The position numbers were made by a program, and so were the translations under genes. A stretch of DNA of 64,000 nucleotides from Saprospira sp. CCB-QB6 (GTDB taxonomy: Bacteria > Bacteroidota > Bacteroidia > Chitinophagales > Saprospiraceae), in NCBI RefSeq assembly GCF_028464065.1, contig NZ_CP116808.1, positions 2,881,501-2,945,500 on the forward strand, in the 5' to 3' direction. This document shows, piece after piece, positions 1 to 64,000 of this stretch. The notes below the pieces were generated by a model. It saw only the letters and a program-made list of their open reading frames with translations, made no database searches and was not told the DNA's origin. How positions within the stretch are numbered: the first letter of the stretch is position 1; each line of letters starts with the position of its first letter.

Positions 1-1271
1 AAACAAGCTTTAGAGTTAGTTTAAAACCAATGTTTTATGGGGCATCTTATAATCAGCATTATGGGCGTGAAGAGATAGATAGCTTTGTTAATAGGTCACT
101 TAAGACTCCATATAAAGAGTTGTATTTCTGGGCAGGATACTTTTTTTATGAGACAGATCCTGACCGAAATAAGTTTTGGGATGCGTTTGCAAAGGATATT
201 GTTGGCCAAACGCATGATTTAGAAAAAAAGGTAATAGCATTTTTTGAAAAAAAAATAGGACCTGAAATCTACCACTATATTCAACTTTATAATCAATATT
301 ATAAGGAATTTTCTAAGAGAGGAATAAGCCCAAAGGGAGTAAATTTGATATTGGAAGGGACCTCGATAATACGTAGTGAATATCATTTGGGGCTAAATGA
401 TAATACCGTAGATTTGTTGACAGGGTTTATTGACTGGAAATCTGGTGATTCAGAAGGTTCTTTGATTAACTTCTTTCTTCAAGAAGAGCTGATATCTTTA
501 CATATAGACGGTCTCTCCTCCGGGGAGGAAGCTATGCTACTGCTCTTTTCTAGGCTCAATAATCGTTTAGAAGGTAAAGAAGGGGCTTACCTTCTCTTCC
601 TTGATGAAGCGGACCTAGGTTTTCATCCCGATTGGCAAAAGAAGTACTTAGGCTTCCTGTTAGAGAGTTTGGGTGTTCTTTTTCCAGATATCACTTTCCA
701 GTTGATTCTAGCTACCCACTCTCCATTCATCCTCTCGGATATTCCCGAGTCTAACTGTATCTTCTTAAAGAAGGATGAAGAGGGTTATAGCAAGGTAGAT
801 GAGGGCTTAGCTATCAGTAATACTTTTGGGGCTAATATACATGAGCTCTTAGCTGATGCTTTTTTTATGAAAGGGGGGCTTATTGGAGATTTTGCTAAGG
901 AGAAGATCAATGCTCTGCTAAAGGATTTAATTGAACTGAAACAGCTAAAGCGCTTGATTGAGTTAAAGGAGAAAAGTGATGAAGCAAAAACAGATGCAGA
1001 TCAAGCAGAAATCAAAAAGCTAGAAGCTAATATATCGCTACTAAAAGAAAGTAAGCAGATTGATAGCCTTCGGGAGATATTTGATTCGGAAATCAAAAAG
1101 ATAGGAGATTTAAAGAAAACAGCGCAGCTAGTAGGAGAGCCCCTTATTCGCTATAAACTTCAAGAGCTAATATATGAGCTTACTGAGGATACAAGCTTTA
1201 TTGACGAGGAAATCAAACGCTTAGAACAACTTAAACAAACAGGACGAAATGATAAAAATAGAAAGCTATAA
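1..1271 (+). CDS. AAA/SMC-type ATPase, 5'-truncated by window edge (Septu PtuA-like)
   Basis: The reading frame is open from the left edge of the window, so the ATG at 30 is probably internal. No Walker A motif is visible and it must lie upstream. Visible ABC/SMC-type elements, counted from the ATG at 30, are a signature-like SSGEE near residue 163, a Walker B strand LLFLDEADLGFHP near 187, and an H-loop ATHSPF near 228. A charged helical stretch follows (residues about 290-350) that looks like a short coiled coil. The next gene, an HNH nuclease, overlaps by 23 bp, so translation is probably coupled. An ATPase of this kind paired with an HNH protein is the layout of Septu antiphage systems and of the PtuAB effectors of some retrons. 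The pair is clearly richer in A/T than the rest of the window, which suits horizontal transfer. The family assignment is by motif and context only; other OLD/RecF-like ATPases remain possible. Confidence 0.75.
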   Translation, partial: TSFRVSLKPMFYGASYNQHYGREEIDSFVNRSLKTPYKELYFWAGYFFYETDPDRNKFWDAFAKDIVGQTHDLEKKVIAFFEKKIGPEIYHYIQLYNQYYKEFSKRGISPKGVNLILEGTSIIRSEYHLGLNDNTVDLLTGFIDWKSGDSEGSLINFFLQEELISLHIDGLSSGEEAMLLLFSRLNNRLEGKEGAYLLFLDEADLGFHPDWQKKYLGFLLESLGVLFPDITFQLILATHSPFILSDIPESNCIFLKKDEEGYSKVDEGLAISNTFGANIHELLADAFFMKGGLIGDFAKEKINALLKDLIELKQLKRLIELKEKSDEAKTDADQAEIKKLEANISLLKESKQIDSLREIFDSEIKKIGDLKKTAQLVGEPLIRYKLQELIYELTEDTSFIDEEIKRLEQLKQTGRNDKNRKL

Positions 1272-2370
1272 TCCTAGTAGTAAGAAATATGTTGCCAAGT
1301 ATTATGCAAAAGATATTTCAGATGAGTTAATTGCTAGAGTTAAGTTTTTAAGGGCGTATAACAATGCAGGAGGAAATGCTAATATTAAAAAAAATATATA
1401 TGATAGTTGTAGTGTAAATGGGAAGACAAAAAATACACTACTTGAAAAAGTATTTTACTCTTCACATGAAGGTAGAATTACGAAAGATAATCATTCTGAA
1501 AAAGCCTTTACCGCTAGTCAATTTAAAACTTGTGTAGCTGATGAGGAATTTATGGAATGGCTAGAATCTAATTTAACAGAGCTTATATTGGCAAAACCTC
1601 AAAGGTTGATAGATTTAGAGGAGGATTTAAAAAACAATTTAACGGGAGGTAGTAACACATATAGCCAGTATAAAAAATTTATAATGGAAATATGTATTCC
1701 ATATAGTTCATTAGCTAATGCTAAAATTAGAAGGTGGACCAATAAGCGTCTAGTCCAAGAGATTGGTGCCAAAACCTGTTATTATTGTAATCGACAGTAT
1801 GTAATAACAGTTGATTTAGCTGAAGATAAGCAGAGGGCTACAGCTCAGTTGGATCATTTTTTTCCACAATCAAAGCATCCTATTTTAGGCTTGTCATTTT
1901 ATAATTTGATCCCTAGTTGTGGTCCTTGTAATCGTATTAAGTCAGATGCTCCTTTTGAATTGAGTACTCATATACATCCTTATTTAGAAGATTTTGGAAG
2001 AGATGGAATGTGGTATTATGATGGGGAGGATGTTGATAGCATCTTAGGACAAGATGAAAATTTTGAAATTAAAATGGAGCCAAGAGGGGCTAAGAGCGCA
2101 AAAATAGAGGGCAATCTCAATGTATTTGTGTTAAGGGAGCTTTACGATCAATCCCATAGAGACTTGGTAAGAGAGCTAATTCGTAAGAAATATGCATTTG
2201 GTAATGCCTATTTGTCTAATTTAATTAGGACATTTCCTGCTGCAGGCTTGACAAAAAAAGAAGCATACCAGCTACTATATCATAATTATTTGGATCCCAA
2301 AGATTTTTATAAGCGCCCCTTATCTAAGCTAACAAGGGATATTTTAGAGCAGTTAGGTGTACCCTTGTAG
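1249..2370 (+). CDS. HNH endonuclease, Septu PtuB-like
   Basis: The protein has 373 residues. A zinc-binding HNH core is clear: C177-x-x-C180, then LDHFFPQS with D202/H203, then YNLIPSCGPCN with N219, C224, C227 and N228. This order (CxxC, DHxxP.S, NL.P.C..CN) is the usual treble-clef HNH fold of PtuB-like and McrA-like nucleases. The first 160 residues are lysine-rich and not recognised; the last 140 are also unassigned. The start overlaps the ATPase gene by 23 bp, so the two form one operon. The inferred role is a DNA-cutting effector controlled by the ATPase, probably in phage defence. A G/C-rich repeat and a different gene on the other strand follow at once, so the operon ends here. Confidence 0.8.
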   Translation: MIKIESYNPSSKKYVAKYYAKDISDELIARVKFLRAYNNAGGNANIKKNIYDSCSVNGKTKNTLLEKVFYSSHEGRITKDNHSEKAFTASQFKTCVADEEFMEWLESNLTELILAKPQRLIDLEEDLKNNLTGGSNTYSQYKKFIMEICIPYSSLANAKIRRWTNKRLVQEIGAKTCYYCNRQYVITVDLAEDKQRATAQLDHFFPQSKHPILGLSFYNLIPSCGPCNRIKSDAPFELSTHIHPYLEDFGRDGMWYYDGEDVDSILGQDENFEIKMEPRGAKSAKIEGNLNVFVLRELYDQSHRDLVRELIRKKYAFGNAYLSNLIRTFPAAGLTKKEAYQLLYHNYLDPKDFYKRPLSKLTRDILEQLGVPL

Positions 2371-2433
2371 CAGAGATAAGCTTTTTTTTAGCTTAAAAAG
2401 GCTGTCTCAGCTCCTAATAAACTGATATCATCA

Positions 2434-2586
2434 AGCGGCGAAGCCGCTATGGCTGAAGGCCAAGGCCTAGCGATGTGCAGCAGTGGCCCGCAGGGCCAGA
2501 CCGAGCCGCCGCAGGCGGCGAAGGGCCGAGCAGACCTGCGAGCTGCGAAACGTAGCGCCGCAAGGCGAAGCCGCAGCGGAGGCCCC
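2434..2586 (-). repeat. G/C-rich hypervariable-hairpin element, copy 1
   Basis: Minus orientation, with the head (GGGGCCT) lying just downstream of the stop of the glycosyltransferase gene. Hairpin 2 has the stem GCCGCC-tgc-GGCGGC and hairpin 3 has GGCCC-tgc-GGGCC. The tail AGGCC can pair with the head GGCCT. Confidence 0.9.
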
Positions 2587-2632
2587 AAAACAACAGCATC
2601 TAGTATATACTTATATTAACTAGCAGCAAGAC

Positions 2633-4303
2633 CTATTGGGGCAAAAGTAATTGGGGCCAAGCCGCTGCGGGATCAGTGATTTCGAGGAGGAGAATGGCCC
2701 CCTCTTTTTGGTTGTCGATTAGTTTTAGGGGAAGTTGTTCTTGGCCCTGATAATAGGCCTGTACCAAAGGGGGGAGCTCCTCCCAGCTAGTATTGCTTTG
2801 ATAGCGACTAAAGGCATTGAGCAATAAATAGTAGCGAGTATTGGGCTGGGGCTGTTCTTGAGCCGTCTGTTGGTAGTTCCAAAAAAGGACCTGAGATTGG
2901 GGGGCAAACTGCATATAGTATTCGCCAAAATTGCGCTGTACAGGATTGCTAATCACTATGGCTGCCTGCTGCTGATCGGGAGAGAAATGCCGCAGGATCA
3001 GTTCCCGCTGCTCGATATAGCCTTGGGTTTTGGCATATTGCATACTTTGGTAAGTGGGGTAGGCCAAAGCCAAAATAAAGAGCGACATACTGAGTGCTCG
3101 TGCCCCAACCATTAAGCGCTGGGGAGAAAGGGCAAAAAGGGAAAGGGCCAAGGCCCAGCCGCCAATAGATAGGGCATTGCCATAGCCCAGCCAATAGGCT
3201 AAGCCGGTCCAAAACCACAAGGGCAGCAGTAGTCCAAGCGCATACTGCTTGCGCTGCCAAAAGGCCTGCAAATAAGGGGCGGCGGCGATGGCGGCCAAGG
3301 GGGCCAAATATAAAAAGTGACGGACATCTGTGCCGCACATGGGCACATAAGCCTTATAAGAAATCGTCATGAAGTAAGCCGAAAAAACACTAAGGCCTAA
3401 GCTAAGGCTCCAAAAGGCGGACTCGCTGTCCATTTTCCAGCGCTTGCCTTTTAGGAAAAAGAGACTGCCTAGGCCCAGGCCCAAAACAGGCAGCAAACCG
3501 CTGCGAAGAAATAAAAGGCCCAAACCATAGCTAATGCGCTCTAGTAAATGGGAAATTGGGAGCTGGTCGTAGCTGCAGGGATTGAAATAACTGCCTAGCT
3601 CGATGGCTTTGAAGCGATAGAGAAAACTACCTGTTTGGCCATAAATAACCCCAAAATAAAGGGCAAAAAAGAGGATCGAAAAGCCAATCGCCCAAGCCCA
3701 AAAGGCGAGGTATTCGCGGCGGTAAACATCTAAAATAAAGAAGACAAAAAAGACGGGCAGGGATAAGATAATGGTCTCTTTGGCCCAAAAAGAATAGAGT
3801 AAAATCAGGCTAAAGCTCAGGGCATAGGGCCAGCTTGGACCAGCCTGCCGCTTAAAGCGGAGCCGCCAAAGACATAGAAAAAGCCCTAAGGTCCCTAAAG
3901 CGACTAGAATGTCGGGCATGACCTTATCCGAATAAAATAGGCTCCATTCATTGAAGAAAAAGAGCAGAACGCCCCAGATGCCAGCCCCTTTCCAAGAGCC
4001 GCCCAAACTCCAAAAGATCAGTAGGGCCGTGGCGCCCGTGATGAGCATGGCGGGGAGGGCCCCAGCAAAATCATTGATGCCAAAAAGGGAATAGGATAGG
4101 GCCGTGGGGAAGATGGTCCCCCAGCGATAGGCATAGTGGTCGTCGCCTAAATGAAACTGCCCCTGCACTAATTGAGCGGCCTGATACATATAGCCCATGA
4201 CATCATCATAGCCATAGTGACCATAATAGCCAAAAAAATAATGTCCCAACAACAGGAGCGAAAGTAGGGCAGTAAGGCCCAAATAGGAGAGAAGTGATTT
4301 CAT
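2633..4303 (-). CDS. GT39/ArnT-like membrane glycosyltransferase
   Basis: Polytopic membrane protein of 556 residues from the chosen start. The frame is open to 4435, but the ATG at 4303 begins a typical signal-anchor (MKSLLSYLGLTALLSLLLLG) and the upstream extension runs into a GGGTTTCAACCC hairpin, so 4303 is preferred. After the first membrane helix comes GYDDVMGY, matching the acidic (D/E)D motif in the first periplasmic loop of protein-mannosyl- and ArnT-type GT39 enzymes. About ten further hydrophobic segments follow, then a soluble C-terminal part with ISNPVQRNFGEYYMQFAPQ. Such enzymes move sugars from polyprenyl-phosphate donors on the outer face of the inner membrane; the acceptor is unknown. 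The gene stands alone, with a large hairpin array upstream and a G/C-rich element directly after its stop. Confidence 0.75.
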   Translation of the reverse strand: MKSLLSYLGLTALLSLLLLGHYFFGYYGHYGYDDVMGYMYQAAQLVQGQFHLGDDHYAYRWGTIFPTALSYSLFGINDFAGALPAMLITGATALLIFWSLGGSWKGAGIWGVLLFFFNEWSLFYSDKVMPDILVALGTLGLFLCLWRLRFKRQAGPSWPYALSFSLILLYSFWAKETIILSLPVFFVFFILDVYRREYLAFWAWAIGFSILFFALYFGVIYGQTGSFLYRFKAIELGSYFNPCSYDQLPISHLLERISYGLGLLFLRSGLLPVLGLGLGSLFFLKGKRWKMDSESAFWSLSLGLSVFSAYFMTISYKAYVPMCGTDVRHFLYLAPLAAIAAAPYLQAFWQRKQYALGLLLPLWFWTGLAYWLGYGNALSIGGWALALSLFALSPQRLMVGARALSMSLFILALAYPTYQSMQYAKTQGYIEQRELILRHFSPDQQQAAIVISNPVQRNFGEYYMQFAPQSQVLFWNYQQTAQEQPQPNTRYYLLLNAFSRYQSNTSWEELPPLVQAYYQGQEQLPLKLIDNQKEGAILLLEITDPAAAWPQLLLPQ

Positions 4304-4417
4304 GCTGCTTGTTCTTGGGCCAAAGGTAAGCAGTGGAGGGCAGAAGAAAAAAGAAGATATAGATTGCTGTGGGTTAAAAATGTTAGCTAGCAAAAACGGT
4401 CCGCAGGGCAAGTTAAA

Positions 4418-4716
4418 AGCTGTGGAGGGTTTCAACCCTCCACGCTATGGATCTAGGCTGTTTTTTGTTGTCTGGCTGTAGGTTTCAACCTACAGGTATA
4501 TAGTAATTCAAAAGACCAAGAGCGGCTAATGATCGCCTAGGGCCAAGCCCCTAGGCGCAGAAAAAGGCTGTAGGTTAAAACCAACAGCCAACTAACAATT
4601 GAATTTTGTTTTAGCTGGAGGGTTAAAACCCTCCATAATTAAACAGGGGGTATTTTTTAGTTAGCCTAGGGCCTTGGCCCTAGGGGGATAGATGGGGGTA
4701 GATATGGATGACAAAA
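4418..4716. repeat. Cluster of single GGTTNNAACC hairpins
   Basis: Non-coding stretch with perfect or near-perfect palindromes. GGAGGGTTTCAACCCTCC lies around 4425-4442, CTGTAGGTTTCAACCTACAG near 4480, CTGTAGGTTAAAACC near 4569, and GGAGGGTTAAAACCCTCC near 4618. Two CCTAGGG-type palindromes lie at about 4536-4557 and 4663-4686. These are the same hairpin types that make up the tandem array to the right. Confidence 0.8.
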
Positions 4717-6104
4717 AAGACCTGTAGGTTAAAACCTACAGCAAGCGGCTGACCAATAGGGGCGATAAAAAAGAAGCCGAGGGTTAAAACCCTCAGCTCC
4801 TAATGAGAAAAGATTATTCTGGGCGGAAGGTTTCAACCTTCCGCTCAGCTGCAGGCTGTACTAAAGGTCCTTTGTTGCTGTGGGTTTTAACCCACAGGTA
4901 TTATAATTCCTAACAACTAAAGTAGTTAATTCAAAGGACCTGTAGGTTAAAACCTACAGCAAGCGGCTGACCAATAGGGGCGATAAAAAAGGAGCCGAGG
5001 GTTGAAACCCTCAGCTCCTAATGAGAAAAGATTATTCTGGGCGGAAGGTTTCAACCTTCCGCTCAGCTGCAGGCTGTACTAAAGGTCCTTTGTTGCTGTG
5101 GGTTTTAACCCACAGGTATTATAATTCCTACGAACTAAAGCATTTAATTCAAAGGACCTGTAGGTTTTAACCTACAGCAAGCGGCTGGCCAATAGGGGCA
5201 ATAAAAAGGAGCCGAGGGTTGAAACCCTCAGCTCCTAATGAGAAAATTATTCTGGGCGGAAGGTTGAAACCTTCCGCTCAGCTGCAGGCTGTACTAAAGG
5301 TCCTTTGTTGCTGTGGGTTTTAACCCACAGGTATTATAATTCCTAACAACTAAAGCATTTAATTCAAAGGACCTGTAGGTTTTAACCTACAGCAAGCGGC
5401 TGGCCAATAGGGGCAATAAAAAGGAGCCGAGGGTTGAAACCCTCAGCTCCTAATGAGAAAATTATTCTGGGCGGAAGGTTGAAACCTTCCGCTCAGCTGC
5501 AGGCTGTACTAAAGGTCCTTTGTTGCTGTGGGTTTTAACCCACAGGTATTATAATTCCTAACAACTAAAGCATTTAATTCAAAGGACCTGTAGGTTTTAA
5601 CCTACAGCAAGCGGCTGGCCAATAGGGGCAATAAAAAGGAGCCGAGGGTTGAAACCCTCAGCTCCTAATGAGAAAATTATTCTGGGCGGAAGGTTGAAAC
5701 CTTCCGCTCAGCTGCAGGCTGTACTAAAGGTCCTTTGTTGCTGTGGGTTTTAACCCACAGGTATTATAATTCCTAACAACTAAAGCATTTAATTCAAAGG
5801 ACCTGTAGGTTTTAACCTACAGCAAGCGGCTGGCCAATAGGGGCAATAAAAAGGAGCCGAGGGTTGAAACCCTCAGCTCCTAATGAGAAAATTATTCTGG
5901 GCGGAAGGTTGAAACCTTCCGCTCAGCTGCAGGCTGTACTAAAGGTCCTTTGTTGCTGTGGGTTTTAACCCACAGGTATTATAATTCCTAACAACTAAAG
6001 CATTTAATTCAAAGGACCTGTAGGTTTTAACCTACAGCAAGCGGCTGACCAATAGGGGCGATAAAAAAGGAGCCGAGGGTTGAAACCCTCAGCTCCTAAT
6101 GAGT
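4717..6104. repeat. 215-bp tandem array of four-hairpin units (six full, one partial)
   Basis: Unit starts, taken at AAAGgACCTG, are 4717, 4933, 5151, 5366, 5581, 5796 and 6011. The last four spacings are exactly 215 bp and those units are almost identical, while the first two differ more, so the array has grown recently. Each unit holds four palindromes in a fixed order: CTGTAGG..CCTACAG, GAGGG..CCCTC, GGAAGG..CCTTCC and GTGGG..CCCAC, each centred on GGTTNNAACC. No gene is seen inside. The array lies upstream of the glycosyltransferase and directly downstream of mutL, both on the minus strand. Confidence 0.9.
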
Positions 6105-6129
6105 AAGATTGGAGTGGCCGATAGTCGAA

Positions 6130-8001
6130 TTAAGACTCGAAGCGTCTATCTAGTTCTTCAAAATTGTAGCGAATAAAGCAGCGGCGTCCTCTGGGGGATC
6201 GCTCTGGGTTTTCGCAGGCAAAGAGCCGATCAATTAGGGCCTGCATTTCGAGCGGGCTAAGCCGCTTGGGTTGTTGTTTGGCCATGCGCATAGCCATAGC
6301 TCTGGCCATATTTTGTTCAAAGGAAAGAGAAAGGGATTGGCCCAATTGGTATTGCTCCAAGATTTCTTCTAGCCAGCCATCTTCTTCGCCCAATTGTTCT
6401 AAATAGGCGGGTACCGAAGAGATGACAAAGGTCGTTTCGCCCATAGGGACCAATTCAAAGCCCAAGCTTTTGAGCTGGGGCAGCAGCTCTTGTAAGAGCT
6501 TGGCATCCCGCAAATTCAGGCTAACACTAATAGGGAAGAGGCTGTGTTGTTGGACCAGCCGCTTATGTTCTAGCCGCTGCAAATAATCATCATAAAGGAT
6601 GCGCTCTAGGGCGGTCTGCTGATGAATCAATAAATAACCCGCTCTTAGGGGGCTAATCATATAGCCTTGGCCCAAATAAAAGAGCTCTTGTTTGGGGCCT
6701 TGGCCCATTTGCAGGGTCTCTTCTTCTTCCTGTTCAAAGAGTGGGGTTTGCTTAGAGAGCTTGGAGGGAAGCAGCTGTTGTTCTTCCTCCTCCTCATCTT
6801 GTAAATCAGCATAGAGCTTCTCCCAATGGGCCAGATTGTTCCGTTCCTGCTCCGTTTTTTGAGGGGGACGATAGCCGCCACCACCGCCGCTAGTTGTAGA
6901 CTTTGGGCTGCTCGTTTTTGTATTGGAAAATAGCTGTTGTTTTTCCATCCGCTCCCGCTCCAATTGCTTACTAATGCTCGACTCCTGCTCAAAGTCGATG
7001 CTAGGCGTCACATGATGTTGGGCCAAAGCATGGCGGGTACAGACTCTAAGGTAATTATAGATCAGTCGCTCATCCTCAAACTTAATTTCTTGTTTGCTGG
7101 GGTGGACATTCACATCAATTTTGGCGGGATCTAGCTCAAAGAAAACCACATAAATGGGATACATCTTTTGTGGGAGTAGATCTTCATAGGCCTGAAAAAG
7201 CGCATGTTGCAAATAATTACTTTTGATATAGCGCTGATTGACGTAGAAATACTGATCGCCACGCATCTTGCGGGCAAAATCAGGCTTGCCCACATAGCCC
7301 CAAATCTTAATAATATCGGTCTCTTCAGAGATGGGAATTAAGGCTTGAGCGTATTTCTTCCCCAATACCTGAATAATCCGTTGTTTGAGGTTGCTGGCGG
7401 GCAGATGAAACTGCTTTTGGCCATTGTGGTGCAAAGAGAAAAAGATATCGGGATGGGCAATGGCAATCTGCTGAAATTCATCGAGCACATGCTTAAATTC
7501 TACCTTATCCGATTTGAGAAAGTTGCGTCTAGCGGGAATATTGTAAAAGAGGTTCTTGACCGAAATGCTGGTCCCCGCAGCAGCCTGACAAGGCTCTTGA
7601 GAGAGCAATTCAGAACCTTCTACCTGTAGACGAACGCCCAGTTCCTCGCCCCGCTTTTTGGTCCGCATTTCCACCTGGGCCACGGCAGCAATAGAGGCTA
7701 GAGCCTCGCCCCGAAAGCCCATGGTATGCAGATTAAAAAGGTCTTCTGCCTTTTGAATCTTAGAGGTGGCATGTCGCTCAAAACTCATCCGAGCATCCGT
7801 TTCGCTCATCCCAATGCCATCATCCACCAACTGAATGAGGGTTTTTCCCGCATCATTGATAATCAGGCGAATGTTTTGAGCTCCTGCATCAATGGCGTTT
7901 TCCATCAATTCTTTGACTACAGAAGCGGGCCGTTGCACCACTTCTCCGGCTGCAATTTGGTTGGCAATATGGTCGGGCAATAGGCGAATAAGATCTGCCA
8001 T
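6130..8001 (-). CDS. mutL: DNA mismatch repair protein MutL
   Basis: MutL couples mismatch recognition by MutS to strand removal. This copy has 623 residues, typical in length. The N-terminal GHKL ATPase is intact: ELMENAIDAGA (about 31-41), DDGIGM (60-65) and MGFRGEALASI (94-104). The transducer domain carries VNVHPSKQEIKF near 298. A low-complexity linker with a Gly run and acidic stretches (about 355-435) leads to the C-terminal dimerisation domain. The site where endonuclease-type MutL proteins have DQHA(X)2E(X)4E reads HQQTALERILYDD (460-472), so the first Asp and the His are replaced. The C-terminus ENPERSPRGRRCFIRY is family-like. It is probably co-transcribed with the small membrane-protein gene 20 bp upstream. 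The repeat array lies directly after the stop. Confidence 0.95.
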   Translation of the reverse strand: MADLIRLLPDHIANQIAAGEVVQRPASVVKELMENAIDAGAQNIRLIINDAGKTLIQLVDDGIGMSETDARMSFERHATSKIQKAEDLFNLHTMGFRGEALASIAAVAQVEMRTKKRGEELGVRLQVEGSELLSQEPCQAAAGTSISVKNLFYNIPARRNFLKSDKVEFKHVLDEFQQIAIAHPDIFFSLHHNGQKQFHLPASNLKQRIIQVLGKKYAQALIPISEETDIIKIWGYVGKPDFARKMRGDQYFYVNQRYIKSNYLQHALFQAYEDLLPQKMYPIYVVFFELDPAKIDVNVHPSKQEIKFEDERLIYNYLRVCTRHALAQHHVTPSIDFEQESSISKQLERERMEKQQLFSNTKTSSPKSTTSGGGGGYRPPQKTEQERNNLAHWEKLYADLQDEEEEEQQLLPSKLSKQTPLFEQEEEETLQMGQGPKQELFYLGQGYMISPLRAGYLLIHQQTALERILYDDYLQRLEHKRLVQQHSLFPISVSLNLRDAKLLQELLPQLKSLGFELVPMGETTFVISSVPAYLEQLGEEDGWLEEILEQYQLGQSLSLSFEQNMARAMAMRMAKQQPKRLSPLEMQALIDRLFACENPERSPRGRRCFIRYNFEELDRRFES

Positions 8002-8021
8002 AAGCGATATGAGTTAAGGGA

Positions 8022-8351
8022 CTAGGAATTGGGAAACCAAAAGTGAAGCAAGCCAGGGAGCCAGCGCTCTAGGGCCGCATAGGCCGCTGCAGTCAGAATC
8101 CCCAGAATAATCAATAGGCGCAAAATACCGCCAGACCAAAGCCCGCGATGCTCTCGCTTGGCAATCTCTCTGGCCAAACGCAGCTCTTCACGGATGCGCA
8201 TCTTGGTCACTTCACGGTCAATATTGCCCGTTTTTCGACCTTCTGCTGCACGCACACGGTTCTCCAAGGCTTCTTTGTCCGCATCGTAAAAACGCGGCTG
8301 ATAGCCAAATCCACGAGGTTCACGCCCTCCTAGTTTAAAAAATTTAAGCAT
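8022..8351 (-). CDS. Small single-pass membrane protein upstream of mutL
   Basis: 109 residues. The N-terminal half is basic and soluble (KLGGREPRGFGYQPRFYDADKE), followed by a charged helix with many R/E/K residues. One strong membrane helix near the C-terminus (LLIILGILTAAAYAALERW) places the N-terminal part in the cytoplasm. Similar small proteins beginning with a F.Y.PR.YD motif are, as far as I recall, common in Bacteroidota and of unknown function. mutL starts 20 bp downstream, so they are probably one transcript, which does not by itself imply a repair role. The ATG at 8351 is the only good start. Confidence 0.7.
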   Translation of the reverse strand: MLKFFKLGGREPRGFGYQPRFYDADKEALENRVRAAEGRKTGNIDREVTKMRIREELRLAREIAKREHRGLWSGGILRLLIILGILTAAAYAALERWLPGLLHFWFPNS

Positions 8352-8461
8352 AATTGTATTCCTATTGAGGTGAATGAAGATAACGAACTTCTATTAAAGT
8401 AAAAAGCTTTGGCAAATCTCCTAATATCTACAGCCATTTTAGCTTTTTGTTCTATTTTTTT

Positions 8462-8599
8462 GGGGCCTCCGCAGCAAAGCTGCGGCGCTACGTTTCAGGG
8501 CTCGCTATTCGCTCGGCCCTTCAGCGCTGCGCGCCTCGGTCTGGCCTGACGGCCACCCTTGCACATCGCTAGGCCATTGGCGGCGGCGTCGCCGCCGAT
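8462..8599 (+). repeat. G/C-rich hypervariable-hairpin element, copy 2
   Basis: Plus orientation. Hairpin 1 is CCGCAGC-aaa-GCTGCGG inside GGGGCCT..GCGCTACG; hairpin 2 is AGCGC-tgc-GCGCC. The tail AGGCC can pair with GGCCT. An outer GGACCAAA motif follows at 8601. It lies antisense after the lipoprotein gene at 8609. Confidence 0.9.
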
Positions 8600-8608
8600 A
8601 GGACCAAA

Positions 8609-9559
8609 TTAATACAAAAAACCCCAAATATGGCCCTGCGCTGTGCCCAAATACCAAAATTGTCCATCATGGGCCAGACAGAGAATTTCTTCGCCCTCTA
8701 AACCCTGAAGTTTTTGCCAGTTTTGGCCCCCATCTTCAGAGAGGAGCAGGGCCCCATCTTTTCCCCCAACAGCTAGATGATCTTGATCTAGGGCTAGAAT
8801 GCAGCGCCAACGGTATTTGGGGTTTATGGTGCGGCCCGACAATAGCTTTTGCCAGCTTTCGCCCCCATCTTCAGATTTATAAACGCTACCATAATCTCCA
8901 GCTACAAAAGCATTTAGGCTATCGGGCCAACTAATGGCCCTAAAATAATTGCCCTGGGGCGGCATGGGCGCCCAATTTTGCCCATAATCAGTAGTCTTTA
9001 AGATTAGGCCATAACCAACGGCTAGGGCGCGGCCATCGGCCTGCCCCGCCAAATCACTAAAACTATGGAGAAAGCTATCGGCTTGGAGGAGATAGGGAAA
9101 ATTGCCATTGGCCCGCAAACGATGAATGCGCCCTAGGCCCAAATTTTCGCCAGCGACCAGAATGCCTGCAGAGTCCGAAAAGAAATGTCCCGCAGAAAAA
9201 TACTCCCAGCCAGGCATATACAGGCCAGACCAAATACCGCCTTCTCGATAATAAACCGTGTTCCCAATCGGATAGGCATATAAGCGATCATCTAGCCATT
9301 GTAAATCTCGGACTGCATGATTGAGCACTAATAAACTGTCCCAACTAGGGCTATCAATAGGGCTTACCCAAAGCCCCCCTCGATTAAAAAGGTCGCCTAG
9401 GCCAATATAAAGGCTATCATTATGGACCAATATACTATTGACGGGCAATTGATCGGGAACGGCCCAACGGCTTAAGTCTCGCTCCATAGTTTCTACCTTC
9501 TGGCAGGCTTGTAAAGCAAAAATAAAGAGGAGAAAGAATAGAATTTTATTGTAGGCCAT
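8609..9559 (-). CDS. YCF48/BNR-repeat lipoprotein
   Basis: 316 residues from the ATG at 9559; the frame is open to 9589, but MAYNKILFFLLFIFALQAC is a clear lipoprotein signal with lipobox LQAC, so the later start is preferred. The mature part carries repeated beta-propeller blades with Asp-box-like motifs: TTDYGQNWAPM, SEDGGESWQKL and SEDGGQNWQKL. These match the YCF48-like/BNR type found in many secreted Bacteroidota proteins. No catalytic residues of a sialidase are evident, so it is more likely a binding or scaffold protein at the cell surface. The start overlaps the stop of the M28 peptidase gene by 14 bp, suggesting coupled translation and possibly a shared job in the envelope. Confidence 0.75.
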   Translation of the reverse strand: MAYNKILFFLLFIFALQACQKVETMERDLSRWAVPDQLPVNSILVHNDSLYIGLGDLFNRGGLWVSPIDSPSWDSLLVLNHAVRDLQWLDDRLYAYPIGNTVYYREGGIWSGLYMPGWEYFSAGHFFSDSAGILVAGENLGLGRIHRLRANGNFPYLLQADSFLHSFSDLAGQADGRALAVGYGLILKTTDYGQNWAPMPPQGNYFRAISWPDSLNAFVAGDYGSVYKSEDGGESWQKLLSGRTINPKYRWRCILALDQDHLAVGGKDGALLLSEDGGQNWQKLQGLEGEEILCLAHDGQFWYLGTAQGHIWGFLY

Positions 9560-10943
9560 ATTGATCGATAAGGTATACCCAAGCGGCAATGCCTGCCGCG
9601 CCCAGTTCTAGCTCTCGGCGATGCACATTTTCAAAAACATCATTGCTAGAGTGGTGGTAATCAAAGTAACGTTGAGAATCAGGGCGAAATCCAAAAAGGA
9701 CCACCCCCAACTTTTTAAGTGGGCTAATGTCAGCCCCAGAGCCTCCTGTGGTGAGTTCGTAAAAGCCGTAGGGAGAAACTAAAGCTCTCCAGTTTTGGGC
9801 CTTGGCATAGGCAGGTTGCAGAATATGAGGGAGGGCATCCATGGCAAAACCTCTGGGGGCATGTCCACCTCCATCAGATTCAATAGCGGCAATATGTTTT
9901 TCGCCTTTTCGCTCGGCCTCGGCTGCATATTTTCGTCCACCAGCTAGGCCGCTTTCCTCATTGGCAAAAAGCACGCAGCGAATGGTATGTTTGGGCCGAA
10001 TGCCTAGGGCTTTAAAGCTGTGAAGGACCTGCATGGCATGCACGCAGCCAGCGCCATCATCATGAGCGCCTTCGCCCAAATCCCAAGAGTCTAGGTGACC
10101 GCCAACTACAATAATTTCATCGGGATAATCACTCCCTTTAATTTCTCCAATTACATTATAGGTTTTGCGTTTGCCCAAGTCTTGACAGTTGAGTTGCAAA
10201 TAGACTTTGGCCTTGGGTTCTTGGGCCAAAAGGGCCGATAGTTTATCGGCGCTTTGAATACCTAGTGCAGCGGCTGGAATCGGTTGCTCTTGTTGAAAAA
10301 TCGTTACACCAGAATGAGGAACATCATCATTTTTGAGGGTGAGGGAGCGAACTAAGGCGCCTACTGCTCCTTTTTGGGCGGCCACTTTAGGGCCAGAAGT
10401 GCGCTGCGAGCCAGCAGCGCCATAGGCGTGAAAGGTATTGATTTTAGTGGGGTCCATAGGCCCATTAAAAAAGACAAACTTGCCTTTGACTTGGCTGCTA
10501 GGGAGCTTGCGCAAGTCTTCCACGGATTTTACTTCAATGACTTCAGCGCTTAGGCCCAGTTTAGGTGTAGGGGCCGAGTAGCCCAAGGCCACGACGGATA
10601 GCTCTAGATCGCCTAGGGTTTTAGATTGGATGAGCTTACATTTTTCGATGCTCCCACGGCTCCAATGGCGGACCTCTACCTCTTGGGTCCAGACCTTATC
10701 GCAGCCAATACTATCTAGAATTTGTTGGCTGTATTCTACGGCTGCAGCTCCAGCGGAAGAGCCTGCTACTCGGTGGCCGATCTCTTTGCAGAGATGATGT
10801 AGCCAAGGGTAGCATTGTCCTTCGGTCAAGACATGATCGAAGAATTGAGCAACTTGCTCTACTCCTTCATCTCCAGTTTGGCTGTGCGCCTTTGGACCAA
10901 AAAACAAAAGAGAACCAACTAAAAAGGTAAAAACTGGGCGCAT
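9546..10943 (-). CDS. Secreted M28-family zinc aminopeptidase with PA domain
   Basis: 465 residues with an N-terminal signal peptide ending near AHSQ (20-22). A protease-associated (PA) region lies between about 125 and 250 (GKFVFFNGPM..AAQKGAVGALVRS). The M28 catalytic core follows, with the di-zinc ligands in their usual order: GGHLDSWD (H283), HDDGAG (D295), ANEESG (Glu pair), ESDGG and YHHSSNDVFE. Such enzymes remove N-terminal residues from peptides outside the cytoplasm and would feed a proteolytic, predatory or scavenging life style. The upstream methylase gene ends 12 bp before it, and the lipoprotein gene overlaps its end, so the three form one operon. Confidence 0.9.
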   Translation of the reverse strand: MRPVFTFLVGSLLFFGPKAHSQTGDEGVEQVAQFFDHVLTEGQCYPWLHHLCKEIGHRVAGSSAGAAAVEYSQQILDSIGCDKVWTQEVEVRHWSRGSIEKCKLIQSKTLGDLELSVVALGYSAPTPKLGLSAEVIEVKSVEDLRKLPSSQVKGKFVFFNGPMDPTKINTFHAYGAAGSQRTSGPKVAAQKGAVGALVRSLTLKNDDVPHSGVTIFQQEQPIPAAALGIQSADKLSALLAQEPKAKVYLQLNCQDLGKRKTYNVIGEIKGSDYPDEIIVVGGHLDSWDLGEGAHDDGAGCVHAMQVLHSFKALGIRPKHTIRCVLFANEESGLAGGRKYAAEAERKGEKHIAAIESDGGGHAPRGFAMDALPHILQPAYAKAQNWRALVSPYGFYELTTGGSGADISPLKKLGVVLFGFRPDSQRYFDYHHSSNDVFENVHRRELELGAAGIAAWVYLIDQYGLQ

Positions 10944-10955
10944 AAGAAAGTCATT

Positions 10956-11663
10956 TTAGGCAAGGAAAAGGAATACCGTGGGCCGTTTATGCAGGTCGGG
11001 CAAGCTTCCCTTTTTCCATTCGGCTACGGTTTGGCTTTTAATATATTGGCTGGGCAGGCTAATATCTGCGGCTACACAAAGGCGGCAATGATTGGGCAAT
11101 TGGGCCAAAAGATCTTCTAGCATAGCCATATTGCGGTAAGGCGTTTCGATAAAGATTTGGCTGCGACCTTCTTTTTTAGACTGGGCATATAAATGCTTGA
11201 TCTTCTTTTGGCGTTCGCCTTTTTTGATGGGCAAATAGCCTTCAAAGCCGAAGCATTGGCCATTGAAGCCAGAGGCCATTAGGGCCAATAGGATAGAAGA
11301 GGGGCCAACTAGGGGGACCACTTCAATGCCTTTGGCATGGGCCATTTCGATGACGGCAGCGCCGGGGTCGGCTACGCCAGGGCAGCCTGCTTCAGACATT
11401 AGGCCGATGCTCTTCCCCATTTTGAGTGCAGGCTCTAGAAAAGAGGGGAGTTCTGCAAGGTCTGTGCGTTTGTTGAGTTCAAAAAAGGTCATTTCTTGAA
11501 AGGGGATAGGCGTTTTCCAATCCTTGAGGAAGCGGCGAGCTGTTTTGCCTCGCTCTACAATAAAATGGTCCAAACTATGGACAACTTGAATTACTTGTTG
11601 GGGAACAGGTAAATAATCGGAGGGGCCCAAAGGGACAGGGATAAGATATAATTTGGCCGGCAT
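10956..11663 (-). CDS. RsmI-like tetrapyrrole-methylase-fold SAM methyltransferase
   Basis: 235 residues. The N-terminal LYLIPVPLG, the block IGLMSEAGCPGVADPG (about 87-102), VPLVGPSSILLALMASGF and IFIETPYRN mark the corrin/porphyrin methylase superfamily and match the RsmI family, which 2'-O-methylates C1402 of 16S rRNA. It diverges from standard RsmI (no SDAGTPxISDPG in exact form) and is shorter. Many Bacteroidota carry such a second RsmI-like protein, so the exact target is open. It is the first gene of a three-gene operon with the M28 peptidase and the lipoprotein. Confidence 0.8.
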   Translation of the reverse strand: MPAKLYLIPVPLGPSDYLPVPQQVIQVVHSLDHFIVERGKTARRFLKDWKTPIPFQEMTFFELNKRTDLAELPSFLEPALKMGKSIGLMSEAGCPGVADPGAAVIEMAHAKGIEVVPLVGPSSILLALMASGFNGQCFGFEGYLPIKKGERQKKIKHLYAQSKKEGRSQIFIETPYRNMAMLEDLLAQLPNHCRLCVAADISLPSQYIKSQTVAEWKKGSLPDLHKRPTVFLFLA

Positions 11664-11795
11664 AAAGGCAGTGGGTTAAGATATTTTAATGCCTACAAGA
11701 TACGGAAGTCCGCCAAATTCTTAAAACAGAGCGCTAAAAGGGGCGAACTCTTTTAGACTCAGGACTATGGGCAAACTATATGGCCGAGGTCCATT

Positions 11796-11910
11796 GGCTG
11801 AGGGATGGACAGCAGTGGCCGCAGGCCAGACCGAAGCGCGCAGCGCTGAAGGGCCGAGCGAATAGCGAGCTGCGAAACAGCCCGACCCGACCGCAGGGAG
11901 GGGCAGCCCC
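11796..11910 (-). repeat. G/C-rich hypervariable-hairpin element, copy 3
   Basis: Minus orientation, with the head GGGGCTG facing the stop of the HisC-like gene (12012). Hairpin 2 is AGCGC-tg(c)-GCGCT. The tail CAGCC can pair with the head GGCTG. Confidence 0.9.
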
Positions 11911-12011
11911 AAAAAAAACAGCAGTATAAAAAGGAGAAAAAAGGGGGATTTGGGCATAAAAAAAGGGAAAAACAGCTGCTGCTATCCTTCCCTAGAGGTA
12001 TTGGAATTCTG

Positions 12012-13181
12012 TTAACCAATAATTTTTTTGAAAACGCCCATGCCTAGAATCAGGCTAGCATTTTTGAGGCCTTGGCCCAACTGCTTCATGATTTTGTGGC
12101 GAAGCGAGGTTTTGCTGGGCATATCTTTAAGGGCCTTGATGAGGCGTTTATTTTGTTCTTCTTGGCCGACCGAGATGCGAATGCAGTGTTCAAGGCTTTT
12201 GTCAATTTGGTAGGCGGGAAAGACTTCAATGCCTTCATTTTGTAGGTATTGGTAAGTTTTTTCGCCTTCTTTGACCTTGAAGAGAATGCAATTGCTATTG
12301 GAGAGCGATACCTCTTGAACAATGGGCAGTTGATCGAGTTTTTCGATAAGGATTTTGCGTTGTTCCAGTGTTTGTTCAATCACTCGATCTTTTTGGGCGG
12401 GGACCCGCATGGCTTTAACGGCGGCGGTTTGGGCCAAGGTGTTTACGCTAAAGGGCGTTTGCATTTTCTGTAAAATCTCGATGAGTTCGGGCGAGCCGAA
12501 GGCGAGGCCGAGGCGGAGCCCCGCTAGGCCCCAGAGGCTTGAGAAAGAGCGGATAATAACGAGATTGGGGAAATCTTTAAGGTAGGGGAGTAGGCTGAGG
12601 TCTTGTTGGTAATCGAGTTGTCGCTCGTCTAGGACCACTAGGCCTTTAAAGCCTTCGATGGCATCGACCACATCAATCCCTCTTAGGCAGCGGCCGGAGA
12701 TAGGGTTGGGGTGGCTGAGGAATAGAATTTTGACCTCTTTGCGGAGTTCTGCTCTTAGTTTGAAAAGCGAAATTTGGTAGTCCTCGTTGAGGGGAAGGAG
12801 TTCGAGATGGCTGCCGTTCAGGTCGGCTAGGTGGCGGACTTCTGGGGCGATAGGGCTAAAGCTGAGAATATGGTCCTTATCATCTTGGCAAAAGACGCGA
12901 AAGATCAGGTCGATCAGGGCGCTACCGCCGTTGCCGGCTAAGATTTGTTCTTTTTTCAGGCCATAAAACTCGGCGGCTTCTTCTCGAAGCAATTGGCATT
13001 CGGGATCGGGGTATTGGCTATAATCTTGCTCGGCGCCTAGGCTTCCCCAGGGGCTCTCGTTTTGTTCCATACGCAAACAATGCCGAGGCAGGCTATGGTA
13101 GCGGGCTCGGCGGCGGTTATTTAGAATTTTGCGGCTGCGGCGGGGCAGCAATTCGTAAATATCAAAATCGCTGGATGGCAT
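12012..13181 (-). CDS. HisC-like aminotransferase homologue lacking the PLP lysine
   Basis: 389 residues with the fold-type I layout of histidinol-phosphate aminotransferase: MEQNESPWG (substrate loop, 38-46), GNGGSALI (83-90), HPNPISG (157-163), VLDERQLDY (183-191) and RSFSSLWGLAGLRLG (211-225). In active HisC proteins the last motif is (S/T)FSKAxGLAGLR, and the lysine forms the Schiff base with PLP. Here that residue is S215 (codon AGC at 12537-12539), although PLP-phosphate and carboxylate contacts such as D185 and R223 seem kept. The Tyr of DEAY is also lost. The full-length intact frame argues against recent decay, so a non-catalytic or altered role is inferred. It lies 98 bp after the carotenoid genes on the same strand; no link to carotenoids is evident. 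Confidence 0.8.
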   Translation of the reverse strand: MPSSDFDIYELLPRRSRKILNNRRRARYHSLPRHCLRMEQNESPWGSLGAEQDYSQYPDPECQLLREEAAEFYGLKKEQILAGNGGSALIDLIFRVFCQDDKDHILSFSPIAPEVRHLADLNGSHLELLPLNEDYQISLFKLRAELRKEVKILFLSHPNPISGRCLRGIDVVDAIEGFKGLVVLDERQLDYQQDLSLLPYLKDFPNLVIIRSFSSLWGLAGLRLGLAFGSPELIEILQKMQTPFSVNTLAQTAAVKAMRVPAQKDRVIEQTLEQRKILIEKLDQLPIVQEVSLSNSNCILFKVKEGEKTYQYLQNEGIEVFPAYQIDKSLEHCIRISVGQEEQNKRLIKALKDMPSKTSLRHKIMKQLGQGLKNASLILGMGVFKKIIG

Positions 13182-13279
13182 AGGGTTAGGCTGAGAAATG
13201 AGTGAATTATATAGACTAAAGGTATTATTTTTTGCTCAAAATTCGTGCTAGTCTGGCCCTAGTTTTTCGCCTTCAAGGC

Positions 13280-14131
13280 TTAGGATGGCTTTCTATTTCT
13301 GAAGTACTCGAAAAAAGAGACATTTAGAAAAAGGAGTAAAAAGCCATAAATAAAGTCGTCCCAGGGGATGCTGCCGCAGCGGAAGCCCAAGATGGCTTCT
13401 AGTTGTTGACTATTGTTGTAGAGTACTACGGGTTCTTGATTGAAGCCCCCTGTTAAAATACCGTTGACCAGCAAAAAGGGAAAAAGGCTGATGAGGTAGG
13501 CCAAATAGAAGCGGCTGCGATAATAGTTGGGGATAAAAAGTAAGTGCCAAAGTAGAAAACTACCCGCTAGCAAAAAGGTCCAGGCTGTATAACTCATCAA
13601 CAAACTGCTGAATCCAATAGCATAGAATAGAACAACCAATAGCCAACTAAGGGGGCGTTCTATGGGCCCCAAAACATCTTTAGAAATATAGGCCAAGAGA
13701 CATTCATGAATAAAGAGGCAGGCATAGGGGACGCTAATAAAAAATAGCCATTCGCCTAAGGGCAGGCCCAGAAAAGAGTAGGTAAAATAGCGGGGGTTAA
13801 AATCCCAAACGTTCATTTGGGTAAAGAAAACATCCCAGGCCAAAAAAAAGCTGCCAACGATTAGCAGGCCGGGCCATAGAAAGCGCCATTTTTTATAGAA
13901 GTGGACCTTTTTGTCAAAGGAGAGCAAAAAAGGGAAGAAAATCGTCCCGATGTTAATCCATAAATACCAATAGGCATGCTCTCCAAACTGTAGTTTAGGG
14001 CCCATAGCGGGCACTTGCATAGATTGTTCGGCCTGCCAATCTAGGGGCGCCCACAATAAGTAGAGGACCCAAAGCAAGGGCAGCCCTCCAAGAAGAAGAG
14101 CCGCCCCCCATTTTTTTGTTTGTTGTTGCAT
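13280..14131 (-). CDS. Lycopene beta-cyclase, fused CrtYcd-type membrane protein
   Basis: 283 residues with about seven membrane helices. It matches the membrane-bound, two-domain lycopene cyclase family (CrtYc/CrtYd fused), which closes the beta rings of lycopene. Visible family motifs are WDVFFT..WDFNPRY (about 98-115), LPLGEWLFFISVPY (canonical PLEE in the first repeat, here PLGE), and IPWDDFIYGFLLL near the C-terminus, the second-repeat equivalent. The start is the base next to the stop of crtB, so translation is coupled. Together with crtI and crtB it would give a cyclised carotenoid; the ketolase and hydroxylase needed for saproxanthin are not in the window. Confidence 0.85.
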   Translation of the reverse strand: MQQQTKKWGAALLLGGLPLLWVLYLLWAPLDWQAEQSMQVPAMGPKLQFGEHAYWYLWINIGTIFFPFLLSFDKKVHFYKKWRFLWPGLLIVGSFFLAWDVFFTQMNVWDFNPRYFTYSFLGLPLGEWLFFISVPYACLFIHECLLAYISKDVLGPIERPLSWLLVVLFYAIGFSSLLMSYTAWTFLLAGSFLLWHLLFIPNYYRSRFYLAYLISLFPFLLVNGILTGGFNQEPVVLYNNSQQLEAILGFRCGSIPWDDFIYGFLLLFLNVSFFEYFRNRKPS

Positions 14132-14974
14132 CTATAAGAGATTAAACTGTGCTCGAATCATCGACTTACCCAAGATATACAATTTGCTGCCATTGGGAAT
14201 CCGAATACGTTCTTCTGTCACTCGATCGGCTGGCGATTGTTTAATTTTATGGAAGAGGTTGAGGTAATATTTATAGGCTACGTAAACTCCAAACCGACAA
14301 CCTTTGGGTAGCCCCAAAATACCGTGATAGGCCAACTGAAAATCTTGGAGAATATCTGCTTCGATTTCGGCCTTAATGTGGTCATTAAATAATTTATAAT
14401 CAACTCCTGGAAAATAGACTCGGCCACGTTCGGCATAATCACTTTTCATATCGCGCAAAAAGTTGATCTTTTGAAAGGCGGAACCCAAGGCGCAGGCGGG
14501 TTCTTCTAGCTTTTCATAGAGGCCGGGCTTATCCTTACAAAACACCCGTAGGCACATCAGGCCCACCACCTCGGCAGAGCCGTAAATATACTTTTTGTAG
14601 AGGCTATCTTCATAGCGCTGAAAATGCAGGTCCATTTCCATACTATACAAAAAGGCATCAATCAATTCTCGCTCAATTTGGTACTCATTGACCACCATTT
14701 GAAAGGCTTGTAAGATAGGGTTGAGGCTGATTTTTTCTTCAATGGCTCGATAAGTATCTTGTCGAAAACGTTCGAGTAAGTCGGCCTTGTCGTGCCCATG
14801 AAAGGTATCAACGATTTCATCGGCAAAGCGAACAAAACCATAAATGGCGTAAATAGGTCCTCTGAACCGCTTAGAAAACATCCGAATACCCAGCGAAAAA
14901 GAGGTGCTATAACGCTCTGTGATGAGCTGGCTGCAAGCCTGGCAGCTGTCCTGATAAAGTTTTAAGTGATCCAT
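14132..14974 (-). CDS. crtB: Phytoene synthase
   Basis: 280 residues, the normal size for the squalene/phytoene synthase family. It joins two geranylgeranyl diphosphates into phytoene. The first Asp-rich motif is DEIVDTFHG (about 52-60). The second region reads AFQKINFLRDMKSDYAERGRVYFP (split across about 166-189), with the expected LRDxxxD. It sits between crtI, 12 bp upstream, and the cyclase, directly downstream, in an operon ordered by pathway step. Confidence 0.95.
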   Translation of the reverse strand: MDHLKLYQDSCQACSQLITERYSTSFSLGIRMFSKRFRGPIYAIYGFVRFADEIVDTFHGHDKADLLERFRQDTYRAIEEKISLNPILQAFQMVVNEYQIERELIDAFLYSMEMDLHFQRYEDSLYKKYIYGSAEVVGLMCLRVFCKDKPGLYEKLEEPACALGSAFQKINFLRDMKSDYAERGRVYFPGVDYKLFNDHIKAEIEADILQDFQLAYHGILGLPKGCRFGVYVAYKYYLNLFHKIKQSPADRVTEERIRIPNGSKLYILGKSMIRAQFNLL

Positions 14975-14986
14975 AGGAGATGTTTT

Positions 14987-16459
14987 TTAGCCCTTAGACT
15001 TAATGATTTCTCGAGCGACAACCTCTCCCGAAATTAGAGAGGGGGGAACACCCGGACCAGGCGTGGTGAGCTGCCCAGCATAATAGAAGTTGTTTAGTTT
15101 TTTGTTCTTCAAGCGCGGTTTGAGAATGGCCGTTTGCGATAGGGTATTGGCCAATCCATAAGCATTTCCTTTGTAGGCGTAATAGTCTTTCTTAAAGTCT
15201 TTATGTGCATAACTCAGCTTATAATCTACGGCCGAGCGAATTTCTTGGCCGCTTAGCGCTTCCAAACGATCCATGACCAAGTTGTAATAATGCTCTCGAG
15301 TGGCTTCTGTATCTTCTAATTCTGGCGCCACTGGCACAAGTAAGAATAGATTCTCATGTCCTTCTGGAGCACAAGAAGGATCCGTTTTAGAGGCCAAACA
15401 AGCGTAGAATAAGGGTTTGGTTGGCCATTTTGGGGTTTTGTAAATTTCTTGAGCATGTAGTTTGAAATCCTCATCAAAAAAGAGGTTGTGGTGTAGCAGA
15501 TTGTCCAGCGGTTTGTTTACCCCCAAATAGAAGAGCAAAGAAGATGGCGCCATGATCCGCTTATCCCAATAGCGCTCGCTGTAGTTACGGTATTCTGGCG
15601 CAAGTAGTTTTTGGTCCACATGATGATAATCGGCTCCAGCCACAATGATATCTGCCTCAAAACGCCCATTTTTTGTGATGGCCGCCTTAGCTTGCTTGCC
15701 CGAAACTTCAATATTAAGCACTTCTTCATTCAGCAAAATTTCTACGCCTAATTCTTCGGCCAAACTGACCATAGCGGCCACAATTTGATACATGCCGCCC
15801 ATGGGAAACCAAGTTCCCAAAGCTAAATCCGCATAGTTCATCAAGCTATACATGGCCGGCGTTTCTTCTGGAGTGGCCCCCAAAAATAAAACGGGAAATT
15901 TCAATAACTCTCGCAAATGCGGATGCTTAAATAGCTTTTCTACATGATTGGCAATAGAAGAAAACATCTGCAATTTGAAAAGCGCCCGAACTACCCGCAA
16001 ATCAGCAAACTCCAAAATGGACAAAGAGGGCTTTTGCACAAACTCTCCCATGCCCACCTTATATTTGTATTCGGCCTCATCCAAAAATTGTTGCAATTTG
16101 GCCGAACTCCCTGGCTCATAACCCTCAAATAACTCTTTTAAGGCCTGCATATCTGCCGGAACCGCCAACTCTTCCCCCTCTCCAAACACAATTTTATAAG
16201 CCGGGTCCAAACGCTTGAGCTCATAATAATCCGACACCTTTTTGCCAAATTGCTCAAAAAATTGCTCAAAGACCTCTGGCATCCAATACCAACTTGGCCC
16301 CATATCAAAATGATAACCTTGCACTTCCATCTTGCGCGCACGCCCTCCAGCACAATCATTTTTCTCTAATATCTGAACATTATATCCAGCTTTGGCCAAA
16401 TGACAGGCCGCAGAAAGGCCCGCAAATCCAGACCCGATGACAATGACTTTTTTCGACAT
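14987..16459 (-). CDS. crtI: Phytoene desaturase
   Basis: 490 residues. The N-terminal FAD-binding dinucleotide motif VIGSGFAGLSAACHLAKAG (about 6-24) is followed by KNDCAGGRARKMEVQGYHFDMGPSWYW, typical of CrtI-type desaturases. The C-terminal signature reads YYAGQLTTPGPGVPPSLISG (456-475), matching the bacterial phytoene dehydrogenase pattern. It turns phytoene into lycopene at the membrane with FAD. It is the first gene of the crtI-crtB-cyclase operon; the region upstream to 17114 is free of genes and holds a G/C-rich element. Confidence 0.95.
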   Translation of the reverse strand: MSKKVIVIGSGFAGLSAACHLAKAGYNVQILEKNDCAGGRARKMEVQGYHFDMGPSWYWMPEVFEQFFEQFGKKVSDYYELKRLDPAYKIVFGEGEELAVPADMQALKELFEGYEPGSSAKLQQFLDEAEYKYKVGMGEFVQKPSLSILEFADLRVVRALFKLQMFSSIANHVEKLFKHPHLRELLKFPVLFLGATPEETPAMYSLMNYADLALGTWFPMGGMYQIVAAMVSLAEELGVEILLNEEVLNIEVSGKQAKAAITKNGRFEADIIVAGADYHHVDQKLLAPEYRNYSERYWDKRIMAPSSLLFYLGVNKPLDNLLHHNLFFDEDFKLHAQEIYKTPKWPTKPLFYACLASKTDPSCAPEGHENLFLLVPVAPELEDTEATREHYYNLVMDRLEALSGQEIRSAVDYKLSYAHKDFKKDYYAYKGNAYGLANTLSQTAILKPRLKNKKLNNFYYAGQLTTPGPGVPPSLISGEVVAREIIKSKG

Positions 16460-16650
16460 ATATATGTGTTCTCCAGTAAAGCAAATGGATTCTTAGCCAA
16501 GAGACAAGCTAAACGATAATTGCTCTCTTAACTTATCCCTAAAGGTTTTGTTTAAAAAAACTTAGCTTTTTTCGCAAAAAGCCTCCACAATTATATCGAA
16601 AATGCACTAAAAATTACTCTTTTTAAAAAGGTTTAGTGTTTTTTTGTTTT

Positions 16651-16888
16651 GGGGCTGCCCCTTCCGCCAGCTTGAAAGCCAGCGCAAAGCGATACCGCTT
16701 TGCGAAGCTATACAAAATGAGGGTTGAAACCCTCATGAATTATCGGGCGGGTCGGGCTGTTTCGCAGCTCGCTGATCGCTCGGCCCTGCGCCAGCAAGCT
16801 GGCTGGGTCTGGCGCTTCGCGCCACTGCTGTCCATCCCTCAGCCAGTCGCTGCGCTCCTTTGCGGCGGCTTTGCCGCCTGTCCCATCC
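16651..16888 (+). repeat. G/C-rich hypervariable-hairpin element, copy 4, with insertion
   Basis: Plus orientation. Hairpin 2 is GCCAGC-aa-GCTGGC and hairpin 3 is GGCGC-ttc-GCGCC. The first hairpin loop holds an insertion of about 85 bp (16668-16750) with GCAAAGCG..CGCTTTGC and GAGGGTTGAAACCCTC palindromes; related insertions are found in copies 16 and 19. It lies between the divergent crtI and 17115 genes. The remaining sequence to 17114 shows no clear signal. Confidence 0.9.
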
Positions 16889-17114
16889 CAAATTTTCTGT
16901 GGACCAAAAAAACAAGCTGAACAGAAGCACCAAAAAAGCCCCTGAAGCTCATCTAATAACCAACTTGGGCCCCGCCGACCAAAAACAAAAAAAGAAGAGA
17001 GGACCAATTTTTTTTAAAAAATACTTATACTTGCAAGCAGGATTAAAGGGCCCAAGCCCGCCTGACATAAAATTTTATTTTGCGCTACTTTATTAGATTT
17101 AAAATAATAGCCCG

Positions 17115-17858
17115 ATGAAGATCGTACTCAATATTGTATTTATTTTGGCTGCTCTAGCCTCTGCCTATTACCTCATGGAAAGCATCCGCCGCCCTGTAGA
17201 TTTTAGAGATACTTGGGCGGAGCGCAAAACGGCCGTACAAGAAAAACTAGAAGAAATCGCTGAACTTCAAAAAATGTACACGAGCATTAAGGGAGACACT
17301 CTCTTTGCTGGCTCTTTTGATGAACTCGAGACTTCTTTCCTCAAGGATAGCTTCTTTATCCTCAAAATTGAAGGGGATCCCTTCGATACAACGATTACGC
17401 CCGATACAACAGAACTTATGTATCCCGCTCGTGACTCTGTCCTTTCTTTCATTGCCGAAAATGGTAAATTGGATAAGGCTAAGCTTCAGGAACTACGCAC
17501 TCCAGCATTTGAAATTATGGAAAACTGGCAAGACACTAGTACGGATGTTCGTCAAGATCCTGCTGTTGCCGCTTATTTAGACTTTGCCGAAGCTTCTATT
17601 AAAGATTACTTTAAGCAGATTCGCACTGTTCCTTTTGCAGACAATAAGGAGTTTGTTGTGGCTGCAGGCGAAGTGGCCATGGAAGGCCGTCGCGCTTTTG
17701 GCCGTAAACTTCCTACTTTTGAAGTGAAAACTACGGTAGGCGATTATATGAAAGAGTATTCTGTTGAAGAATATGGCATGTATGATCCTAAATTTGACCA
17801 CAAAGCAGAAGTTAAGGTAGGCGATTTAACCAAACCTTCTACTACAGGTAACTGGTAA
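17115..17858 (+). CDS. Conserved hypothetical with N-terminal membrane anchor
   Basis: 247 residues. A single N-terminal hydrophobic helix (residues 3-22) serves as a signal anchor, followed by an Arg/Glu-rich helix (AERKTAVQEKLEEIAELQ) and a soluble domain, so most of the protein should be periplasmic. No catalytic motif is recognised. The DUF3822 gene starts 3 bp after the stop and rsmD follows, an arrangement I have the impression is common in Bacteroidota. Function unknown. Confidence 0.75.
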   Translation: MKIVLNIVFILAALASAYYLMESIRRPVDFRDTWAERKTAVQEKLEEIAELQKMYTSIKGDTLFAGSFDELETSFLKDSFFILKIEGDPFDTTITPDTTELMYPARDSVLSFIAENGKLDKAKLQELRTPAFEIMENWQDTSTDVRQDPAVAAYLDFAEASIKDYFKQIRTVPFADNKEFVVAAGEVAMEGRRAFGRKLPTFEVKTTVGDYMKEYSVEEYGMYDPKFDHKAEVKVGDLTKPSTTGNW

Positions 17859-17861
17859 TTC

Positions 17862-18701
17862 ATGGAAACCTATACTAGCTCCAATTTTTCGCTAGACCAA
17901 AGCAAAAACTATAACCTATCCCTCCTGCTTGGAGCGGATAGGTTGTCTTATTTGGTGCATGAGCAAGGCGAAGTCTTGGCTCTGGGTGGGCTCGATTTTG
18001 TCCAAATAGAAGAGGAATATAGTTTGGTTGATGCCCTCAATCAGGCTTATGACCAAAGAGAAATTTTGCGTGCGCCTTATCAGAAGGTTCAAATTTATTT
18101 GCGCAGCAATCGAGTGATTTCTTTACCGCTGCCACTTTATCTGCCCGAACAGCAATACAGTTATTTTGAGGCCCTGCTCCCTCTAGATGAGGGCGACTTT
18201 TTGTTGGAGGCCCAAATGCCTTCGCTGGATTTGGTCTTTTTGCAGTCGGTCCGTCTGGCTTTACATGACCAATTGATGGACCTTTTTCCGCAGGCGCAAA
18301 TTCAAACGGCTTTGCCCAGTTTATTGGATATTAGTCAGCAGCTTATTCCAAAAACTCCAGAAAATAATTACCGTTTACTGGCCTATTTTAGTCCCAAAAG
18401 CATTCAATTGATTGCTTGGCACAAGGACAAGTTATTGCTGCACCAATTACGGCCTTTTGTTTCTGCAGAAGATTGTCTATATTATTTACTTTGGATGTAT
18501 AAGGAACTAGGATTATCGCCCAAAAAGATCCCCCTTCATTTTGCTGGAGAGCTGAACGAAGATTCCGCTATTTATCAATTGCTTTACAGGTATATTATTG
18601 CGCTAAAGCCTTTGCCCCGTCCCCAAGCTTTTGCCGAAACAGCTTGTTTGGCCAAGCTAGAACCCCAAAGAGCCATTCATCTTTTGGGAACCATCTTATA
18701 A
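17862..18701 (+). CDS. DUF3822 family protein
   Basis: 279 residues. Length, the acidic N-terminal LSLLLGADRLSYLVHEQG segment, the central DCLYYLLWMYKELGLSP block and the position before rsmD fit DUF3822, a Bacteroidota-specific family with a predicted actin/RNase H-like fold. The start follows the previous stop by 3 bp. Its role is unknown. A G/C-rich element separates it from rsmD. Confidence 0.7.
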   Translation: METYTSSNFSLDQSKNYNLSLLLGADRLSYLVHEQGEVLALGGLDFVQIEEEYSLVDALNQAYDQREILRAPYQKVQIYLRSNRVISLPLPLYLPEQQYSYFEALLPLDEGDFLLEAQMPSLDLVFLQSVRLALHDQLMDLFPQAQIQTALPSLLDISQQLIPKTPENNYRLLAYFSPKSIQLIAWHKDKLLLHQLRPFVSAEDCLYYLLWMYKELGLSPKKIPLHFAGELNEDSAIYQLLYRYIIALKPLPRPQAFAETACLAKLEPQRAIHLLGTIL

Positions 18702-18722
18702 TTGGTCCTTTCTGGACCTAGA

Positions 18723-18850
18723 AGCGGGCGCAGCCCGCTGGCTGAGGGATGGACAGCAGTGGCCCAAAGGGCCAGACCCAGCGGGCGTAGCCCGCGCAGG
18801 GCCGAGCGATTAGCGAGCTGCGAAACAGCCCGACCCGAAGGGGCAGCCCC
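18723..18850 (-). repeat. G/C-rich hypervariable-hairpin element, copy 5
   Basis: Minus orientation, between DUF3822 and rsmD, therefore antisense inside a likely operon. Hairpin 2 is GCGGGC-tac-GCCCGC; CAGCC pairs with GGCTG. It keeps the rsmD frame open upstream and could mislead start calling. Confidence 0.9.
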
Positions 18851-18875
18851 AAAACAGCAGAAAAAACAAAAAAAT

Positions 18876-19430
18876 ATGCGAATCATTAGTGGCCAATTGA
18901 AAGGCCAACGCTATGAAATGCCTGGCAAAAGCCAGAAAACCCGCCCCACTACCGATATGGCCAGAGAGGGGCTTTTTAATATCCTGCAACATCAAATTGA
19001 GTTGCAAGATTTGAAGGTTTTGGACCTCTTTGCGGGAGTGGGGGGCGTGGGCTATGAGTTTCTATCTAGAGGGGCCGAACAGGTTGATTTTGTAGAAAAA
19101 TATCGAGGCTGTTGCCGCTTTATTCAAAGTCAATTGCAGCGTTTTGAGATGGAAGATAAGGGCAAGGTGCATCAGGCTGATGTTTTTGCCTTTTTGGGGC
19201 AGTTGCCCGAGCAAAGCTATGGGCTTGTTTTTGCCGATCCACCCTATGCTTTGAATAAAATGCAGAGCTTGCCAGAGCTTATTTTTTCTAAGAATATATT
19301 AAAAAAAGGGGGTTGCCTGATAATAGAGCATGACGATCGCCAAGATTTCGCAAATCATGCTAACTTTGCGCAAATTCGTAAGTATGGGCAGGCCCGATTT
19401 AGCATCTTTTGGGCCGATGATGCCCAGTAA
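18876..19430 (+). CDS. rsmD: 16S rRNA (guanine-N2)-methyltransferase RsmD
   Basis: 184 residues from the ATG at 18876. The frame is open back to 18702, but that part is the translated repeat element; MRIISGQLKGQRYEMP is the usual RsmD N-terminus. RsmD methylates G966 of 16S rRNA. Motifs: TRPTTDMAREGLFN, VLDLFAGVGGVGYE (SAM motif I) and VFADPPYAL (the NPPY-type motif IV of N2-guanine methylases). ccmC follows 10 bp after the stop. Confidence 0.93.
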   Translation: MRIISGQLKGQRYEMPGKSQKTRPTTDMAREGLFNILQHQIELQDLKVLDLFAGVGGVGYEFLSRGAEQVDFVEKYRGCCRFIQSQLQRFEMEDKGKVHQADVFAFLGQLPEQSYGLVFADPPYALNKMQSLPELIFSKNILKKGGCLIIEHDDRQDFANHANFAQIRKYGQARFSIFWADDAQ

Positions 19431-19440
19431 ATAGAGAAAC

Positions 19441-20490
19441 ATGTTGAAAAAACATTGGTGGAAGGCCCTAGCGGCAGTCTTGTTGTTCTACAGTCTATCG
19501 GCTGGTTTATTGATTCCGCTACGAATGGGAATAGTATCGGATAAGAGTAGTTTGAGCCTGAAAACGGGCCAAAGTCAGTCGCTAGATGTCTGGGTTTACA
19601 ATGGCCGTTTTGAGGCGGGCGAAGAGGTTCAAGCTCGCATTTTGTTGGCCGAGGACCAAGTATATTGTGCCCAAAAAATCGAAATTGACAAGCCCCGCCA
19701 ACTCAAATTGGAGGTTGCTTTGCCACAGTTGGAGCCGAACAAAATTAAGGCGCCTTTTCCCTTAATTGAGATTAGCACGCCAAAATACGGAACGGCTTTT
19801 ACCGATTTATACATCCAAAAAGGAGAGGGCGATTTGGCCGTAGAAGCCTGCCAATCTGAGCCTTTTGCAATGACGGCAGGGACCAATTTCCCCTTTCTCA
19901 ATATCCTAGAAGAAAGTATCCGCAATCTTTTTTATCATGTGCCCATGTGGTTTGGGATGATGTTTATTTTGCTACTTTCTGTAATTGCAAGTATCAAACA
20001 ATTGCGGGCGGGCCAAGGCCTCAAAAATGACCATTGGGCTACTGCTCTGGCCACGGTGGGTGTCACTTATGGCCTTTTGGGCCTTGTGACGGGCGCTATT
20101 TGGGCCAAACACACCTGGGGCGCTTATTGGAGCTGGGATGTCAAGCAGAACACCTCTGCGGTGGCTGTGCTCATCTATTTGGCCTATTTTGTTTTGCGTT
20201 CCTCTTTTGAGGATCCCGACAAACGGGCCAGAATTGCCGCAACCTACAATATTTTTGCTTTTGCTACGCTCATTCCGCTGCTTTATGTAGTGCCCAGAAT
20301 GGTCGATAGCCTGCACCCTGGCGCCGAGGGGAATCCCGCTTTTAGTAGCTATGATTTGGATAGCAGCCTGCGCCTACTCTTTTATCCTTCGGTTTTGGGC
20401 TGGATCATTTTTGGCCTTTGGCTGGCCCAAATTTGCTTCCGAGTATATCGATTACAACCCAAGGTTTGGGAGAATCAATTCAGGGACTAA
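19441..20490 (+). CDS. ccmC: Haem-handling cytochrome c biogenesis protein (CcmC/CcsA family)
   Basis: 349 residues. The tryptophan-rich haem-binding motif reads WGAYWSWDVKQNTSA (about 227-241), and two histidines in flanking loops, FYHVPMWFG and DSLHPG, match the axial ligands of CcmC-type proteins. About six membrane helices are seen. Between helix 1 and helix 2 there is an extra soluble domain of about 110 residues (roughly 35-150) with beta-strand character, not usual for E. coli-type CcmC, which is shorter. The likely role is presenting haem on the outer face of the inner membrane for c-type cytochrome assembly. A CcmD-like gene lies downstream, beyond a G/C-rich element. Confidence 0.9.
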   Translation: MLKKHWWKALAAVLLFYSLSAGLLIPLRMGIVSDKSSLSLKTGQSQSLDVWVYNGRFEAGEEVQARILLAEDQVYCAQKIEIDKPRQLKLEVALPQLEPNKIKAPFPLIEISTPKYGTAFTDLYIQKGEGDLAVEACQSEPFAMTAGTNFPFLNILEESIRNLFYHVPMWFGMMFILLLSVIASIKQLRAGQGLKNDHWATALATVGVTYGLLGLVTGAIWAKHTWGAYWSWDVKQNTSAVAVLIYLAYFVLRSSFEDPDKRARIAATYNIFAFATLIPLLYVVPRMVDSLHPGAEGNPAFSSYDLDSSLRLLFYPSVLGWIIFGLWLAQICFRVYRLQPKVWENQFRD

Positions 20491-20496
20491 TTTTTT

Positions 20497-20620
20497 GGGG
20501 CTTCCCTTCGGCCTGCGGCCTCAGGTCCTGCCCTTCCGGGCTCGCAGGTCTGCTCGGCCCTGCAGCCCTTCGGGCTTTGGTCTGCGGCTTCGCCGCCCCC
20601 TACAGGCCAGTAAGCCGCTC
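20497..20620 (+). repeat. G/C-rich hypervariable-hairpin element, copy 6
   Basis: Plus orientation, starting 7 bp after the ccmC stop. This copy has the head GGGGCTT and the tail AAGCC, a third matching end pair. Hairpin 2 is AGCCC-ttc-GGGCT. Confidence 0.9.
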
Positions 20621-20877
20621 ATCGGAAAAGCCTGCTTTTGGCCCTCGGCTTCGGCAGGCATTCTTTGGCTAGCCAGAGAGAGGGCCAACAAGAATAATTT
20701 TTAATATAGAGTTTTAGATATTTCTTTGGGAAAAACGCTAATTCACAAAAGATTATATAAGTGGATAGCCTTAATTTAGCCCTAAACGGTAGACTCTTCT
20801 TTAAAATATAGTTGAGCATAAATTTTTTTTTCCAAATAAAAATTCCAAAGTTTACAATACAAACGGATCATAAAAGC

Positions 20878-21093
20878 ATGAGAAAAACATATAATAGCTT
20901 GATTTTGATGCTTTTGGCTACTGTTAGCCTAAGCGCTCAATCTCCATCAACTCAAACTGATTTTTTGGAGAGCACGGGCAAAATTTATGTAGTAGTAGCC
21001 GTTATTCTGCTGATCTTCATAGGCATTATTGCTCTTTTGATTTATTTAGAGCGCCGTTTGGCCAAGATTGAGCAAGCGTATGAAGATTTATAA
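20878..21093 (+). CDS. Small CcmD-like membrane protein
   Basis: 71 residues from the ATG at 20878; an earlier in-frame start at 20812 would add a non-hydrophobic stretch before the signal sequence, so the later one is chosen. A signal peptide (MRKTYNSLILMLLATVSLSAQ) is followed by one membrane helix (YVVVAVILLIFIGIIALLIYL) and a short charged helix ending in EQAYEDL. This layout fits CcmD-family proteins of Bacteroidota, which follow ccmC and assist haem export. The assignment rests on size, topology and neighbourhood. Confidence 0.65.
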   Translation: MRKTYNSLILMLLATVSLSAQSPSTQTDFLESTGKIYVVVAVILLIFIGIIALLIYLERRLAKIEQAYEDL

Positions 21094-21179
21094 ATAAATC
21101 GAAACACTTGAGGGACCTCTCAAATGGATAGGTCTACTTTAATACATTTGACTTTTTCAATTATCAATTTTTCCGAATT

Positions 21180-22601
21180 ATGGCGGACAAACATTATAGC
21201 TTTTTTGAAGGCGTAGAACGCAACTTTGATAAAGCAGCAAGTTACGCTGGCCTTTCTGAAGGCCTTTTAGGCCAGATTAAGGCTTGTAACGCGATTTTTG
21301 CAATGAAATTCCCTGTACGTACGAAAGACGGCGATGTGAATGTAATCGAGGCTTATCGCGTACAACACTCTAATCACCGTATGCCCACTAAGGGGGGGAT
21401 TCGCTATAGCTTAGGGGTAAACCAAGATGAGGTAAAAGCCCTTGCTGCGCTCATGACTTATAAGTGTGCAGTAGTAGATGTACCTTTTGGCGGTGCCAAA
21501 GGTGGGGTGAAAATCAACCCCAAAGATTATTCAGAAGAAGAATTGGAGCGCATCACTCGTCGCTATGCAGCTGAGTTGGTTCGCAAAAACTTCATTGGCC
21601 CAGGCCTAGACGTACCTGCTCCCGATTATGGAACAGGACCCAAAGAAATGGCTTGGATCATGGATACCTACATGACGCTTCGTCATGGTGAATTAGAAGG
21701 TGCAGGTTGTGTAACGGGTAAGCCCGTAGAGCAAAATGGTGTAGCTGGCCGTACTGAGGCTACTGGCCGTGGTGTTTTCTATGCTATCCGCGAAGCACTT
21801 TCTTATAGTGAGGATGCAGAAAAGCTAGGTCTTACTACTGGAACAGAAGGAAAAACTATGGTTATCCAAGGTTTGGGTAATGTAGGTTCTTATACAGGAA
21901 CTATTTCTCAGCAAGAAGGTGGCGTAAAAGTCATTGGTGTTGCAGAATATGAAGGTTCTATCCATAATCCCGAAGGAATTGATGTAGCTGAGCTATTGAA
22001 GTTCCGGGCTAAAACGGGGTCTATCATTGGTTTTCCTGGTACAACTACTTTGGAGCACCGTGGTAGTGCGTTGGAGCTAGAGTGTGATATTCTTGTTCCT
22101 GCTGCTCTAGAAAACCAAATCAATGCAGATAATGCAGATCGCATTAAGGCTAAAATTATTGCTGAGGCAGCTAATGGTCCTGTTACTCCTGAGGCAGAAG
22201 CAGTACTTTTAGAAAAAGGTATCCTTATCATTCCCGATATGTATGCAAATGCTGGTGGGGTGACGGTATCTTACTTTGAGTGGTTGAAAAACATCTCTCA
22301 CTCACGTTTTGGTCACATGGAGAAGCGTTTCACTTCAAATCGCTACACGCATTTGGTCGATATGATTTTGGAAATGACGGGTAAAGATCTTAGCCCTGCA
22401 CAAAGAAGCATGCTTACTTCTGGTGCTGACGAGTTAGATCTAGTACGTTCTGGTCTAGAAGAAACTATGGTAACTTCTTACCAAAACATCCGTGCTACTT
22501 GGAAATCTAACCCTGCTATTCCTGATTTGCGCACGGCAGCATTTGTCTATGCAATCAAGAAAATTGGCGCAGATTATATGTCTTTGGGTATCTGGCCATA
22601 G
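21180..22601 (+). CDS. gdhA: Glutamate dehydrogenase (Glu/Leu/Phe/Val family)
   Basis: 473 residues. The catalytic domain shows PTKGGIRYSLGVNQDEVKAL and CAVVDVPFGGAKGG (catalytic lysine within this block). The NAD(P)-binding Rossmann motif is VIQGLGNVGSYTG near 225, and NADRIKAKIIAEAANGPVTPEA follows. It interconverts glutamate and 2-oxoglutarate plus ammonia. The coenzyme cannot be fixed from sequence by eye. It stands alone with a strong terminator after the stop; an Lrp-type regulator gene follows on the same strand and could respond to amino acids. Confidence 0.93.
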   Translation: MADKHYSFFEGVERNFDKAASYAGLSEGLLGQIKACNAIFAMKFPVRTKDGDVNVIEAYRVQHSNHRMPTKGGIRYSLGVNQDEVKALAALMTYKCAVVDVPFGGAKGGVKINPKDYSEEELERITRRYAAELVRKNFIGPGLDVPAPDYGTGPKEMAWIMDTYMTLRHGELEGAGCVTGKPVEQNGVAGRTEATGRGVFYAIREALSYSEDAEKLGLTTGTEGKTMVIQGLGNVGSYTGTISQQEGGVKVIGVAEYEGSIHNPEGIDVAELLKFRAKTGSIIGFPGTTTLEHRGSALELECDILVPAALENQINADNADRIKAKIIAEAANGPVTPEAEAVLLEKGILIIPDMYANAGGVTVSYFEWLKNISHSRFGHMEKRFTSNRYTHLVDMILEMTGKDLSPAQRSMLTSGADELDLVRSGLEETMVTSYQNIRATWKSNPAIPDLRTAAFVYAIKKIGADYMSLGIWP

Positions 22602-22647
22602 CCAAAGCCGACCAATTTAAAGTTGGTCAACACAGCTAACAAATAAC

Positions 22648-22678
22648 AAAAAAAGGAGGCTTAAGCCTCCTTTTTTTA
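22648..22678 (+). terminator. Rho-independent terminator after gdhA
   Basis: Stem AGGAGGCTT/AAGCCTCCT followed by a run of seven T. Confidence 0.9.
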
Positions 22679-22895
22679 TGATCCTCAACACAATACTACT
22701 GTATAGTCTGAAGTTTTTAGAGCTAAACAAAATTTTATTTTGTTAAATTAGTACTAAGCACTTCTGTAATAGAAAAAAAAGACTATTTTTGTGTATCTAA
22801 ATAAATAGATATTTGGCCTATAGGCCATACCGCTTGAAATTAGGATATATATTACTATAACAAAAGGGGGAAAGCCCTTTGCTAAACAACGCACT
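22679..22895 (+). promoter_or_regulatory. A/T-rich leader of the Lrp gene with a possible -7 box
   Basis: No gene is seen. TATTTTTG at 22784-22791 fits the Bacteroidota -7 pattern TAnnTTTG, but no TTG lies at the right distance upstream, so the promoter call is weak. Confidence 0.25.
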
Positions 22896-23393
22896 ATGCC
22901 AACAGCAAGTCATAAGTTGGATAAGATTGATTTGAAGATTCTTAAGATTCTTCAGCAGAACAGTAAGATTACCAATCTAGAGCTATCGAAGCGGATTGGT
23001 TTGTCTCCAGCTCCTACTTTGGAGCGAGTAAAGAAGTTAGAGAACTCTGGTATTATTGAGAGTTATCATGCACAAGTGGCCCCAGCGGCTATGGGACTTA
23101 GCGTAAAGACCTTTGTTTTGGTTTCTTTGGCTTGGCAAAAAGAGAATGCACTAGAAAGCTTTTTGTCTAAGGTGGACCAGATCGACGAGATTGTAGAATG
23201 CTATATCATTACTGGTGAGGCTGACTTCTTGATGAAGTTGGTTTGTAAGGATATTCCCACTTATGAGCAACTCTTGTTCAAAACGCTCTCTAAAATTGAA
23301 GAGATTGAGCGACTCAAAACATTGATGACGCTATCTACTGTTAAGGATTCGAAGTTGTTGCCCTTCAATTATGAGAAGTTGCATCAGCACTAG
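22896..23393 (+). CDS. Lrp/AsnC-family transcriptional regulator
   Basis: 165 residues. The N-terminal winged helix-turn-helix is typical: LDKIDLKILKILQQNSKITN, then LSKRIGLSPAPTLERVKKLE. The C-terminal part (about 75-150) is the RAM ligand-binding domain with ECYIITGEADFLMKLVCKD. Members bind amino acids and control amino-acid metabolism as octamers. Its position after glutamate dehydrogenase makes that gene a candidate target, but this is inference. Confidence 0.93.
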   Translation: MPTASHKLDKIDLKILKILQQNSKITNLELSKRIGLSPAPTLERVKKLENSGIIESYHAQVAPAAMGLSVKTFVLVSLAWQKENALESFLSKVDQIDEIVECYIITGEADFLMKLVCKDIPTYEQLLFKTLSKIEEIERLKTLMTLSTVKDSKLLPFNYEKLHQH

Positions 23394-23426
23394 ATCTTAT
23401 CTTTTGTTTTACTGTTGACAGCAGAA

Positions 23427-23462
23427 GCGCTGAACCAATCATTGGTTCAGCGCTTTTTTTGG
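23427..23462 (+). terminator. Rho-independent terminator after the Lrp gene
   Basis: Long perfect stem AGCGCTGAACCAA/TTGGTTCAGCGCT with a short loop, then seven T. Confidence 0.9.
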
Positions 23463-23469
23463 TCCTATA

Positions 23470-23618
23470 GGCCCGAAGGGCCGCAGGCTGAGGGATGGAA
23501 AAGGGTGGCCCGTAGGGCCAGACCAAAGTTTTTTGAAGCGAAGCGAAAAAAACTGCAGGGCCGAGCAGACCTGCGAGCCCTGATACAGCCCGACCCGCCC
23601 AAAGGGCGGGGCAGCCCC
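23470..23618 (-). repeat. G/C-rich hypervariable-hairpin element, copy 7 (A/T stem)
   Basis: Minus orientation; the head abuts the rodA stop (23628). Hairpin 2 has an A/T stem AGTTTTTT/AAAAAACT closing a loop with TCGCTTCGCTTC, unlike the G/C stems of most copies. CAGCC pairs with GGCTG. Confidence 0.9.
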
Positions 23619-23627
23619 AAAAAAGAC

Positions 23628-25043
23628 TTATCGAAAAATAGATTTTCGTTCAAAGTCGAGCTTGAAAAGAATGGCGAGCAAGATGCCAAAGGACATTAGG
23701 GAAGAGCCGCCGTAGCTAATAAAGGGGAGGGGGATGCCGATTACGGGGACGAGGCCGACGGTCATGCCGATGTTAACAAAAAGATGCATGAAGAGGATGA
23801 AGGCTACGCCATAGGCGTAATATTTGGCAAAATCGGAGCGTTGGCGTTCGGCTAAATAAAGGATGCGGAGCAAGAGGGCCGTAAAGAGGCTGATCAGGAG
23901 AAAGCTGCCCATGAAGCCCCATTCTTCGCCCATAGTGCAGAAAATAAAGTCTGTAGATTGTTCAGGGACATAATCCAGTTTGGTTCGTTCTCCTTCTAGA
24001 AAGCCCTTTCCCCAAAGTCCGCCAGAGCCGATAGCAAATTTAGATTGTTCTACATTGTAGAGGGCGCCGAGGGGGTCGCATTTTTCGGGCCGAAGCCAGA
24101 CTAAAATTCGTTCTTGTTGGTGGGGGCGTAAGAGTTTATAAATGGCATAGTTGACAGTAGCGCTATAGCCCATACTTAGGGCTAATATGCTAAAATTGAG
24201 GCCAACTCCTTGCCATTGACCGCGTTTTTTTAGGCCAGCCATAGCCGAAAAAGCGAGCAGGCTAAGGCTAAGAATAAGCAGGAGGGGCCAAAAGTAGTTG
24301 GGGTGATAGAAAAAGTAGAGTAGGCCACCTAGGGCGATACCTGTTAGTAGCCAGCGCTCATCTTTTTGCCAAAGTCGGAGGGCTACTAAATTTGCCAAAA
24401 AAACTAGTGTTAGCATAAGACCACTAACATCATCAACCATAAGGGAGGCGATGCCTAGGGCGGCCATACTTAGGCCTAAAATATAGATGAAGGGAGGAAA
24501 TCCAGCTCTAAAAATGACGAGAAAAAAGGCGATATAGACTAGGCAGGAGCCTGCGTCGGGTTGTAGGGCAATGAGGAGAACAGGGCTGAGAATAAGGCCT
24601 ACGGCTTGCATTTGGTATTTAAATTCCTGTATCCTAAACTGTGGCCGAGTAAGCAGGGCGGCTAGGGCTAGATTGGTTGCTGTTTTAGAAAATTCGGAGG
24701 GTTGCAGCCTAAAGCTGCCGATGCCAAACCAGGAGCTTGCTCCATTTACGGGTTCTGTAAATAATACGGCAAAGAGTAGAAACAAAACTCCACCAAAAGC
24801 AATAGGGCTCATGGTATGAATGAACTTAGAGTCGACAACTTGTACGCCAGCGGCAAGAAGAATGGCGGCTGAAATCCAGACGATTTGTTTGCCGTAGTTT
24901 TTATCTAAATCGAGCAAATGGGTATAGCTTTCAGCATGGTACTCGGAGGCAAAAATCATCAGCCAGCCAATAGCCATAAGGGCTAGGGTTAAGCCAATGC
25001 CCAGCCAATCATAATTGCTAAATTCTTTTCTCAGGTCGGTCAT
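23628..25043 (-). CDS. rodA: Rod-shape peptidoglycan glycosyltransferase RodA
   Basis: 471 residues, SEDS family, about ten membrane helices. RodA polymerises lipid II during lateral wall growth with a class B PBP. The C-terminal signature VPVIGIPLPFISYGGSSL is clear, along with STDFIFCTMGEEWGFMG and QPDAGSCLVYIAFF. An inserted hydrophobic stretch in the middle (about 200-290) makes it longer than the E. coli protein. It is separated from the upstream gene by a terminator, and TATCTTTG lies just before the start, so it has its own promoter. Confidence 0.93.
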   Translation of the reverse strand: MTDLRKEFSNYDWLGIGLTLALMAIGWLMIFASEYHAESYTHLLDLDKNYGKQIVWISAAILLAAGVQVVDSKFIHTMSPIAFGGVLFLLFAVLFTEPVNGASSWFGIGSFRLQPSEFSKTATNLALAALLTRPQFRIQEFKYQMQAVGLILSPVLLIALQPDAGSCLVYIAFFLVIFRAGFPPFIYILGLSMAALGIASLMVDDVSGLMLTLVFLANLVALRLWQKDERWLLTGIALGGLLYFFYHPNYFWPLLLILSLSLLAFSAMAGLKKRGQWQGVGLNFSILALSMGYSATVNYAIYKLLRPHQQERILVWLRPEKCDPLGALYNVEQSKFAIGSGGLWGKGFLEGERTKLDYVPEQSTDFIFCTMGEEWGFMGSFLLISLFTALLLRILYLAERQRSDFAKYYAYGVAFILFMHLFVNIGMTVGLVPVIGIPLPFISYGGSSLMSFGILLAILFKLDFERKSIFR

Positions 25044-25061
25044 GAATCACAAAATTAGGCT

Positions 25062-25069
25062 CAAAGATA
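25062..25069 (-). promoter_or_regulatory. Possible -7 box of rodA
   Basis: TATCTTTG on the minus strand matches TAnnTTTG fully. A TTG lies 24 bp upstream, slightly too far. It sits between the upstream terminator and the rodA start. Confidence 0.35.
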
Positions 25070-25103
25070 AGAAAGGGGAGGCGGCTGTTGGTTCAATTGA
25101 TAA

Positions 25104-25141
25104 AAAAAAGCGGAAAAACCCAGAGGTTTTTCCGCTTTTAA
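25104..25141 (-). terminator. Rho-independent terminator for the gene at 25157
   Basis: Stem GCGGAAAAACC/GGTTTTTCCGC with eight T on the minus strand. Confidence 0.9.
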
Positions 25142-25156
25142 GCTAGAAGAAAAGCC

Positions 25157-26554
25157 TTAGCTATTCAAGGCTAGCCAGCTTTCGTCGCCAGTTTTGATGG
25201 CTCCTGTTTGGGGGAGTTCATTGGCGGCTTGAAATTCGGTGATTAGGGCGGCTAAATCGCTGCTGTATTCGCCATCAGCGGCGCAGCTATAGCCATTTTG
25301 GGCCAAAAGGACCTGGATGGTATAAACATCAGAGGTTTCGTTTTTGCCTCCTTTGCCTACGCTGCCATCTAGGCGGCTTTTTAGGTCCATGTTGAGTTGT
25401 TGAGCCGATGCTTGATCGTATTCCATACCAATCAAATCTACCTCATTAGAGCTGCTGTTGCCTACTTTTCCGTTGGCCAAGAAGCGGCGCATATCTTCTT
25501 TGAGGTTCGAGGGGTTGATATAGCCTTCATGTCGACCGACCTCATTGCCATCGCGGAGATAGACCATGGTAGGCACCTTGTCTACTTTAAAGCGCTCATG
25601 TAATTTGGTACGGCCATCAATCAACACATTTTCATATTTGATGCTGGTTGTTTTATTGGCCTCTGCGGCTAGTTCGAGTACGGCATCTTTAACCGAGCTG
25701 CCTACTTTTTTACAAGCGCCGGACCAGACCGTTTCAAAGTAGACCACCACAAATTCGCCCAATTCGAAGAGTTCTCTTTCAGAGATTGTTTTTTGGTCCT
25801 CCATAGAAATTACCTTGCTACTATCCGAGAACTTAGCCCCCTCGAGCATGGTATTGATTTTTTGTTGGAGGCTAGCTAGGCTAATTTCGCCTTCATGTCG
25901 AGCAAACTCCTTATTATCTACCATAAAAAGTAGAGTAGGGAAGTGCTCGATATTATGTTTTTTGCGCAAGCCTTCTTGGCCATCATCCACATGTTTTTCT
26001 AGGCTAAATTGCCCAGCATGTTCGGCCACCAAATCATCTAGATGTTTGGCGAGTTTTCGGCTTTCGCCTGTTTGGGCGCCAAAGAAAGCAATTTTGTAGT
26101 TGCCTTCTGGTTTTTGGGCAGAACCAAGCAATTGTTTGGCTCTATCGCTCAATCCGGCTACAGTAGCCTTAAGATTTTCGGGGACCTCGGCCAAATCGGC
26201 AAATTGACCATACCAGTTGCTGGCCAATTTTTGGGCTTCTCCCGCTAGTTTTTGAACGGCAGCATCTACTTTTTCGCCTGCGGCCAAAAGGTCTGCTGCG
26301 TTGCCGAAGCAATTGGCAAAGAAGGCCTCTTTTTCGAACAAGGCTTTGATGTGGTTGAAATCAGCCTGCCAATCTCCTGTGCTCGCTTTGGCTTTGGCCA
26401 AAATTTGCGTGCATTTATCTAAGGTAGACTTCATTTCTTGGGCTTGGCCCGCTAGGGCTGCATCCTGAGCAAAACCACCAGCCTCGTACTGTTTTAGCCA
26501 CTTTTTGGCTGCTGCCTGAAGTTCCTCGACTTTATTTAAAGTTATTTGATCCAT
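25157..26554 (-). CDS. Tandem thioredoxin-like fold protein with peptidoglycan-binding-like tail
   Basis: 465 residues, no signal peptide. Residues about 1-145 are helical and rich in Ala/Lys. Two thioredoxin-like domains follow. The first (about 150-235: YKIAFFGAQTGES..FPTLLFMVD..RHEGEIS) has no active-site cysteine. The second (about 250-350: VVVYFETVWSGACKKVG..VPTMVYLRDGNEVGRHEG) has WSGAC, so only the second Cys of CxxC is kept. The last 60 residues (TIQVLLAQNGYSCAADGEYS..ITEFQAANELPQTG) resemble a PG_binding_1 repeat. I do not know this combination. The redox function is probably lost and the domains may bind partners. It follows a partner gene by 9 bp under a good promoter. Confidence 0.7.
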   Translation of the reverse strand: MDQITLNKVEELQAAAKKWLKQYEAGGFAQDAALAGQAQEMKSTLDKCTQILAKAKASTGDWQADFNHIKALFEKEAFFANCFGNAADLLAAGEKVDAAVQKLAGEAQKLASNWYGQFADLAEVPENLKATVAGLSDRAKQLLGSAQKPEGNYKIAFFGAQTGESRKLAKHLDDLVAEHAGQFSLEKHVDDGQEGLRKKHNIEHFPTLLFMVDNKEFARHEGEISLASLQQKINTMLEGAKFSDSSKVISMEDQKTISERELFELGEFVVVYFETVWSGACKKVGSSVKDAVLELAAEANKTTSIKYENVLIDGRTKLHERFKVDKVPTMVYLRDGNEVGRHEGYINPSNLKEDMRRFLANGKVGNSSSNEVDLIGMEYDQASAQQLNMDLKSRLDGSVGKGGKNETSDVYTIQVLLAQNGYSCAADGEYSSDLAALITEFQAANELPQTGAIKTGDESWLALNS

Positions 26555-26563
26555 TACTATAGT

Positions 26564-27502
26564 TTATACGAGTTGATGCAATTGGCTCTCTTGAATGAGC
26601 TGATTGATTTCCTCAAAAAGAGCGGCATTGCTAGCAATAGCCTCCTCTTTATTTTCAGGAGCGGGAGCCGCTTCTTCTGAAGCTGCGGCAGCGGCTGCTG
26701 GAGCTGCTGTTTCCTCTTCTTCTAGCTCGCCCAATTCAGCTGCTAGTTCGGCATCGAGCTCTGCCTGAAGGGCTTTGGCCGCCTCAATTTCTTCTTCCAG
26801 TTTTTTAAAGAGCTTGCGCGTTTTGATAAAGGCCGCACCAAATTCTTGGCGAAGGGCGGGATCTGCTTCTTTGAGCAAAAGGGCAAATTCGCGAATGGCT
26901 GCTTTTAGCTCTTCGGCATGGCTGATATCTTCTGGCTGAAGTCCATCGGCTAGGTTGATGCCTTTGTTTAGATCTGAAATCTGGACCAACAAGGCTTGGA
27001 TTTGTTCTTTGGGGCTGGCGGGGGCTTCCACTTCTGCGGCCGCCTCGCTAGCATCAGCTACAGCTTCTTCTACGGCTCCTTCTGCAGCAGCAATAGCCAC
27101 CTCTACGCCTGTGCCTTTGAGGGCTGTTTTGGTCAATTGCTTGAGGAGTAGGGCTTTTTTTGCATTCCCTTTCAATGGTTCAAGTTGAAGGACGGGATTA
27201 TCATACTCATCTAAAGTAATATAGCATTCTCCTAAGCTGATTTCTTTTTTGTTGGCTTTGAGCAACTCCTTAGAGAGCTTAACCCAACTGGCGGTTTGAT
27301 CGCCAGGAATAATAAGGCCCATTTTTTTGCCGGGCATGTCGGCAAATTCATAATTGGTGAGGGCCAAGTATTTAGTGGGCAAATCGGCACTGTTGTGCTC
27401 TGATTGCATGCTGTTGAGCAAGGTCTTAATTACCTTTTTATACTCTTTGTAGCCTAGGCTTTTATCCTGGAGCTGTTCGGGCGTGAGCTTTTTGATTTTC
27501 AT
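26564..27502 (-). CDS. Unrecognised Ala/Glu-rich protein, first gene of the operon
   Basis: 312 residues, no signal peptide or membrane helix. The N-terminal domain (about 1-130) begins MKIKKLTPEQLQDKSLGYKE and looks globular. The rest is Ala/Glu-rich: a low-complexity spacer with many A/E/P (about 135-165), a helical part with likely coiled coil (165-255), another A/P/E spacer and a short C-terminal helix. No known family is recognised. The thioredoxin-like/peptidoglycan-binding-like gene follows after 9 bp, so the two products probably work together. Confidence 0.65.
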   Translation of the reverse strand: MKIKKLTPEQLQDKSLGYKEYKKVIKTLLNSMQSEHNSADLPTKYLALTNYEFADMPGKKMGLIIPGDQTASWVKLSKELLKANKKEISLGECYITLDEYDNPVLQLEPLKGNAKKALLLKQLTKTALKGTGVEVAIAAAEGAVEEAVADASEAAAEVEAPASPKEQIQALLVQISDLNKGINLADGLQPEDISHAEELKAAIREFALLLKEADPALRQEFGAAFIKTRKLFKKLEEEIEAAKALQAELDAELAAELGELEEEETAAPAAAAAASEEAAPAPENKEEAIASNAALFEEINQLIQESQLHQLV

Positions 27503-27527
27503 AATCTGGTTCGCTTAATTTTTTTGG

Positions 27528-27557
27528 CAAATGTATTTTGGAATCCGAAAATACAAA
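27528..27557 (-). promoter_or_regulatory. Bacteroidota-type promoter for the 27502 operon
   Basis: On the minus strand TTTG (27554-27557) is followed after 18 bp by TACATTTG (27528-27535), close to the consensus TTTG-N19-TAnnTTTG. The start codon is about 25 bp downstream. Confidence 0.55.
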
Positions 27558-27666
27558 ATTTATTAGGCTTCAGCCAAGCAAAAAGGGAAAAGCCATTTTT
27601 TTTTTCGCTTTTCCAAAAAACTATTGTTTATCTACTCTTTATCACTTAACTTATTCGCCTTTTTTT

Positions 27667-27790
27667 GGGGCTGCCTCTCCCTGCGGTCGGGTCGGGCCAT
27701 TGCGCAGCTCGCAGGTCTGCTCGGCCCTGCAGCCCTGCGGGCTTTGGTCTGCCGCCAAAGGCGGCCCTGCTCCAGCCCCTCAGCCTGCAA
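27667..27790 (+). repeat. G/C-rich hypervariable-hairpin element, copy 8
   Basis: Plus orientation. Hairpin 2 is AGCCC-tgc-GGGCT; the tail CAGCC pairs with GGCTG. Copy 9 lies next to it, tail to tail, and the spacer carries a GGGATTCC/GGAATCCC palindrome. Confidence 0.9.
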
Positions 27791-27912
27791 AACGCAGAAA
27801 AGCGGTATTCGTCGCTGCGCTCCTCATGCTTTGATATATCCCCGCCCACCCGCCCCTCTACGGGATTCCTTAAGGGAATCCCTTGGGGCGGCTGGGCCAT
27901 TTTGGTCCAAAC

Positions 27913-28058
27913 AGGCGGCGAAGCCGCCCTGGCCGTAGGCCAAATGGCCTAGCGATGCGGCGGGGTGGCCGAAGGCCAGACCGAGCCAGCAAAGCTGGCG
28001 AAGGGCCGAGCGAATAGCGAGCCCCAAAGCGTAGCGCCCGCCAAAGGCGGGAGGCCCC
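27913..28058 (-). repeat. G/C-rich hypervariable-hairpin element, copy 9
   Basis: Minus orientation, head toward the SulP stop. Hairpin 1 is CCCGCC-ttt-GGCGGG, hairpin 2 is GCCAGC-ttt-GCTGGC; AGGCC pairs with GGCCT. Confidence 0.9.
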
Positions 28059-28065
28059 AAAAAAA

Positions 28066-28098
28066 ACGCCCCACAAAAAAATGCGAGGCGTTTAAAGA
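28066..28098 (-). terminator. Possible terminator after the SulP gene
   Basis: AAACGCC/GGCGTTT stem with a long loop, then T-rich on the minus strand, directly before copy 9. Confidence 0.5.
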
Positions 28099-28106
28099 AA
28101 GGGCTT

Positions 28107-29636
28107 TTATTTTACATCATCGACCACCAACTTATAATTAGGGTCTTCTATAACATTGACATCGACCACTTTTTCGGCATTGGCCAATAGTTTTCGACAA
28201 TCTTCAGAGAGGTGTTTGAGATGGACCTCCTTATTGGCTTTTTGGTAGCGCTCCGTCAGTTTATTGAGGGCTTCAATGGCTGACATATCGACCACTCGGC
28301 TTTCGGCAAAATCAATAATAACGACTTCGGGATCATTTTGCACATCAAATTTCTCATTGAAGGTGGCCACAGATCCAAAAAAGAGGGGCCCATAAATTTC
28401 GTAATGTTTGTGGCCATTCTCGTCGATATGCTTGCGGGCGCGAATCCGAACAGCGCTATCCCAAGCAAAAACCAAGGCCGAGATAATCACGCCCACTACC
28501 ACGGCAAGGGCCAAATTATGCAAAACCAAAGTGACCACCGTAACCAGCACCATCACAAAAATATCGGATTTGGGCATCTTGTTGAATACCGTAAAACTGG
28601 CCCATTCAAAGGTGCCGATGGCGACCATAAACATCACGCCAGCCAAAGCGGCAATAGGAAGCTGTTCAATCAAGCCAGCGCCAAACATGATGAAAATGAG
28701 GAGCATCACGGCAGCCGTAATGCCCGACAAGCGAGCGCGGGCGCCACTAGAGATATTAATTAGACTTTGGCCCAACATGGCGCAACCGCCCATGCCCGAA
28801 AAAAGGCCAGAGAGAATATTTGCAGTTCCCTGAGCCACGGCTTCGCGATTGCCAGAACCTCGACTTTCGGTAATCTCATCAATAATATTGAGCGTCAATA
28901 AACTTTCGATTAGGCCCACGGCAGCTACCACGCCTGCATAAGGCAAAATAATCTCTAAAGTTTTGAGACTAAAGGGGACCTCTGGAATATGAAATGGGGG
29001 GAAACTTCCCTGAATGGAGCTAATATCGCCCACCGTTTTGGTGTCAATTCCAAAGGCCGAAACAATTCCAAAAACGGCCAAAATAGCTACCAAAGAAGAG
29101 GGAATGGCGCGAGTCAATTTAGGCAATAGCCAGATAATCAGCATAGAAAGGACCGTCAAACCTAGCATCATCCACATTTCACTGCCAATCATCCATTGGC
29201 CATCTTGCTTAAAGTGATCGAATTGAGCGGTAAAAATGATAATGGCCAAGCCATTGACAAAACCAAAGATCACGGGATGCGGGACCAGCCGCATAAACTT
29301 GCCCAAACGGAAGAGTCCGGCCCCAATCTGAAAGAGTCCAGCCAAAATTACGGCCGCAAAAACGTACTCCACTCCATGATGTAAAGCTAATTCGACAATC
29401 ACCACAGCCACGGCACCCGTTGCGCCAGAGATCATGCCAGGACGACCACCCAAAATAGCGGTAACGATCCCCATCATAAAAGCGGCATAGAGTCCCGTGA
29501 GCGGATGTAGACCCGCAATCATAGCAAAGGCTACGGCTTCGGGAACCAAGGCTAGGGCCACGGTTAGGCCCGAGAGTAATTCTTTTTGATAATCTACTTT
29601 TTGAGAGAGATCAAAGAGTTGATATTTTTTTTTCAT
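28107..29636 (-). CDS. SulP-family anion transporter with STAS domain
   Basis: 509 residues. The membrane part carries the SulP pattern near the N-terminus (ELLSGLTVALALVPEAVAFAMIAGLHPLTGLYAAF) and GGMGGCAMLGQSLIN (about 280). A C-terminal STAS domain (about 420-505) is seen at VVIIDFAESRVVDMSAIEALNKL. SulP proteins carry sulfate, bicarbonate or similar anions with Na+ or H+; the substrate cannot be told by eye. The gene stands alone. The region upstream to 29987 has no gene. Confidence 0.9.
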   Translation of the reverse strand: MKKKYQLFDLSQKVDYQKELLSGLTVALALVPEAVAFAMIAGLHPLTGLYAAFMMGIVTAILGGRPGMISGATGAVAVVIVELALHHGVEYVFAAVILAGLFQIGAGLFRLGKFMRLVPHPVIFGFVNGLAIIIFTAQFDHFKQDGQWMIGSEMWMMLGLTVLSMLIIWLLPKLTRAIPSSLVAILAVFGIVSAFGIDTKTVGDISSIQGSFPPFHIPEVPFSLKTLEIILPYAGVVAAVGLIESLLTLNIIDEITESRGSGNREAVAQGTANILSGLFSGMGGCAMLGQSLINISSGARARLSGITAAVMLLIFIMFGAGLIEQLPIAALAGVMFMVAIGTFEWASFTVFNKMPKSDIFVMVLVTVVTLVLHNLALAVVVGVIISALVFAWDSAVRIRARKHIDENGHKHYEIYGPLFFGSVATFNEKFDVQNDPEVVIIDFAESRVVDMSAIEALNKLTERYQKANKEVHLKHLSEDCRKLLANAEKVVDVNVIEDPNYKLVVDDVK

Positions 29637-29987
29637 TGCTTAAAACTATTGATTTTCAGTAGGTTGTTTTTAAATTGGCCCGAGCTTGGGCAAAACGGCC
29701 ACAAAACTAGGCTTTTTTGGGCAAAAGGCCTTAAATAACTGAAAAACTTTGTCTTAACAGAAGGCGTATCTAGCGTTAAATCTGCTAGGCAGAATACCGA
29801 TTTTATCTATTTTAGGCTCAGCTCTGCAATATTTTACGCATCTTTGCGGCGAGCAAAACCAAAAAAAACAATTGGTTCAAGCTCACTAATGATCATTTTG
29901 GCCTAAGGGCTCCTATTACTTTTGAATGAATTTGAGAAAGATTTTCGATGAAGGGGGCGAGTGGGTCGAGTTTAAATTAATACTACT
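29637..29987. other. Gene-free region between divergent SulP and DEAD-box genes
   Basis: 351 bp with no repeat copy. It must hold both promoters and probably a long leader of the helicase; no clear TAnnTTTG pair was found. A ten-codon frame ATG..TAA runs from 29948 to 29980, just before the helicase start. Confidence 0.5.
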
Positions 29988-31472
29988 TTGCTAACCTTCA
30001 AGGAGTTGGGCCTTTCGCAGCCCACGCTAAAAGCAATTGCGGAAATGGGATTTGAAAATCCTAGTGAGATTCAACATGAGGCTATTCCAGAACTACTAGA
30101 GCAGGAACGCGACTTTTTGGGCCTTGCCCAAACAGGAACCGGAAAAACCGCTGCCTTTGGTCTGCCACTTATCGAACGCATCGATAGCCAATTGCCTCTA
30201 ACTCAGGCATTGATCTTAGCCCCCACCCGCGAGTTGGGCCAACAGATTGCCAAACAATTAGCTCTTTTCGGAAAATACCAGCAGCGCATTAATATGCTTG
30301 CCGTTTATGGTGGTGCTCCCATCGTTAAACAACTCAAAGCCCTTCGCTCTGAGCCGCAGCATATTATTATTGCTACGCCTGGTCGCTTGATCGATTTACT
30401 CAAACGTGGTGCTGTAGACCTCAGAGGTTTGCGCTACTTGGTCCTCGATGAAGCCGATGAGATGCTCAATATGGGCTTTAAAGAAGATCTAGACGAAATT
30501 CTAGAATACACTGCCGAAGGCAAAAACCTTTGGTTGTTTTCTGCTACCATGTCTAAGGATATCCGCGGCATCGTAAAACGCTACATGACTAACCCCCTAG
30601 AGGTGCAGCTCAATAGCAAGCAAGAGGTCAATGAAAATATCGAACACCAATACGTAGGCCTACACTATAAGGATAAACCAGAGGCTTTGGGCCGTTTCCT
30701 AGACGCTCAACCCGATATGCGCGCCGTGGTATTCTGCCGCACTCGCCGCAACACCCAAGAATTGGCCGAGCTATTAATCCAAAGAGGCTATACCGCCGAT
30801 GCCCTACATGGCGATTTGTCGCAAGCGCAGCGTGACCAAGTGATGCGCCGCTTCCGCCAACACAACTTGCAGGTGCTTATCGCTACCGATATCGCCGCTC
30901 GTGGTATCGATGTGGACGATCTAACGCATGTTTTCCACTTCCACCTACCCGATGACCTTTCTTATTATACGCACCGAAGCGGCCGTACGGCTCGCGCAGG
31001 TAAAAAAGGATTGTCAATCGCTTTTGTAGAAAAACGCGATTTCCACCGCATCCGCCATATTGAAAAGATGTTGGGCCTCAAAATTAAACAGGTAGAAGTG
31101 CCTTCTGCCGAATTAATTCGCAACGAACGCCTCAAAACTTGGTGCAAAAATGTGTTGGACCAATCTATCCGTGCCAACCTTACCGAGGAAATGAAGGAAG
31201 AAGCCAATTTGCTTTTTGCTAACCTTAGCAAAGAAGAGTTGATCGGCAAAGTCCTCGCTCACGAATTGAGCAAAATCCAACTAGGCAAAATGGGCGCCCC
31301 CCAATCTTTCTCTGAAAAAGGGGGAGGAGACAGAGACCGTGGCCGCTCTAGCCGCAAAGATGGTCGCCGCTCTGGCTATAAAGGCAAAAAAAGAAGTGGA
31401 AGCTCTAGCAAAGGCCGCTCAAACGACCGCTTTAATAGCTTCAAGAAGAAGAAAAAAAGAGGAAAGTACTAG
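29988..31472 (+). CDS. DEAD-box RNA helicase with basic C-terminal tail
   Basis: 494 residues. All motifs are present: AQTGTGKT (motif I), PTRELGQQ, TPGR, DEAD, SAT, RGIDV and HRSGRTARAG. The C-terminal tail from about 435 is rich in R/G/S/K and likely binds RNA; the protein resembles the CshA/RhlE group acting in ribosome assembly or mRNA decay. The start is a TTG codon: MLTFKELGLSQPTL aligns with the usual N-terminus, a stop lies five codons upstream, and no ATG is available. A strong terminator follows. Confidence 0.92.
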   Translation: MLTFKELGLSQPTLKAIAEMGFENPSEIQHEAIPELLEQERDFLGLAQTGTGKTAAFGLPLIERIDSQLPLTQALILAPTRELGQQIAKQLALFGKYQQRINMLAVYGGAPIVKQLKALRSEPQHIIIATPGRLIDLLKRGAVDLRGLRYLVLDEADEMLNMGFKEDLDEILEYTAEGKNLWLFSATMSKDIRGIVKRYMTNPLEVQLNSKQEVNENIEHQYVGLHYKDKPEALGRFLDAQPDMRAVVFCRTRRNTQELAELLIQRGYTADALHGDLSQAQRDQVMRRFRQHNLQVLIATDIAARGIDVDDLTHVFHFHLPDDLSYYTHRSGRTARAGKKGLSIAFVEKRDFHRIRHIEKMLGLKIKQVEVPSAELIRNERLKTWCKNVLDQSIRANLTEEMKEEANLLFANLSKEELIGKVLAHELSKIQLGKMGAPQSFSEKGGGDRDRGRSSRKDGRRSGYKGKKRSGSSSKGRSNDRFNSFKKKKKRGKY

Positions 31473-31496
31473 ACCACTCTCCAACTTCTAAATAAA

Positions 31497-31535
31497 AAAC
31501 CTTCTCCAGTTTCTGGGGAAGGTTTTTCTTTTTTA
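31497..31535 (+). terminator. Rho-independent terminator after the DEAD-box gene
   Basis: Stem AAACCTTC(T)CC/GG(G)GAAGGTTT followed by a T-rich tract. Confidence 0.85.
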
Positions 31536-31655
31536 GGGGCTGCCCCGCCCTTTGGGCGGGTCGGGCTGTGTCGCAGCTCGCTATTCGCTCGGCCCTTCGC
31601 CAGCTTTCAGCTGGCTCGGTCTGGCCTTCGGCCACTGCTTTCCATCCCTCAGCCA
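31536..31655 (+). repeat. G/C-rich hypervariable-hairpin element, copy 10
   Basis: Plus orientation, directly after the helicase terminator. Hairpin 1 is CCCGCC-ttt-GGGCGGG, hairpin 2 is GCCAGC-tttca-GCTGGC; CAGCC pairs with GGCTG. An outer GGACCAAA lies at about 31757. Confidence 0.9.
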
Positions 31656-31765
31656 GATTTAATCGCGCTGCTTTGGCCATAGTTTGCTATGAATTTTCTG
31701 CTAGGCTAGCTATTTTTTAAGGGCATAGCCCTCCGGGCCTGCAAAACCGCAAAATAGGACCAAAA

Positions 31766-31801
31766 AAAAGCGTTCTGGTAGAGCCAGAACGCTTTTAGCA
31801 T
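31766..31801 (-). terminator. Rho-independent terminator for the DUF2795 gene
   Basis: Stem GCGTTCTGG/CCAGAACGC with a run of T on the minus strand, ending at the stop codon. Confidence 0.85.
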
Positions 31802-32023
31802 TTAATATTCGTCTTCAGGAAAGAAGAAATCACTTTTTGTCGGATAATCATCCCAGATATCTTCAATGCCTTCGTAATGCTCCCCTTCATCTTCTAGGGC
31901 CTGAAGGTTTTCGATCACCTCGATAGGCGCACCAGAGCGGATAGCGTAATCAATGAGTTCATCGCGAGTGGCAGGCCAAGGAGCGTCCTGCAAATAAGAG
32001 GCGAGTTCTAACGTCCAATACAT
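31802..32023 (-). CDS. DUF2795 domain protein
   Basis: 73 residues. MYWTLELASYLQDAPWPATRDELIDYAIRSGAP.EVIENLQ matches DUF2795, a small helical domain in which a sequence-end Leu/Glu pattern precedes an acidic tail; here the tail is rich in D/E (DIWDDYP..FFFPEDEY). The function is not established. It is monocistronic, with its own terminator. The 290 bp upstream hold no gene. Confidence 0.75.
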   Translation of the reverse strand: MYWTLELASYLQDAPWPATRDELIDYAIRSGAPIEVIENLQALEDEGEHYEGIEDIWDDYPTKSDFFFPEDEY

Positions 32024-32314
32024 AGAGAAATAGAATTTTCGATGGTTTGCTTTTATGTTGTCTTTTAAAGGATTAACCCTTATTTAGTTGGGCCCCTCAA
32101 AGGCCTGCAAATGTAAGGGCTAGCCATTAAATTCCCTAACGAAAAGAGATAAAAAAAAACGGTTTTGCCAAGAAAAAAAGGACAAAAGTTTAATGAAATC
32201 TTATCCTGATAAATAGGGCTTAAGTCTAACTTTCTTTTTTATTTCGCCCAAATTTATTATTATTCAAAATAAAGATTGGTCTAGCTAGTAGACTGCTCTT
32301 CAAGAACAAGCAAT

Positions 32315-32851
32315 ATGATTCTTTCCGATCAAGCCATTTTAGCCAGTATAGCCCAAGGCGAAATTGTTATTGAGCCTTTTGACCGTAGCTGCTTAGGCAG
32401 TAATTCTTATGATGTGCATTTGGGCGCCGCTCTAGCCGTCTATGAAGATGAGGTCTTAGATGCCCGTAAACACAACCAAGTTCGTCACTTCGAGATTCCC
32501 GAAGAAGGTTATGTCTTGCAACCTGGCCAACTTTATTTGGGCGTGACTCAGGAATACACCGAAACCCACAAACAAGTTCCTTTCTTAGAAGGAAAATCAA
32601 GTGTAGGCCGTTTGGGCATCGATATTCATGCCACTGCAGGCAAAGGCGATGTGGGATTCTGCAATCATTGGACCCTAGAAATCTCTTGTAGCCTACCCGT
32701 CCGCGTTTATGCTGGCATGCCTATAGGCCAACTTATTTATTTTGCCCTAGATGGCGAGGTGGAAAATCTCTACAACAAAAAACAAAATGCCAAATATGTA
32801 GAGAAAACGCCTTACCCTGTGGAATCTATGATGTGGAAGAATAAGTTCTAG
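32315..32851 (+). CDS. dcd: dCTP deaminase
   Basis: 178 residues. Trimeric dUTPase-fold enzyme that makes dUTP from dCTP for dTMP synthesis. Family blocks: CLGSNSYDVHLG (about 26-37), PFLEGKSSVGRLGIDIHATAG (89-109, central SSVGRLG) and GFCNHWTLEIS with the catalytic Glu in TLE. It overlaps the convergent gene on the other strand by 4 bp at the stop codons. Confidence 0.93.
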   Translation: MILSDQAILASIAQGEIVIEPFDRSCLGSNSYDVHLGAALAVYEDEVLDARKHNQVRHFEIPEEGYVLQPGQLYLGVTQEYTETHKQVPFLEGKSSVGRLGIDIHATAGKGDVGFCNHWTLEISCSLPVRVYAGMPIGQLIYFALDGEVENLYNKKQNAKYVEKTPYPVESMMWKNKF

Positions 32852-33096
32852 TCAAACTTATCCCCATCAAAGTATTCGTCATAAGGCTCTTTTTCTGGAC
32901 TATTGGCAAAAACCGCTAGGCCTAAACCAAACATGACCAGAAAGAGTTTAAATAAAAAGCCGACAACGTTCCCAAATAAAAGGTTGAGCCAATCAGTCAG
33001 CATAAAAGGTAAGCCAATAAGGTTGACTATGAGGCCCACAAAACCAATGAGGAAAAGCCCAAAGGCAATGAGTGTTAAGGTCGTTTTGTTTTTCAT
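32848..33096 (-). CDS. Small two-helix membrane protein
   Basis: 82 residues, two hydrophobic helices (about 8-28 and 45-66) and an acidic C-terminal tail. No family recognised. Convergent with dcd, sharing 4 bp at the ends. The ATG at 33096 is followed by a lysine-rich MKNKTTLTLIAFG, a credible membrane-insertion start. Confidence 0.6.
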   Translation of the reverse strand: MKNKTTLTLIAFGLFLIGFVGLIVNLIGLPFMLTDWLNLLFGNVVGFLFKLFLVMFGLGLAVFANSPEKEPYDEYFDGDKFD

Positions 33097-33223
33097 AATT
33101 GTAGATGCTATTTCCGTTGAAGCCGCAAACTTACTAAAGAACTATTAGAATCACATTTTGTTTTTGACCCTTTTCACTCGCTCCCTCCAAAATTAGACCT
33201 AACTAACAACATAATAATAGCTA

Positions 33224-34087
33224 ATGATCAAACTAATCGAATGTCCAAGGGATGCCATGCAAGGTTTGCATGATTTTATCCCTACTCAAGAGAAGGTTAA
33301 TTACCTCAACCAATTACTCAAGGTGGGCTTTCATACCCTCGATTTTGGCAGCTTTGTTTCTCCCAAAGCTATTCCCCAAATGAGAGATACCGCCAAGGTC
33401 CTCAGCCAACTGCATCTGGACCAAACAACTAGCCAACTCTTGGCTATTGTGGCCAACCTCAGAGGGGCCGAAGATGCCTGCCAATTTGAGGAAATCCGCT
33501 ACCTCGGTTATCCCTTTTCCGTTTCCGAAACCTTCCAACAACGCAATACTAATGCAAGTATCGCCGATTCTTTGGAACGGGTAGAGGCTATCCAAAAGCT
33601 TTGCCTCAAGCATAATAAAAAGCTGGTGGTTTATGTCTCTATGGGCTTCGGCAATCCTTATGGCGACCCTTGGAATGTAGAACTGGTCCAACATTGGGTA
33701 GATGTATTAGCCGATATGGGGATCAAAATTATTTCGCTGTCGGATACTATTGGCGTGGCCGACCCCAAAATTATTGAGTACCTTTTTGGTAACCTGATTC
33801 CCCCTTATCCAGATGTGGAGTTTGGCGCCCATTTCCATACTCAAGCCCATAATTGGGAGGAAAAGATCGTAGCTGCCTACCAAAATAATTGCCGCCGCTT
33901 CGATGGTGCTTTGAGAGGTTACGGCGGTTGCCCCATGGCCAAAGATGACCTAACAGGCAATATGCCCACCGAAAATCTAGTCTACTATTTCAATGGCCTA
34001 AATGAAGATTTGGCTCTAAATGAAGAAGCCCTACAAAAGAGCCTAGATATGGCCCTGTCGGTCTTTCCTCAGAAAACCATGATCTAA
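33224..34087 (+). CDS. Hydroxymethylglutaryl-CoA lyase
   Basis: 287 residues, TIM-barrel lyase that splits HMG-CoA into acetoacetate and acetyl-CoA during leucine degradation. Near the N-terminus ECPRDAMQG replaces the common GPRDGLQ, keeping the R-D metal/substrate pair. GAHFHTQAHNW gives the HxH metal ligands, and GYGGCPMAKDDLTGNMPTE near 230 contains the catalytic Cys. I recall the ECPRDAMQG form as usual in Bacteroidota. A terminator follows the stop. Confidence 0.88.
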   Translation: MIKLIECPRDAMQGLHDFIPTQEKVNYLNQLLKVGFHTLDFGSFVSPKAIPQMRDTAKVLSQLHLDQTTSQLLAIVANLRGAEDACQFEEIRYLGYPFSVSETFQQRNTNASIADSLERVEAIQKLCLKHNKKLVVYVSMGFGNPYGDPWNVELVQHWVDVLADMGIKIISLSDTIGVADPKIIEYLFGNLIPPYPDVEFGAHFHTQAHNWEEKIVAAYQNNCRRFDGALRGYGGCPMAKDDLTGNMPTENLVYYFNGLNEDLALNEEALQKSLDMALSVFPQKTMI

Positions 34088-34107
34088 GCTTTGTTCTACG
34101 GAATAGC

Positions 34108-34146
34108 TAAGCCCCAAATTGTTTCTGCAATTTGGGGCTTTTTTAT
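34108..34146 (+). terminator. Rho-independent terminator after the HMG-CoA lyase gene
   Basis: Stem AGCCCCAAATTG/CAATTTGGGGCT followed by T6. Confidence 0.9.
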
Positions 34147-34156
34147 GCGTCTAGCA

Positions 34157-34294
34157 GGCCCAAAGGGCCGCAGGCTGAGGGGCTGGAGCAGGGCCGCCAA
34201 AGGCGGCAGACCCAGCGGGCGAAGCCCGCGCAGGGCCGAGCAGACCTGCGAGCTGCGCAATGGCCCGACCCGAGCGAAGCGAGTGGGCAGCCCC
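34157..34294 (-). repeat. G/C-rich hypervariable-hairpin element, copy 11
   Basis: Minus orientation; the head ends 5 bp before the murF-alr stop. Hairpin 2 is GCGGGC-ttc-GCCCGC, and the third hairpin is GCCGCC/GGCGGC. CAGCC pairs with GGCTG. Confidence 0.9.
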
Positions 34295-34299
34295 AAATC

Positions 34300-36738
34300 C
34301 TAATCCTCATAATATAAACGAGGAACCCTTGGCCCTATCCGCGTGAGTAATTCATAGGGGATGCTATTCAAGGCCTTGGCCTGAAACTCAATGGGCAGCT
34401 CTGGACCAAAAAAGATGGCCTTGTCTCCCGCCCGAACCTTTAGGCCCGAAACATCCGCAAAGCACATGTCCATACAGACGTTGCCCACCAAAGGACAAAG
34501 CCGCCCCCGAATATAAACCTGCCCCTTGCCATTGCCCAAGGCCCTCGGCAAACCATCGCCATAACCAATGGCCAAGGTGGCAATCTCCCTAGCCTGTGGA
34601 GCAGTGGCCGCTCGCCCATAACCAACCGCTTCTCCCGCCTCTAGTCGCTTGACCTGCGAAACCTGACTGCGCAAACGAGCCACTGCCTGCAAATCTAAGC
34701 GCTCGGCAGGGTCAACTCCATGCAAACCAATGCCCAAACGGACCATATCCTGCTGATATTGAGGATAGGCCGAAATGCCCGCCGAATTGAGCAGATGCCG
34801 CAGGGGCTTTTCCAATAAAACGGCCTCAATCTGATCGGCCCAATGCCTAAAACGCTGGGCCTGCAAATGCGTAAAGGCCTGCTGTTCGGCCTCATCGGCC
34901 GCAGCCAGATGCGAAAAGATACCCGCTACTTGTATAAACTGCTTTTTCTCTTTCAAAAAGGCCAAAAGCGCAGGCAATTCCTGGCCCTCAAAGCCCAAAC
35001 GATGCATGCCCGTATCCAATTCGATATGAATGGGATGAGCAGGGTAGTGGTAGCGCTCCAAAAATTGGACAAAGGCCTTGAGCTGAACCAAACTAAAGAT
35101 GGATGGAGCCAAACGAAACTGCAAAAGGTCCTCAAAAGCCAAGTTTTCACTGTTCATGACCATAATCGGCTGCTGAATCCCCTCTTTCCTCAAGCGCACC
35201 CCCTCATCCGCATAGGCTACCCCAAAGTAATCTACCCCCTGATTGGCCAGTAAATGCGCCATCTCATAACTGCTACCATAGGCAAAGGCCTTGACCATGA
35301 CCATCAGCCGAGTGGAGGGCTTCAACTGCTGCTTGTAGGTCCGCAAGTTGTGCAAAATAGCCGATTTGGAGAGCTCCAAAACCGAGCGATGCCGCTGCTC
35401 TAATAAACGCTGACTCAAACGCTCTAAACGGAATGAGCGCCCCCCCTTAACCAAGACGTATTCCGACTGAAAAAGCAATTCATCTGAGACCAAGGCAGCT
35501 AAAGCCTGCTCTGTACTGGGATAAAAATTGCGCTCTGGAATAAAGTTAAACTGTGCTTGCTGTCGCTGCATGGCCGAACCAATGCCCAAGATCCGCTCTA
35601 TCTGATATTGCTCCAATAATTGCGCAACTTCGGCATATAGGCGCTTTTCTTCTTGGCCCGATTCCATGATATCCGACAGGATGATGCTGGGCCGCAAAAA
35701 GCGATGTTCCTGATGCTGAGCCATAAACTCTAGGGCATGCCGAAGGCCCAACAAATCATTGCTATAACTATCATCTAAAATGAGACAGTCTCGACTCCCT
35801 TTTTTCCAACTAAGCCGCATGGGCAATTTGCGTAGCTGCCCAAAACCAGCCTGAATATCGGCCCAAGATAGCCCCCAAAGCAAGCAAAAACTCAAAACTT
35901 GTAGGGCATTTTCAATGGCGGCCCTGCCCCAAAAGGGCAAACTAAGTTCTTGCTCTTCTCCCGCATAGGCTAGGCGCAAAAGGGTACTGTTCCCCAGCTG
36001 TTTTTCCGATAAAAGCTGCAATTTGGCCAAGGGCGAACGCCCCCAACTAAAGCGGCGCTCTGCCGCAAAATGCTGCTCAACATATTGGGCCACCTCTCTT
36101 TGGTCCAAACAGTAAATGAGCTGTTCGACCCCCTCAAAAAGGCGCATTTTTTCCGACAATTTTTCTCCTCTATCCACAAAACCCTCATCATGAGCCAAGC
36201 CCAAATTGCTGAATAGACCATATTGGGGCGCAATCATCTGAGCTAGCCGCTGCATCTCCCCCTGCTTTGAAATTCCCGCCTCAATAAGGCCCAATTGATG
36301 CTCTTTGCGCAGCTCCAAAAGCGAAAGGGCCACCCCCAACTGAGAATTATAACTCTTGGGGCTTTTGAGTAGGGCCAAATGCGGCGAAAGCAACTGATAA
36401 AGCCATTCCTTAATTATCGTTTTGCCATTACTGCCCGCAATCCCCAGTATCGGCCCCTCAAATTGCTGCCGATGCCAAGCCGCCCAAGCCTGCAAAAGGG
36501 CCAGGCTATCTGGAAAATGCACAAAATTCGCCTGCGGAAAACGCTCTTCCCATCCCCCTTCTTCTACCACAAAATGCCGCAAGCCCTTCTCATAAAGGGC
36601 TGGAATATAATCGTGCCCATTGTGCTGCGGCCCCAAACGAGCAAAAAAGATTTGCCGCCCTGCTTCTACTGCCTGCCGACTATCAGTCAATGCCCGCTTG
36701 CCCTGCCAAAATACTCCTCCAAAATCTATTGCTTCCAT
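34300..36738 (-). CDS. murF-alr: Bifunctional MurF ligase / alanine racemase
   Basis: 812 residues joining two wall-precursor enzymes. Residues about 1-440 are MurF, which adds D-Ala-D-Ala to UDP-MurNAc-tripeptide; the ATP loop is GIAGSNGKTIIKEW (98-111), with LILDDSYSND near 315. Residues about 445-812 are a PLP alanine racemase: the PLP lysine lies in MVMVKAFAYGSS, and the C-terminal part has AIGYGDGLPRALG and LVGNVCMDMCFADV. This fusion is typical of Bacteroidota. The start is close to copy 12 of the repeat; no promoter was pinned down. Confidence 0.93.
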   Translation of the reverse strand: MEAIDFGGVFWQGKRALTDSRQAVEAGRQIFFARLGPQHNGHDYIPALYEKGLRHFVVEEGGWEERFPQANFVHFPDSLALLQAWAAWHRQQFEGPILGIAGSNGKTIIKEWLYQLLSPHLALLKSPKSYNSQLGVALSLLELRKEHQLGLIEAGISKQGEMQRLAQMIAPQYGLFSNLGLAHDEGFVDRGEKLSEKMRLFEGVEQLIYCLDQREVAQYVEQHFAAERRFSWGRSPLAKLQLLSEKQLGNSTLLRLAYAGEEQELSLPFWGRAAIENALQVLSFCLLWGLSWADIQAGFGQLRKLPMRLSWKKGSRDCLILDDSYSNDLLGLRHALEFMAQHQEHRFLRPSIILSDIMESGQEEKRLYAEVAQLLEQYQIERILGIGSAMQRQQAQFNFIPERNFYPSTEQALAALVSDELLFQSEYVLVKGGRSFRLERLSQRLLEQRHRSVLELSKSAILHNLRTYKQQLKPSTRLMVMVKAFAYGSSYEMAHLLANQGVDYFGVAYADEGVRLRKEGIQQPIMVMNSENLAFEDLLQFRLAPSIFSLVQLKAFVQFLERYHYPAHPIHIELDTGMHRLGFEGQELPALLAFLKEKKQFIQVAGIFSHLAAADEAEQQAFTHLQAQRFRHWADQIEAVLLEKPLRHLLNSAGISAYPQYQQDMVRLGIGLHGVDPAERLDLQAVARLRSQVSQVKRLEAGEAVGYGRAATAPQAREIATLAIGYGDGLPRALGNGKGQVYIRGRLCPLVGNVCMDMCFADVSGLKVRAGDKAIFFGPELPIEFQAKALNSIPYELLTRIGPRVPRLYYED

Positions 36739-36774
36739 CCTTCCTGTTTTATATGCTGTATCTATTATTTTTTT

Positions 36775-36889
36775 GGGGCCTCCCGCCTTCGGCGGGCGCT
36801 ACGTTTCGCAGCTCGCTATTCGCTCGGCCCTGCGCGGGCTGCGCCCGCTGGGTCTGCCGCCTTCGGCCACCCCTGCACATCGCTAGGCC
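36775..36889 (+). repeat. G/C-rich hypervariable-hairpin element, copy 12
   Basis: Plus orientation, upstream of and antisense to murF-alr. Hairpin 1 is CCCGCC-ttc-GGCGGG, hairpin 2 is GCGGGC-tgc-GCCCGC; AGGCC pairs with GGCCT. A GAGGGCTTTAGCCCTC palindrome follows near 36925, and GGACCAAA near 36966. Confidence 0.9.
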
Positions 36890-37005
36890 AAAAGCGGTAT
36901 TGCTACGCAATAATTTGATTGAATGAGGGCTTTAGCCCTCATTACCCTAAACCGCTAGGCCTTTTGGACCAAAAAGAGCCCCTTGGGAACCCGCTAAACA
37001 AAAAA

Positions 37006-37043
37006 AAGGCTGTCGAAGGAAATTCGACAGCCTTTTTTGCCTG
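37006..37043 (-). terminator. Rho-independent terminator after trxB
   Basis: Stem AAGGCTGTCGAA/TTCGACAGCCTT with T8 on the minus strand. Confidence 0.9.
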
Positions 37044-37052
37044 CTTCTGAGC

Positions 37053-37994
37053 CTAAATAATGCCTTCTTCGGCTAGGTAACGCTCAGCATCTAGGGCCGC
37101 CATACAACCTGTACCCGCGGCAGTAATCGCTTGGCGATATACTTTGTCTGCAGCATCGCCACTAACAAAAACACCAGGAATTTTGGTCTTAGATGTACCC
37201 GGCTGATCTACAATTAGATAACCTGTCTCATCTGTAGGCAACCAATCCTTAAAGATATCGGTATTGGGCTTGTGGCCAATAGCAATAAATACAGCGCCTA
37301 GGCTGAGTTCGCTATTCTCCTTTGTTTTATTGTTGATGAGACGAACGCCAGTGACGCCATCATCGCCCAAAATCTCCTCAATCTCAGTATTCCAGTGTAC
37401 CTCAACATTTTGAGCTTTCTCAATGCGCTCTTGCATGATCTTAGAGGCCCGTAGCTCGTCACGACGAACAAAGAGGTGCACCTGAGGACAAAGCTTAGAC
37501 AAATAAAGGGCTTCCTCAGCTGCAGTGTCTCCACCACCAACTACCGCTACTTCTTGTCCACGGAAGAAAAAGCCGTCACAAACGGCACAGGCTGATACTC
37601 CTTTGTTCATGAGCTCTTTCTCAGAGTCTAGACCTAACCATTTGGCTGAAGCTCCAGTCGCAATAATCACAGAATGCGCATGAATCTCTTCTCCGCCTTC
37701 TGTCCAAGCCTTATGAACAGGACCACTAAAGTCTACTTTCTCAATCATCACCCCTGTATGGATCTCGGTACCAAAGCGAGCCGCTTGCTTGCGGAAGTCT
37801 TCCATCATCTCAGGTCCCATAATCCCTTCAGGATAACCTGGAAAGTTTTCTACATCTGTAGTAATCATGAGCTGACCACCAGGCTCTTTACCTGTATAAA
37901 GTACAGGCTCCATGTTCGCTCTAGAAGCATAAATTGCAGCGGTGTAGCCAGCAGGACCAGAGCCGATAATGAGGCATTTGACTGTTTTGGGCAT
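37053..37994 (-). CDS. trxB: Thioredoxin reductase
   Basis: 313 residues, normal length. FAD motif LIIGSGPAGYTAAIYASRA (8-26), redox centre CAVC (C136, C139) in SACAVCDGFFF, NADPH motif VVGGGDTAAEEA, and the final FAD block GVFVSGDAADKVYRQAITAAG. It passes electrons from NADPH to thioredoxin. It stands alone with its own terminator and promoter. Confidence 0.96.
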   Translation of the reverse strand: MPKTVKCLIIGSGPAGYTAAIYASRANMEPVLYTGKEPGGQLMITTDVENFPGYPEGIMGPEMMEDFRKQAARFGTEIHTGVMIEKVDFSGPVHKAWTEGGEEIHAHSVIIATGASAKWLGLDSEKELMNKGVSACAVCDGFFFRGQEVAVVGGGDTAAEEALYLSKLCPQVHLFVRRDELRASKIMQERIEKAQNVEVHWNTEIEEILGDDGVTGVRLINNKTKENSELSLGAVFIAIGHKPNTDIFKDWLPTDETGYLIVDQPGTSKTKIPGVFVSGDAADKVYRQAITAAGTGCMAALDAERYLAEEGII

Positions 37995-38038
37995 AACTAT
38001 ATATTATATGTATAAGATTAGAGTAAAAATTTGTGCTG

Positions 38039-38069
38039 TAAAGGTATTGAATTCCAGTTAGGCAAACAA
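38039..38069 (-). promoter_or_regulatory. Likely promoter of trxB
   Basis: On the minus strand TTG (38067-38069) is followed after 20 bp by TACCTTTA (38039-38046), one base off TAnnTTTG. The start codon is about 45 bp downstream. Confidence 0.4.
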
Positions 38070-38150
38070 GTTTTACCGCTTAGGGTTTGTTAAGCCTAAA
38101 ATAAAGTCTTTTCCTTTTTGATTAGGCGATTCACAAATTATTGTTTGCGC

Positions 38151-38530
38151 CACGGAGGCTTACGGACATCTCAGATTGGCTCCGTGGCCGCCACGGAGGT
38201 CTACGGACATCTCGGATTGGCTCCGTGGCCACCACGGAGGTCTACGGACATCTCGGATTGGCTCCGTGGCCGCCACGGAGGTCTACGGACATCTCAGATT
38301 GGCTCCGTGGCCACCACGGAGGCTTACGGACATCTCAGATTGGCTCCGTGGCCACCACGGAGGCTTACGGACATCTCGGATTGGCTCCGTGGCCACCACG
38401 GAGGTCTACGGACATCTCGGATTGGCTCCGTGGCCACCACGGAGGTCTACGGACATCTCGGATTGGCTCCGTGGCCACCACGGAGGTCTACGGACATCTC
38501 AGATTAGCTCCGTGGTGGCCACGGAGTCAA
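38151..38530. repeat. 41-bp minisatellite, nine units, each a hairpin
   Basis: CACGGAGG recurs at 38151, 38192, 38233, 38274, 38315, 38356, 38397, 38438 and 38479, with a closing half-unit at 38520. Each unit is bounded by CCACGGAG and CTCCGTGG, so it can fold as one hairpin. Units differ only at a few bases (GCTTACGG/GTCTACGG, CTCAG/CTCGG, CCG/CCA). There are no spacers, so this is not a CRISPR array. Since 41 is not a multiple of three, all three plus frames stay open across it. The rest of 37995-38718 shows no gene. Confidence 0.92.
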
Positions 38531-38661
38531 TCCATCTAGACAATAAGGTCCCGTGGCTGGATCTAAGCGCATATTATTTCTGTAAGCTGCCCCCCCAAGT
38601 TAAAAGATAAGTAGGGCCTTAGCGTTTAAAATGCGGCCTTGGGGTATTGGGGAATAGAAAA

Positions 38662-38693
38662 AGGGGCAAAACTTCTGTTTTGCCCCTTTGAGT
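38662..38693 (-). terminator. Rho-independent terminator for the gene at 38719
   Basis: Stem GGGGCAAAAC/GTTTTGCCCC, then T6 on the minus strand. Confidence 0.9.
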
Positions 38694-38718
38694 GTAGTCT
38701 TATTTTTTGCTAGATGGA

Positions 38719-39165
38719 TTAGAACCATCCAGCGCCCAAGGCTTCACGGAAAGGCCAAGGGATACCAGCCAGAATAAGGATCAGGCCGATAAGGTAAAAT
38801 ATAAATTGTGTTTTATAGCGAGCGGGGGCATCGTCTAGGCGTTTGGCTCGGCTATAGCCAATAGTAATGGCAATTACCGCAAGAACCATCATACTCGCAT
38901 GCTCTACGGCATAAAAGCGAAGGTAAGTATTTTTCATCATGCCTTCTACAAACTGCACCTTAGGGCTGAGAAAGTAGAGCACAAAGCCAAGGAGCAACTG
39001 TGTATGGGTAAAAATAAGGGCAAAAAGAGGCAGCTTTTTATCTGCATTTAGGTACTCTTGTTTGTTGGCTCTCCATTTTTGGAAAGAAGTGATGATTGCT
39101 AGCAAAAGAAAAATAAGAACTAGCCAGCGGAGGCCCGAGTGGGCGTGTTGTAGTCCGTTTAACAT
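38719..39165 (-). CDS. Four-helix membrane protein, cytochrome b-like
   Basis: 148 residues with four hydrophobic helices. Histidines lie in or at helix ends in a pattern seen in b-type haem proteins: HAHSGLRW (7-14), FTHTQLLLG and VEHASMM. Similar short Bacteroidota proteins are sometimes annotated as cytochrome b, but haem binding is only suggested here. It stands alone, with a TACCTTTG -7 box candidate at 39216-39223 and a terminator after the stop. Confidence 0.6.
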   Translation of the reverse strand: MLNGLQHAHSGLRWLVLIFLLLAIITSFQKWRANKQEYLNADKKLPLFALIFTHTQLLLGFVLYFLSPKVQFVEGMMKNTYLRFYAVEHASMMVLAVIAITIGYSRAKRLDDAPARYKTQFIFYLIGLILILAGIPWPFREALGAGWF

Positions 39166-39215
39166 AAGTTTAGTTGTATGTGTACGTTAAAAAATGCTCA
39201 TCAAAGGAGGGGCTT

Positions 39216-39223
39216 CAAAGGTA
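39216..39223 (-). promoter_or_regulatory. Possible -7 box for the gene at 39165
   Basis: TACCTTTG on the minus strand matches TAnnTTTG; no TTG at a fitting distance. Confidence 0.3.
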
Positions 39224-39356
39224 ATTAGGGGGCTTGATATAAGGAAAAAAAGAACTGTTTTTTATCAGACTTTATCTAAATAAGGGGGGCGGCTTTGGGC
39301 CTAAGATTCTCAAAAAAAAGGCTTATTTTAGCCGCATATAAAGAGATAAACGCCTT

Positions 39357-40211
39357 ATGCAAACAACAATAAATGCCTCAGGGCAGCTTTTGGACCTGTC
39401 GAGCCCTAAGATCATGGGTATCCTTAACTTAACGCCAGATTCTTTTTATGATGGGGGGCGTTATTTGGGGGAGGAGGCTTATTTGAGGCAGTTAGAGCAG
39501 ATGTTACAGCAAGGTATTGATATTTTGGATATTGGTGGAGCATCTACTAAGCCTGGGGCCGTGGCAGTTTCTGCAGAGGAGGAATTAAAGCGAATTTTGG
39601 AGCCATTAAAGCGTATTCGGCAGGAATTTCCTGAGCTATTGATTAGCATTGATAGCTATTGGGCCAAAGTGATAGAGGCGACGGCTGCGGAGGGAATCCA
39701 TATAGTTAATGATATTTCTGCTGGGGGAATAGATCCTGAACTTTGGCCGATGGTGGCCAAGTTGGGTTTACCTTATATATTGATGCATATGCAAGGACAG
39801 CCAGAGACGATGCAAAATCAGCCGCAGTATACATCTGTAGTCCTTGAAGTATATGATTTCTTTGTGGAGCGTTTGGGGGCTTTGCGTCAGTTAGGGGTAA
39901 AAGACGTTATCTTGGACCTTGGCTTTGGGTTTGGAAAAACTTTGGAGCAGAACTATCAACTTTTGGCGGCGGGACAGGCCTTTAAGCAATTGGGGTTGCC
40001 CATTTTAGCGGGGATTTCTCGCAAATCTATGCTCTATAAGTTATTGGATAGGCAGCCAGCAGAGGTTTTGCCAGCCACTACAGCGGCACACATTATAGCT
40101 TTAGAAGAAGGGGCTCGTATTTTGCGGGTACATGATGTAGAAGCGGCTCGTCAGGCAATAGGTGTTTGGCAGGCGTATCAGGAAGCAAAACAAGAATTAA
40201 AGATAAACTAG
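39357..40211 (+). CDS. folP: Dihydropteroate synthase
   Basis: 284 residues. It joins p-aminobenzoate to the pterin diphosphate in folate synthesis. Both signatures are clear: MGILNLTPDSFYDGG (20-34) and DILDIGGASTKPGAV (56-70), followed by SIDSYWAKV, ILMHMQGQP and the C-terminal RVHDV. miaE starts 3 bp after the stop, so the two are co-transcribed. Confidence 0.96.
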   Translation: MQTTINASGQLLDLSSPKIMGILNLTPDSFYDGGRYLGEEAYLRQLEQMLQQGIDILDIGGASTKPGAVAVSAEEELKRILEPLKRIRQEFPELLISIDSYWAKVIEATAAEGIHIVNDISAGGIDPELWPMVAKLGLPYILMHMQGQPETMQNQPQYTSVVLEVYDFFVERLGALRQLGVKDVILDLGFGFGKTLEQNYQLLAAGQAFKQLGLPILAGISRKSMLYKLLDRQPAEVLPATTAAHIIALEEGARILRVHDVEAARQAIGVWQAYQEAKQELKIN

Positions 40212-40214
40212 TTT

Positions 40215-40817
40215 ATGGAACTAACAACTAAACGTGTATTGGGCCTAGAACTACCAACTGATCCACGTTGGGTAGATTTGGCGGCCATGCAATTGGAAGA
40301 CATATTAACTGATCATGCTTATTGTGAGCAAAAGGCAGCGACTAGCTGTATTTCGCTCATTCAGCGCTATTCTGATTATGAGCGCTTGGTGGAAGAGTTA
40401 GCGCCTATTGTTACTGAGGAGTGGGGGCACTTTCGTTCGGTCCTCAAAGAGTTGAAAAAGCGAGGTTTGAAGTTGGGGCGACAGCGCAAGGATGAGTATG
40501 TGAATAAGCTTTTTACCTTTGTGCGCAAAGGAGGGCATCCAGAAGCGGCTTTATTGGACAAACTATTGGTTTGTGCGATGATTGAGGCGCGTAGTTGTGA
40601 GCGTTTCCGTTTATTGGCTACTCAACTGGAAGAAGAGCATTTGCGTAAGTTTTATCATGGATTTATGGTAGCTGAGGCAGGGCATTACAAGTTGTTTTTG
40701 TCTTTGGCCAAGGAATATTGTGGAGAAGAAACGGCTATGGCTCGTTGGAAAGAATGTTTGGCCTTTGAGGCAGAGATTTTGGCTGGTATGGAAGTGCGGG
40801 CTGATCGGATGCATTAA
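40215..40817 (+). CDS. miaE: tRNA-(ms2io6A) hydroxylase, MiaE family
   Basis: 200 residues, ferritin-like di-iron protein that hydroxylates the isopentenyl group of ms2i6A37 in tRNA. Iron-ligand motifs are seen in order: DHAYCEQKAA (Glu), EEWGHF (ExxH), MIEARSCERF (Glu) and EAGHYKLF (ExxH). It follows folP after 3 bp with no evident functional link. A G/C-rich element follows. Confidence 0.9.
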   Translation: MELTTKRVLGLELPTDPRWVDLAAMQLEDILTDHAYCEQKAATSCISLIQRYSDYERLVEELAPIVTEEWGHFRSVLKELKKRGLKLGRQRKDEYVNKLFTFVRKGGHPEAALLDKLLVCAMIEARSCERFRLLATQLEEEHLRKFYHGFMVAEAGHYKLFLSLAKEYCGEETAMARWKECLAFEAEILAGMEVRADRMH

Positions 40818-40854
40818 CCCTTGATCTAGAAAAGTTCGTTTTATTTAGTGAGTA

Positions 40855-41020
40855 GGGCGCCTAAGCGCCCGCTGAGGAGCGAAGCGACTGGCTGAGGGAT
40901 GGAAAGTGGTGCGGCGAAGCCGCAGACCAAGGGGCTGAAGCGAAGCGAAAGCCCCGCAGGGCCGAGCAGAACTGCGAGCCGCGACACAGCCCGACCCGAG
41001 CGAAGCGAGTGGGCAGCCCC
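40855..41020 (-). repeat. G/C-rich hypervariable-hairpin element, copy 13
   Basis: Minus orientation between two plus-strand genes, hence antisense. Hairpin 2 is GGGGCT/AGCCCC around a TTCGCTTCGCTTC loop, the same loop type as in copy 7. CAGCC pairs with GGCTG. The rest of 40818-41161 shows nothing else. Confidence 0.9.
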
Positions 41021-41161
41021 AAAAAAAGTGCATTCGCATGGCCTTCAGGGTTGAAGAACTCTTAAAATAGGGGCTTCTCGGAAGGATTTACCCTTTTTTC
41101 TGTAACTTATGAGGGTGATAATGACTTATCCCTTTAATTTTCCCCAAAACTATATACTTAT

Positions 41162-44065
41162 ATGCGTCATATTCTACTTTTATTGATGGGTTGTATGCTA
41201 TTGGCTGGCCCTTCGCTTTTTGCTCAGAACGATTGTAATACCGTTTTTGACCAAAAAGTAAGTATGAGCGATCGTCAGAAGATTCGCTCCAAATCTATTA
41301 TTGTTCATAGTCAGACTGCTTTGAGTTATCAGTTTGTTTTGCAAGTTGATGATGATGGGATTGTTTTGGAGGTTACCTCTACAGATGAGCACCCTTTGGA
41401 GAAGGGAAACACTAAAATCATGTTGATTTCTACGACAGGTGAGAAGCGCCTGTATGATTTTATTTCGACGGCAGAGCAGATCAAGGTGGGGAATCGCAAG
41501 GGGTATCAGAATAGTATTCAGCTCAATATGGAAAATCTCAAATGGTTGGCGGCGAATAAAGTGCGCACACTTCGTTTGGTGGATATGACCGTGAGCAAAA
41601 TGTATGTTCGTCCTGTATCAAGTACTCGTCAGGAGGAGTTAACCAATATAGCTGGCTGTTTAATCAAGGTAATCAATAAGGATTTGTTGCCTTATAAAGA
41701 GGTCAATGTAACCATTGCTGGGGCAAAGACCTCTGAGCCAGTAGCCTCTACTCAAGGTGGAAATAAGCCGAAGGAAGAGCCCAAGAAAAATAATTCTACG
41801 GCTTTGATTGCGCGGGCACAGTCGAGTCCATGCGATGAATTTTCTGATGAGGAGATCAAGAAATTGAAGTATGAGTTGAATGTACAGAAAGAGTTGACGC
41901 AAGAAGCTATTCGGGAGGAGAAGCAAAAAGCGGCAGATGCACGAGAAAGTATTCAACGTTCTTTGGCTACGGCTAGAGAAAATGCGTCTAAGGAAAAATC
42001 TGTTATTGCGGAGGAAGTAGTTGCGGTTCGCCAGAAGGCTCAGGAGGAGATTACAAAGGCTAGAGAGGCGATGCGTAAAGCCATTGAGGACGCGCAGGCG
42101 ACGGCCAGCAGTTTGATTGAAAAGGCGCAGTTGGAGGCTATGCAAGTACGTCAAAAGGCAGATGCAAAGATTAGTGAAATTCAGGCGGAGGAGGCCAAGA
42201 AAGTAGCTGATGCACAGAAAAATGCTGCAGAGCGCATCAAAAATGCCAAGGAGCAGTATGTATCGGCTAAGGCACAGTATGACGCAGAAGTAGAGCTGGC
42301 TAAAGAAACCTCTGATGAAAGAATCAAAACGATTCAGGAGGAAATGGCTCAGCAGATTGCTGCGGCCAAAGAAAAGGCTAAAAAGCAACAGAACTTAACG
42401 GCGGCAGATGTGGACCAGTCTCGTAAGACGGCGGCAGAGAAAATTGCTGCGGCTGAAATTGAAGCGGCGACAAGCATTGCAGCGGCTAGAGAAAAAGCCG
42501 CTAAGGAGAAAGAGTTGATTCAGATGGATGTTTTGGAGGCTCGTCGCAAGGCTGCTGAAGATATTGCTTCTGCACAGGAAAAATCGGCTCAATCGGTGGC
42601 AGCGGCTTTAGAAAAGGCGGCCACAGAAAGAGAGGCGATTGCGGCTCAGATTGAGAAAGAGCGCAAAATTGCTGCAGAAGAAATTGCTCGCATCAAGTCA
42701 GAAATTAGAGAAGACAAAGCTGATGCGGCTAAAGAAAAGGCGCTGACTGCGGAGGAAGTGGCTGAGGCCAAGAAGAAAGCGGCAGCGGAAATTGCCAACT
42801 CTAAGGAGTTGACCAATGAAGAGGTCCTCAAAGCTAGAGAAGAAGCGAAGAGCATGAAGCTTAAATTGGCGGCGGATGTAGCCACTGCCAAAGTCAAGGC
42901 CCAAGAAGAGATCGAGCGCATTCAGAAAGAAATTCAGGAGCAGATTAAGGCCGCCAAAGCGCGAGAGGCTGAGATCAAAGCTGCTGCGGCCAAAGAAATT
43001 GCTGCAGCCAAGGAAAAAGCAGCGGAGCAAATTGCTGCAGCAGATGCAGAAGCGCAAAAAGAAGCGCAACAAGCTAGTAAGGATGCGGCTGCGGCCAAGG
43101 CCCGATATGCTGAGGCGGTTCAAGAAGCCCAAGCAGAAGCTGTGAAAAAGCAAAAAGAGATTCAGGAGAAGGTTCAATCGGATATCATTACAGCTCGTGC
43201 CAAGGCCGATGAGGTGAATCGCATGTCTCAGGATGAGATGAAAGAGACTAAGGAAATTGCAGCCGAAGAGGTGCTTTTGGCCCAAGAAAAAGCCTTGACC
43301 GAAATTGCTGAATTGCGTAAAAAGGTCGCTTCGGAAAAAGCTGCTGCTTATGCCGATATGGCGGCTTCTGATCAGGAAAAGGCCAAGAAAATTGCCGAGA
43401 ATAGAGAGGCCCAAGCTGAGGCAATCCGTGCCGATAAGGAGAAGGCCGCTATTGAACGTCAAAAGATTTTGAGCGAGGTGGCCGCCACTAAAGAAACGGC
43501 AGCTTTTGAGATTGCCAAGACTAAGGAAGAGGCGGCTAAAGCGATTCAAGATATTCGTAGCAAAACTGTTTTGGCCGAAAAAGCAGAAACGGAGCGTCTC
43601 CTCAAGGTTAAGGAGAATGTGGCTAACCAAATTGCCGATACCAAAGAAAGAGGAGCTAACGAAATTGCCTTGGCCAAGAAGGAAACCTCAGCTAAAAAGC
43701 TAGAACTACAAGATTCACTCAATGCCGCAATCAAGCTCAATAGTGAGCAGATTGCTAAGGCGCAAGAAAATGCAGCTCAGAAGATTGCCGAGGCCAAAAA
43801 ACGCTCGGAGGAGGAAATTAAAGCGATCCGAGAGACCAATGTAGCGGCTAAGCAAAAGCTAGCCGAAAGCCTCAAGGCCGTAGAAGTAGAAAATGCAGCT
43901 AAAATTGAGGCGGCCCGTAAAGCTACTCAGGAACAACTGGATAAGATTCAGGCGGAAATTAAAGAGAAGGAAAATAAATTGGCCTTCTTGAGAAAACAGA
44001 TTGAAGATGAGGAGAATGCTCTCAAGAAAATCAAATCTGAACGCCGAGTAGAAGAAGGGAAATAA
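41162..44065 (+). CDS. Exported giant coiled-coil protein
   Basis: 967 residues. A signal peptide (MRHILLLLMGCMLLAGPSLFAQ) is followed by an unassigned domain (about 23-185) and a short linker with N/K/P. From about 225 to the end there is an almost unbroken run of Ala, Glu, Lys and Ile with practically no Pro or Gly, for example AAEKIAAAEIEAATSIAAA. This predicts one very long alpha-helical coiled coil of roughly 740 residues, which would span on the order of 100 nm. No membrane anchor is seen after the signal, and no LPxTG or sorting tail. It may be a periplasmic or surface fibre or spacer. Monocistronic, with a terminator. Confidence 0.8.
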   Translation: MRHILLLLMGCMLLAGPSLFAQNDCNTVFDQKVSMSDRQKIRSKSIIVHSQTALSYQFVLQVDDDGIVLEVTSTDEHPLEKGNTKIMLISTTGEKRLYDFISTAEQIKVGNRKGYQNSIQLNMENLKWLAANKVRTLRLVDMTVSKMYVRPVSSTRQEELTNIAGCLIKVINKDLLPYKEVNVTIAGAKTSEPVASTQGGNKPKEEPKKNNSTALIARAQSSPCDEFSDEEIKKLKYELNVQKELTQEAIREEKQKAADARESIQRSLATARENASKEKSVIAEEVVAVRQKAQEEITKAREAMRKAIEDAQATASSLIEKAQLEAMQVRQKADAKISEIQAEEAKKVADAQKNAAERIKNAKEQYVSAKAQYDAEVELAKETSDERIKTIQEEMAQQIAAAKEKAKKQQNLTAADVDQSRKTAAEKIAAAEIEAATSIAAAREKAAKEKELIQMDVLEARRKAAEDIASAQEKSAQSVAAALEKAATEREAIAAQIEKERKIAAEEIARIKSEIREDKADAAKEKALTAEEVAEAKKKAAAEIANSKELTNEEVLKAREEAKSMKLKLAADVATAKVKAQEEIERIQKEIQEQIKAAKAREAEIKAAAAKEIAAAKEKAAEQIAAADAEAQKEAQQASKDAAAAKARYAEAVQEAQAEAVKKQKEIQEKVQSDIITARAKADEVNRMSQDEMKETKEIAAEEVLLAQEKALTEIAELRKKVASEKAAAYADMAASDQEKAKKIAENREAQAEAIRADKEKAAIERQKILSEVAATKETAAFEIAKTKEEAAKAIQDIRSKTVLAEKAETERLLKVKENVANQIADTKERGANEIALAKKETSAKKLELQDSLNAAIKLNSEQIAKAQENAAQKIAEAKKRSEEEIKAIRETNVAAKQKLAESLKAVEVENAAKIEAARKATQEQLDKIQAEIKEKENKLAFLRKQIEDEENALKKIKSERRVEEGK

Positions 44066-44088
44066 ACCTATTATTTCGCCCTAAACTT

Positions 44089-44125
44089 TAGCGCCCGATA
44101 TACATGCTTATGTCGGGCGCTTTTT
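44089..44125 (+). terminator. Rho-independent terminator after the coiled-coil gene
   Basis: Stem AGCGCCCGA/TCGGGCGCT then T5, ending just before an ATG at 44126. Confidence 0.85.
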
Positions 44126-44137
44126 ATGTACAGACTT

Positions 44138-45259
44138 ATGACTAAGACTAAACGCCTTGCCCTTATTGCCCGCCTTTGTGGCCTGATGTTCATCGCTCAA
44201 TTACTTTTGTCGGCTTCGGCTTGGGGATTTGGCCCTCGTTTTTTTCCACAGCAGGGACTGTTGCCCTTGCCTATGGGGGCAGCTTATTTTTATGGCTTGC
44301 TGCTGAGCTTAGGAGCACTTGTTTTTCGGCCGGATCGCTATACTTTATCCCTACTCACGGCTTTTTTAGCCTATGGCTTCTTGGCAGATTTACAATTGTT
44401 GCAAGCTTGGAGCTATCAGTATTTCTTCTTTTTTAGCCTATTGGCCTGGGCGCAATGGCAGCCCCAAAAAGCTGCTTTAGTGCAGGATCTCTTGGGCATT
44501 TTTATGGGTTGCTGTTACCTCTGGGCGGGTTTGCACAAGATCAATCCGCTCTTTGCCACAGAGGTATTTCCTTGGTTGATGGGGATTTTTTCTTGGACCG
44601 ATCACTTGGCCAATTGGTCTATGGGCGGCTACTTGATTGCCATTTTTGAGGCCTTGTTAGGATTGAGTTTTTTCTTCCCAAAATTATCGCGCTATAGCCG
44701 CTGGCTGCTCATTCCCTTCCATCTGGGCATCTTGTTATTTTTGTTTTTTGACGACTGGAACAAGGTCGTTTATCCTTGGAATTTGGGTATGCCGCTCTTG
44801 GCCCTATTGCTCTTTGGCCAAAAAACTTATCAAAGGCCAGCCTTATACAAGCAGCCCGCCTTTTTATTCACGCTTTTGCTCTTTGGCCTTTTGCCGAGTC
44901 AGCGAAGTACAGGCTATTGGCCCTATCCACTTTCTTTTTCTATGTATTCGGCCTGTTCTACGGAGCTTCATATAGGCTTTTCAAAAGAGCAGTTTAAGGC
45001 CCCAGCACTCAAGCGACAGATTCCACTAAAGGTATTGGAAACAGCTATTCATAGCCGAGGAACTTATTGGGTTTCGGTGGATGATTGGAGCATTTTGGAG
45101 TATGAGCTACCAAGCTTTTCCAACAAAATATATTTAAGGGCTTGGGCAAAGAAGTACTTGGCTCAAAGCCCCTATACTAGCATTCAACTCAAATGGGTAG
45201 AACGCAAAGGACTTTGGCCCAAGGGGAGTGAAGAGGAGTTGGAGGTCTTGAGAAAATAG
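44138..45259 (+). CDS. Polytopic membrane protein, HTTM-like
   Basis: 373 residues from the ATG at 44138; the ATG at 44126 touches the preceding terminator and is less likely. About eight hydrophobic helices are followed by a soluble C-terminal part of about 90 residues. GCCYLWAGLHKINPLF (about 130) resembles the Y.WAG..K motif of the HTTM/vitamin-K-carboxylase-like membrane family, but similarity is weak. Function unknown. A G/C-rich element starts 4 bp after the stop. Confidence 0.6.
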   Translation: MTKTKRLALIARLCGLMFIAQLLLSASAWGFGPRFFPQQGLLPLPMGAAYFYGLLLSLGALVFRPDRYTLSLLTAFLAYGFLADLQLLQAWSYQYFFFFSLLAWAQWQPQKAALVQDLLGIFMGCCYLWAGLHKINPLFATEVFPWLMGIFSWTDHLANWSMGGYLIAIFEALLGLSFFFPKLSRYSRWLLIPFHLGILLFLFFDDWNKVVYPWNLGMPLLALLLFGQKTYQRPALYKQPAFLFTLLLFGLLPSQRSTGYWPYPLSFSMYSACSTELHIGFSKEQFKAPALKRQIPLKVLETAIHSRGTYWVSVDDWSILEYELPSFSNKIYLRAWAKKYLAQSPYTSIQLKWVERKGLWPKGSEEELEVLRK

Positions 45260-45263
45260 ATTT

Positions 45264-45402
45264 GGGGCTGCCCACTCGCTTCGCTCGGGTCGGGCTGTTT
45301 CGCAGCTCGCTGTTCGCTCGGCCCTGCGCGGGCTGCGCCCGCTGGGTCTGCTGCCTTCGGCAGCCCTGCTACAGCCCCTCAGCCTGCGGGCGCTTCGCGC
45401 CC
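45264..45402 (+). repeat. G/C-rich hypervariable-hairpin element, copy 14
   Basis: Plus orientation, starting 4 bp after the stop of the membrane-protein gene. Hairpin 2 is GCGGGC-tgc-GCCCGC, hairpin 3 is GCTGCC-ttc-GGCAGC; an extra GGGCGC-ttc-GCGCCC hairpin lies after the tail. CAGCC pairs with GGCTG. Confidence 0.9.
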
Positions 45403-45442
45403 TGTAGGTCGCAGAAAGGGCCAGAGGGGGAGGGCCAAAAAA

Positions 45443-45482
45443 AAAGATGCTCACTAGCTAAAGGCTAGTGAGCATCTTTTCA
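45443..45482 (-). terminator. Rho-independent terminator for the DUF5689 gene
   Basis: Long stem GATGCTCACTAGC/GCTAGTGAGCATC with T9 on the minus strand. Confidence 0.92.
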
Positions 45483-45503
45483 TATAAACTATATCCTTAT
45501 GGC

Positions 45504-47516
45504 CTACTGAACATCAGCAGTGCTACGGATAAGCATTTGGTAGTCGGCATTGTATTGGCCAAGAATAGCCGTTACATTTACGGTACCAGTAGGAACACTT
45601 TGTCCTTTGAAAGAGGCACCATTGCTTGTGTAAAAGTCAATAGTTCCTGTAGCGTCAGTAAGGTCATTGAAGCCATAAGTTGCATCACCGCCAATAGTAG
45701 CGCCAGTGATTTGAATCAAGGTAGATTCCCAAGCTTCAGCATTAGCCAAGATGTCGGCAATTGTAGCAACACGTACGCTAGGAGTTACACCAGAAACAAT
45801 TAGGCTAGCATTAGTTGTTTGGATGCCACCTACTTGAAGCAAGCTGTTATACTCGCTAATTGTACCACCGTTTAGGATCACTTCAACAGAGTCACCAACA
45901 TTGAAAGAGTGAGCGCTACCGAAGCGGATCGTGATACCAGCAGTACCGTCTTGGATAATGAGGTTTTGGTTATTAAAGTTGCCGTTAGCAGCATCAGAGA
46001 TAACCACACCGCGTACTTTCTTAGCAGAAACTGTAACGTTGCTACCGCTGTATAGCATACGGATGCTATCAATAGTGGTCAAGTCAGCAGGACCAACAGT
46101 ACAAGGAGAACCACCTACTACATCGTTGGCGGGGTTACGCAATTGAAGTTGGTAAGTAGTAAATTGGCCAACAATAGCAGTTACTTCTAGGGTACCACAA
46201 GGAACGGCATCAGCAGCGAAAGTAGCGCCAAAGCGAGTAAAGAGGTCCATAGTACCAGTACCATCGTCAATAGTTAAGGTTCCAGAGTAAGTAGCTCCAC
46301 CAGAAAGGCTAGCATTAACAACTTTGATCAGCATAGATTCGTAGTTCTCAGCATTTGTGTTCAAGTCGCTAATTGTTACAGTAGTAGCGGGAACAGCGTT
46401 GTTGCTGCTAAGGATAGCTACATTAGCAGAGTTAACACCTTCTAGTTGGAGAAGTCCGTTAAATTCATCCAAAGTAGCGCCATCAATACCGATTTCTAGT
46501 TGGTCGCCTTCGTTGAAGCTGTGAGCAGACGTAAAGCGGATAGTGATACCAGCAGTACCGTCAGTAACGACCATGTTTTGGTCTACCAAGTTATCTGTAT
46601 TGCGATCAGAGATCACATAAACGCTGATTTTAGAGTTGGCAGGAGCAACAGTAGTGCTACCGGTGTAAGCTGCGCGTAGGGAGCTCAAGTCGATCAAGTT
46701 ACCACCAACAGTTACGCTACAGCGAGCATCTTCGAAAGTGATGTCATCAGTATCGCGGATATAAAGTTGGGCATCAGAGCCAAAGTTAGAGTGGATACCG
46801 TAGATAGTACCTTTTCCGCTAGGGGTAAGTTCTGCAACGAAGTCAGAGTAGCCAGAGCTACGAAGAAGGATAGATTCGCCATCGCAATCTACGATTGTGC
46901 GGTTAGCAGATTGTTGAGCGGCTGCATCAGCATAGGGTTGGCCGGCATCAGCAGTTGCAAATTGTGCGTCATTGATTTGGACCAACATATTGCGGTATTG
47001 CGTGCTGCTTTTGATATCGGCGATAGTTACAACGGGAGCGTTGATTGGTTGGTCGCGTTCACCGGCGATGATGATCTCGGGCAAAAGGCCTTCAGGGATA
47101 CGGTCGCCATTAGCGTTGATCGTCAATTGGTAGTTGCCTTCATAATCGCCGAGGTAGAGGCCATTACAGCGGATCCAAACTTGGCGGCCAACGGGGTAGT
47201 CGTTGTAAAGGTTGTTCATTTCTACGCGGAGTTCTACACCACCTGTAGCATCTTGAACGATAAGTTGTTTGTAGAAGTTACCGGCTTCATCAGAAGAGAC
47301 GACAATGGCCTCTACGATAATATCTCCAGAGATAGAGTCGGCGGCATCGCCGATAGTGTGTAGCGCTTGGAGTTGTGCTACAGTAGTGTTACCTGTAAGG
47401 CTAGGGAGCTCACGGATGGGGGGCTCATCAAAGTCTTTCTTACAACTTTGGAAATTGAGGCCAAAAAGAGTGAGGCCCAAGAAAAGCGCGAAAATGCGAT
47501 AAGACATACTTTTCAT
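45504..47516 (-). CDS. DUF5689 surface lipoprotein with three OB-like modules
   Basis: 670 residues from the ATG at 47516. Earlier in-frame starts exist, but MKSMSYRIFALFLGLTLFG.. followed by LNFQSC is a lipoprotein signal, so this start fits. Residues about 40-260 form a DUF5689 domain (GDIIVEAIVVSSDEAGNFYKQL, VQDATGGVEL). Two further modules of about 190 residues repeat the same plan (VISDRNTDNLVDQNMVVTDG near 310; VISDAANGNFNNQNLIIQDG near 520), each with TAGITIRF and a later IG-type strand. The protein is probably displayed on the outer membrane and binds substrate for the TonB receptor encoded just upstream. Domain duplication inside one protein is evident. Confidence 0.8.
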   Translation of the reverse strand: MKSMSYRIFALFLGLTLFGLNFQSCKKDFDEPPIRELPSLTGNTTVAQLQALHTIGDAADSISGDIIVEAIVVSSDEAGNFYKQLIVQDATGGVELRVEMNNLYNDYPVGRQVWIRCNGLYLGDYEGNYQLTINANGDRIPEGLLPEIIIAGERDQPINAPVVTIADIKSSTQYRNMLVQINDAQFATADAGQPYADAAAQQSANRTIVDCDGESILLRSSGYSDFVAELTPSGKGTIYGIHSNFGSDAQLYIRDTDDITFEDARCSVTVGGNLIDLSSLRAAYTGSTTVAPANSKISVYVISDRNTDNLVDQNMVVTDGTAGITIRFTSAHSFNEGDQLEIGIDGATLDEFNGLLQLEGVNSANVAILSSNNAVPATTVTISDLNTNAENYESMLIKVVNASLSGGATYSGTLTIDDGTGTMDLFTRFGATFAADAVPCGTLEVTAIVGQFTTYQLQLRNPANDVVGGSPCTVGPADLTTIDSIRMLYSGSNVTVSAKKVRGVVISDAANGNFNNQNLIIQDGTAGITIRFGSAHSFNVGDSVEVILNGGTISEYNSLLQVGGIQTTNASLIVSGVTPSVRVATIADILANAEAWESTLIQITGATIGGDATYGFNDLTDATGTIDFYTSNGASFKGQSVPTGTVNVTAILGQYNADYQMLIRSTADVQ

Positions 47517-47575
47517 AATATGGTATTTTTCAGTAGAAGTCATTGAGAGAGGTTTGGGGGCATCCTGGACCATTG

Positions 47576-47686
47576 GCCTAGCGATGTGCAGCAGTGGCCG
47601 TTAGGCCAGACCGACGCCCAAAGGGCGAAGGGCCGAGCGAGCAGCGAGCCCCGGAACGCAGCGCCTGCCGCAGGCAGGAGGCCCCC
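47576..47686 (-). repeat. G/C-rich hypervariable-hairpin element, copy 15
   Basis: Minus orientation; head toward the TonB-receptor stop (47726), between two genes of one likely operon. Hairpin 1 is CCTGCC-tgc-GGCAGG, hairpin 2 is CGCCC-ttt-GGGCG; AGGCC pairs with GGCCT. Confidence 0.9.
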
Positions 47687-47725
47687 AAACCTACTGAATA
47701 AGAGTCAGAAAAAATTTAGGAAAGT

Positions 47726-50581
47726 CTACATAGGTAGACGGTAAGTAATGCTTGCGAAGTAGTTGATACCGTTGCTATAGAAGTAGCGGGTGGGGAACTT
47801 CTCAGGATCTTTTTCTTCAAAGTCGTAGCGAAGTTGTTCAAATCCGCCGCTAATAATGTTGCGGTTGTTCAAGATATTGTTTACCCCTAGGTTAAAGTAG
47901 AGGAAGTAAGTTTTGCCTTTTTTGGTTTTTAGGCGAAGAGATTTACCGGCAAAAAGGTCAACGGTAAAGGCTGCGGGTAGTTCTTCTTGGGCCAAAATGG
48001 CATTCCACTGATCAGAGTCGGGGACAACGGCCTGTTGTTGGTAAGTGGGATCGGCGCTGTAGGTAACCGCTTCATAGGTACGGCGGTCTGGGTTAATATC
48101 GACGAAACTGCGGGCCATATAGTTGAAACTGAGGTTTACGAACCAGTATTTAGGCGAGCGGTAGTTGATTGCGAAAGAAGTGGCAATTTGGGGAGAGCCG
48201 GCTACATAAGCGTTGTTCATGTATGCGGTACGGCTAGACACTTGGGTGTTGGGGTCATTGTCTAGGTAGATAGAGATATTGGGGCGGCTAGTGTAGATAT
48301 TTTCAGCTACGGCAGCTACTGCTCTTAGTTTAAGGCCAGTGAGTACTTCGTATTCTCCGGCGAGTTCGAGGCCCATGTGGCGGCGGTTGATTCCGTCCAT
48401 CACGAAGTTTACATAACCGCTTTGGAGGCTTCCGTCATCGGCAGCAAAGGCGTTATCGGAGAAGAAGCTGCGGTTATAGAATTCGTTTTTAAATACAGTA
48501 TAGTAGCCAGATACACGGGCTTGTGCTTTAGGTGCTTTGAGGAGGTAACCTCCTTCTACGCCATAAATCGTTTTGCTTTGGAGGCCGGGAACGATTTGGT
48601 CACGAGTACGGGCCGAAACATAAGAGTTGCGGAAGTAAGGGGCTTTGGTACCATAGCTTCCGTTGAGGAAGAAATAGTTGCGACCATCTAGTTTGTAGGT
48701 AGCTCCTGCTTTGAAGTTATAGTTAAAGTCAGAGAAAACTTCGCCTTTGCCTAGAGAGTTATCGGGGAAGCGACCGTTGCGCATATTACCTTTTCTCCAG
48801 AATTGAGTATAGCTAAGTTCGGCAGCACCGAAAAACTCGAATTGGTCGTATTTAAACTGGCCTTGTCCCCAAGCGGCTACATTTTGGATATGCGACTCAT
48901 AGTCGTAGCCAAAAACATCGCCTTCAGAAAGCTCTGCATTGGGGTTATCGAGATCATTTTGGTAGAAGCTTTCGTTTTGGGCCGAGTCGCGTAGGGCGAA
49001 TTGGTCCACGTCTACGTAGTAATCAGCACCGAGAAGATCGTTAAGAATCTTGTAGTTATGGCCGATATAGTATTGGCCGTTAACGCCGGCGTTGAGGGTT
49101 ACATTTTCGTTGAGGAAGTTGCGGTAGATACTGTTGAAGTTAAACTGTTTGGTATCGTAGCGACGTTCTTCAACGATGTATTTTGCGCGGGTTTCGGTGC
49201 TAGAGATAGACTCATCGTAGCTATTGCGGTTTACTTCATAGAAGTTATCCCAATCGAGTTGTAGTTGTTCAGGGTTAGCTACATATTGAGCATAGAGTGC
49301 ATCGGCAGTAGCTTGGTCGGTATTATCGAAATAGCTGGGCCATTTGCGGTAGTATTCGGGGCGGGGGTCAGAGGCATTATACCAGTTAAGGGCAGTGCTT
49401 CCGTTTTCGCCAAATTGGTAGCCGAAGCTAGTGGTCAATTTAGAAGAAGGGGTGATTTTCCAGTCATGAGTAAGCATGATAACTGGAATATGAGTGTAAG
49501 AGTAGCGAGAGTTGCGTTTTACGCGGCTGCCATCCTCTTGAGTTTGCCAACCCCAGTAAGGGTTGTAGAAATAGCCATCATCGCCATTAGCTTCGCGGGC
49601 GATTTCTTGCATTTCCTTCGTTACAGGGGCATTTTTACCTCTTGCTCTGGGAGCTCCAAAGATAGAGAGGTTAAGGGCGTGCTTTTTACCGATGCGCTTT
49701 TCAGCGGCAGCATAGTAAGAACCTGCATTATAGTAAGTACCGTCTACTTGTCCTTGCTCGGCCAAACGCAAAGATCCACTCATAGAAAAGGCCCAGCCGT
49801 TAGACATTAGGCCAGTAGAGTAGATAAACATAGGGCGAACGCGGTAAGAGCGGTTAGAGGCAGCTACACCAACGCGAAGTTGTTTCCATTGGGTAGAAGC
49901 GCGCATATCAATTTCTGTAGCACCACCGATTCCACCAAAAGTATAATCAGTAGGAGCTAAGCCCACAGTATTGCTACGGTTGCGCATAGCGTCATTTAAT
50001 CCACCCCAAAGGCTCCAAGTTGCATAGCCATTCTCTGGCGAGTTCATGGGAAGGCCGTTGATATAAACGGTAGAATGCTCAGAATCATAGCCACGGATGC
50101 GGAAGCGCAAAGGGCTAAAGGCAAAGGCTGCCGTGCTGTAGAATACATCTCTAGAAGAGGTAAGTAGACCAGAGACATTAGAGCCTCCTGCACCAGAGCC
50201 ACCAGATACATCATCATCTGAAAGGCTAACAGTGGGGATGAGGTCCTCACTAGAAAGCATATCGATGCCTCCTTCTTGAACCATGATAATTGTTCCTAGG
50301 TCTTTGGTTCCTTCAGTTAGGTTTACTTCTAGGCGGTAGGTGTTCCAGCCCGCTTTGCTAAAAACAAGGGTGTGGCTACCTACTGATAATCCAGACAGCT
50401 CAAAGTAGCCCTCTTCATTAGAAGAAGAGGCGGCTTCTTGGCCATCTATACTTAAGGTAACTCCATCCACAGGCCGGTTGTCACTATCTTTGAGTGAGCC
50501 TTTCAGGCCCGCTCCAGATTGTGCCAAAACCGTCTGCCCCAAGAGCAAAAGCAAGGCGAATAATGTGATTAACTGTTTCAT
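47726..50581 (-). CDS. TonB-dependent outer-membrane receptor
   Basis: 951 residues. A signal peptide (MKQLITLFALLLLLGQTVLAQ) is followed by a carboxypeptidase-regulatory-like beta domain (about 25-105: GSLKDSDNRPVDGVTLSIDGQ..GYFELSGLSVGSHTLVFSKAGW). The plug follows (FRIRGYDSEHSTVYINGLPMN, near 160) and a large beta barrel runs to the C-terminus, ending in aromatic ITYRLPM. No FecA-type signalling domain is seen. It imports an unknown substrate. The DUF5689 lipoprotein gene follows on the same strand; a nuclease-like gene lies divergently across a 300-bp region. Confidence 0.92.
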   Translation of the reverse strand: MKQLITLFALLLLLGQTVLAQSGAGLKGSLKDSDNRPVDGVTLSIDGQEAASSSNEEGYFELSGLSVGSHTLVFSKAGWNTYRLEVNLTEGTKDLGTIIMVQEGGIDMLSSEDLIPTVSLSDDDVSGGSGAGGSNVSGLLTSSRDVFYSTAAFAFSPLRFRIRGYDSEHSTVYINGLPMNSPENGYATWSLWGGLNDAMRNRSNTVGLAPTDYTFGGIGGATEIDMRASTQWKQLRVGVAASNRSYRVRPMFIYSTGLMSNGWAFSMSGSLRLAEQGQVDGTYYNAGSYYAAAEKRIGKKHALNLSIFGAPRARGKNAPVTKEMQEIAREANGDDGYFYNPYWGWQTQEDGSRVKRNSRYSYTHIPVIMLTHDWKITPSSKLTTSFGYQFGENGSTALNWYNASDPRPEYYRKWPSYFDNTDQATADALYAQYVANPEQLQLDWDNFYEVNRNSYDESISSTETRAKYIVEERRYDTKQFNFNSIYRNFLNENVTLNAGVNGQYYIGHNYKILNDLLGADYYVDVDQFALRDSAQNESFYQNDLDNPNAELSEGDVFGYDYESHIQNVAAWGQGQFKYDQFEFFGAAELSYTQFWRKGNMRNGRFPDNSLGKGEVFSDFNYNFKAGATYKLDGRNYFFLNGSYGTKAPYFRNSYVSARTRDQIVPGLQSKTIYGVEGGYLLKAPKAQARVSGYYTVFKNEFYNRSFFSDNAFAADDGSLQSGYVNFVMDGINRRHMGLELAGEYEVLTGLKLRAVAAVAENIYTSRPNISIYLDNDPNTQVSSRTAYMNNAYVAGSPQIATSFAINYRSPKYWFVNLSFNYMARSFVDINPDRRTYEAVTYSADPTYQQQAVVPDSDQWNAILAQEELPAAFTVDLFAGKSLRLKTKKGKTYFLYFNLGVNNILNNRNIISGGFEQLRYDFEEKDPEKFPTRYFYSNGINYFASITYRLPM

Positions 50582-50881
50582 AAGCAGAATACTGTGCTAT
50601 TTAAATAGTAAAATGAAGACTGGCGGTTAGCCGCTAAAAAAAACAACAAGCAAGCGCTAGCCCCTCCTTTTCGGGGGCAAAGTTAGCACAAATAAGAGAG
50701 AGGCCACCGAAACATTCTTATGAATTAACAATAAGTTAAAGTGATATTTGAACGAAACAGGCCCTAAAAGCGGCCCAAGCCTTTATCTTTGCCCCGTTTT
50801 GGCCCTGTTTTGGCCTATTCGCTAGCAGCTTCGGCTGATAACAGATCTTATTTTTTTGCTCGAAACTAAAGAACGACCATC
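50582..50881. promoter_or_regulatory. Divergent promoter region, TonB receptor / nuclease
   Basis: 300 bp without a gene. TAACTTTG on the minus strand (50678-50685) and TATCTTTG on the plus strand (50784-50791) both match the -7 pattern TAnnTTTG and face the two genes. Good -33 boxes at proper spacing were not seen. Confidence 0.35.
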
Positions 50882-51943
50882 ATGCACGCTCTCTTTAAAC
50901 TTCCTGTTTTGGCCCTAGGCCTTTGCTTTCTAGCTTTGCAACAACCGCTTAGCGCCCAAGACTATCAGGTGGCGCCCATCGGCTTTTACAATCTTGAAAA
51001 CCTTTTTGATACCCTAGATACACCCGATAAACGAGACGAAGAGTTTACGCCTCAGGGACGTAATAAATACAATACAGAGGTCTACCAATCTAAAATGGCT
51101 AATCTCTCTAAGGTAATTAGCGAAATGGCCACCGATATTACCCCCGATGGAGTAGTCATTATGGGCATTTCCGAAATTGAAAACCGTAAGGTGTTAGAGG
51201 ACCTCGTCGTTCAACCCAAATTGAAAGATCGCAATTACAAAATTATCCATGAAGAATCGCCCGATGCTCGTGGAATTGATGTGGCCTTAATTTATAATCC
51301 TCGCTATTTCCGTGAGCTCAGTCACAAAACCTTGGCCGTGAATTTTCCTCGCGACGAAGGCGACGGCACTTACCACTCTCGCGATATTCTTTGGGTAGAA
51401 GGTATTTTGGGTGGAACGGATACCATGCACATTTTTGTCAATCACTGGCCCTCTCGCCGTGGCGGAGAAAAACGCTCTTCTCCCCGCCGCGAACATGCCG
51501 CACAACAATGTAAACAGGTGATCGACTCGCTAATCAATATTAACCCCAATACGAAGATCTTTATCACAGGTGACTTTAACGACGATCCGATTAGCCCTTC
51601 TATCAAAAATGTATTGCAAGCCAAAGGCAAGAAGAAGGATGTACAAACAGGTGAACTGTTTAATCCCATGTGGAAAAAATACAAGAAAGGAAACGGCACT
51701 TTGGCCTGGAACGATAGCTGGAACCTTTTTGACCAAACAATTATCTCTTCGGCTTTCCTCAATAAAAAACAAGAGGGCTTTTTCTTCCAAAAAGCTGTGG
51801 TTTTCCGCAAAAGCTACCTTTTCCAAAAAGAAGGACGATTCAAAAATGCCCCAAAACGAACCTACTCTTTTGGCACTTTCATTGGCGGATATAGCGACCA
51901 CCTTCCCGTTTATAGCGTTTTCCTTCGTGCTGTACAACGATAA
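50882..51943 (+). CDS. Secreted endonuclease/exonuclease/phosphatase-family protein
   Basis: 353 residues with an N-terminal signal peptide ending near LSAQ. The EEP fold motifs are present: GFYNLENLFDT (Asn), GISEIENRKVLEDL (metal-binding Glu), VNHWPSRRGG, ITGDFNDDP (catalytic D-N pair) and YSDHLPVYSVF (final D-H). It therefore keeps all expected catalytic residues of DNase I-like phosphodiesterases. As a secreted protein next to a TonB receptor and DUF5689 lipoprotein it probably digests extracellular nucleic acid or a phosphodiester for uptake. A short terminator follows. Confidence 0.88.
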   Translation: MHALFKLPVLALGLCFLALQQPLSAQDYQVAPIGFYNLENLFDTLDTPDKRDEEFTPQGRNKYNTEVYQSKMANLSKVISEMATDITPDGVVIMGISEIENRKVLEDLVVQPKLKDRNYKIIHEESPDARGIDVALIYNPRYFRELSHKTLAVNFPRDEGDGTYHSRDILWVEGILGGTDTMHIFVNHWPSRRGGEKRSSPRREHAAQQCKQVIDSLININPNTKIFITGDFNDDPISPSIKNVLQAKGKKKDVQTGELFNPMWKKYKKGNGTLAWNDSWNLFDQTIISSAFLNKKQEGFFFQKAVVFRKSYLFQKEGRFKNAPKRTYSFGTFIGGYSDHLPVYSVFLRAVQR

Positions 51944-51987
51944 ATTTAAGGAGGCGATTAAACTTGCCGGCCTATAAAACGTCATCA

Positions 51988-52026
51988 AAAAAAGACCTGA
52001 AGTATTAAGCTTTAGGTCTTTTTCTT
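51988..52026 (+). terminator. Terminator after the EEP nuclease gene
   Basis: Stem AAAGACCT/AGGTCTTT with a loop of about 15 bases, then TTCTTTT. Confidence 0.65.
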
Positions 52027-52028
52027 TT

Positions 52029-52230
52029 GGGGCTGCCCCTTCCGCCGGGTTAAAACCCAGCGCAAAGCGGTATCGCTTTGCGAAGCGATATAAAATGAGG
52101 GTGGAAACCCTCATGAATTATCGGGCGGGTCGGGCTGTTCCGGGGCTCGCTGCTCGCTCGGCCCTTCGCAAAAAAGCTGCGCTTTTTTGCTCGGTCTGGC
52201 CTGCGGCCACCCTATCCATCCCTCAGCCAG
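52029..52230 (+). repeat. G/C-rich hypervariable-hairpin element, copy 16, with insertion
   Basis: Plus orientation. Hairpin 2 has the long A/T stem GCAAAAAAGC-tgc-GCTTTTTTGC. The first loop carries the insertion (about 52047-52122) with GGGTTAAAACCC, GCAAAGCG..CGCTTTGC and GAGGGTGGAAACCCTC. CAGCC pairs with GGCTG. Confidence 0.9.
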
Positions 52231-52312
52231 ATAGAATGGCCTTGCTTTGGTCATCTTGGGGAATTTGTTTGCTATTTTAAGGAGAGGGCCAAAAGTTGGG
52301 GGGCGGCCATCA

Positions 52313-52449
52313 GCCGCAAAGCGGCTTCTGGCCTAGCGCTGTGAAAGGGGGCGGCATAGCCGCCGACCTAGGGCGGCCTTGGCCGCCCGCAGGGCCGAGC
52401 AGCCTTGCGAGCCCTGAAACATAGCGGCGGGCTTTGGCCCGCAGGCCCC
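52313..52449 (-). repeat. G/C-rich hypervariable-hairpin element, copy 17
   Basis: Minus orientation, tail to tail with copy 16. Hairpin 1 is GCGGGC-caaa-GCCCGC, hairpin 2 is GGGCGGCC-aa-GGCCGCCC; AGGCC pairs with GGCCT. From 52450 to 52702 nothing is seen beyond a likely promoter of the next gene. Confidence 0.88.
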
Positions 52450-52702
52450 AAATTATTTGTAGGCTAGAGATGTTGTCAATTATTATGGCTTTTGGGGGCT
52501 GCAAAACAAATAAATTGAGTGCTTGATATGAAAGAATTAAAGTTGGGGCTGTTTGAAACTTCTTATTGGCTTTTAGCCAAATATTGTTTTTTGTTTGGCT
52601 TCCCTTAACAAAATTTATGAAGTTCTTTATTGGGGCTTTCCCCTTGAAAAAGGCTATTTTGGCCGCCGTTAACATAAAAATTGACTACTGATAATTTTAT
52701 CA

Positions 52703-55114
52703 ATGATGCAAAATTTAAAAACAAGCAGCTTATTTATGCTGCTTTTTGGTCTCCTATCATTTAGCGCAATAGCTCAAAATGGAGGACTAAGGGGAACGCT
52801 CCTAGATGAAGAGACGGGAATGCCCATACCATTTACTCCAGTTTACCTAAATAATGGAGAATATAATGCTCTTTCAGGAGATGATGGCTTTTATACAATC
52901 GCTAATGTACCCGCAGGGAGCTACCAAGTCAAATGCCGAAGCTTAGGCTATGATAGCCTAGTCATTGATGTAGAAATTGAGGCAGGAAAATTTATCACAG
53001 TCAATTTAAACATGAAGCCCTCGGCTCAAGAAGTAGACATTGTTACTGTAGATGCGGATAAGGAAAAGGCCCAAAATACTGTGCGTGTCTCTGTTGTACA
53101 AATAACATCAAAAGATATCAAACGCCTGCCTTCTACTGGTGGCGAAGCCGATATCGCACAGTATTTACAAGTCATCCCCGGAGTAGTTTTTACTGGAGAC
53201 CAAGGCGGACAGTTTTATATCCGTGGTGGAGCCCCCGTACAAAATAAAATCCTCTTGGATGGAATGACGATTTCTAACGCCTTCCACTCCATCGGCTTTT
53301 TCTCCGTTTTCGAAACCGAACTCATCCGTAGCGCAGATGTCTATACCGGCGGATTTAGCGCCAAATATGGCGGCCGCTCATCTGCTATTGTAGATATCCG
53401 AACTCGTGACGGAAATAAGAAGCGCACAGCAGGAATGATTAGTATCAACCCCTTTGTCGCTAAAGCTTTACTCGAAGGACCAATTATTCCCTTGGGCGAA
53501 AATGGAGGCAATACCTTGTCTTATTTTGTTACTGCTAAACACTCTTACCTCAATCGCAGCTCCGAACTATTCTATAAACCTATCCTAAGCCGCGATGGAT
53601 CTGCAGTCTCTGATAGCACACTGCCTTATAGCTTTACCGATTTTCACGCAAAATTGTCCTTTAATGCTGCTAACGGTAGCCGCCTAAATGCTTATGGCTT
53701 TAGCCATAATGATGTAGCCAACTTTGGCGATGTGGCCAAATATAAATGGAACTCTGCCGGGGGAGGACTTAATTTCCGTATCGTTCCAGGTGCCGCCAAA
53801 ATTATTATGGACGGTACTTTGGCTTATTCTGTCTATGGCTCTGACTTTGAAGAAGGTGACGGCAGCCGAGAACGCCGTAGCGATATTACAAACTTTAACG
53901 CTAATTTTAATTTTACCTATTATATGGGCCTCTCTAGAGAGCTCAATTACGGATTGGAATTCAATCGTATCGGTACCGACTTTGCCTTTGTCAATAATAA
54001 CGGAATTCCTATTGGCCAAACTCAATCTAATACCGAAGTAGCCGGTTATGTCCGCTACCAAGGCCGATTTGGCAACTTAGTTATCGAACCAAGCCTCCGG
54101 GCTCAATATTACGCCTCTCTAGGAGAGTTCAGAGCAGAACCTCGCCTAGGCCTCAAGTATAATATTACCGAAAATATTCGGATTAAAATGGCCGGCGGAA
54201 TGTACTCACAAAACCTTATTAGCTCTGTCGATGAACGTGATGTAGTTAACCTGTTTGTCGGCTTCTTAGGTGGCCCAGATCAACAGGTCTACCGAATTAC
54301 AGGCTATAACGAGGCCAGCCAATCCCCAATCTATGAAGCAACAACCTCCAAGTTGCAAACCTCTATCCACGCTATCGGAGGACTGGAATTTGACGCAGGC
54401 AAATATCTTGTCTTTAATGTAGAACCCTACATCAAATGGTTCCCCCAAATTATTGGACTCAACCGCAACCGTACCGCAGATACCGATCAACTACAACCTA
54501 CCTATATTGCCGAAGAAGGAAAAGCCTATGGCTTAGATCTTTCTGGTACCTATGAAAAAGATCAACTTTACCTCTACTTAGCCTACTCCTTAGGCCACGT
54601 TCGCCGCGATGATGGCCTCCAAGAGTTCCCGGCCCACTTTGACCGCCGCCATAACCTCAACTTTGTAGGCTCTTATAAACTAAAGCTAAAGTCTTTACCC
54701 GAAGATCTCACCGACGAACAACGCCGTCACCGAACGGAATATCCCCTCGAAATCTCTCTTCGCTGGAACCTCGGCTCAGGATTTCCCTTTACCCAGACAC
54801 AAGGGTTCTTTACTAACTATACTTTCCAAAACGGAATCAACAGTAATTACATTACAGACAATACGGATCCCAGCACTGAATTGGGCGTTCTATACAGCGA
54901 TGAACTCAACGGCGGCCGCCTCCCATATTATCACCGCCTCGATTTCTCGGCTACCTATACCTTCGATTTGGGCCGCTACAGCAAATTATTACTCAACGCT
55001 AGTGTAACTAATGTATACGATCGAGCTAATATTTTCTACTTCGATCGCATTCGCTACGAAAGAGTGAATCAATTGCCCATTATGCCCGCTTTAGGCGCTG
55101 TGCTCAAGTTCTAA
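52703..55114 (+). CDS. TonB-dependent outer-membrane receptor
   Basis: 803 residues. Signal peptide to about residue 24, then a carboxypeptidase-regulatory-like domain (GLRGTLLDEETGMPIPFTPV..SYQVKCRSLGYDSLVID), then the plug with LPSTGGEADIAQYLQVIPGVV and FYIRGGAPVQNKILLDGMTI (about 175), and a barrel ending in MPALGAVLKF. The substrate is unknown. It stands alone with a terminator. Two ATG codons at the start are adjacent; either would serve. Confidence 0.92.
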   Translation: MMQNLKTSSLFMLLFGLLSFSAIAQNGGLRGTLLDEETGMPIPFTPVYLNNGEYNALSGDDGFYTIANVPAGSYQVKCRSLGYDSLVIDVEIEAGKFITVNLNMKPSAQEVDIVTVDADKEKAQNTVRVSVVQITSKDIKRLPSTGGEADIAQYLQVIPGVVFTGDQGGQFYIRGGAPVQNKILLDGMTISNAFHSIGFFSVFETELIRSADVYTGGFSAKYGGRSSAIVDIRTRDGNKKRTAGMISINPFVAKALLEGPIIPLGENGGNTLSYFVTAKHSYLNRSSELFYKPILSRDGSAVSDSTLPYSFTDFHAKLSFNAANGSRLNAYGFSHNDVANFGDVAKYKWNSAGGGLNFRIVPGAAKIIMDGTLAYSVYGSDFEEGDGSRERRSDITNFNANFNFTYYMGLSRELNYGLEFNRIGTDFAFVNNNGIPIGQTQSNTEVAGYVRYQGRFGNLVIEPSLRAQYYASLGEFRAEPRLGLKYNITENIRIKMAGGMYSQNLISSVDERDVVNLFVGFLGGPDQQVYRITGYNEASQSPIYEATTSKLQTSIHAIGGLEFDAGKYLVFNVEPYIKWFPQIIGLNRNRTADTDQLQPTYIAEEGKAYGLDLSGTYEKDQLYLYLAYSLGHVRRDDGLQEFPAHFDRRHNLNFVGSYKLKLKSLPEDLTDEQRRHRTEYPLEISLRWNLGSGFPFTQTQGFFTNYTFQNGINSNYITDNTDPSTELGVLYSDELNGGRLPYYHRLDFSATYTFDLGRYSKLLLNASVTNVYDRANIFYFDRIRYERVNQLPIMPALGAVLKF

Positions 55115-55145
55115 AATGAACCAATACTATATATATTATAGCAAT

Positions 55146-55178
55146 AAGGCCCGCTTCCTTTAGAAGTGGGTTTTTTAT
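55146..55178 (+). terminator. Rho-independent terminator after the TonB receptor
   Basis: CCCGCTTC/GAAGTGGG stem with one G.T pair, then T6. Confidence 0.75.
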
Positions 55179-55185
55179 TTATCTT

Positions 55186-55327
55186 GGGGCCTGCCGCCTT
55201 TGGCGGCCGCTCCCTTTCGCAGCTCGCAGGTCTGCTCGGCCCTGCAGCGCTAAAGCGCTTTGGTCTGGCCCTTTGGGCCACCCCTACAGGCAGCTAGGCC
55301 TGCGGCGGCTTCGCCGCCTGTCCCATC
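55186..55327 (+). repeat. G/C-rich hypervariable-hairpin element, copy 18
   Basis: Plus orientation, directly after the terminator. Hairpin 1 is GCCGCC-ttt-GGCGGC, hairpin 2 is AGCGC-taaa-GCGCT; AGGCC pairs with GGCCT. An extra GGCGGC-ttc-GCCGCC hairpin follows. Confidence 0.9.
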
Positions 55328-55616
55328 CAAAAGCTAAACGAGAAAAAAAGTAAATTTTTTTCAAGACTAAACACCAAAATACAAGCAGCTTACATCTAGT
55401 CAAATAGAAAGTTCTTGAAGGCTTGTTGAGCGGCAATATATGCAGCTCCGCAAGGAAAAAAGCGAAATTAAAGGAAGCGCTTTAGTGTTTTCCCCAAAAA
55501 AAAATTATTTTTGGCAGCAAATGCCCCAAAAATGGCAGCCCCAATTTGTTGGGCCAACCTATTCTTGGCGGCTAATCACTTGATTTTAATATCCTTTAAT
55601 TAAGCTAGTTTCGCTT
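55328..55616 (+). other. A/T-rich region upstream of gcvH
   Basis: No gene or repeat seen. TATTTTTG at 55506-55513 fits the -7 pattern, without a well-placed TTG. Confidence 0.3.
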
Positions 55617-55997
55617 ATGAACATTCCAGAAAATCTGAAGTACAGTAAGGACCACGAATGGGTTCGCCTAGAAGGGGAGTTCGCTTTTGTTGGTATTACT
55701 GATTTTGCCCAGTCTGAACTCGGAGATATCGTTTATGTTGATATTTCTGAAGAAGGGGAGGACCTAGACGCTGATGAAATCTTTGGCTCTGTAGAAGCTG
55801 TGAAAACAGTTTCGGACCTGATGATGCCCATTAGCGGAGAGGTGGTAGAAGTTAACGAAGGCCTAGAAGATAGCCCCGAGTTAGTCAACTCTGATCCCTA
55901 TGGCGAAGGCTGGATGGTTAAAATCAAAGTTCGGGATGCTGCCGAAATGGATGATTTGATGGATGCCGCTGCTTATAACGCAGCAATCAATGCCTAA
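55617..55997 (+). CDS. gcvH: Glycine cleavage system H protein
   Basis: 126 residues, full length. The lipoylated lysine is K63 in [13 protein letters not shown], the family's lipoate site. The N-terminus ([21 protein letters not shown]) and [20 protein letters not shown] are characteristic. It shuttles the aminomethyl group between the P, T and L proteins. The VanZ-like gene overlaps its stop by 8 bp, so both are translated from one message. Confidence 0.96.
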
Positions 55998-56325
55998 GCG
56001 ACTTTTTTCCTTAGCCTACTTTTTTGCCCTTATTGCTCTGGTCCTACTTTCACTTTGGCCACTGCAATTGCCCGCTGGCTTAAATGGCTTGGGTTGGGAC
56101 AAATTAGCTCACTTTCTTTTTTATTTCGGCCTGCTGCTTTTGGGCAATAGCGTTTGGAGACAAAAAAGAAATAACCTCTATTTTAGCTTCGCCTTAGGCC
56201 TTCTCTTAGAATGTTTACAAGACTTAAGCCCTTACCGTCAATTTGACTACGGGGATTTAGTTGCAAATACATTAGGTGCCTTGGCCGGCTATTACTTGTT
56301 AAGGAAATATTTCATGTTTCAATAA
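55990..56325 (+). CDS. VanZ-like membrane protein
   Basis: 111 residues from the ATG at 55990 (in the gcvH overlap); an upstream in-frame ATG lies deep in gcvH and is less likely. About four hydrophobic helices, with [18 protein letters not shown] and [29 protein letters not shown], both typical of the VanZ family (DK..HF and F...D...N..G). The role of stand-alone VanZ proteins is unknown. gcvH-vanZ-tonB are closely spaced. Confidence 0.8.
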
Positions 56326-56354
56326 ATTATTTTTTCACCCAAAACCACAGAATT

Positions 56355-57341
56355 ATGCTGTTAGGATTCCTCTCTAACGACTTTCTGATGGCGAGCATTA
56401 TGGTCTCTGGAAGCCAAATTGTAATTAGCCTTGTTTTGCTAATTGCTGTGGCCGCTGGAGCTATCTTTGGCTATAAATCGTACTTGGCTAAGCAGAGCGA
56501 AAAACTCATGCAAGCAAAAGTAGATGCTAAAGATGCCAATTACTCGGCTATCACTAGAAAGTATGAGGAGGTGAATGTGTTTAAACACTCGCCCACGGTG
56601 TACCGGGCAGGTTTGGCATGTTCGCTCTTTGTGGTCTTCTTGGCGCTAAACTGGACTCAAACCGAATGGGAAGAGTTTGCTTTTGAGGAGGAAACGGTGA
56701 TTGAATCAGAAGAAATTCTGATCGATGTGCCTAACACGCCACCACCTCCGCCTCCGCCACCGCCACCCCCCCCACCACCACCTCCGCCCACACAGGTACA
56801 AATTGATGATACTAAACCTGAACCTCCACCTGAGCCACCATCTCAGGATGATGAGCAGCAGGATTTAGAAGGTGATAAGGATGGTAAAAAAGGAAGCAAA
56901 GGAACTCCGCCGCCTCCTCCTCCCCCTCCACCACCGCCCCCCCCACCACCTCCACCCAAAGCCCCAGAGGTTTTTGAATTTGTGGAGCAGTTTCCTCGCT
57001 TCCCTGGTTGTGAGGATGAAAATAAGACGGATGCAGAAATGAAGCAGTGTGCTGATTTGAAACTCCGCGCTTATTTGGGCAAAAAAGCGGGTTATCCTGC
57101 TATGGCTCGCGAAAATGGCATTGAAGGAACCGTTTACGTTCGTTATATCGTACTAGAAGATGGCCGTATCGCCAATGTTGAAGTCGTTCGCGACATGACA
57201 GGCGGTGGAGGACTAGCTGAAGCTGCTCTCCGTGCTGTAAAAAGTATGAACAGTATGAAGGAAAGATGGACTCCTGGTCGCCAAAGAGGTAATCCCGTAC
57301 GCGTGCGTATGGTTGTACCAATCAAGTTCCAATTGAACTAA
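56355..57341 (+). CDS. tonB: TonB energy-transducing protein with two proline tracts
   Basis: 328 residues. Two hydrophobic helices are seen (about 18-40 and 82-102), separated by a cytoplasmic segment, unlike the single helix of classic TonB. Two runs of 17 prolines flank an acidic/Lys linker in the periplasmic part. The C-terminal TonB domain (about 215-328) reads YPAMARENGIEGTVYVRYIVLEDG..VKSMNSMKERWTPG..VRMVVPIKFQLN. It passes energy from the inner membrane to TonB receptors such as the two in this window. Start: ATG 56355 or 56388; the first is given. A terminator follows. Confidence 0.9.
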   Translation: MLLGFLSNDFLMASIMVSGSQIVISLVLLIAVAAGAIFGYKSYLAKQSEKLMQAKVDAKDANYSAITRKYEEVNVFKHSPTVYRAGLACSLFVVFLALNWTQTEWEEFAFEEETVIESEEILIDVPNTPPPPPPPPPPPPPPPPPTQVQIDDTKPEPPPEPPSQDDEQQDLEGDKDGKKGSKGTPPPPPPPPPPPPPPPPPKAPEVFEFVEQFPRFPGCEDENKTDAEMKQCADLKLRAYLGKKAGYPAMARENGIEGTVYVRYIVLEDGRIANVEVVRDMTGGGGLAEAALRAVKSMNSMKERWTPGRQRGNPVRVRMVVPIKFQLN

Positions 57342-57367
57342 AATCTTGGCTTTTGCCAAACTGTATA

Positions 57368-57400
57368 AAGCTACTCTGAAAGGAGTAGCTTTTTTTTTGC
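57368..57400 (+). terminator. Rho-independent terminator after tonB
   Basis: AGCTACTC/GGAGTAGCT stem followed by T9. Confidence 0.9.
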
Positions 57401-57442
57401 TCTCCATCAGATAATTGTTGGTCCAAACGACCGAAGGGAGTA

Positions 57443-57652
57443 AGGCGCGCAGCGCCTGGCTGAGGGATGGGCAGCAGTGGCCCAAAGGGCCAGACCCAGC
57501 CGCCTTTGGCGGCGCAGGGCCGAGCGACCTGCGAGCTGCGATACAGCCCGACCCGAACGGAAACTCATGAGGGTTTTAACCCTCATTTTCTATCGCTCCA
57601 CAAAGCGATATCGCTTTGTGCTGGCTTTCAACTCGGCGGAAGGGGCAGCCCC
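57443..57652 (-). repeat. G/C-rich hypervariable-hairpin element, copy 19, with insertion
   Basis: Minus orientation. Hairpin 2 is GCCGCC-aaa-GGCGGC. The first loop carries the insertion (about 57560-57636), including GAGGGTTTTAACCCTC and CAAAGCGATATCGCTTTG. CAGCC pairs with GGCTG. 57653-57882 shows no gene. Confidence 0.9.
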
Positions 57653-57882
57653 AAATCATAAAAACAGTTGGATAGCTGAACAGAAAATAGCAAAACCACG
57701 ACTCCATAATAAAAAGGAGAGCTAAAGCTTAAATAAAAAAGAAGATTGTGTATATTTTGGGTCTCGGAATCAAAAGTTTTTTATTCCGGAATAAACTGAC
57801 ACCAACAATCAATTAAATTTGCTGCTTACTTCCTTCATAATGAAGGGCTAAGGAGGAAAAAGATAGAAAAACAATAAAATAT

Positions 57883-59592
57883 ATGTCTGCTGTAGAAAAA
57901 CGATGGCTGAAAAATTACCCTCAAGGCGTTCCTCATGAAATCGATTTTGGGGGATATACGAGCTTAGTCGGATTGGTTAATGATAACCTGAAAAAATATG
58001 CGAACCGTCCTGCTTTTAGAAGCTTTGTGGGCAGTTCGGAAAAAATGCTCACTTTTGGAGAAATTGATCAGCTGTCTAAGCAGTTTGCAGCTTATTTGCA
58101 AAATGAAATGGGCCTTAAGCCTGGTGATCGCTTGGCGTTGATGATGCCCAACCTTCTACAGTATCCTATTGCGTTGTTTGCGGCTATGCGTGCGGGGTTG
58201 ACGATTGTGAACACTAATCCACTTTATACGGCTCGTGAAATTCAACACCAATTTCACGATGCAGGCGTAACAGCGGTTGTCATTGCCGAAAACTTTGCGG
58301 CAGAGCTGGAAAAGGTGATTGATAAAACAGGGGTGAAGCGTAATAAAGTTATAGTGGTGAGCATTGGCGAAATGTTTGGCGGTTTTAAGGGCTGGTTGAT
58401 CAATTTTGCCGTGCGCAAGCTCAAAAAAATGGTTCCTAAATATAATTTGGCGGGCCATATTAAGTTTAAAAAGGCCTTGAATCAAGGCAATGCTAGCCAA
58501 CTCAAAATGGCTAGTGGGGGCCAACTCGATGATGTGATTTGCCTACAATATACGGGCGGAACAACTGGGGTGGCTAAAGGGGCTGAGCTGACTAATAAAA
58601 ATATGTTGGCCAATGTTTTCCAAGTAGAAGGCTGGATCAATAGTGCAAACCTCAAGGAAGGCGATGAGCGAATTTTAACGCCTTTGCCTTTGTACCATAT
58701 TTTCTCTTTTACGGTAAACTTGCTTTGTTTGGGTACCTCTTTTGGCGCCTGCAATGTTTTGGTGGTAAATCCCAGAGATTTACCTGCAGTGGTCGATATC
58801 ATGAAAAAAACGCAGCCTTCTGTGATGACTGGGGTGAACACTTTGTTCAATGCGCTTTTGAATAATGAAGAATTTACGCAACTCGATTTTTCTAAGTTGC
58901 AAATTGTTATTGGTGGCGCTATGGCTATCCAAAAACCTGTGGCCGAAAAATGGAAAAAAGTCACGGGTTCTACTTTGACCGAAGGTTACGGCATGACTGA
59001 AGCCTCTCCTGTAGTTTCTGTGAATCCCCTCTATGATGAGGGCCGAATTGGCACTATCGGCTTGCCTATTCCCTCTACCGAATTGCGCATTTGCGATGAA
59101 GATAATAATCCCTTGCCCTTGGGGGAAGCTGGAGAAATTCAGGTTCGTGGTCCCCAAGTGATGAAAGGTTACCTCAATCGCCCAGAAGATACTGCCAAAA
59201 CAATTGTGGAAGATGGCTGGCTGCGTACAGGTGATGTAGGGGTTATGGATGAAGATGGTTTTGTCAAAATTGTGGACCGCATTAAGGACATGATTTTAGT
59301 TTCGGGCTTTAATGTTTATCCCAACGAAATTGAAGAGGTGCTTGCCGCTCATCCCAAAGTTTTGGAAGTAGCCGCAGTAGGCGTTCCTGATCCCAAATCA
59401 ACAGAAGCGGTTAAGGTTTTTGTGGTGAAAAAAGATCCTTCTTTGACGGAAGAGGAACTCCGCGCTTTCTCTAAAGAGAATTTTACGGGCTATAAAAAAC
59501 CCAAGCATTACGAATTTAGAGAGGAATTGCCCAAAACCAATGTGGGGAAAATCCTTCGCCGCGCCTTGAGAGATGAGGCCAAAAAGGCATAA
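57883..59592 (+). CDS. fadD: Long-chain acyl-CoA synthetase (FadD-like)
   Basis: 569 residues of the AMP-forming adenylate family. Phosphate loop YTGGTTGVAKGA (about 222-233), TEGYGMTEASP (about 367-377), GWLRTGDVG (about 445-453) and KDMILVSGFNVYPNEIEE (about 466-483), plus the catalytic lysine in LPKTNVGKILRRALR near the C-terminus. It charges fatty acids with CoA for degradation or lipid synthesis. Monocistronic with a strong terminator. Confidence 0.93.
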   Translation: MSAVEKRWLKNYPQGVPHEIDFGGYTSLVGLVNDNLKKYANRPAFRSFVGSSEKMLTFGEIDQLSKQFAAYLQNEMGLKPGDRLALMMPNLLQYPIALFAAMRAGLTIVNTNPLYTAREIQHQFHDAGVTAVVIAENFAAELEKVIDKTGVKRNKVIVVSIGEMFGGFKGWLINFAVRKLKKMVPKYNLAGHIKFKKALNQGNASQLKMASGGQLDDVICLQYTGGTTGVAKGAELTNKNMLANVFQVEGWINSANLKEGDERILTPLPLYHIFSFTVNLLCLGTSFGACNVLVVNPRDLPAVVDIMKKTQPSVMTGVNTLFNALLNNEEFTQLDFSKLQIVIGGAMAIQKPVAEKWKKVTGSTLTEGYGMTEASPVVSVNPLYDEGRIGTIGLPIPSTELRICDEDNNPLPLGEAGEIQVRGPQVMKGYLNRPEDTAKTIVEDGWLRTGDVGVMDEDGFVKIVDRIKDMILVSGFNVYPNEIEEVLAAHPKVLEVAAVGVPDPKSTEAVKVFVVKKDPSLTEEELRAFSKENFTGYKKPKHYEFREELPKTNVGKILRRALRDEAKKA

Positions 59593-59608
59593 GAATTAGT
59601 TTAGGACC

Positions 59609-59638
59609 AAAAAGGGGCTTCGGCCCCTTTTTTTTGCA
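59609..59638 (+). terminator. Rho-independent terminator after fadD
   Basis: AAAAGGGGC-ttcg-GCCCCTTTT with T8; the UUCG tetraloop makes a very stable hairpin. Confidence 0.92.
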
Positions 59639-59651
59639 GAAAATAAACCGT

Positions 59652-60434
59652 ATGCTCCGATTTATGCTCATTCGGCTCCTTAAATGGAGCCTGTTCATAC
59701 TTTTGATTGGCCGAGCCTGGCAGCACTTTTTCTGGTCGGCTCCCTACGAATATATTTTGCCCGCTAGTTGGGGCCCCGATGGGGTCGACCATTTTACCCA
59801 TCTGATGGGCTGGTTTTATGTCTTGGGAGCCGCCGCTACCTTGTTTAGCGATAGCCGAAATAAAGGCCGCATTTTTATTTGGCAAGGCGGTGCACTTTTG
59901 GTTTTGGCCTGGCTCTATCAAATTGAAGCTGGTGCCTATTGGCCCAGCTTTTTTGTACATAGTTTGCAGTTTTCACTGCCCTTTAGCTACCATTTATTGC
60001 TCTTTAGCAAAAAACCAGTCCAACAAATTATTTGGCGAATGAAAATGGCCATTAGCCTGAGCTTACTCGCCTACGCTTTTTATGCCCTAGATGTGCATGC
60101 CCCCAATCAAATCAATTGGCAAGAGGCCCTACAAGATAGTTTTGGCCTCAGCTATGGCAATAGCCGCTTGATTTTACAAGTTATGGGCGCTGTGGAGCTC
60201 GCCTTGATTCCACTTCTTTGGTTTAAACCTAGCCAAAAAGCTGCTTTTTGGGGCGTTTTTGCCTGGGGCATTCTCATTATGATTAGCAGTATTGGCCTAC
60301 TATTTTGGGAGCTCCCTTACTGGAAATCTATGCTCCGATCTACCTGGGAATTACTCTGTCTAACACCCAATCTCGCCTTTTCTTACGTCCTTTGGCGCTA
60401 TGTGGTCTTCCGCCAAAAATATGAAGATTTCTAA
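59652..60434 (+). CDS. Polytopic membrane protein of unknown function
   Basis: 260 residues from the ATG at 59652; the frame can be extended to a TTG at 59634, inside the fadD terminator, which is unlikely. About seven hydrophobic helices. WGPDGVDHFTHLMGW and HSLQFSLPFSYHLL place histidines in or near helix ends. No known family recognised. It ends with a terminator and a repeat element. Confidence 0.6.
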   Translation: MLRFMLIRLLKWSLFILLIGRAWQHFFWSAPYEYILPASWGPDGVDHFTHLMGWFYVLGAAATLFSDSRNKGRIFIWQGGALLVLAWLYQIEAGAYWPSFFVHSLQFSLPFSYHLLLFSKKPVQQIIWRMKMAISLSLLAYAFYALDVHAPNQINWQEALQDSFGLSYGNSRLILQVMGAVELALIPLLWFKPSQKAAFWGVFAWGILIMISSIGLLFWELPYWKSMLRSTWELLCLTPNLAFSYVLWRYVVFRQKYEDF

Positions 60435-60441
60435 TCGATTT

Positions 60442-60471
60442 TAGCCTAGCTTTTTGCTGGGCTATTTTTTT
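60442..60471 (+). terminator. Terminator after the 59652 gene
   Basis: TAGCCTAGC/GCTGGGCTA stem with one T.G pair, then T7 running into copy 20. Confidence 0.75.
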
Positions 60472-60600
60472 GGGGCTGCCCCTTCGGCCCTCTGGGCCTT
60501 CGGGTCGGGCTGTATCGCAGCTCGCTGCTCGCTCGGCCCTGCGCCGCCAAAGGCGGCTGGGTCTGGCCTTCGGCCACCCCTCCACAGCGCTCAGCCGCTC
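60472..60600 (+). repeat. G/C-rich hypervariable-hairpin element, copy 20
   Basis: Plus orientation, following the terminator. Hairpin 1 lies in CCCTTCGG..GGGCCTTCGGG; hairpin 2 is GCCGCC-aaa-GGCGGC. CAGCC pairs with GGCTG. Confidence 0.9.
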
Positions 60601-60639
60601 TACCTCATTTTTTGCATTGAACCAATCGCTTCGGCCCCA

Positions 60640-61427
60640 AACAAAAAAAAGCAAGTAGCTTCCCCAAGCCACTTGCTAGATATTAATCCCCATGATTTAC
60701 CCCAAACTTAATTGGATAAGACAAAGTATTTCCTTTTTGTCTATAACAAAGATAGGGCAGGGGACGATTAGATTTCTCTAGATAAGACCTAAAGGCAAAA
60801 AATAGGTAGAATTCGGATATACTCACCTAGAATTGAGTGGATTAGCAAACAAAAAAAGCAAGTAGCTTCCCCAAGCCACTTGCTAGATATTAATCCCCAT
60901 GATTTACCCCAAACTTAATTGGATAGACAAAGTATTTCCTTTTTGTCTATGACAAAGATAGGGCAGGAGACGATTAGATTTCTCTAGATAAGACCTAAAG
61001 GCAAAAAATAGGTAGAATTCGGATACACTCACCTAGAATTGAGTGGATTAGCAAACAAAAAAAGCAAGTAGCTTCCCCAAGCCACTTGCTAGATATTAAT
61101 CCCCATGATTTACCCCAAACTTAATTGGATAGACAAAGTATTTCCTTTTTGTCTATGACAAAGATAGGGCAGGAGACGATTAGATTTCTCTAGATAAGAC
61201 CTAAAGGCAAAAAATAGGTAGAATTCGGATACACTCACCTAGAATTGAGTGGATTAGCAAACAAAAAAAGCAAGTAGCTTCCCCAAGCTACTTGCTAGAT
61301 ATTAATCCCCATGATTTACCCCAAACTTAATTGGATAAGACAAAGTATTTCCTTTTTGTCTATGACAAAGATAGGGCAGAGGACTTCTTTTTTCTTGCTG
61401 ATAAGACCTAATGCCTAAAAATAGGTG
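60640..61427 (-). repeat. Four tandem 206-bp repeats, each opening with a terminator-like hairpin
   Basis: GCAAGTAGCTT recurs at 60651, 60858, 61064 and 61270 (spacings 207, 206, 206). On the minus strand each unit carries GCAAGT(A/G)GCTT-gggg-AAGCTACTTGC followed by seven or eight T, so each is a rho-independent terminator for the ychF transcript. The unit nearest ychF has a perfect stem; the others have one G.U pair. Units also hold AGACAAA..TTTGTCT and CACTCACCTAGAATTGAGTG inverted repeats. No gene is seen. Confidence 0.9.
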
Positions 61428-61442
61428 GTCTCTGCAGTATCT

Positions 61443-62546
61443 CTAGGTATTATGCATAAACTCAAGAAGGTCACCATCTTGAACTACATATTCTTTGCCT
61501 TCTTGACGCATAGCTCCCACTTCTTGGGCTCCTTTCCAGCCACCGAGCTCTACAAATTTATCATAAGCTACGGTACGAGCCTTAATAAATCCTCTTTCAA
61601 TATCAGAGTGGATAATTCCAGCCGCTTGAGGTGCTTTAGTTCCTCTGCGAATGGTCCAAGCACGTACTTCTTTCTCTCCAGCTGTAAAATAAGTAATGAG
61701 CTCAAGTAGGTTGTAACAAGCGCGAACAACACGGTTAACACCAGGTTCTTCGAGGCCCATATCAGACAAAAATTCCTGACGCTCTTCTTCCTCTTCTAGT
61801 TCAGCAATATCTGCCTCAATTGCAGCAGAAACGAGAATTACTTCCGCATTTTCTTTGGCTACAGCCGCCTTAAATTTCTCCGTATGCTCATTGCCTGTCA
61901 AAACAGAAGCCTCATCTACATTACAAATATAAATAATGGGCTTAGCTGTGAGCAATTGCAATTCTTTGAAGAATTTTTCGTCATCTTCGCTATCTAACTC
62001 ACCAAAAGAACGAGCAGGTTGCTCTTGCTCCAAATGTGCAATTAAGTCTTCTACAATTTTGAGTTGGCGCAAAACCGTACGATCAAGCGCTTTGGCCAAT
62101 TTTTGTAGCCGCTGTTTGCGCTTCTCTAAAGTTTCCATATCCTTGAAAATCAATTCCAAATCAATGGTTTCTTTATCGCGAACAGGATTTACTCCACCGT
62201 CAACATGCGTTACGTTTCCATCATCAAAACAACGCACAACATGCATAATTGCATTTACTTCACGGATGTTAGCCAAAAACTGGTTGCCAAGGCCTTCGCC
62301 TTTACTCGCACCACGGATGAGGCCCGCAATATCCACAATCTCTACTGTAGTAGGAACCGTTTTTTGGGGTTGAACAATTTCCTCTAGCTTGTCCAAACGA
62401 TAATCGGGAACAGTAACCACCCCAACATTGGGATCTTTGGTGGCAAAAGGATAGTTGGCCGCTAGTGCGCCAGCCTGAGTGAGTGCGTTGAAGAGTGTCG
62501 ATTTTCCCACATTGGGCAAACCTACAATACCACATTGAAGAGCCAT
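61443..62546 (-). CDS. ychF: Ribosome-associated ATPase YchF (OLA1 family)
   Basis: 367 residues. G1 motif [15 protein letters not shown] (8-22), G3-like [20 protein letters not shown] (about 70-89) and the N.DE-type region YICNVDEAS near 200. The C-terminal TGS domain reads [24 protein letters not shown] and [13 protein letters not shown]. YchF binds ATP rather than GTP and acts with ribosomes under stress. It stands alone between the FabH-like gene, which ends with a terminator, and the 206-bp repeats. Confidence 0.95.
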
Positions 62547-62567
62547 ATATAGCGTATAGTTTTGAGG

Positions 62568-62600
62568 GCCTCAAAAAGAAAGGGGCCGAAGCCCCTTGTA
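62568..62600 (-). terminator. Rho-independent terminator after the FabH-like gene
   Basis: AAGGGGC-ttcg-GCCCCTT with a T-rich tract on the minus strand, just upstream of ychF. Confidence 0.85.
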
Positions 62601-62659
62601 TTCATTTGCCGCAAAAATAGCGAACTTATAGAAAAAAGGGCAGAATTAGCCCTTGTTTT

Positions 62660-63733
62660 TTAAACATGTTTATAAACGATGCAGTTAGCATGCATCCCAC
62701 CTCCTACAGAGGCCAAAATAATATGATCGCCCGCCTCAATTTGATGACCTTCTAACTTTCCTTTCAGAATGTGATCCAACAACATCGGTACCGTGGCCGC
62801 CGAACTATTTCCCCATTTGCCCACAGTAAGCGGAAAAACAGTTTCAGGCATTTCGCGATCATGCATGCTGTATAGCTTTTTGCACAATTGACGAATCATT
62901 TTTTCATTGGCCTGATGAATCAATATTTGCTTGAGATCGGCAATATCTACATTCGCCTTTTTTAAACAACTATCCATCGCCGTAGGCACTTTTTCCATGG
63001 CATATTTATAAACAGATCGACCATTCATTTTTACAAACAGACGCTCTTCCGCCTCTTCATTATAAGAACCATCCATGTACAAGAAGTTGGCGCCCTGTAC
63101 ACTATCTGTTACCGTTTTATGACAAAGAATTCCCGCAGGCTCCTCAGATTCAAAACGCTCCAAAATAACCGCACCAGCACCATCACCAAAAAGCATAGAG
63201 TCTAAATCATGCGGATCAAGTACTCTAGACATAATATCAGCACCAACAACCAAAACGCGCTTGGCATCGCCCGAACGCAAATAATAATCAGCCTGAATGA
63301 CAGCCTGAACCCAACTCGGACAACCAAACAAAATATCATAAGCCACACAGTCCGAATTGATAATCCCCAGTTTTTGCTTGACCTTAGCCGCAACATTGGG
63401 TAACATATCGGTATAATGCGTCTTCGAATGAACATCACCAAAATTATGGGCCACAATAATATGGTCCAAACTTTCTCCATCAATCCCCGAACTCTCCAAA
63501 GCATCTTTGGCCGCTAAATAAGCTAAATCAGAGGTGTTGATGTGCTCTTGAGCATAACGACGTTCCGTAATACCAGAAATTTCCGCCAATTTGGCTACAA
63601 TTTGCTCTGGCTTCTTCAAATTCTTCTCGCCATTGGCTTTATAAAATTGGTAGTCGGTAAAATATTTATTAGGGACCACCACTTGAGGTTCACAAGAACC
63701 TGTTCCCACAATCTTACTATAGTATGCACACAT
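62660..63733 (-). CDS. FabH-like 3-oxoacyl-ACP synthase III
   Basis: 357 residues, thiolase fold. The catalytic triad of KAS III is complete: C138 in FGCPSW, H273 in LIHQAN and N309 in GKWGNSSAAT. It joins an acyl-CoA starter to malonyl-ACP, or makes a related condensation. It is longer than E. coli FabH, with an insert after VVPNKYF (about 27-45), and differs enough that a role in special lipid or polyketide synthesis is possible. No partner genes are seen beside it, apart from a terminator after the stop. Confidence 0.88.
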   Translation of the reverse strand: MCAYYSKIVGTGSCEPQVVVPNKYFTDYQFYKANGEKNLKKPEQIVAKLAEISGITERRYAQEHINTSDLAYLAAKDALESSGIDGESLDHIIVAHNFGDVHSKTHYTDMLPNVAAKVKQKLGIINSDCVAYDILFGCPSWVQAVIQADYYLRSGDAKRVLVVGADIMSRVLDPHDLDSMLFGDGAGAVILERFESEEPAGILCHKTVTDSVQGANFLYMDGSYNEEAEERLFVKMNGRSVYKYAMEKVPTAMDSCLKKANVDIADLKQILIHQANEKMIRQLCKKLYSMHDREMPETVFPLTVGKWGNSSAATVPMLLDHILKGKLEGHQIEAGDHIILASVGGGMHANCIVYKHV

Positions 63734-64000
63734 ATTAAAAGCTGGTAATTATCGAATCCACCCAAAATTAAAGGGCCTTGCAATCCCCCAAAATAATTTT
63801 AAATGAATCCATTGGTATTCTAGGATCTCTGAAACCACTTTTAAATGAGTTCTTCAAGTAGCTTCGCCACAAAGGTAATATTTTTAAAGCGATTTCTCTT
63901 TAGTGAGATACTTCTTCCCCCGCTCTGCCCCTAGTCTAATTAAAGTTTTTTCTATCTCAACTAGATGATTTAATGAAAGCCGCTTTTATTTTTTGGGGCA
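63734..64000. other. Gene-free right edge
   Basis: 267 bp without a gene. The last bases TTTTTTGGGGC resemble the T-run and head seen at the start of plus-oriented repeat copies, so another copy may begin at the edge. Confidence 0.35.

What the first reader, a model, noticed from the sequence alone, without database searches (positions are those of the whole stretch)
2434..60600. Twenty copies of a structured element with hypervariable but always complementary stems
Seen directly: about 20 intergenic copies share the constant blocks CGCAGCTCGC (or close), GCTCGGCCCT and GGTCTG, but the segments between them differ completely while remaining inverted repeats. Hairpin 2 stems include GCCGCC/GGCGGC, GCGGGC/GCCCGC, GCCAGC/GCTGGC, AGCCC/GGGCT, AGCGC/GCGCT, CGCCC/GGGCG and A/T stems. 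Hairpin 1 stems vary in the same way (CCGCAGC/GCTGCGG, CCTGCC/GGCAGG, GCGGGC/GCCCGC). The flanking bases change together (TC..TC, GC..TG, GC..TT). Constant scaffold with swapped stems is the pattern expected for selection on fold, not sequence. I know no named RNA or repeat family of this kind.
Basis: seen in the sequence. Interest (0 to 1): 0.9.

Follow-up and report, generated by a model that had tools for sequence, protein, structure and literature searches.

The report
Genome-wide lattice of folding DNA elements
A marine predatory bacterium (Saprospira) carries about 1,300 copies of a short element between its genes, each with different arms that still pair into the same fold and laid out in mostly alternating direction along the chromosome; no known family that was tested matches, and the evidence suggests that one DNA strand is what folds.

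Summary
GCTCGGCCCT has 1,336 copies (675/661 by strand; reversed control 0) in this Saprospira genome and 1,347-1,371 in three S. grandis genomes; two other congeners have 0-1. Helix arms stay complementary although modules are mixed: P4 perfect in 301 of 353 copies against 91 after shuffling; P1 in 303 of 324. Of 130 sites compared, 103 are shared by three genomes, while whole stems are swapped between species at the same site. First, the complementary strand folds better: 112 of 123 copies, 90 of 100 with RNA and with DNA energies. Its P6 loops are GNA or GNNA, the ultra-stable DNA mini-hairpin motif, in 295 of 353; GNRA is nearly absent. That favours folded single-stranded DNA over RNA. Second, neighbouring copies alternate in orientation: 336 of 375, whatever the gene direction (39:45). 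No Rfam match; no RAYT, recombinase or RT specific to carriers was identified (one plasmid serine recombinase unresolved). Best reading: a REP/BIME-like boundary element acting as folded ssDNA. Function is inferred.

The parts
2464..2586 (-). element copy; in all rows the strand given is the GCTCGGCCCT (reader) strand, the better-folding strand is the opposite one
8462..8575 (+). element copy
11796..11910 (-). element copy; the opposite-strand MFE shows P1, P3, P4 and P5
16651..16844 (+). element copy, ends counted by hand; P2 arm replaced by a longer module with ATGAGGGTTGAAACCCTCATGA
18740..18850 (-). element copy, ends counted by hand
20497..20616 (+). element copy; insertion between genes that keep their order without it in G003 and G004
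23486..23618 (-). element copy; one end of the G001 inversion
27667..27785 (+). element copy
27946..28058 (-). element copy, 283 bp from the previous one core to core, opposite orientation, no predicted gene between
31536..31654 (+). element copy; other end of the G001 inversion
34173..34294 (-). element copy; whole P5 hairpin differs from the other three genomes while most of the rest is alike
36775..36889 (+). element copy; apparent recombinant with mismatched P4 (GCAG/CCCC) and P6
40890..41020 (-). element copy
45264..45384 (+). element copy
47575..47685 (-). element copy; the two flanking genes match neighbouring places of G004 with a gap of 244 nt there against 412 nt here (G004 gap not read)
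52029..52228 (+). element copy, ends counted by hand; P2 arm replaced as in 16651-16844
52330..52449 (-). element copy found only in this genome, not at this site in G005, G002 or G001
55186..55300 (+). element copy; opposite-strand RNA-parameter z = -2.31, reader strand -0.42
57458..57652 (-). element copy, ends counted by hand; P2 arm replaced as in 16651-16844
60472..60596 (+). element copy; apparent recombinant of unlike 5' and 3' halves

Best explanation
SHOWN BY COMPUTATION: helices P1, P4, P5, P6 (and less cleanly P3) keep complementary arms while their sequences are exchanged; the complement strand folds better; its P6 hairpins carry the GNA/GNNA loops known from ultra-stable DNA mini-hairpins; copies sit between genes irrespective of gene direction, most at positions fixed since before the compared Saprospira genomes diverged; neighbours mostly alternate in orientation so that each DNA strand carries one element about every 6 kb; whole stems differ at orthologous sites; two inversions have both ends in oppositely oriented elements. 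INFERRED: the fold forms when the strand is single (replication, repair, supercoil-driven extrusion); a host DNA-binding or recombination protein reads the folded strand rather than its sequence; copies exchange modules by gene conversion or template switching, and misfolded recombinants tend to be lost; the service to the cell is a unit boundary (supercoil or recombination insulator, bidirectional stop), as proposed for REP/BIME repeats. Same-strand copies too close together are probably lost by direct-repeat deletion or excluded at insertion, which helps to give the alternating layout.
For: P4 301/353 perfect vs mean 91 (max 117) in 2,000 shuffles; normalised mutual information 0.65-0.97 within helices or paired flanks vs 0.00-0.23 between modules. 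P1 303/324. Complement strand more stable in 112/123, p 1.4e-19; with full-length copies 90/100 with RNA energies and 90/100 with DNA energies, p 4e-14 and 8e-15. More than 260 bp from elements in the same 364 kb only 2 of 166 perfect triloop hairpins (stem 6 or more) are C(GNA)G, against 131 of 252 nearer. GNA/GNNA mini-hairpin DNA: PMC4686876, passages read. Alternation 110/120, 112/125, 114/130; the 3 decayed copies added by nhmmer all lie in same-orientation gaps, in the missing orientation. 103 of 130 sites in 3 genomes. Gap occupancy: convergent 29/32, tandem 70/95, divergent 17/36 of gaps >=150 bp; tandem orientation 39:45. Stem swaps. Inversions.
Against: No experiment. No partner protein established: Y1, tyrosine-recombinase and RT genes occur equally in non-carriers. 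P5 loops are less clear: 83 of 171 triloops are GNA; tail hairpins are mixed, 61 vs 27. The strand test and the loop bias are not independent, since loops and wobbles enter the energies. MFE z-scores are modest (complement mean -1.8 to -2.2) and DNA-energy folds of three single copies were mostly weak. In this genome alone G.T against A.C is 3:3 for P1 and 4:7 for P4; the commonest single P4 mismatch over all is G.G (11). Nearest-neighbour similarity is strong only in G000, slight in G005 (within the permutation range), absent in G001, so the donor of exchanged modules is unknown. One of three inversions is complex. Two independent per-strand lattices of the same regularity would already alternate in 82%. 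P3 pairs only 75% Watson-Crick, shuffled 59%.
Confidence: 0.5

Rival explanations
1. A structured RNA transcribed from the complement strand, for example a small RNA or an mRNA-border element kept by selection on RNA.
For: Complement strand folds better, also with RNA energies; wobbles are on that strand; GA..GA flanks beside P5 would suit tandem G.A pairs.
Against: Orientation is independent of adjacent genes; wobble cells on the complement outside one P3 position are only about 0.5-1.3% per helix, less than RNA families usually show (recalled); GNRA tetraloops are nearly absent while GNA triloops dominate P6.
Confidence: 0.2
2. A decayed mobile element (MITE/REPIN-like) whose transposition intermediate was folded ssDNA; the present fold is a relic kept alike by gene conversion, with no benefit to the cell.
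For: Two sites look like insertions between genes that keep their order in an element-free relative; the 5' end abuts T-rich sequence (63 of 120 copies have 7 or more T in the 12 nt before it, background about 5%); alternation looks eroding: 4 same-orientation neighbours are shared by three genomes, against 10-16 in each.
Against: No Y1 transposase shared by all carriers (other transposase families were not searched); copies within a genome differ greatly yet keep the fold, and 103 sites persist in three genomes, which simple decay would not give.
Confidence: 0.2
3. Stems are complementary only because palindromes are self-correcting: template switching at quasi-palindromes keeps hairpins perfect without selection.
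For: P5 hairpins are about 98-99% Watson-Crick and hairpins are swapped whole.
Against: P1 and P4 have 4-5 bp arms that flank independently exchanged hairpins and still match; copies with mismatched P4 exist but are the minority (52 of 353, parser errors included).
Confidence: 0.08

Closest known systems
REP / BIME repeats and REPINs with RAYT transposases
   Same: High-copy intergenic palindromic repeats, complementary stem changes, alternating orientation within BIMEs, proposed roles in chromosome organisation and termination (PMC2817692, abstract and passages read).
   Different: REPs are 20-40 bp palindromes (PMC3733652, abstract and passages); here a branched fold of more than 100 nt with nested long-range helices; alternation runs along the genome at kb spacing, not inside one cluster; no shared RAYT found; G.T pairs are rare, whereas GT pairing was often observed in GTAG REPs (PMC3733652).
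Integron attC sites
   Same: Poorly conserved sequence, conserved structure, a variable terminal structure, recombination involving only the folded bottom strand (PMC2727003, abstract and passages read); gene units lie between sites.
   Different: attC arrays are direct repeats (recalled); here neighbours are mostly inverted; no integrase specific to the carriers and no attC-type boundary boxes (recalled motif) in the consensus.
ERIC, NEMIS/Correia and MITE-type intergenic repeats (recalled)
   Same: Foldable repeats of about 100-200 bp near gene ends.
   Different: As recalled, those share sequence along most of their length and lack module swapping with kept complementarity and genome-wide alternation.
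GNA/GNNA-loop mini-hairpin DNA, d(GCGAAGC) type (PMC4686876, passages read)
   Same: C(GNA)G and GNNA loops on one strand.
   Different: Here repeated over a thousand times in a bacterial chromosome, inside a larger fold.

Membership tests
REP/BIME/REPIN | Short (20-40 bp) single imperfect palindrome with a GTAG or CGTC tag at one end | tested here: not met
   More than 100 nt with several helices; no such tag at the ends of the consensus
REP/BIME/REPIN | Alternating orientation of units | tested here: met
   336 of 375 neighbours alternate, but at kb spacing along the genome
REP/BIME/REPIN | RAYT (Y1) transposase gene flanked by the repeat | tested here: not met
   Y1 genes occur in carriers and non-carriers alike; of 10 of the 12 compared, none is shared by all four carriers and the nearest element is 0.6-2.5 kb away
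Integron attC | One-strand fold with variable stems | tested here: met
   (computed fold only)
Integron attC | Integron integrase in the genome | tested here: inconclusive
   Two Phage_integrase genes in each carrier, 2-3 in the two non-carriers; not typed further, so no carrier-specific integrase but IntI not formally excluded
Integron attC | Conserved boundary boxes and direct-repeat arrays | tested here: not met
   consensus begins GGCC[T/C]AG and ends GGCCCC; neighbours mostly inverted
Rfam RNA families | Score above the family's gathering threshold | tested here: not met
   0 matches in the window; at E<=1 three weak matches, two away from elements, one (51986-52049) overlapping the 5' edge of the copy at 52029
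Phage or plasmid repeat | Present in viral or plasmid collections outside the host | tested here: not met
   0 exact matches of the long pattern in viral contigs; one element as query finds 2 of 72,556 plasmids, both Saprospira
Structured RNA | Transcribed and folded in cells | not testable with these tools
   no RNA data

The most novel reading that the evidence does not exclude
Saprospira carries a chromosome-wide double lattice of folded-ssDNA sites, one about every 6 kb on each strand and largely phase-locked, so that most transcription units or short groups of them are bracketed by inverted sites. A structure-reading host protein uses them as attC-like or origin-like ssDNA sites to partition, insulate or flip gene units and to trade hairpin modules between sites: a genome-scale site system read by structure, not sequence.
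Probability: 0.2. Interest if true: 0.95.

Novelty: new variant of a known kind. Interest (0 to 1): 0.85.

Why it matters
It is a natural experiment with over a thousand variants of one fold in one genome, so the rules by which a folded strand is recognised can be read by statistics. If the folded strand is DNA, it would be a very large set of ssDNA-structured sites in a bacterial chromosome. The alternating layout makes the old question of what high-copy intergenic palindromes do for chromosomes directly testable. More than 1,300 copies in each of four genomes, with most compared positions fixed, make a pure junk explanation hard.

Tried and rejected
Composite transposon (+ cargo -): rejected as a general rule, because at two units the would-be cargo gene is a neighbour of the same backbone gene in element-free G004. 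Purge of direct repeats by distance alone: same-strand copies are never closer than 2.55 kb in the regions examined, which is compatible, but direct pairs of a few kb are common when an inverted copy lies between. Nearest-neighbour gene conversion as a general rule: seen in G000 (adjacent 0.087/0.103 vs 0.034), slight in G005, not in G001. My early note that lack of G.T meant no single-strand signal was wrong; I had looked at one strand only. Dedicated RAYT, tyrosine recombinase or RT: none specific to carriers. A serine recombinase is on the plasmid contig of all four carriers and not found in G004, but G003 has another one; too few genomes to conclude. Covariance model R1 had a poor automatic structure and was never searched with. 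RNAalifold recovered only part of the fold; MAFFT misaligned P1 and P2. My first P4 parsers misread many rows; one search replaced them. My first cut of element ends was 8 nt short in 20 of the 123 rows (and in A1, A2); one search repeated the test with mended ends on 100 of the 121 copies of the 364 kb region (21 dropped: 11 not parsed, 9 without 5' end, 1 by length).

Rows dropped elsewhere: one search placed 140 of 156 copies between two predicted genes (3 fell inside predicted genes, the rest lay at stretch ends or were not assigned); 25 of 378 copies did not parse; 29 of 353 had no P1 call; 75 of 353 lacked the regular 3' side. One listed copy in G001 was not hit by nhmmer. One search used 123 of 156 copies (by length and parse). 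Genome papers of strains Lewin and Sa g1 are not held and were not seen. That nothing like this is in print rests only on searches; most subscription papers are not in the library.
Full report
WHAT WAS CHECKED. The window lies in a 4,185,531 bp chromosome (plus a 53,242 bp second contig) of a Saprospira genome. The stricter pattern CTCGC-N4-6-GCTCGGCCCT has 632 forward and 632 reverse copies; of 395 Bacteroidota genomes in that search 8 matched, this one and 7 with a single match each. Of five other same-genus genomes three have 1,347 to 1,371 copies of the 10-mer, the other two 1 and 0; one of these two is 63% complete.

ANATOMY. Twenty copies lie in the window. In the 353 of 378 copies from three genomes that parsed, P4 arms are perfectly complementary in 301, against a mean of 91 and a maximum of 117 in 2,000 shuffles; the two arms of one helix share 0.70 (P4), 0.74 (P5) and 0.97 (P6) of normalised mutual information, different modules 0.23 at most. 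P6 was found by asking for a perfect stem, so its value is inflated. Orthologous copies are not independent, but in G000 alone P4 cells are 94.7% Watson-Crick against 66% after shuffling, and P1 97.1% against 80%. P1 has three main compensated states, 136, 116 and 44 copies.

WHICH STRAND, AND DNA OR RNA. In G000 alone P1 is 3 vs 3 and P4 7 vs 4. The complement is more stable after correction for composition in 112 of 123 copies, mean z -2.20 against -0.94 (RNA energies). A repeat with mended ends on 100 of 121 copies gives 90 of 100 with RNA energies (z -2.15 vs -1.12) and 90 of 100 with DNA energies (z -1.82 vs -0.98). Perfect triloop hairpins away from elements in the same 364 kb are C(GNA)G in 2 of 166, against 131 of 252 near elements. 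PMC4686876 (passages read) describes GNA and GNNA loops with at least two G-C pairs as extraordinarily stable mini-hairpin DNA. I therefore favour folded ssDNA of the complement strand, without excluding RNA; loops and energies are not independent lines.

PLACEMENT. The 5' end sits in T-rich sequence: 63 of 120 copies have at least 7 T in the 12 nt before GGGGC, background about 5%.

ALTERNATION. In 364-398 kb of three genomes, 110 of 120, 112 of 125 and 114 of 130 neighbouring pairs are oppositely oriented (binomial about 1e-22 to 1e-19). A profile search added three decayed copies, all in same-orientation gaps and in the missing orientation; the other 36 such gaps held none. Gaps with reader-strand 3' ends facing are 0.2-5.2 kb (medians 1.4-1.6), those with 5' ends facing 1.5-9.6 kb (medians 3.8-3.9); the latter always hold a predicted gene (168 of 168), the former lack one in 52 of 168. 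Per strand the spacing is about 6.0-6.2 kb with CV 0.32-0.33 and a minimum of 2.55 kb; orientation shuffles give CV 0.76-0.77. Two independent lattices of that regularity would alternate in 82% on average (99.9% quantile 92%), so alternation and per-strand regularity are largely two views of one rule; the 2.4-2.7-fold gap asymmetry is beyond the 99.9% quantile (2.35) of that model. The three genomes share most sites and are not independent tests. The second contig carries 22 copies, 19 of 21 neighbours alternating.

HISTORY. Of 130 sites in the compared region 103 are shared by G000, G005 and G001, 19 by two, 8 are in one. At the same site whole stems differ between species. Four same-orientation neighbours are shared by all three, against 10-16 in each, so the order seems to erode. 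The G003/G004 intergenic sequences that I read at orthologous places have no element; at two junctions the flanking genes keep their order there. Two inversions have both ends in opposite elements (23557/31587 in G001; 79618/82843 of the joined region in G000), a third is complex.

PARTNERS. Y1 transposases: 3, 1, 1, 2, 3 and 2 in G000, G001, G002, G003, G004 and G005; of 10 compared none is shared by all carriers. Tyrosine recombinases: 2 in each carrier, 2 and 3 in the non-carriers. RT: 1-2 in all six. Serine recombinase: one per carrier, on the small contig, none in G004, a different one in G003. No Rfam match.

VERDICT. The finding is real, large, seen only in Saprospira among the genomes examined, and not explained by any named family that I could test. 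The best label is a new variant of interspersed extragenic palindromic elements, REP/BIME-like in habit and attC-like in logic, but filed as a member of neither. Function is inference.

Noticed in passing
window 16651-16735, 52029-52115, 57560-57652: A second palindromic module (with ATGAGGGTTGAAACCCTCATGA or close) replaces the P2 arm in three window copies and in further copies elsewhere.
   Followed up: partly
L014, L017, L018: Some copies carry an inserted hairpin module between GCTCGC and GCTCGGCCCT (…ACTTGCTTCGCTGCGTCGGCTCCCGTTGGTCGGGT…).
   Followed up: no
window 4350-4760 and elsewhere: Other short palindromes (GGAGGGTTGAAACCCTCC, CTGTAGGTTGAAACCTACAG) recur near elements, perhaps a second repeat family.
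   Followed up: no
second contig of G000 (53,242 bp): It carries 22 elements, 19 of 21 neighbours alternating, and a small serine recombinase; one such gene is on the small contig of all four carrier genomes.
   Followed up: partly
element 3' flanks in the 364 kb region: 23 of 121 copies have GGACC-AAA or a close variant 60-190 nt downstream, which with the 5' T-run could make an outer inverted end; no background was computed.
   Followed up: partly
L041-L045 (G003/G004): Two genomes placed in the same genus lack the element, look AT-rich in the intergenic pieces read and are about 65-75% identical in shared genes.
   Followed up: partly
G000: The small-subunit rRNA family search returned no match in this 99.9% complete genome; probably a limit of the tool or masking.
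   Followed up: no
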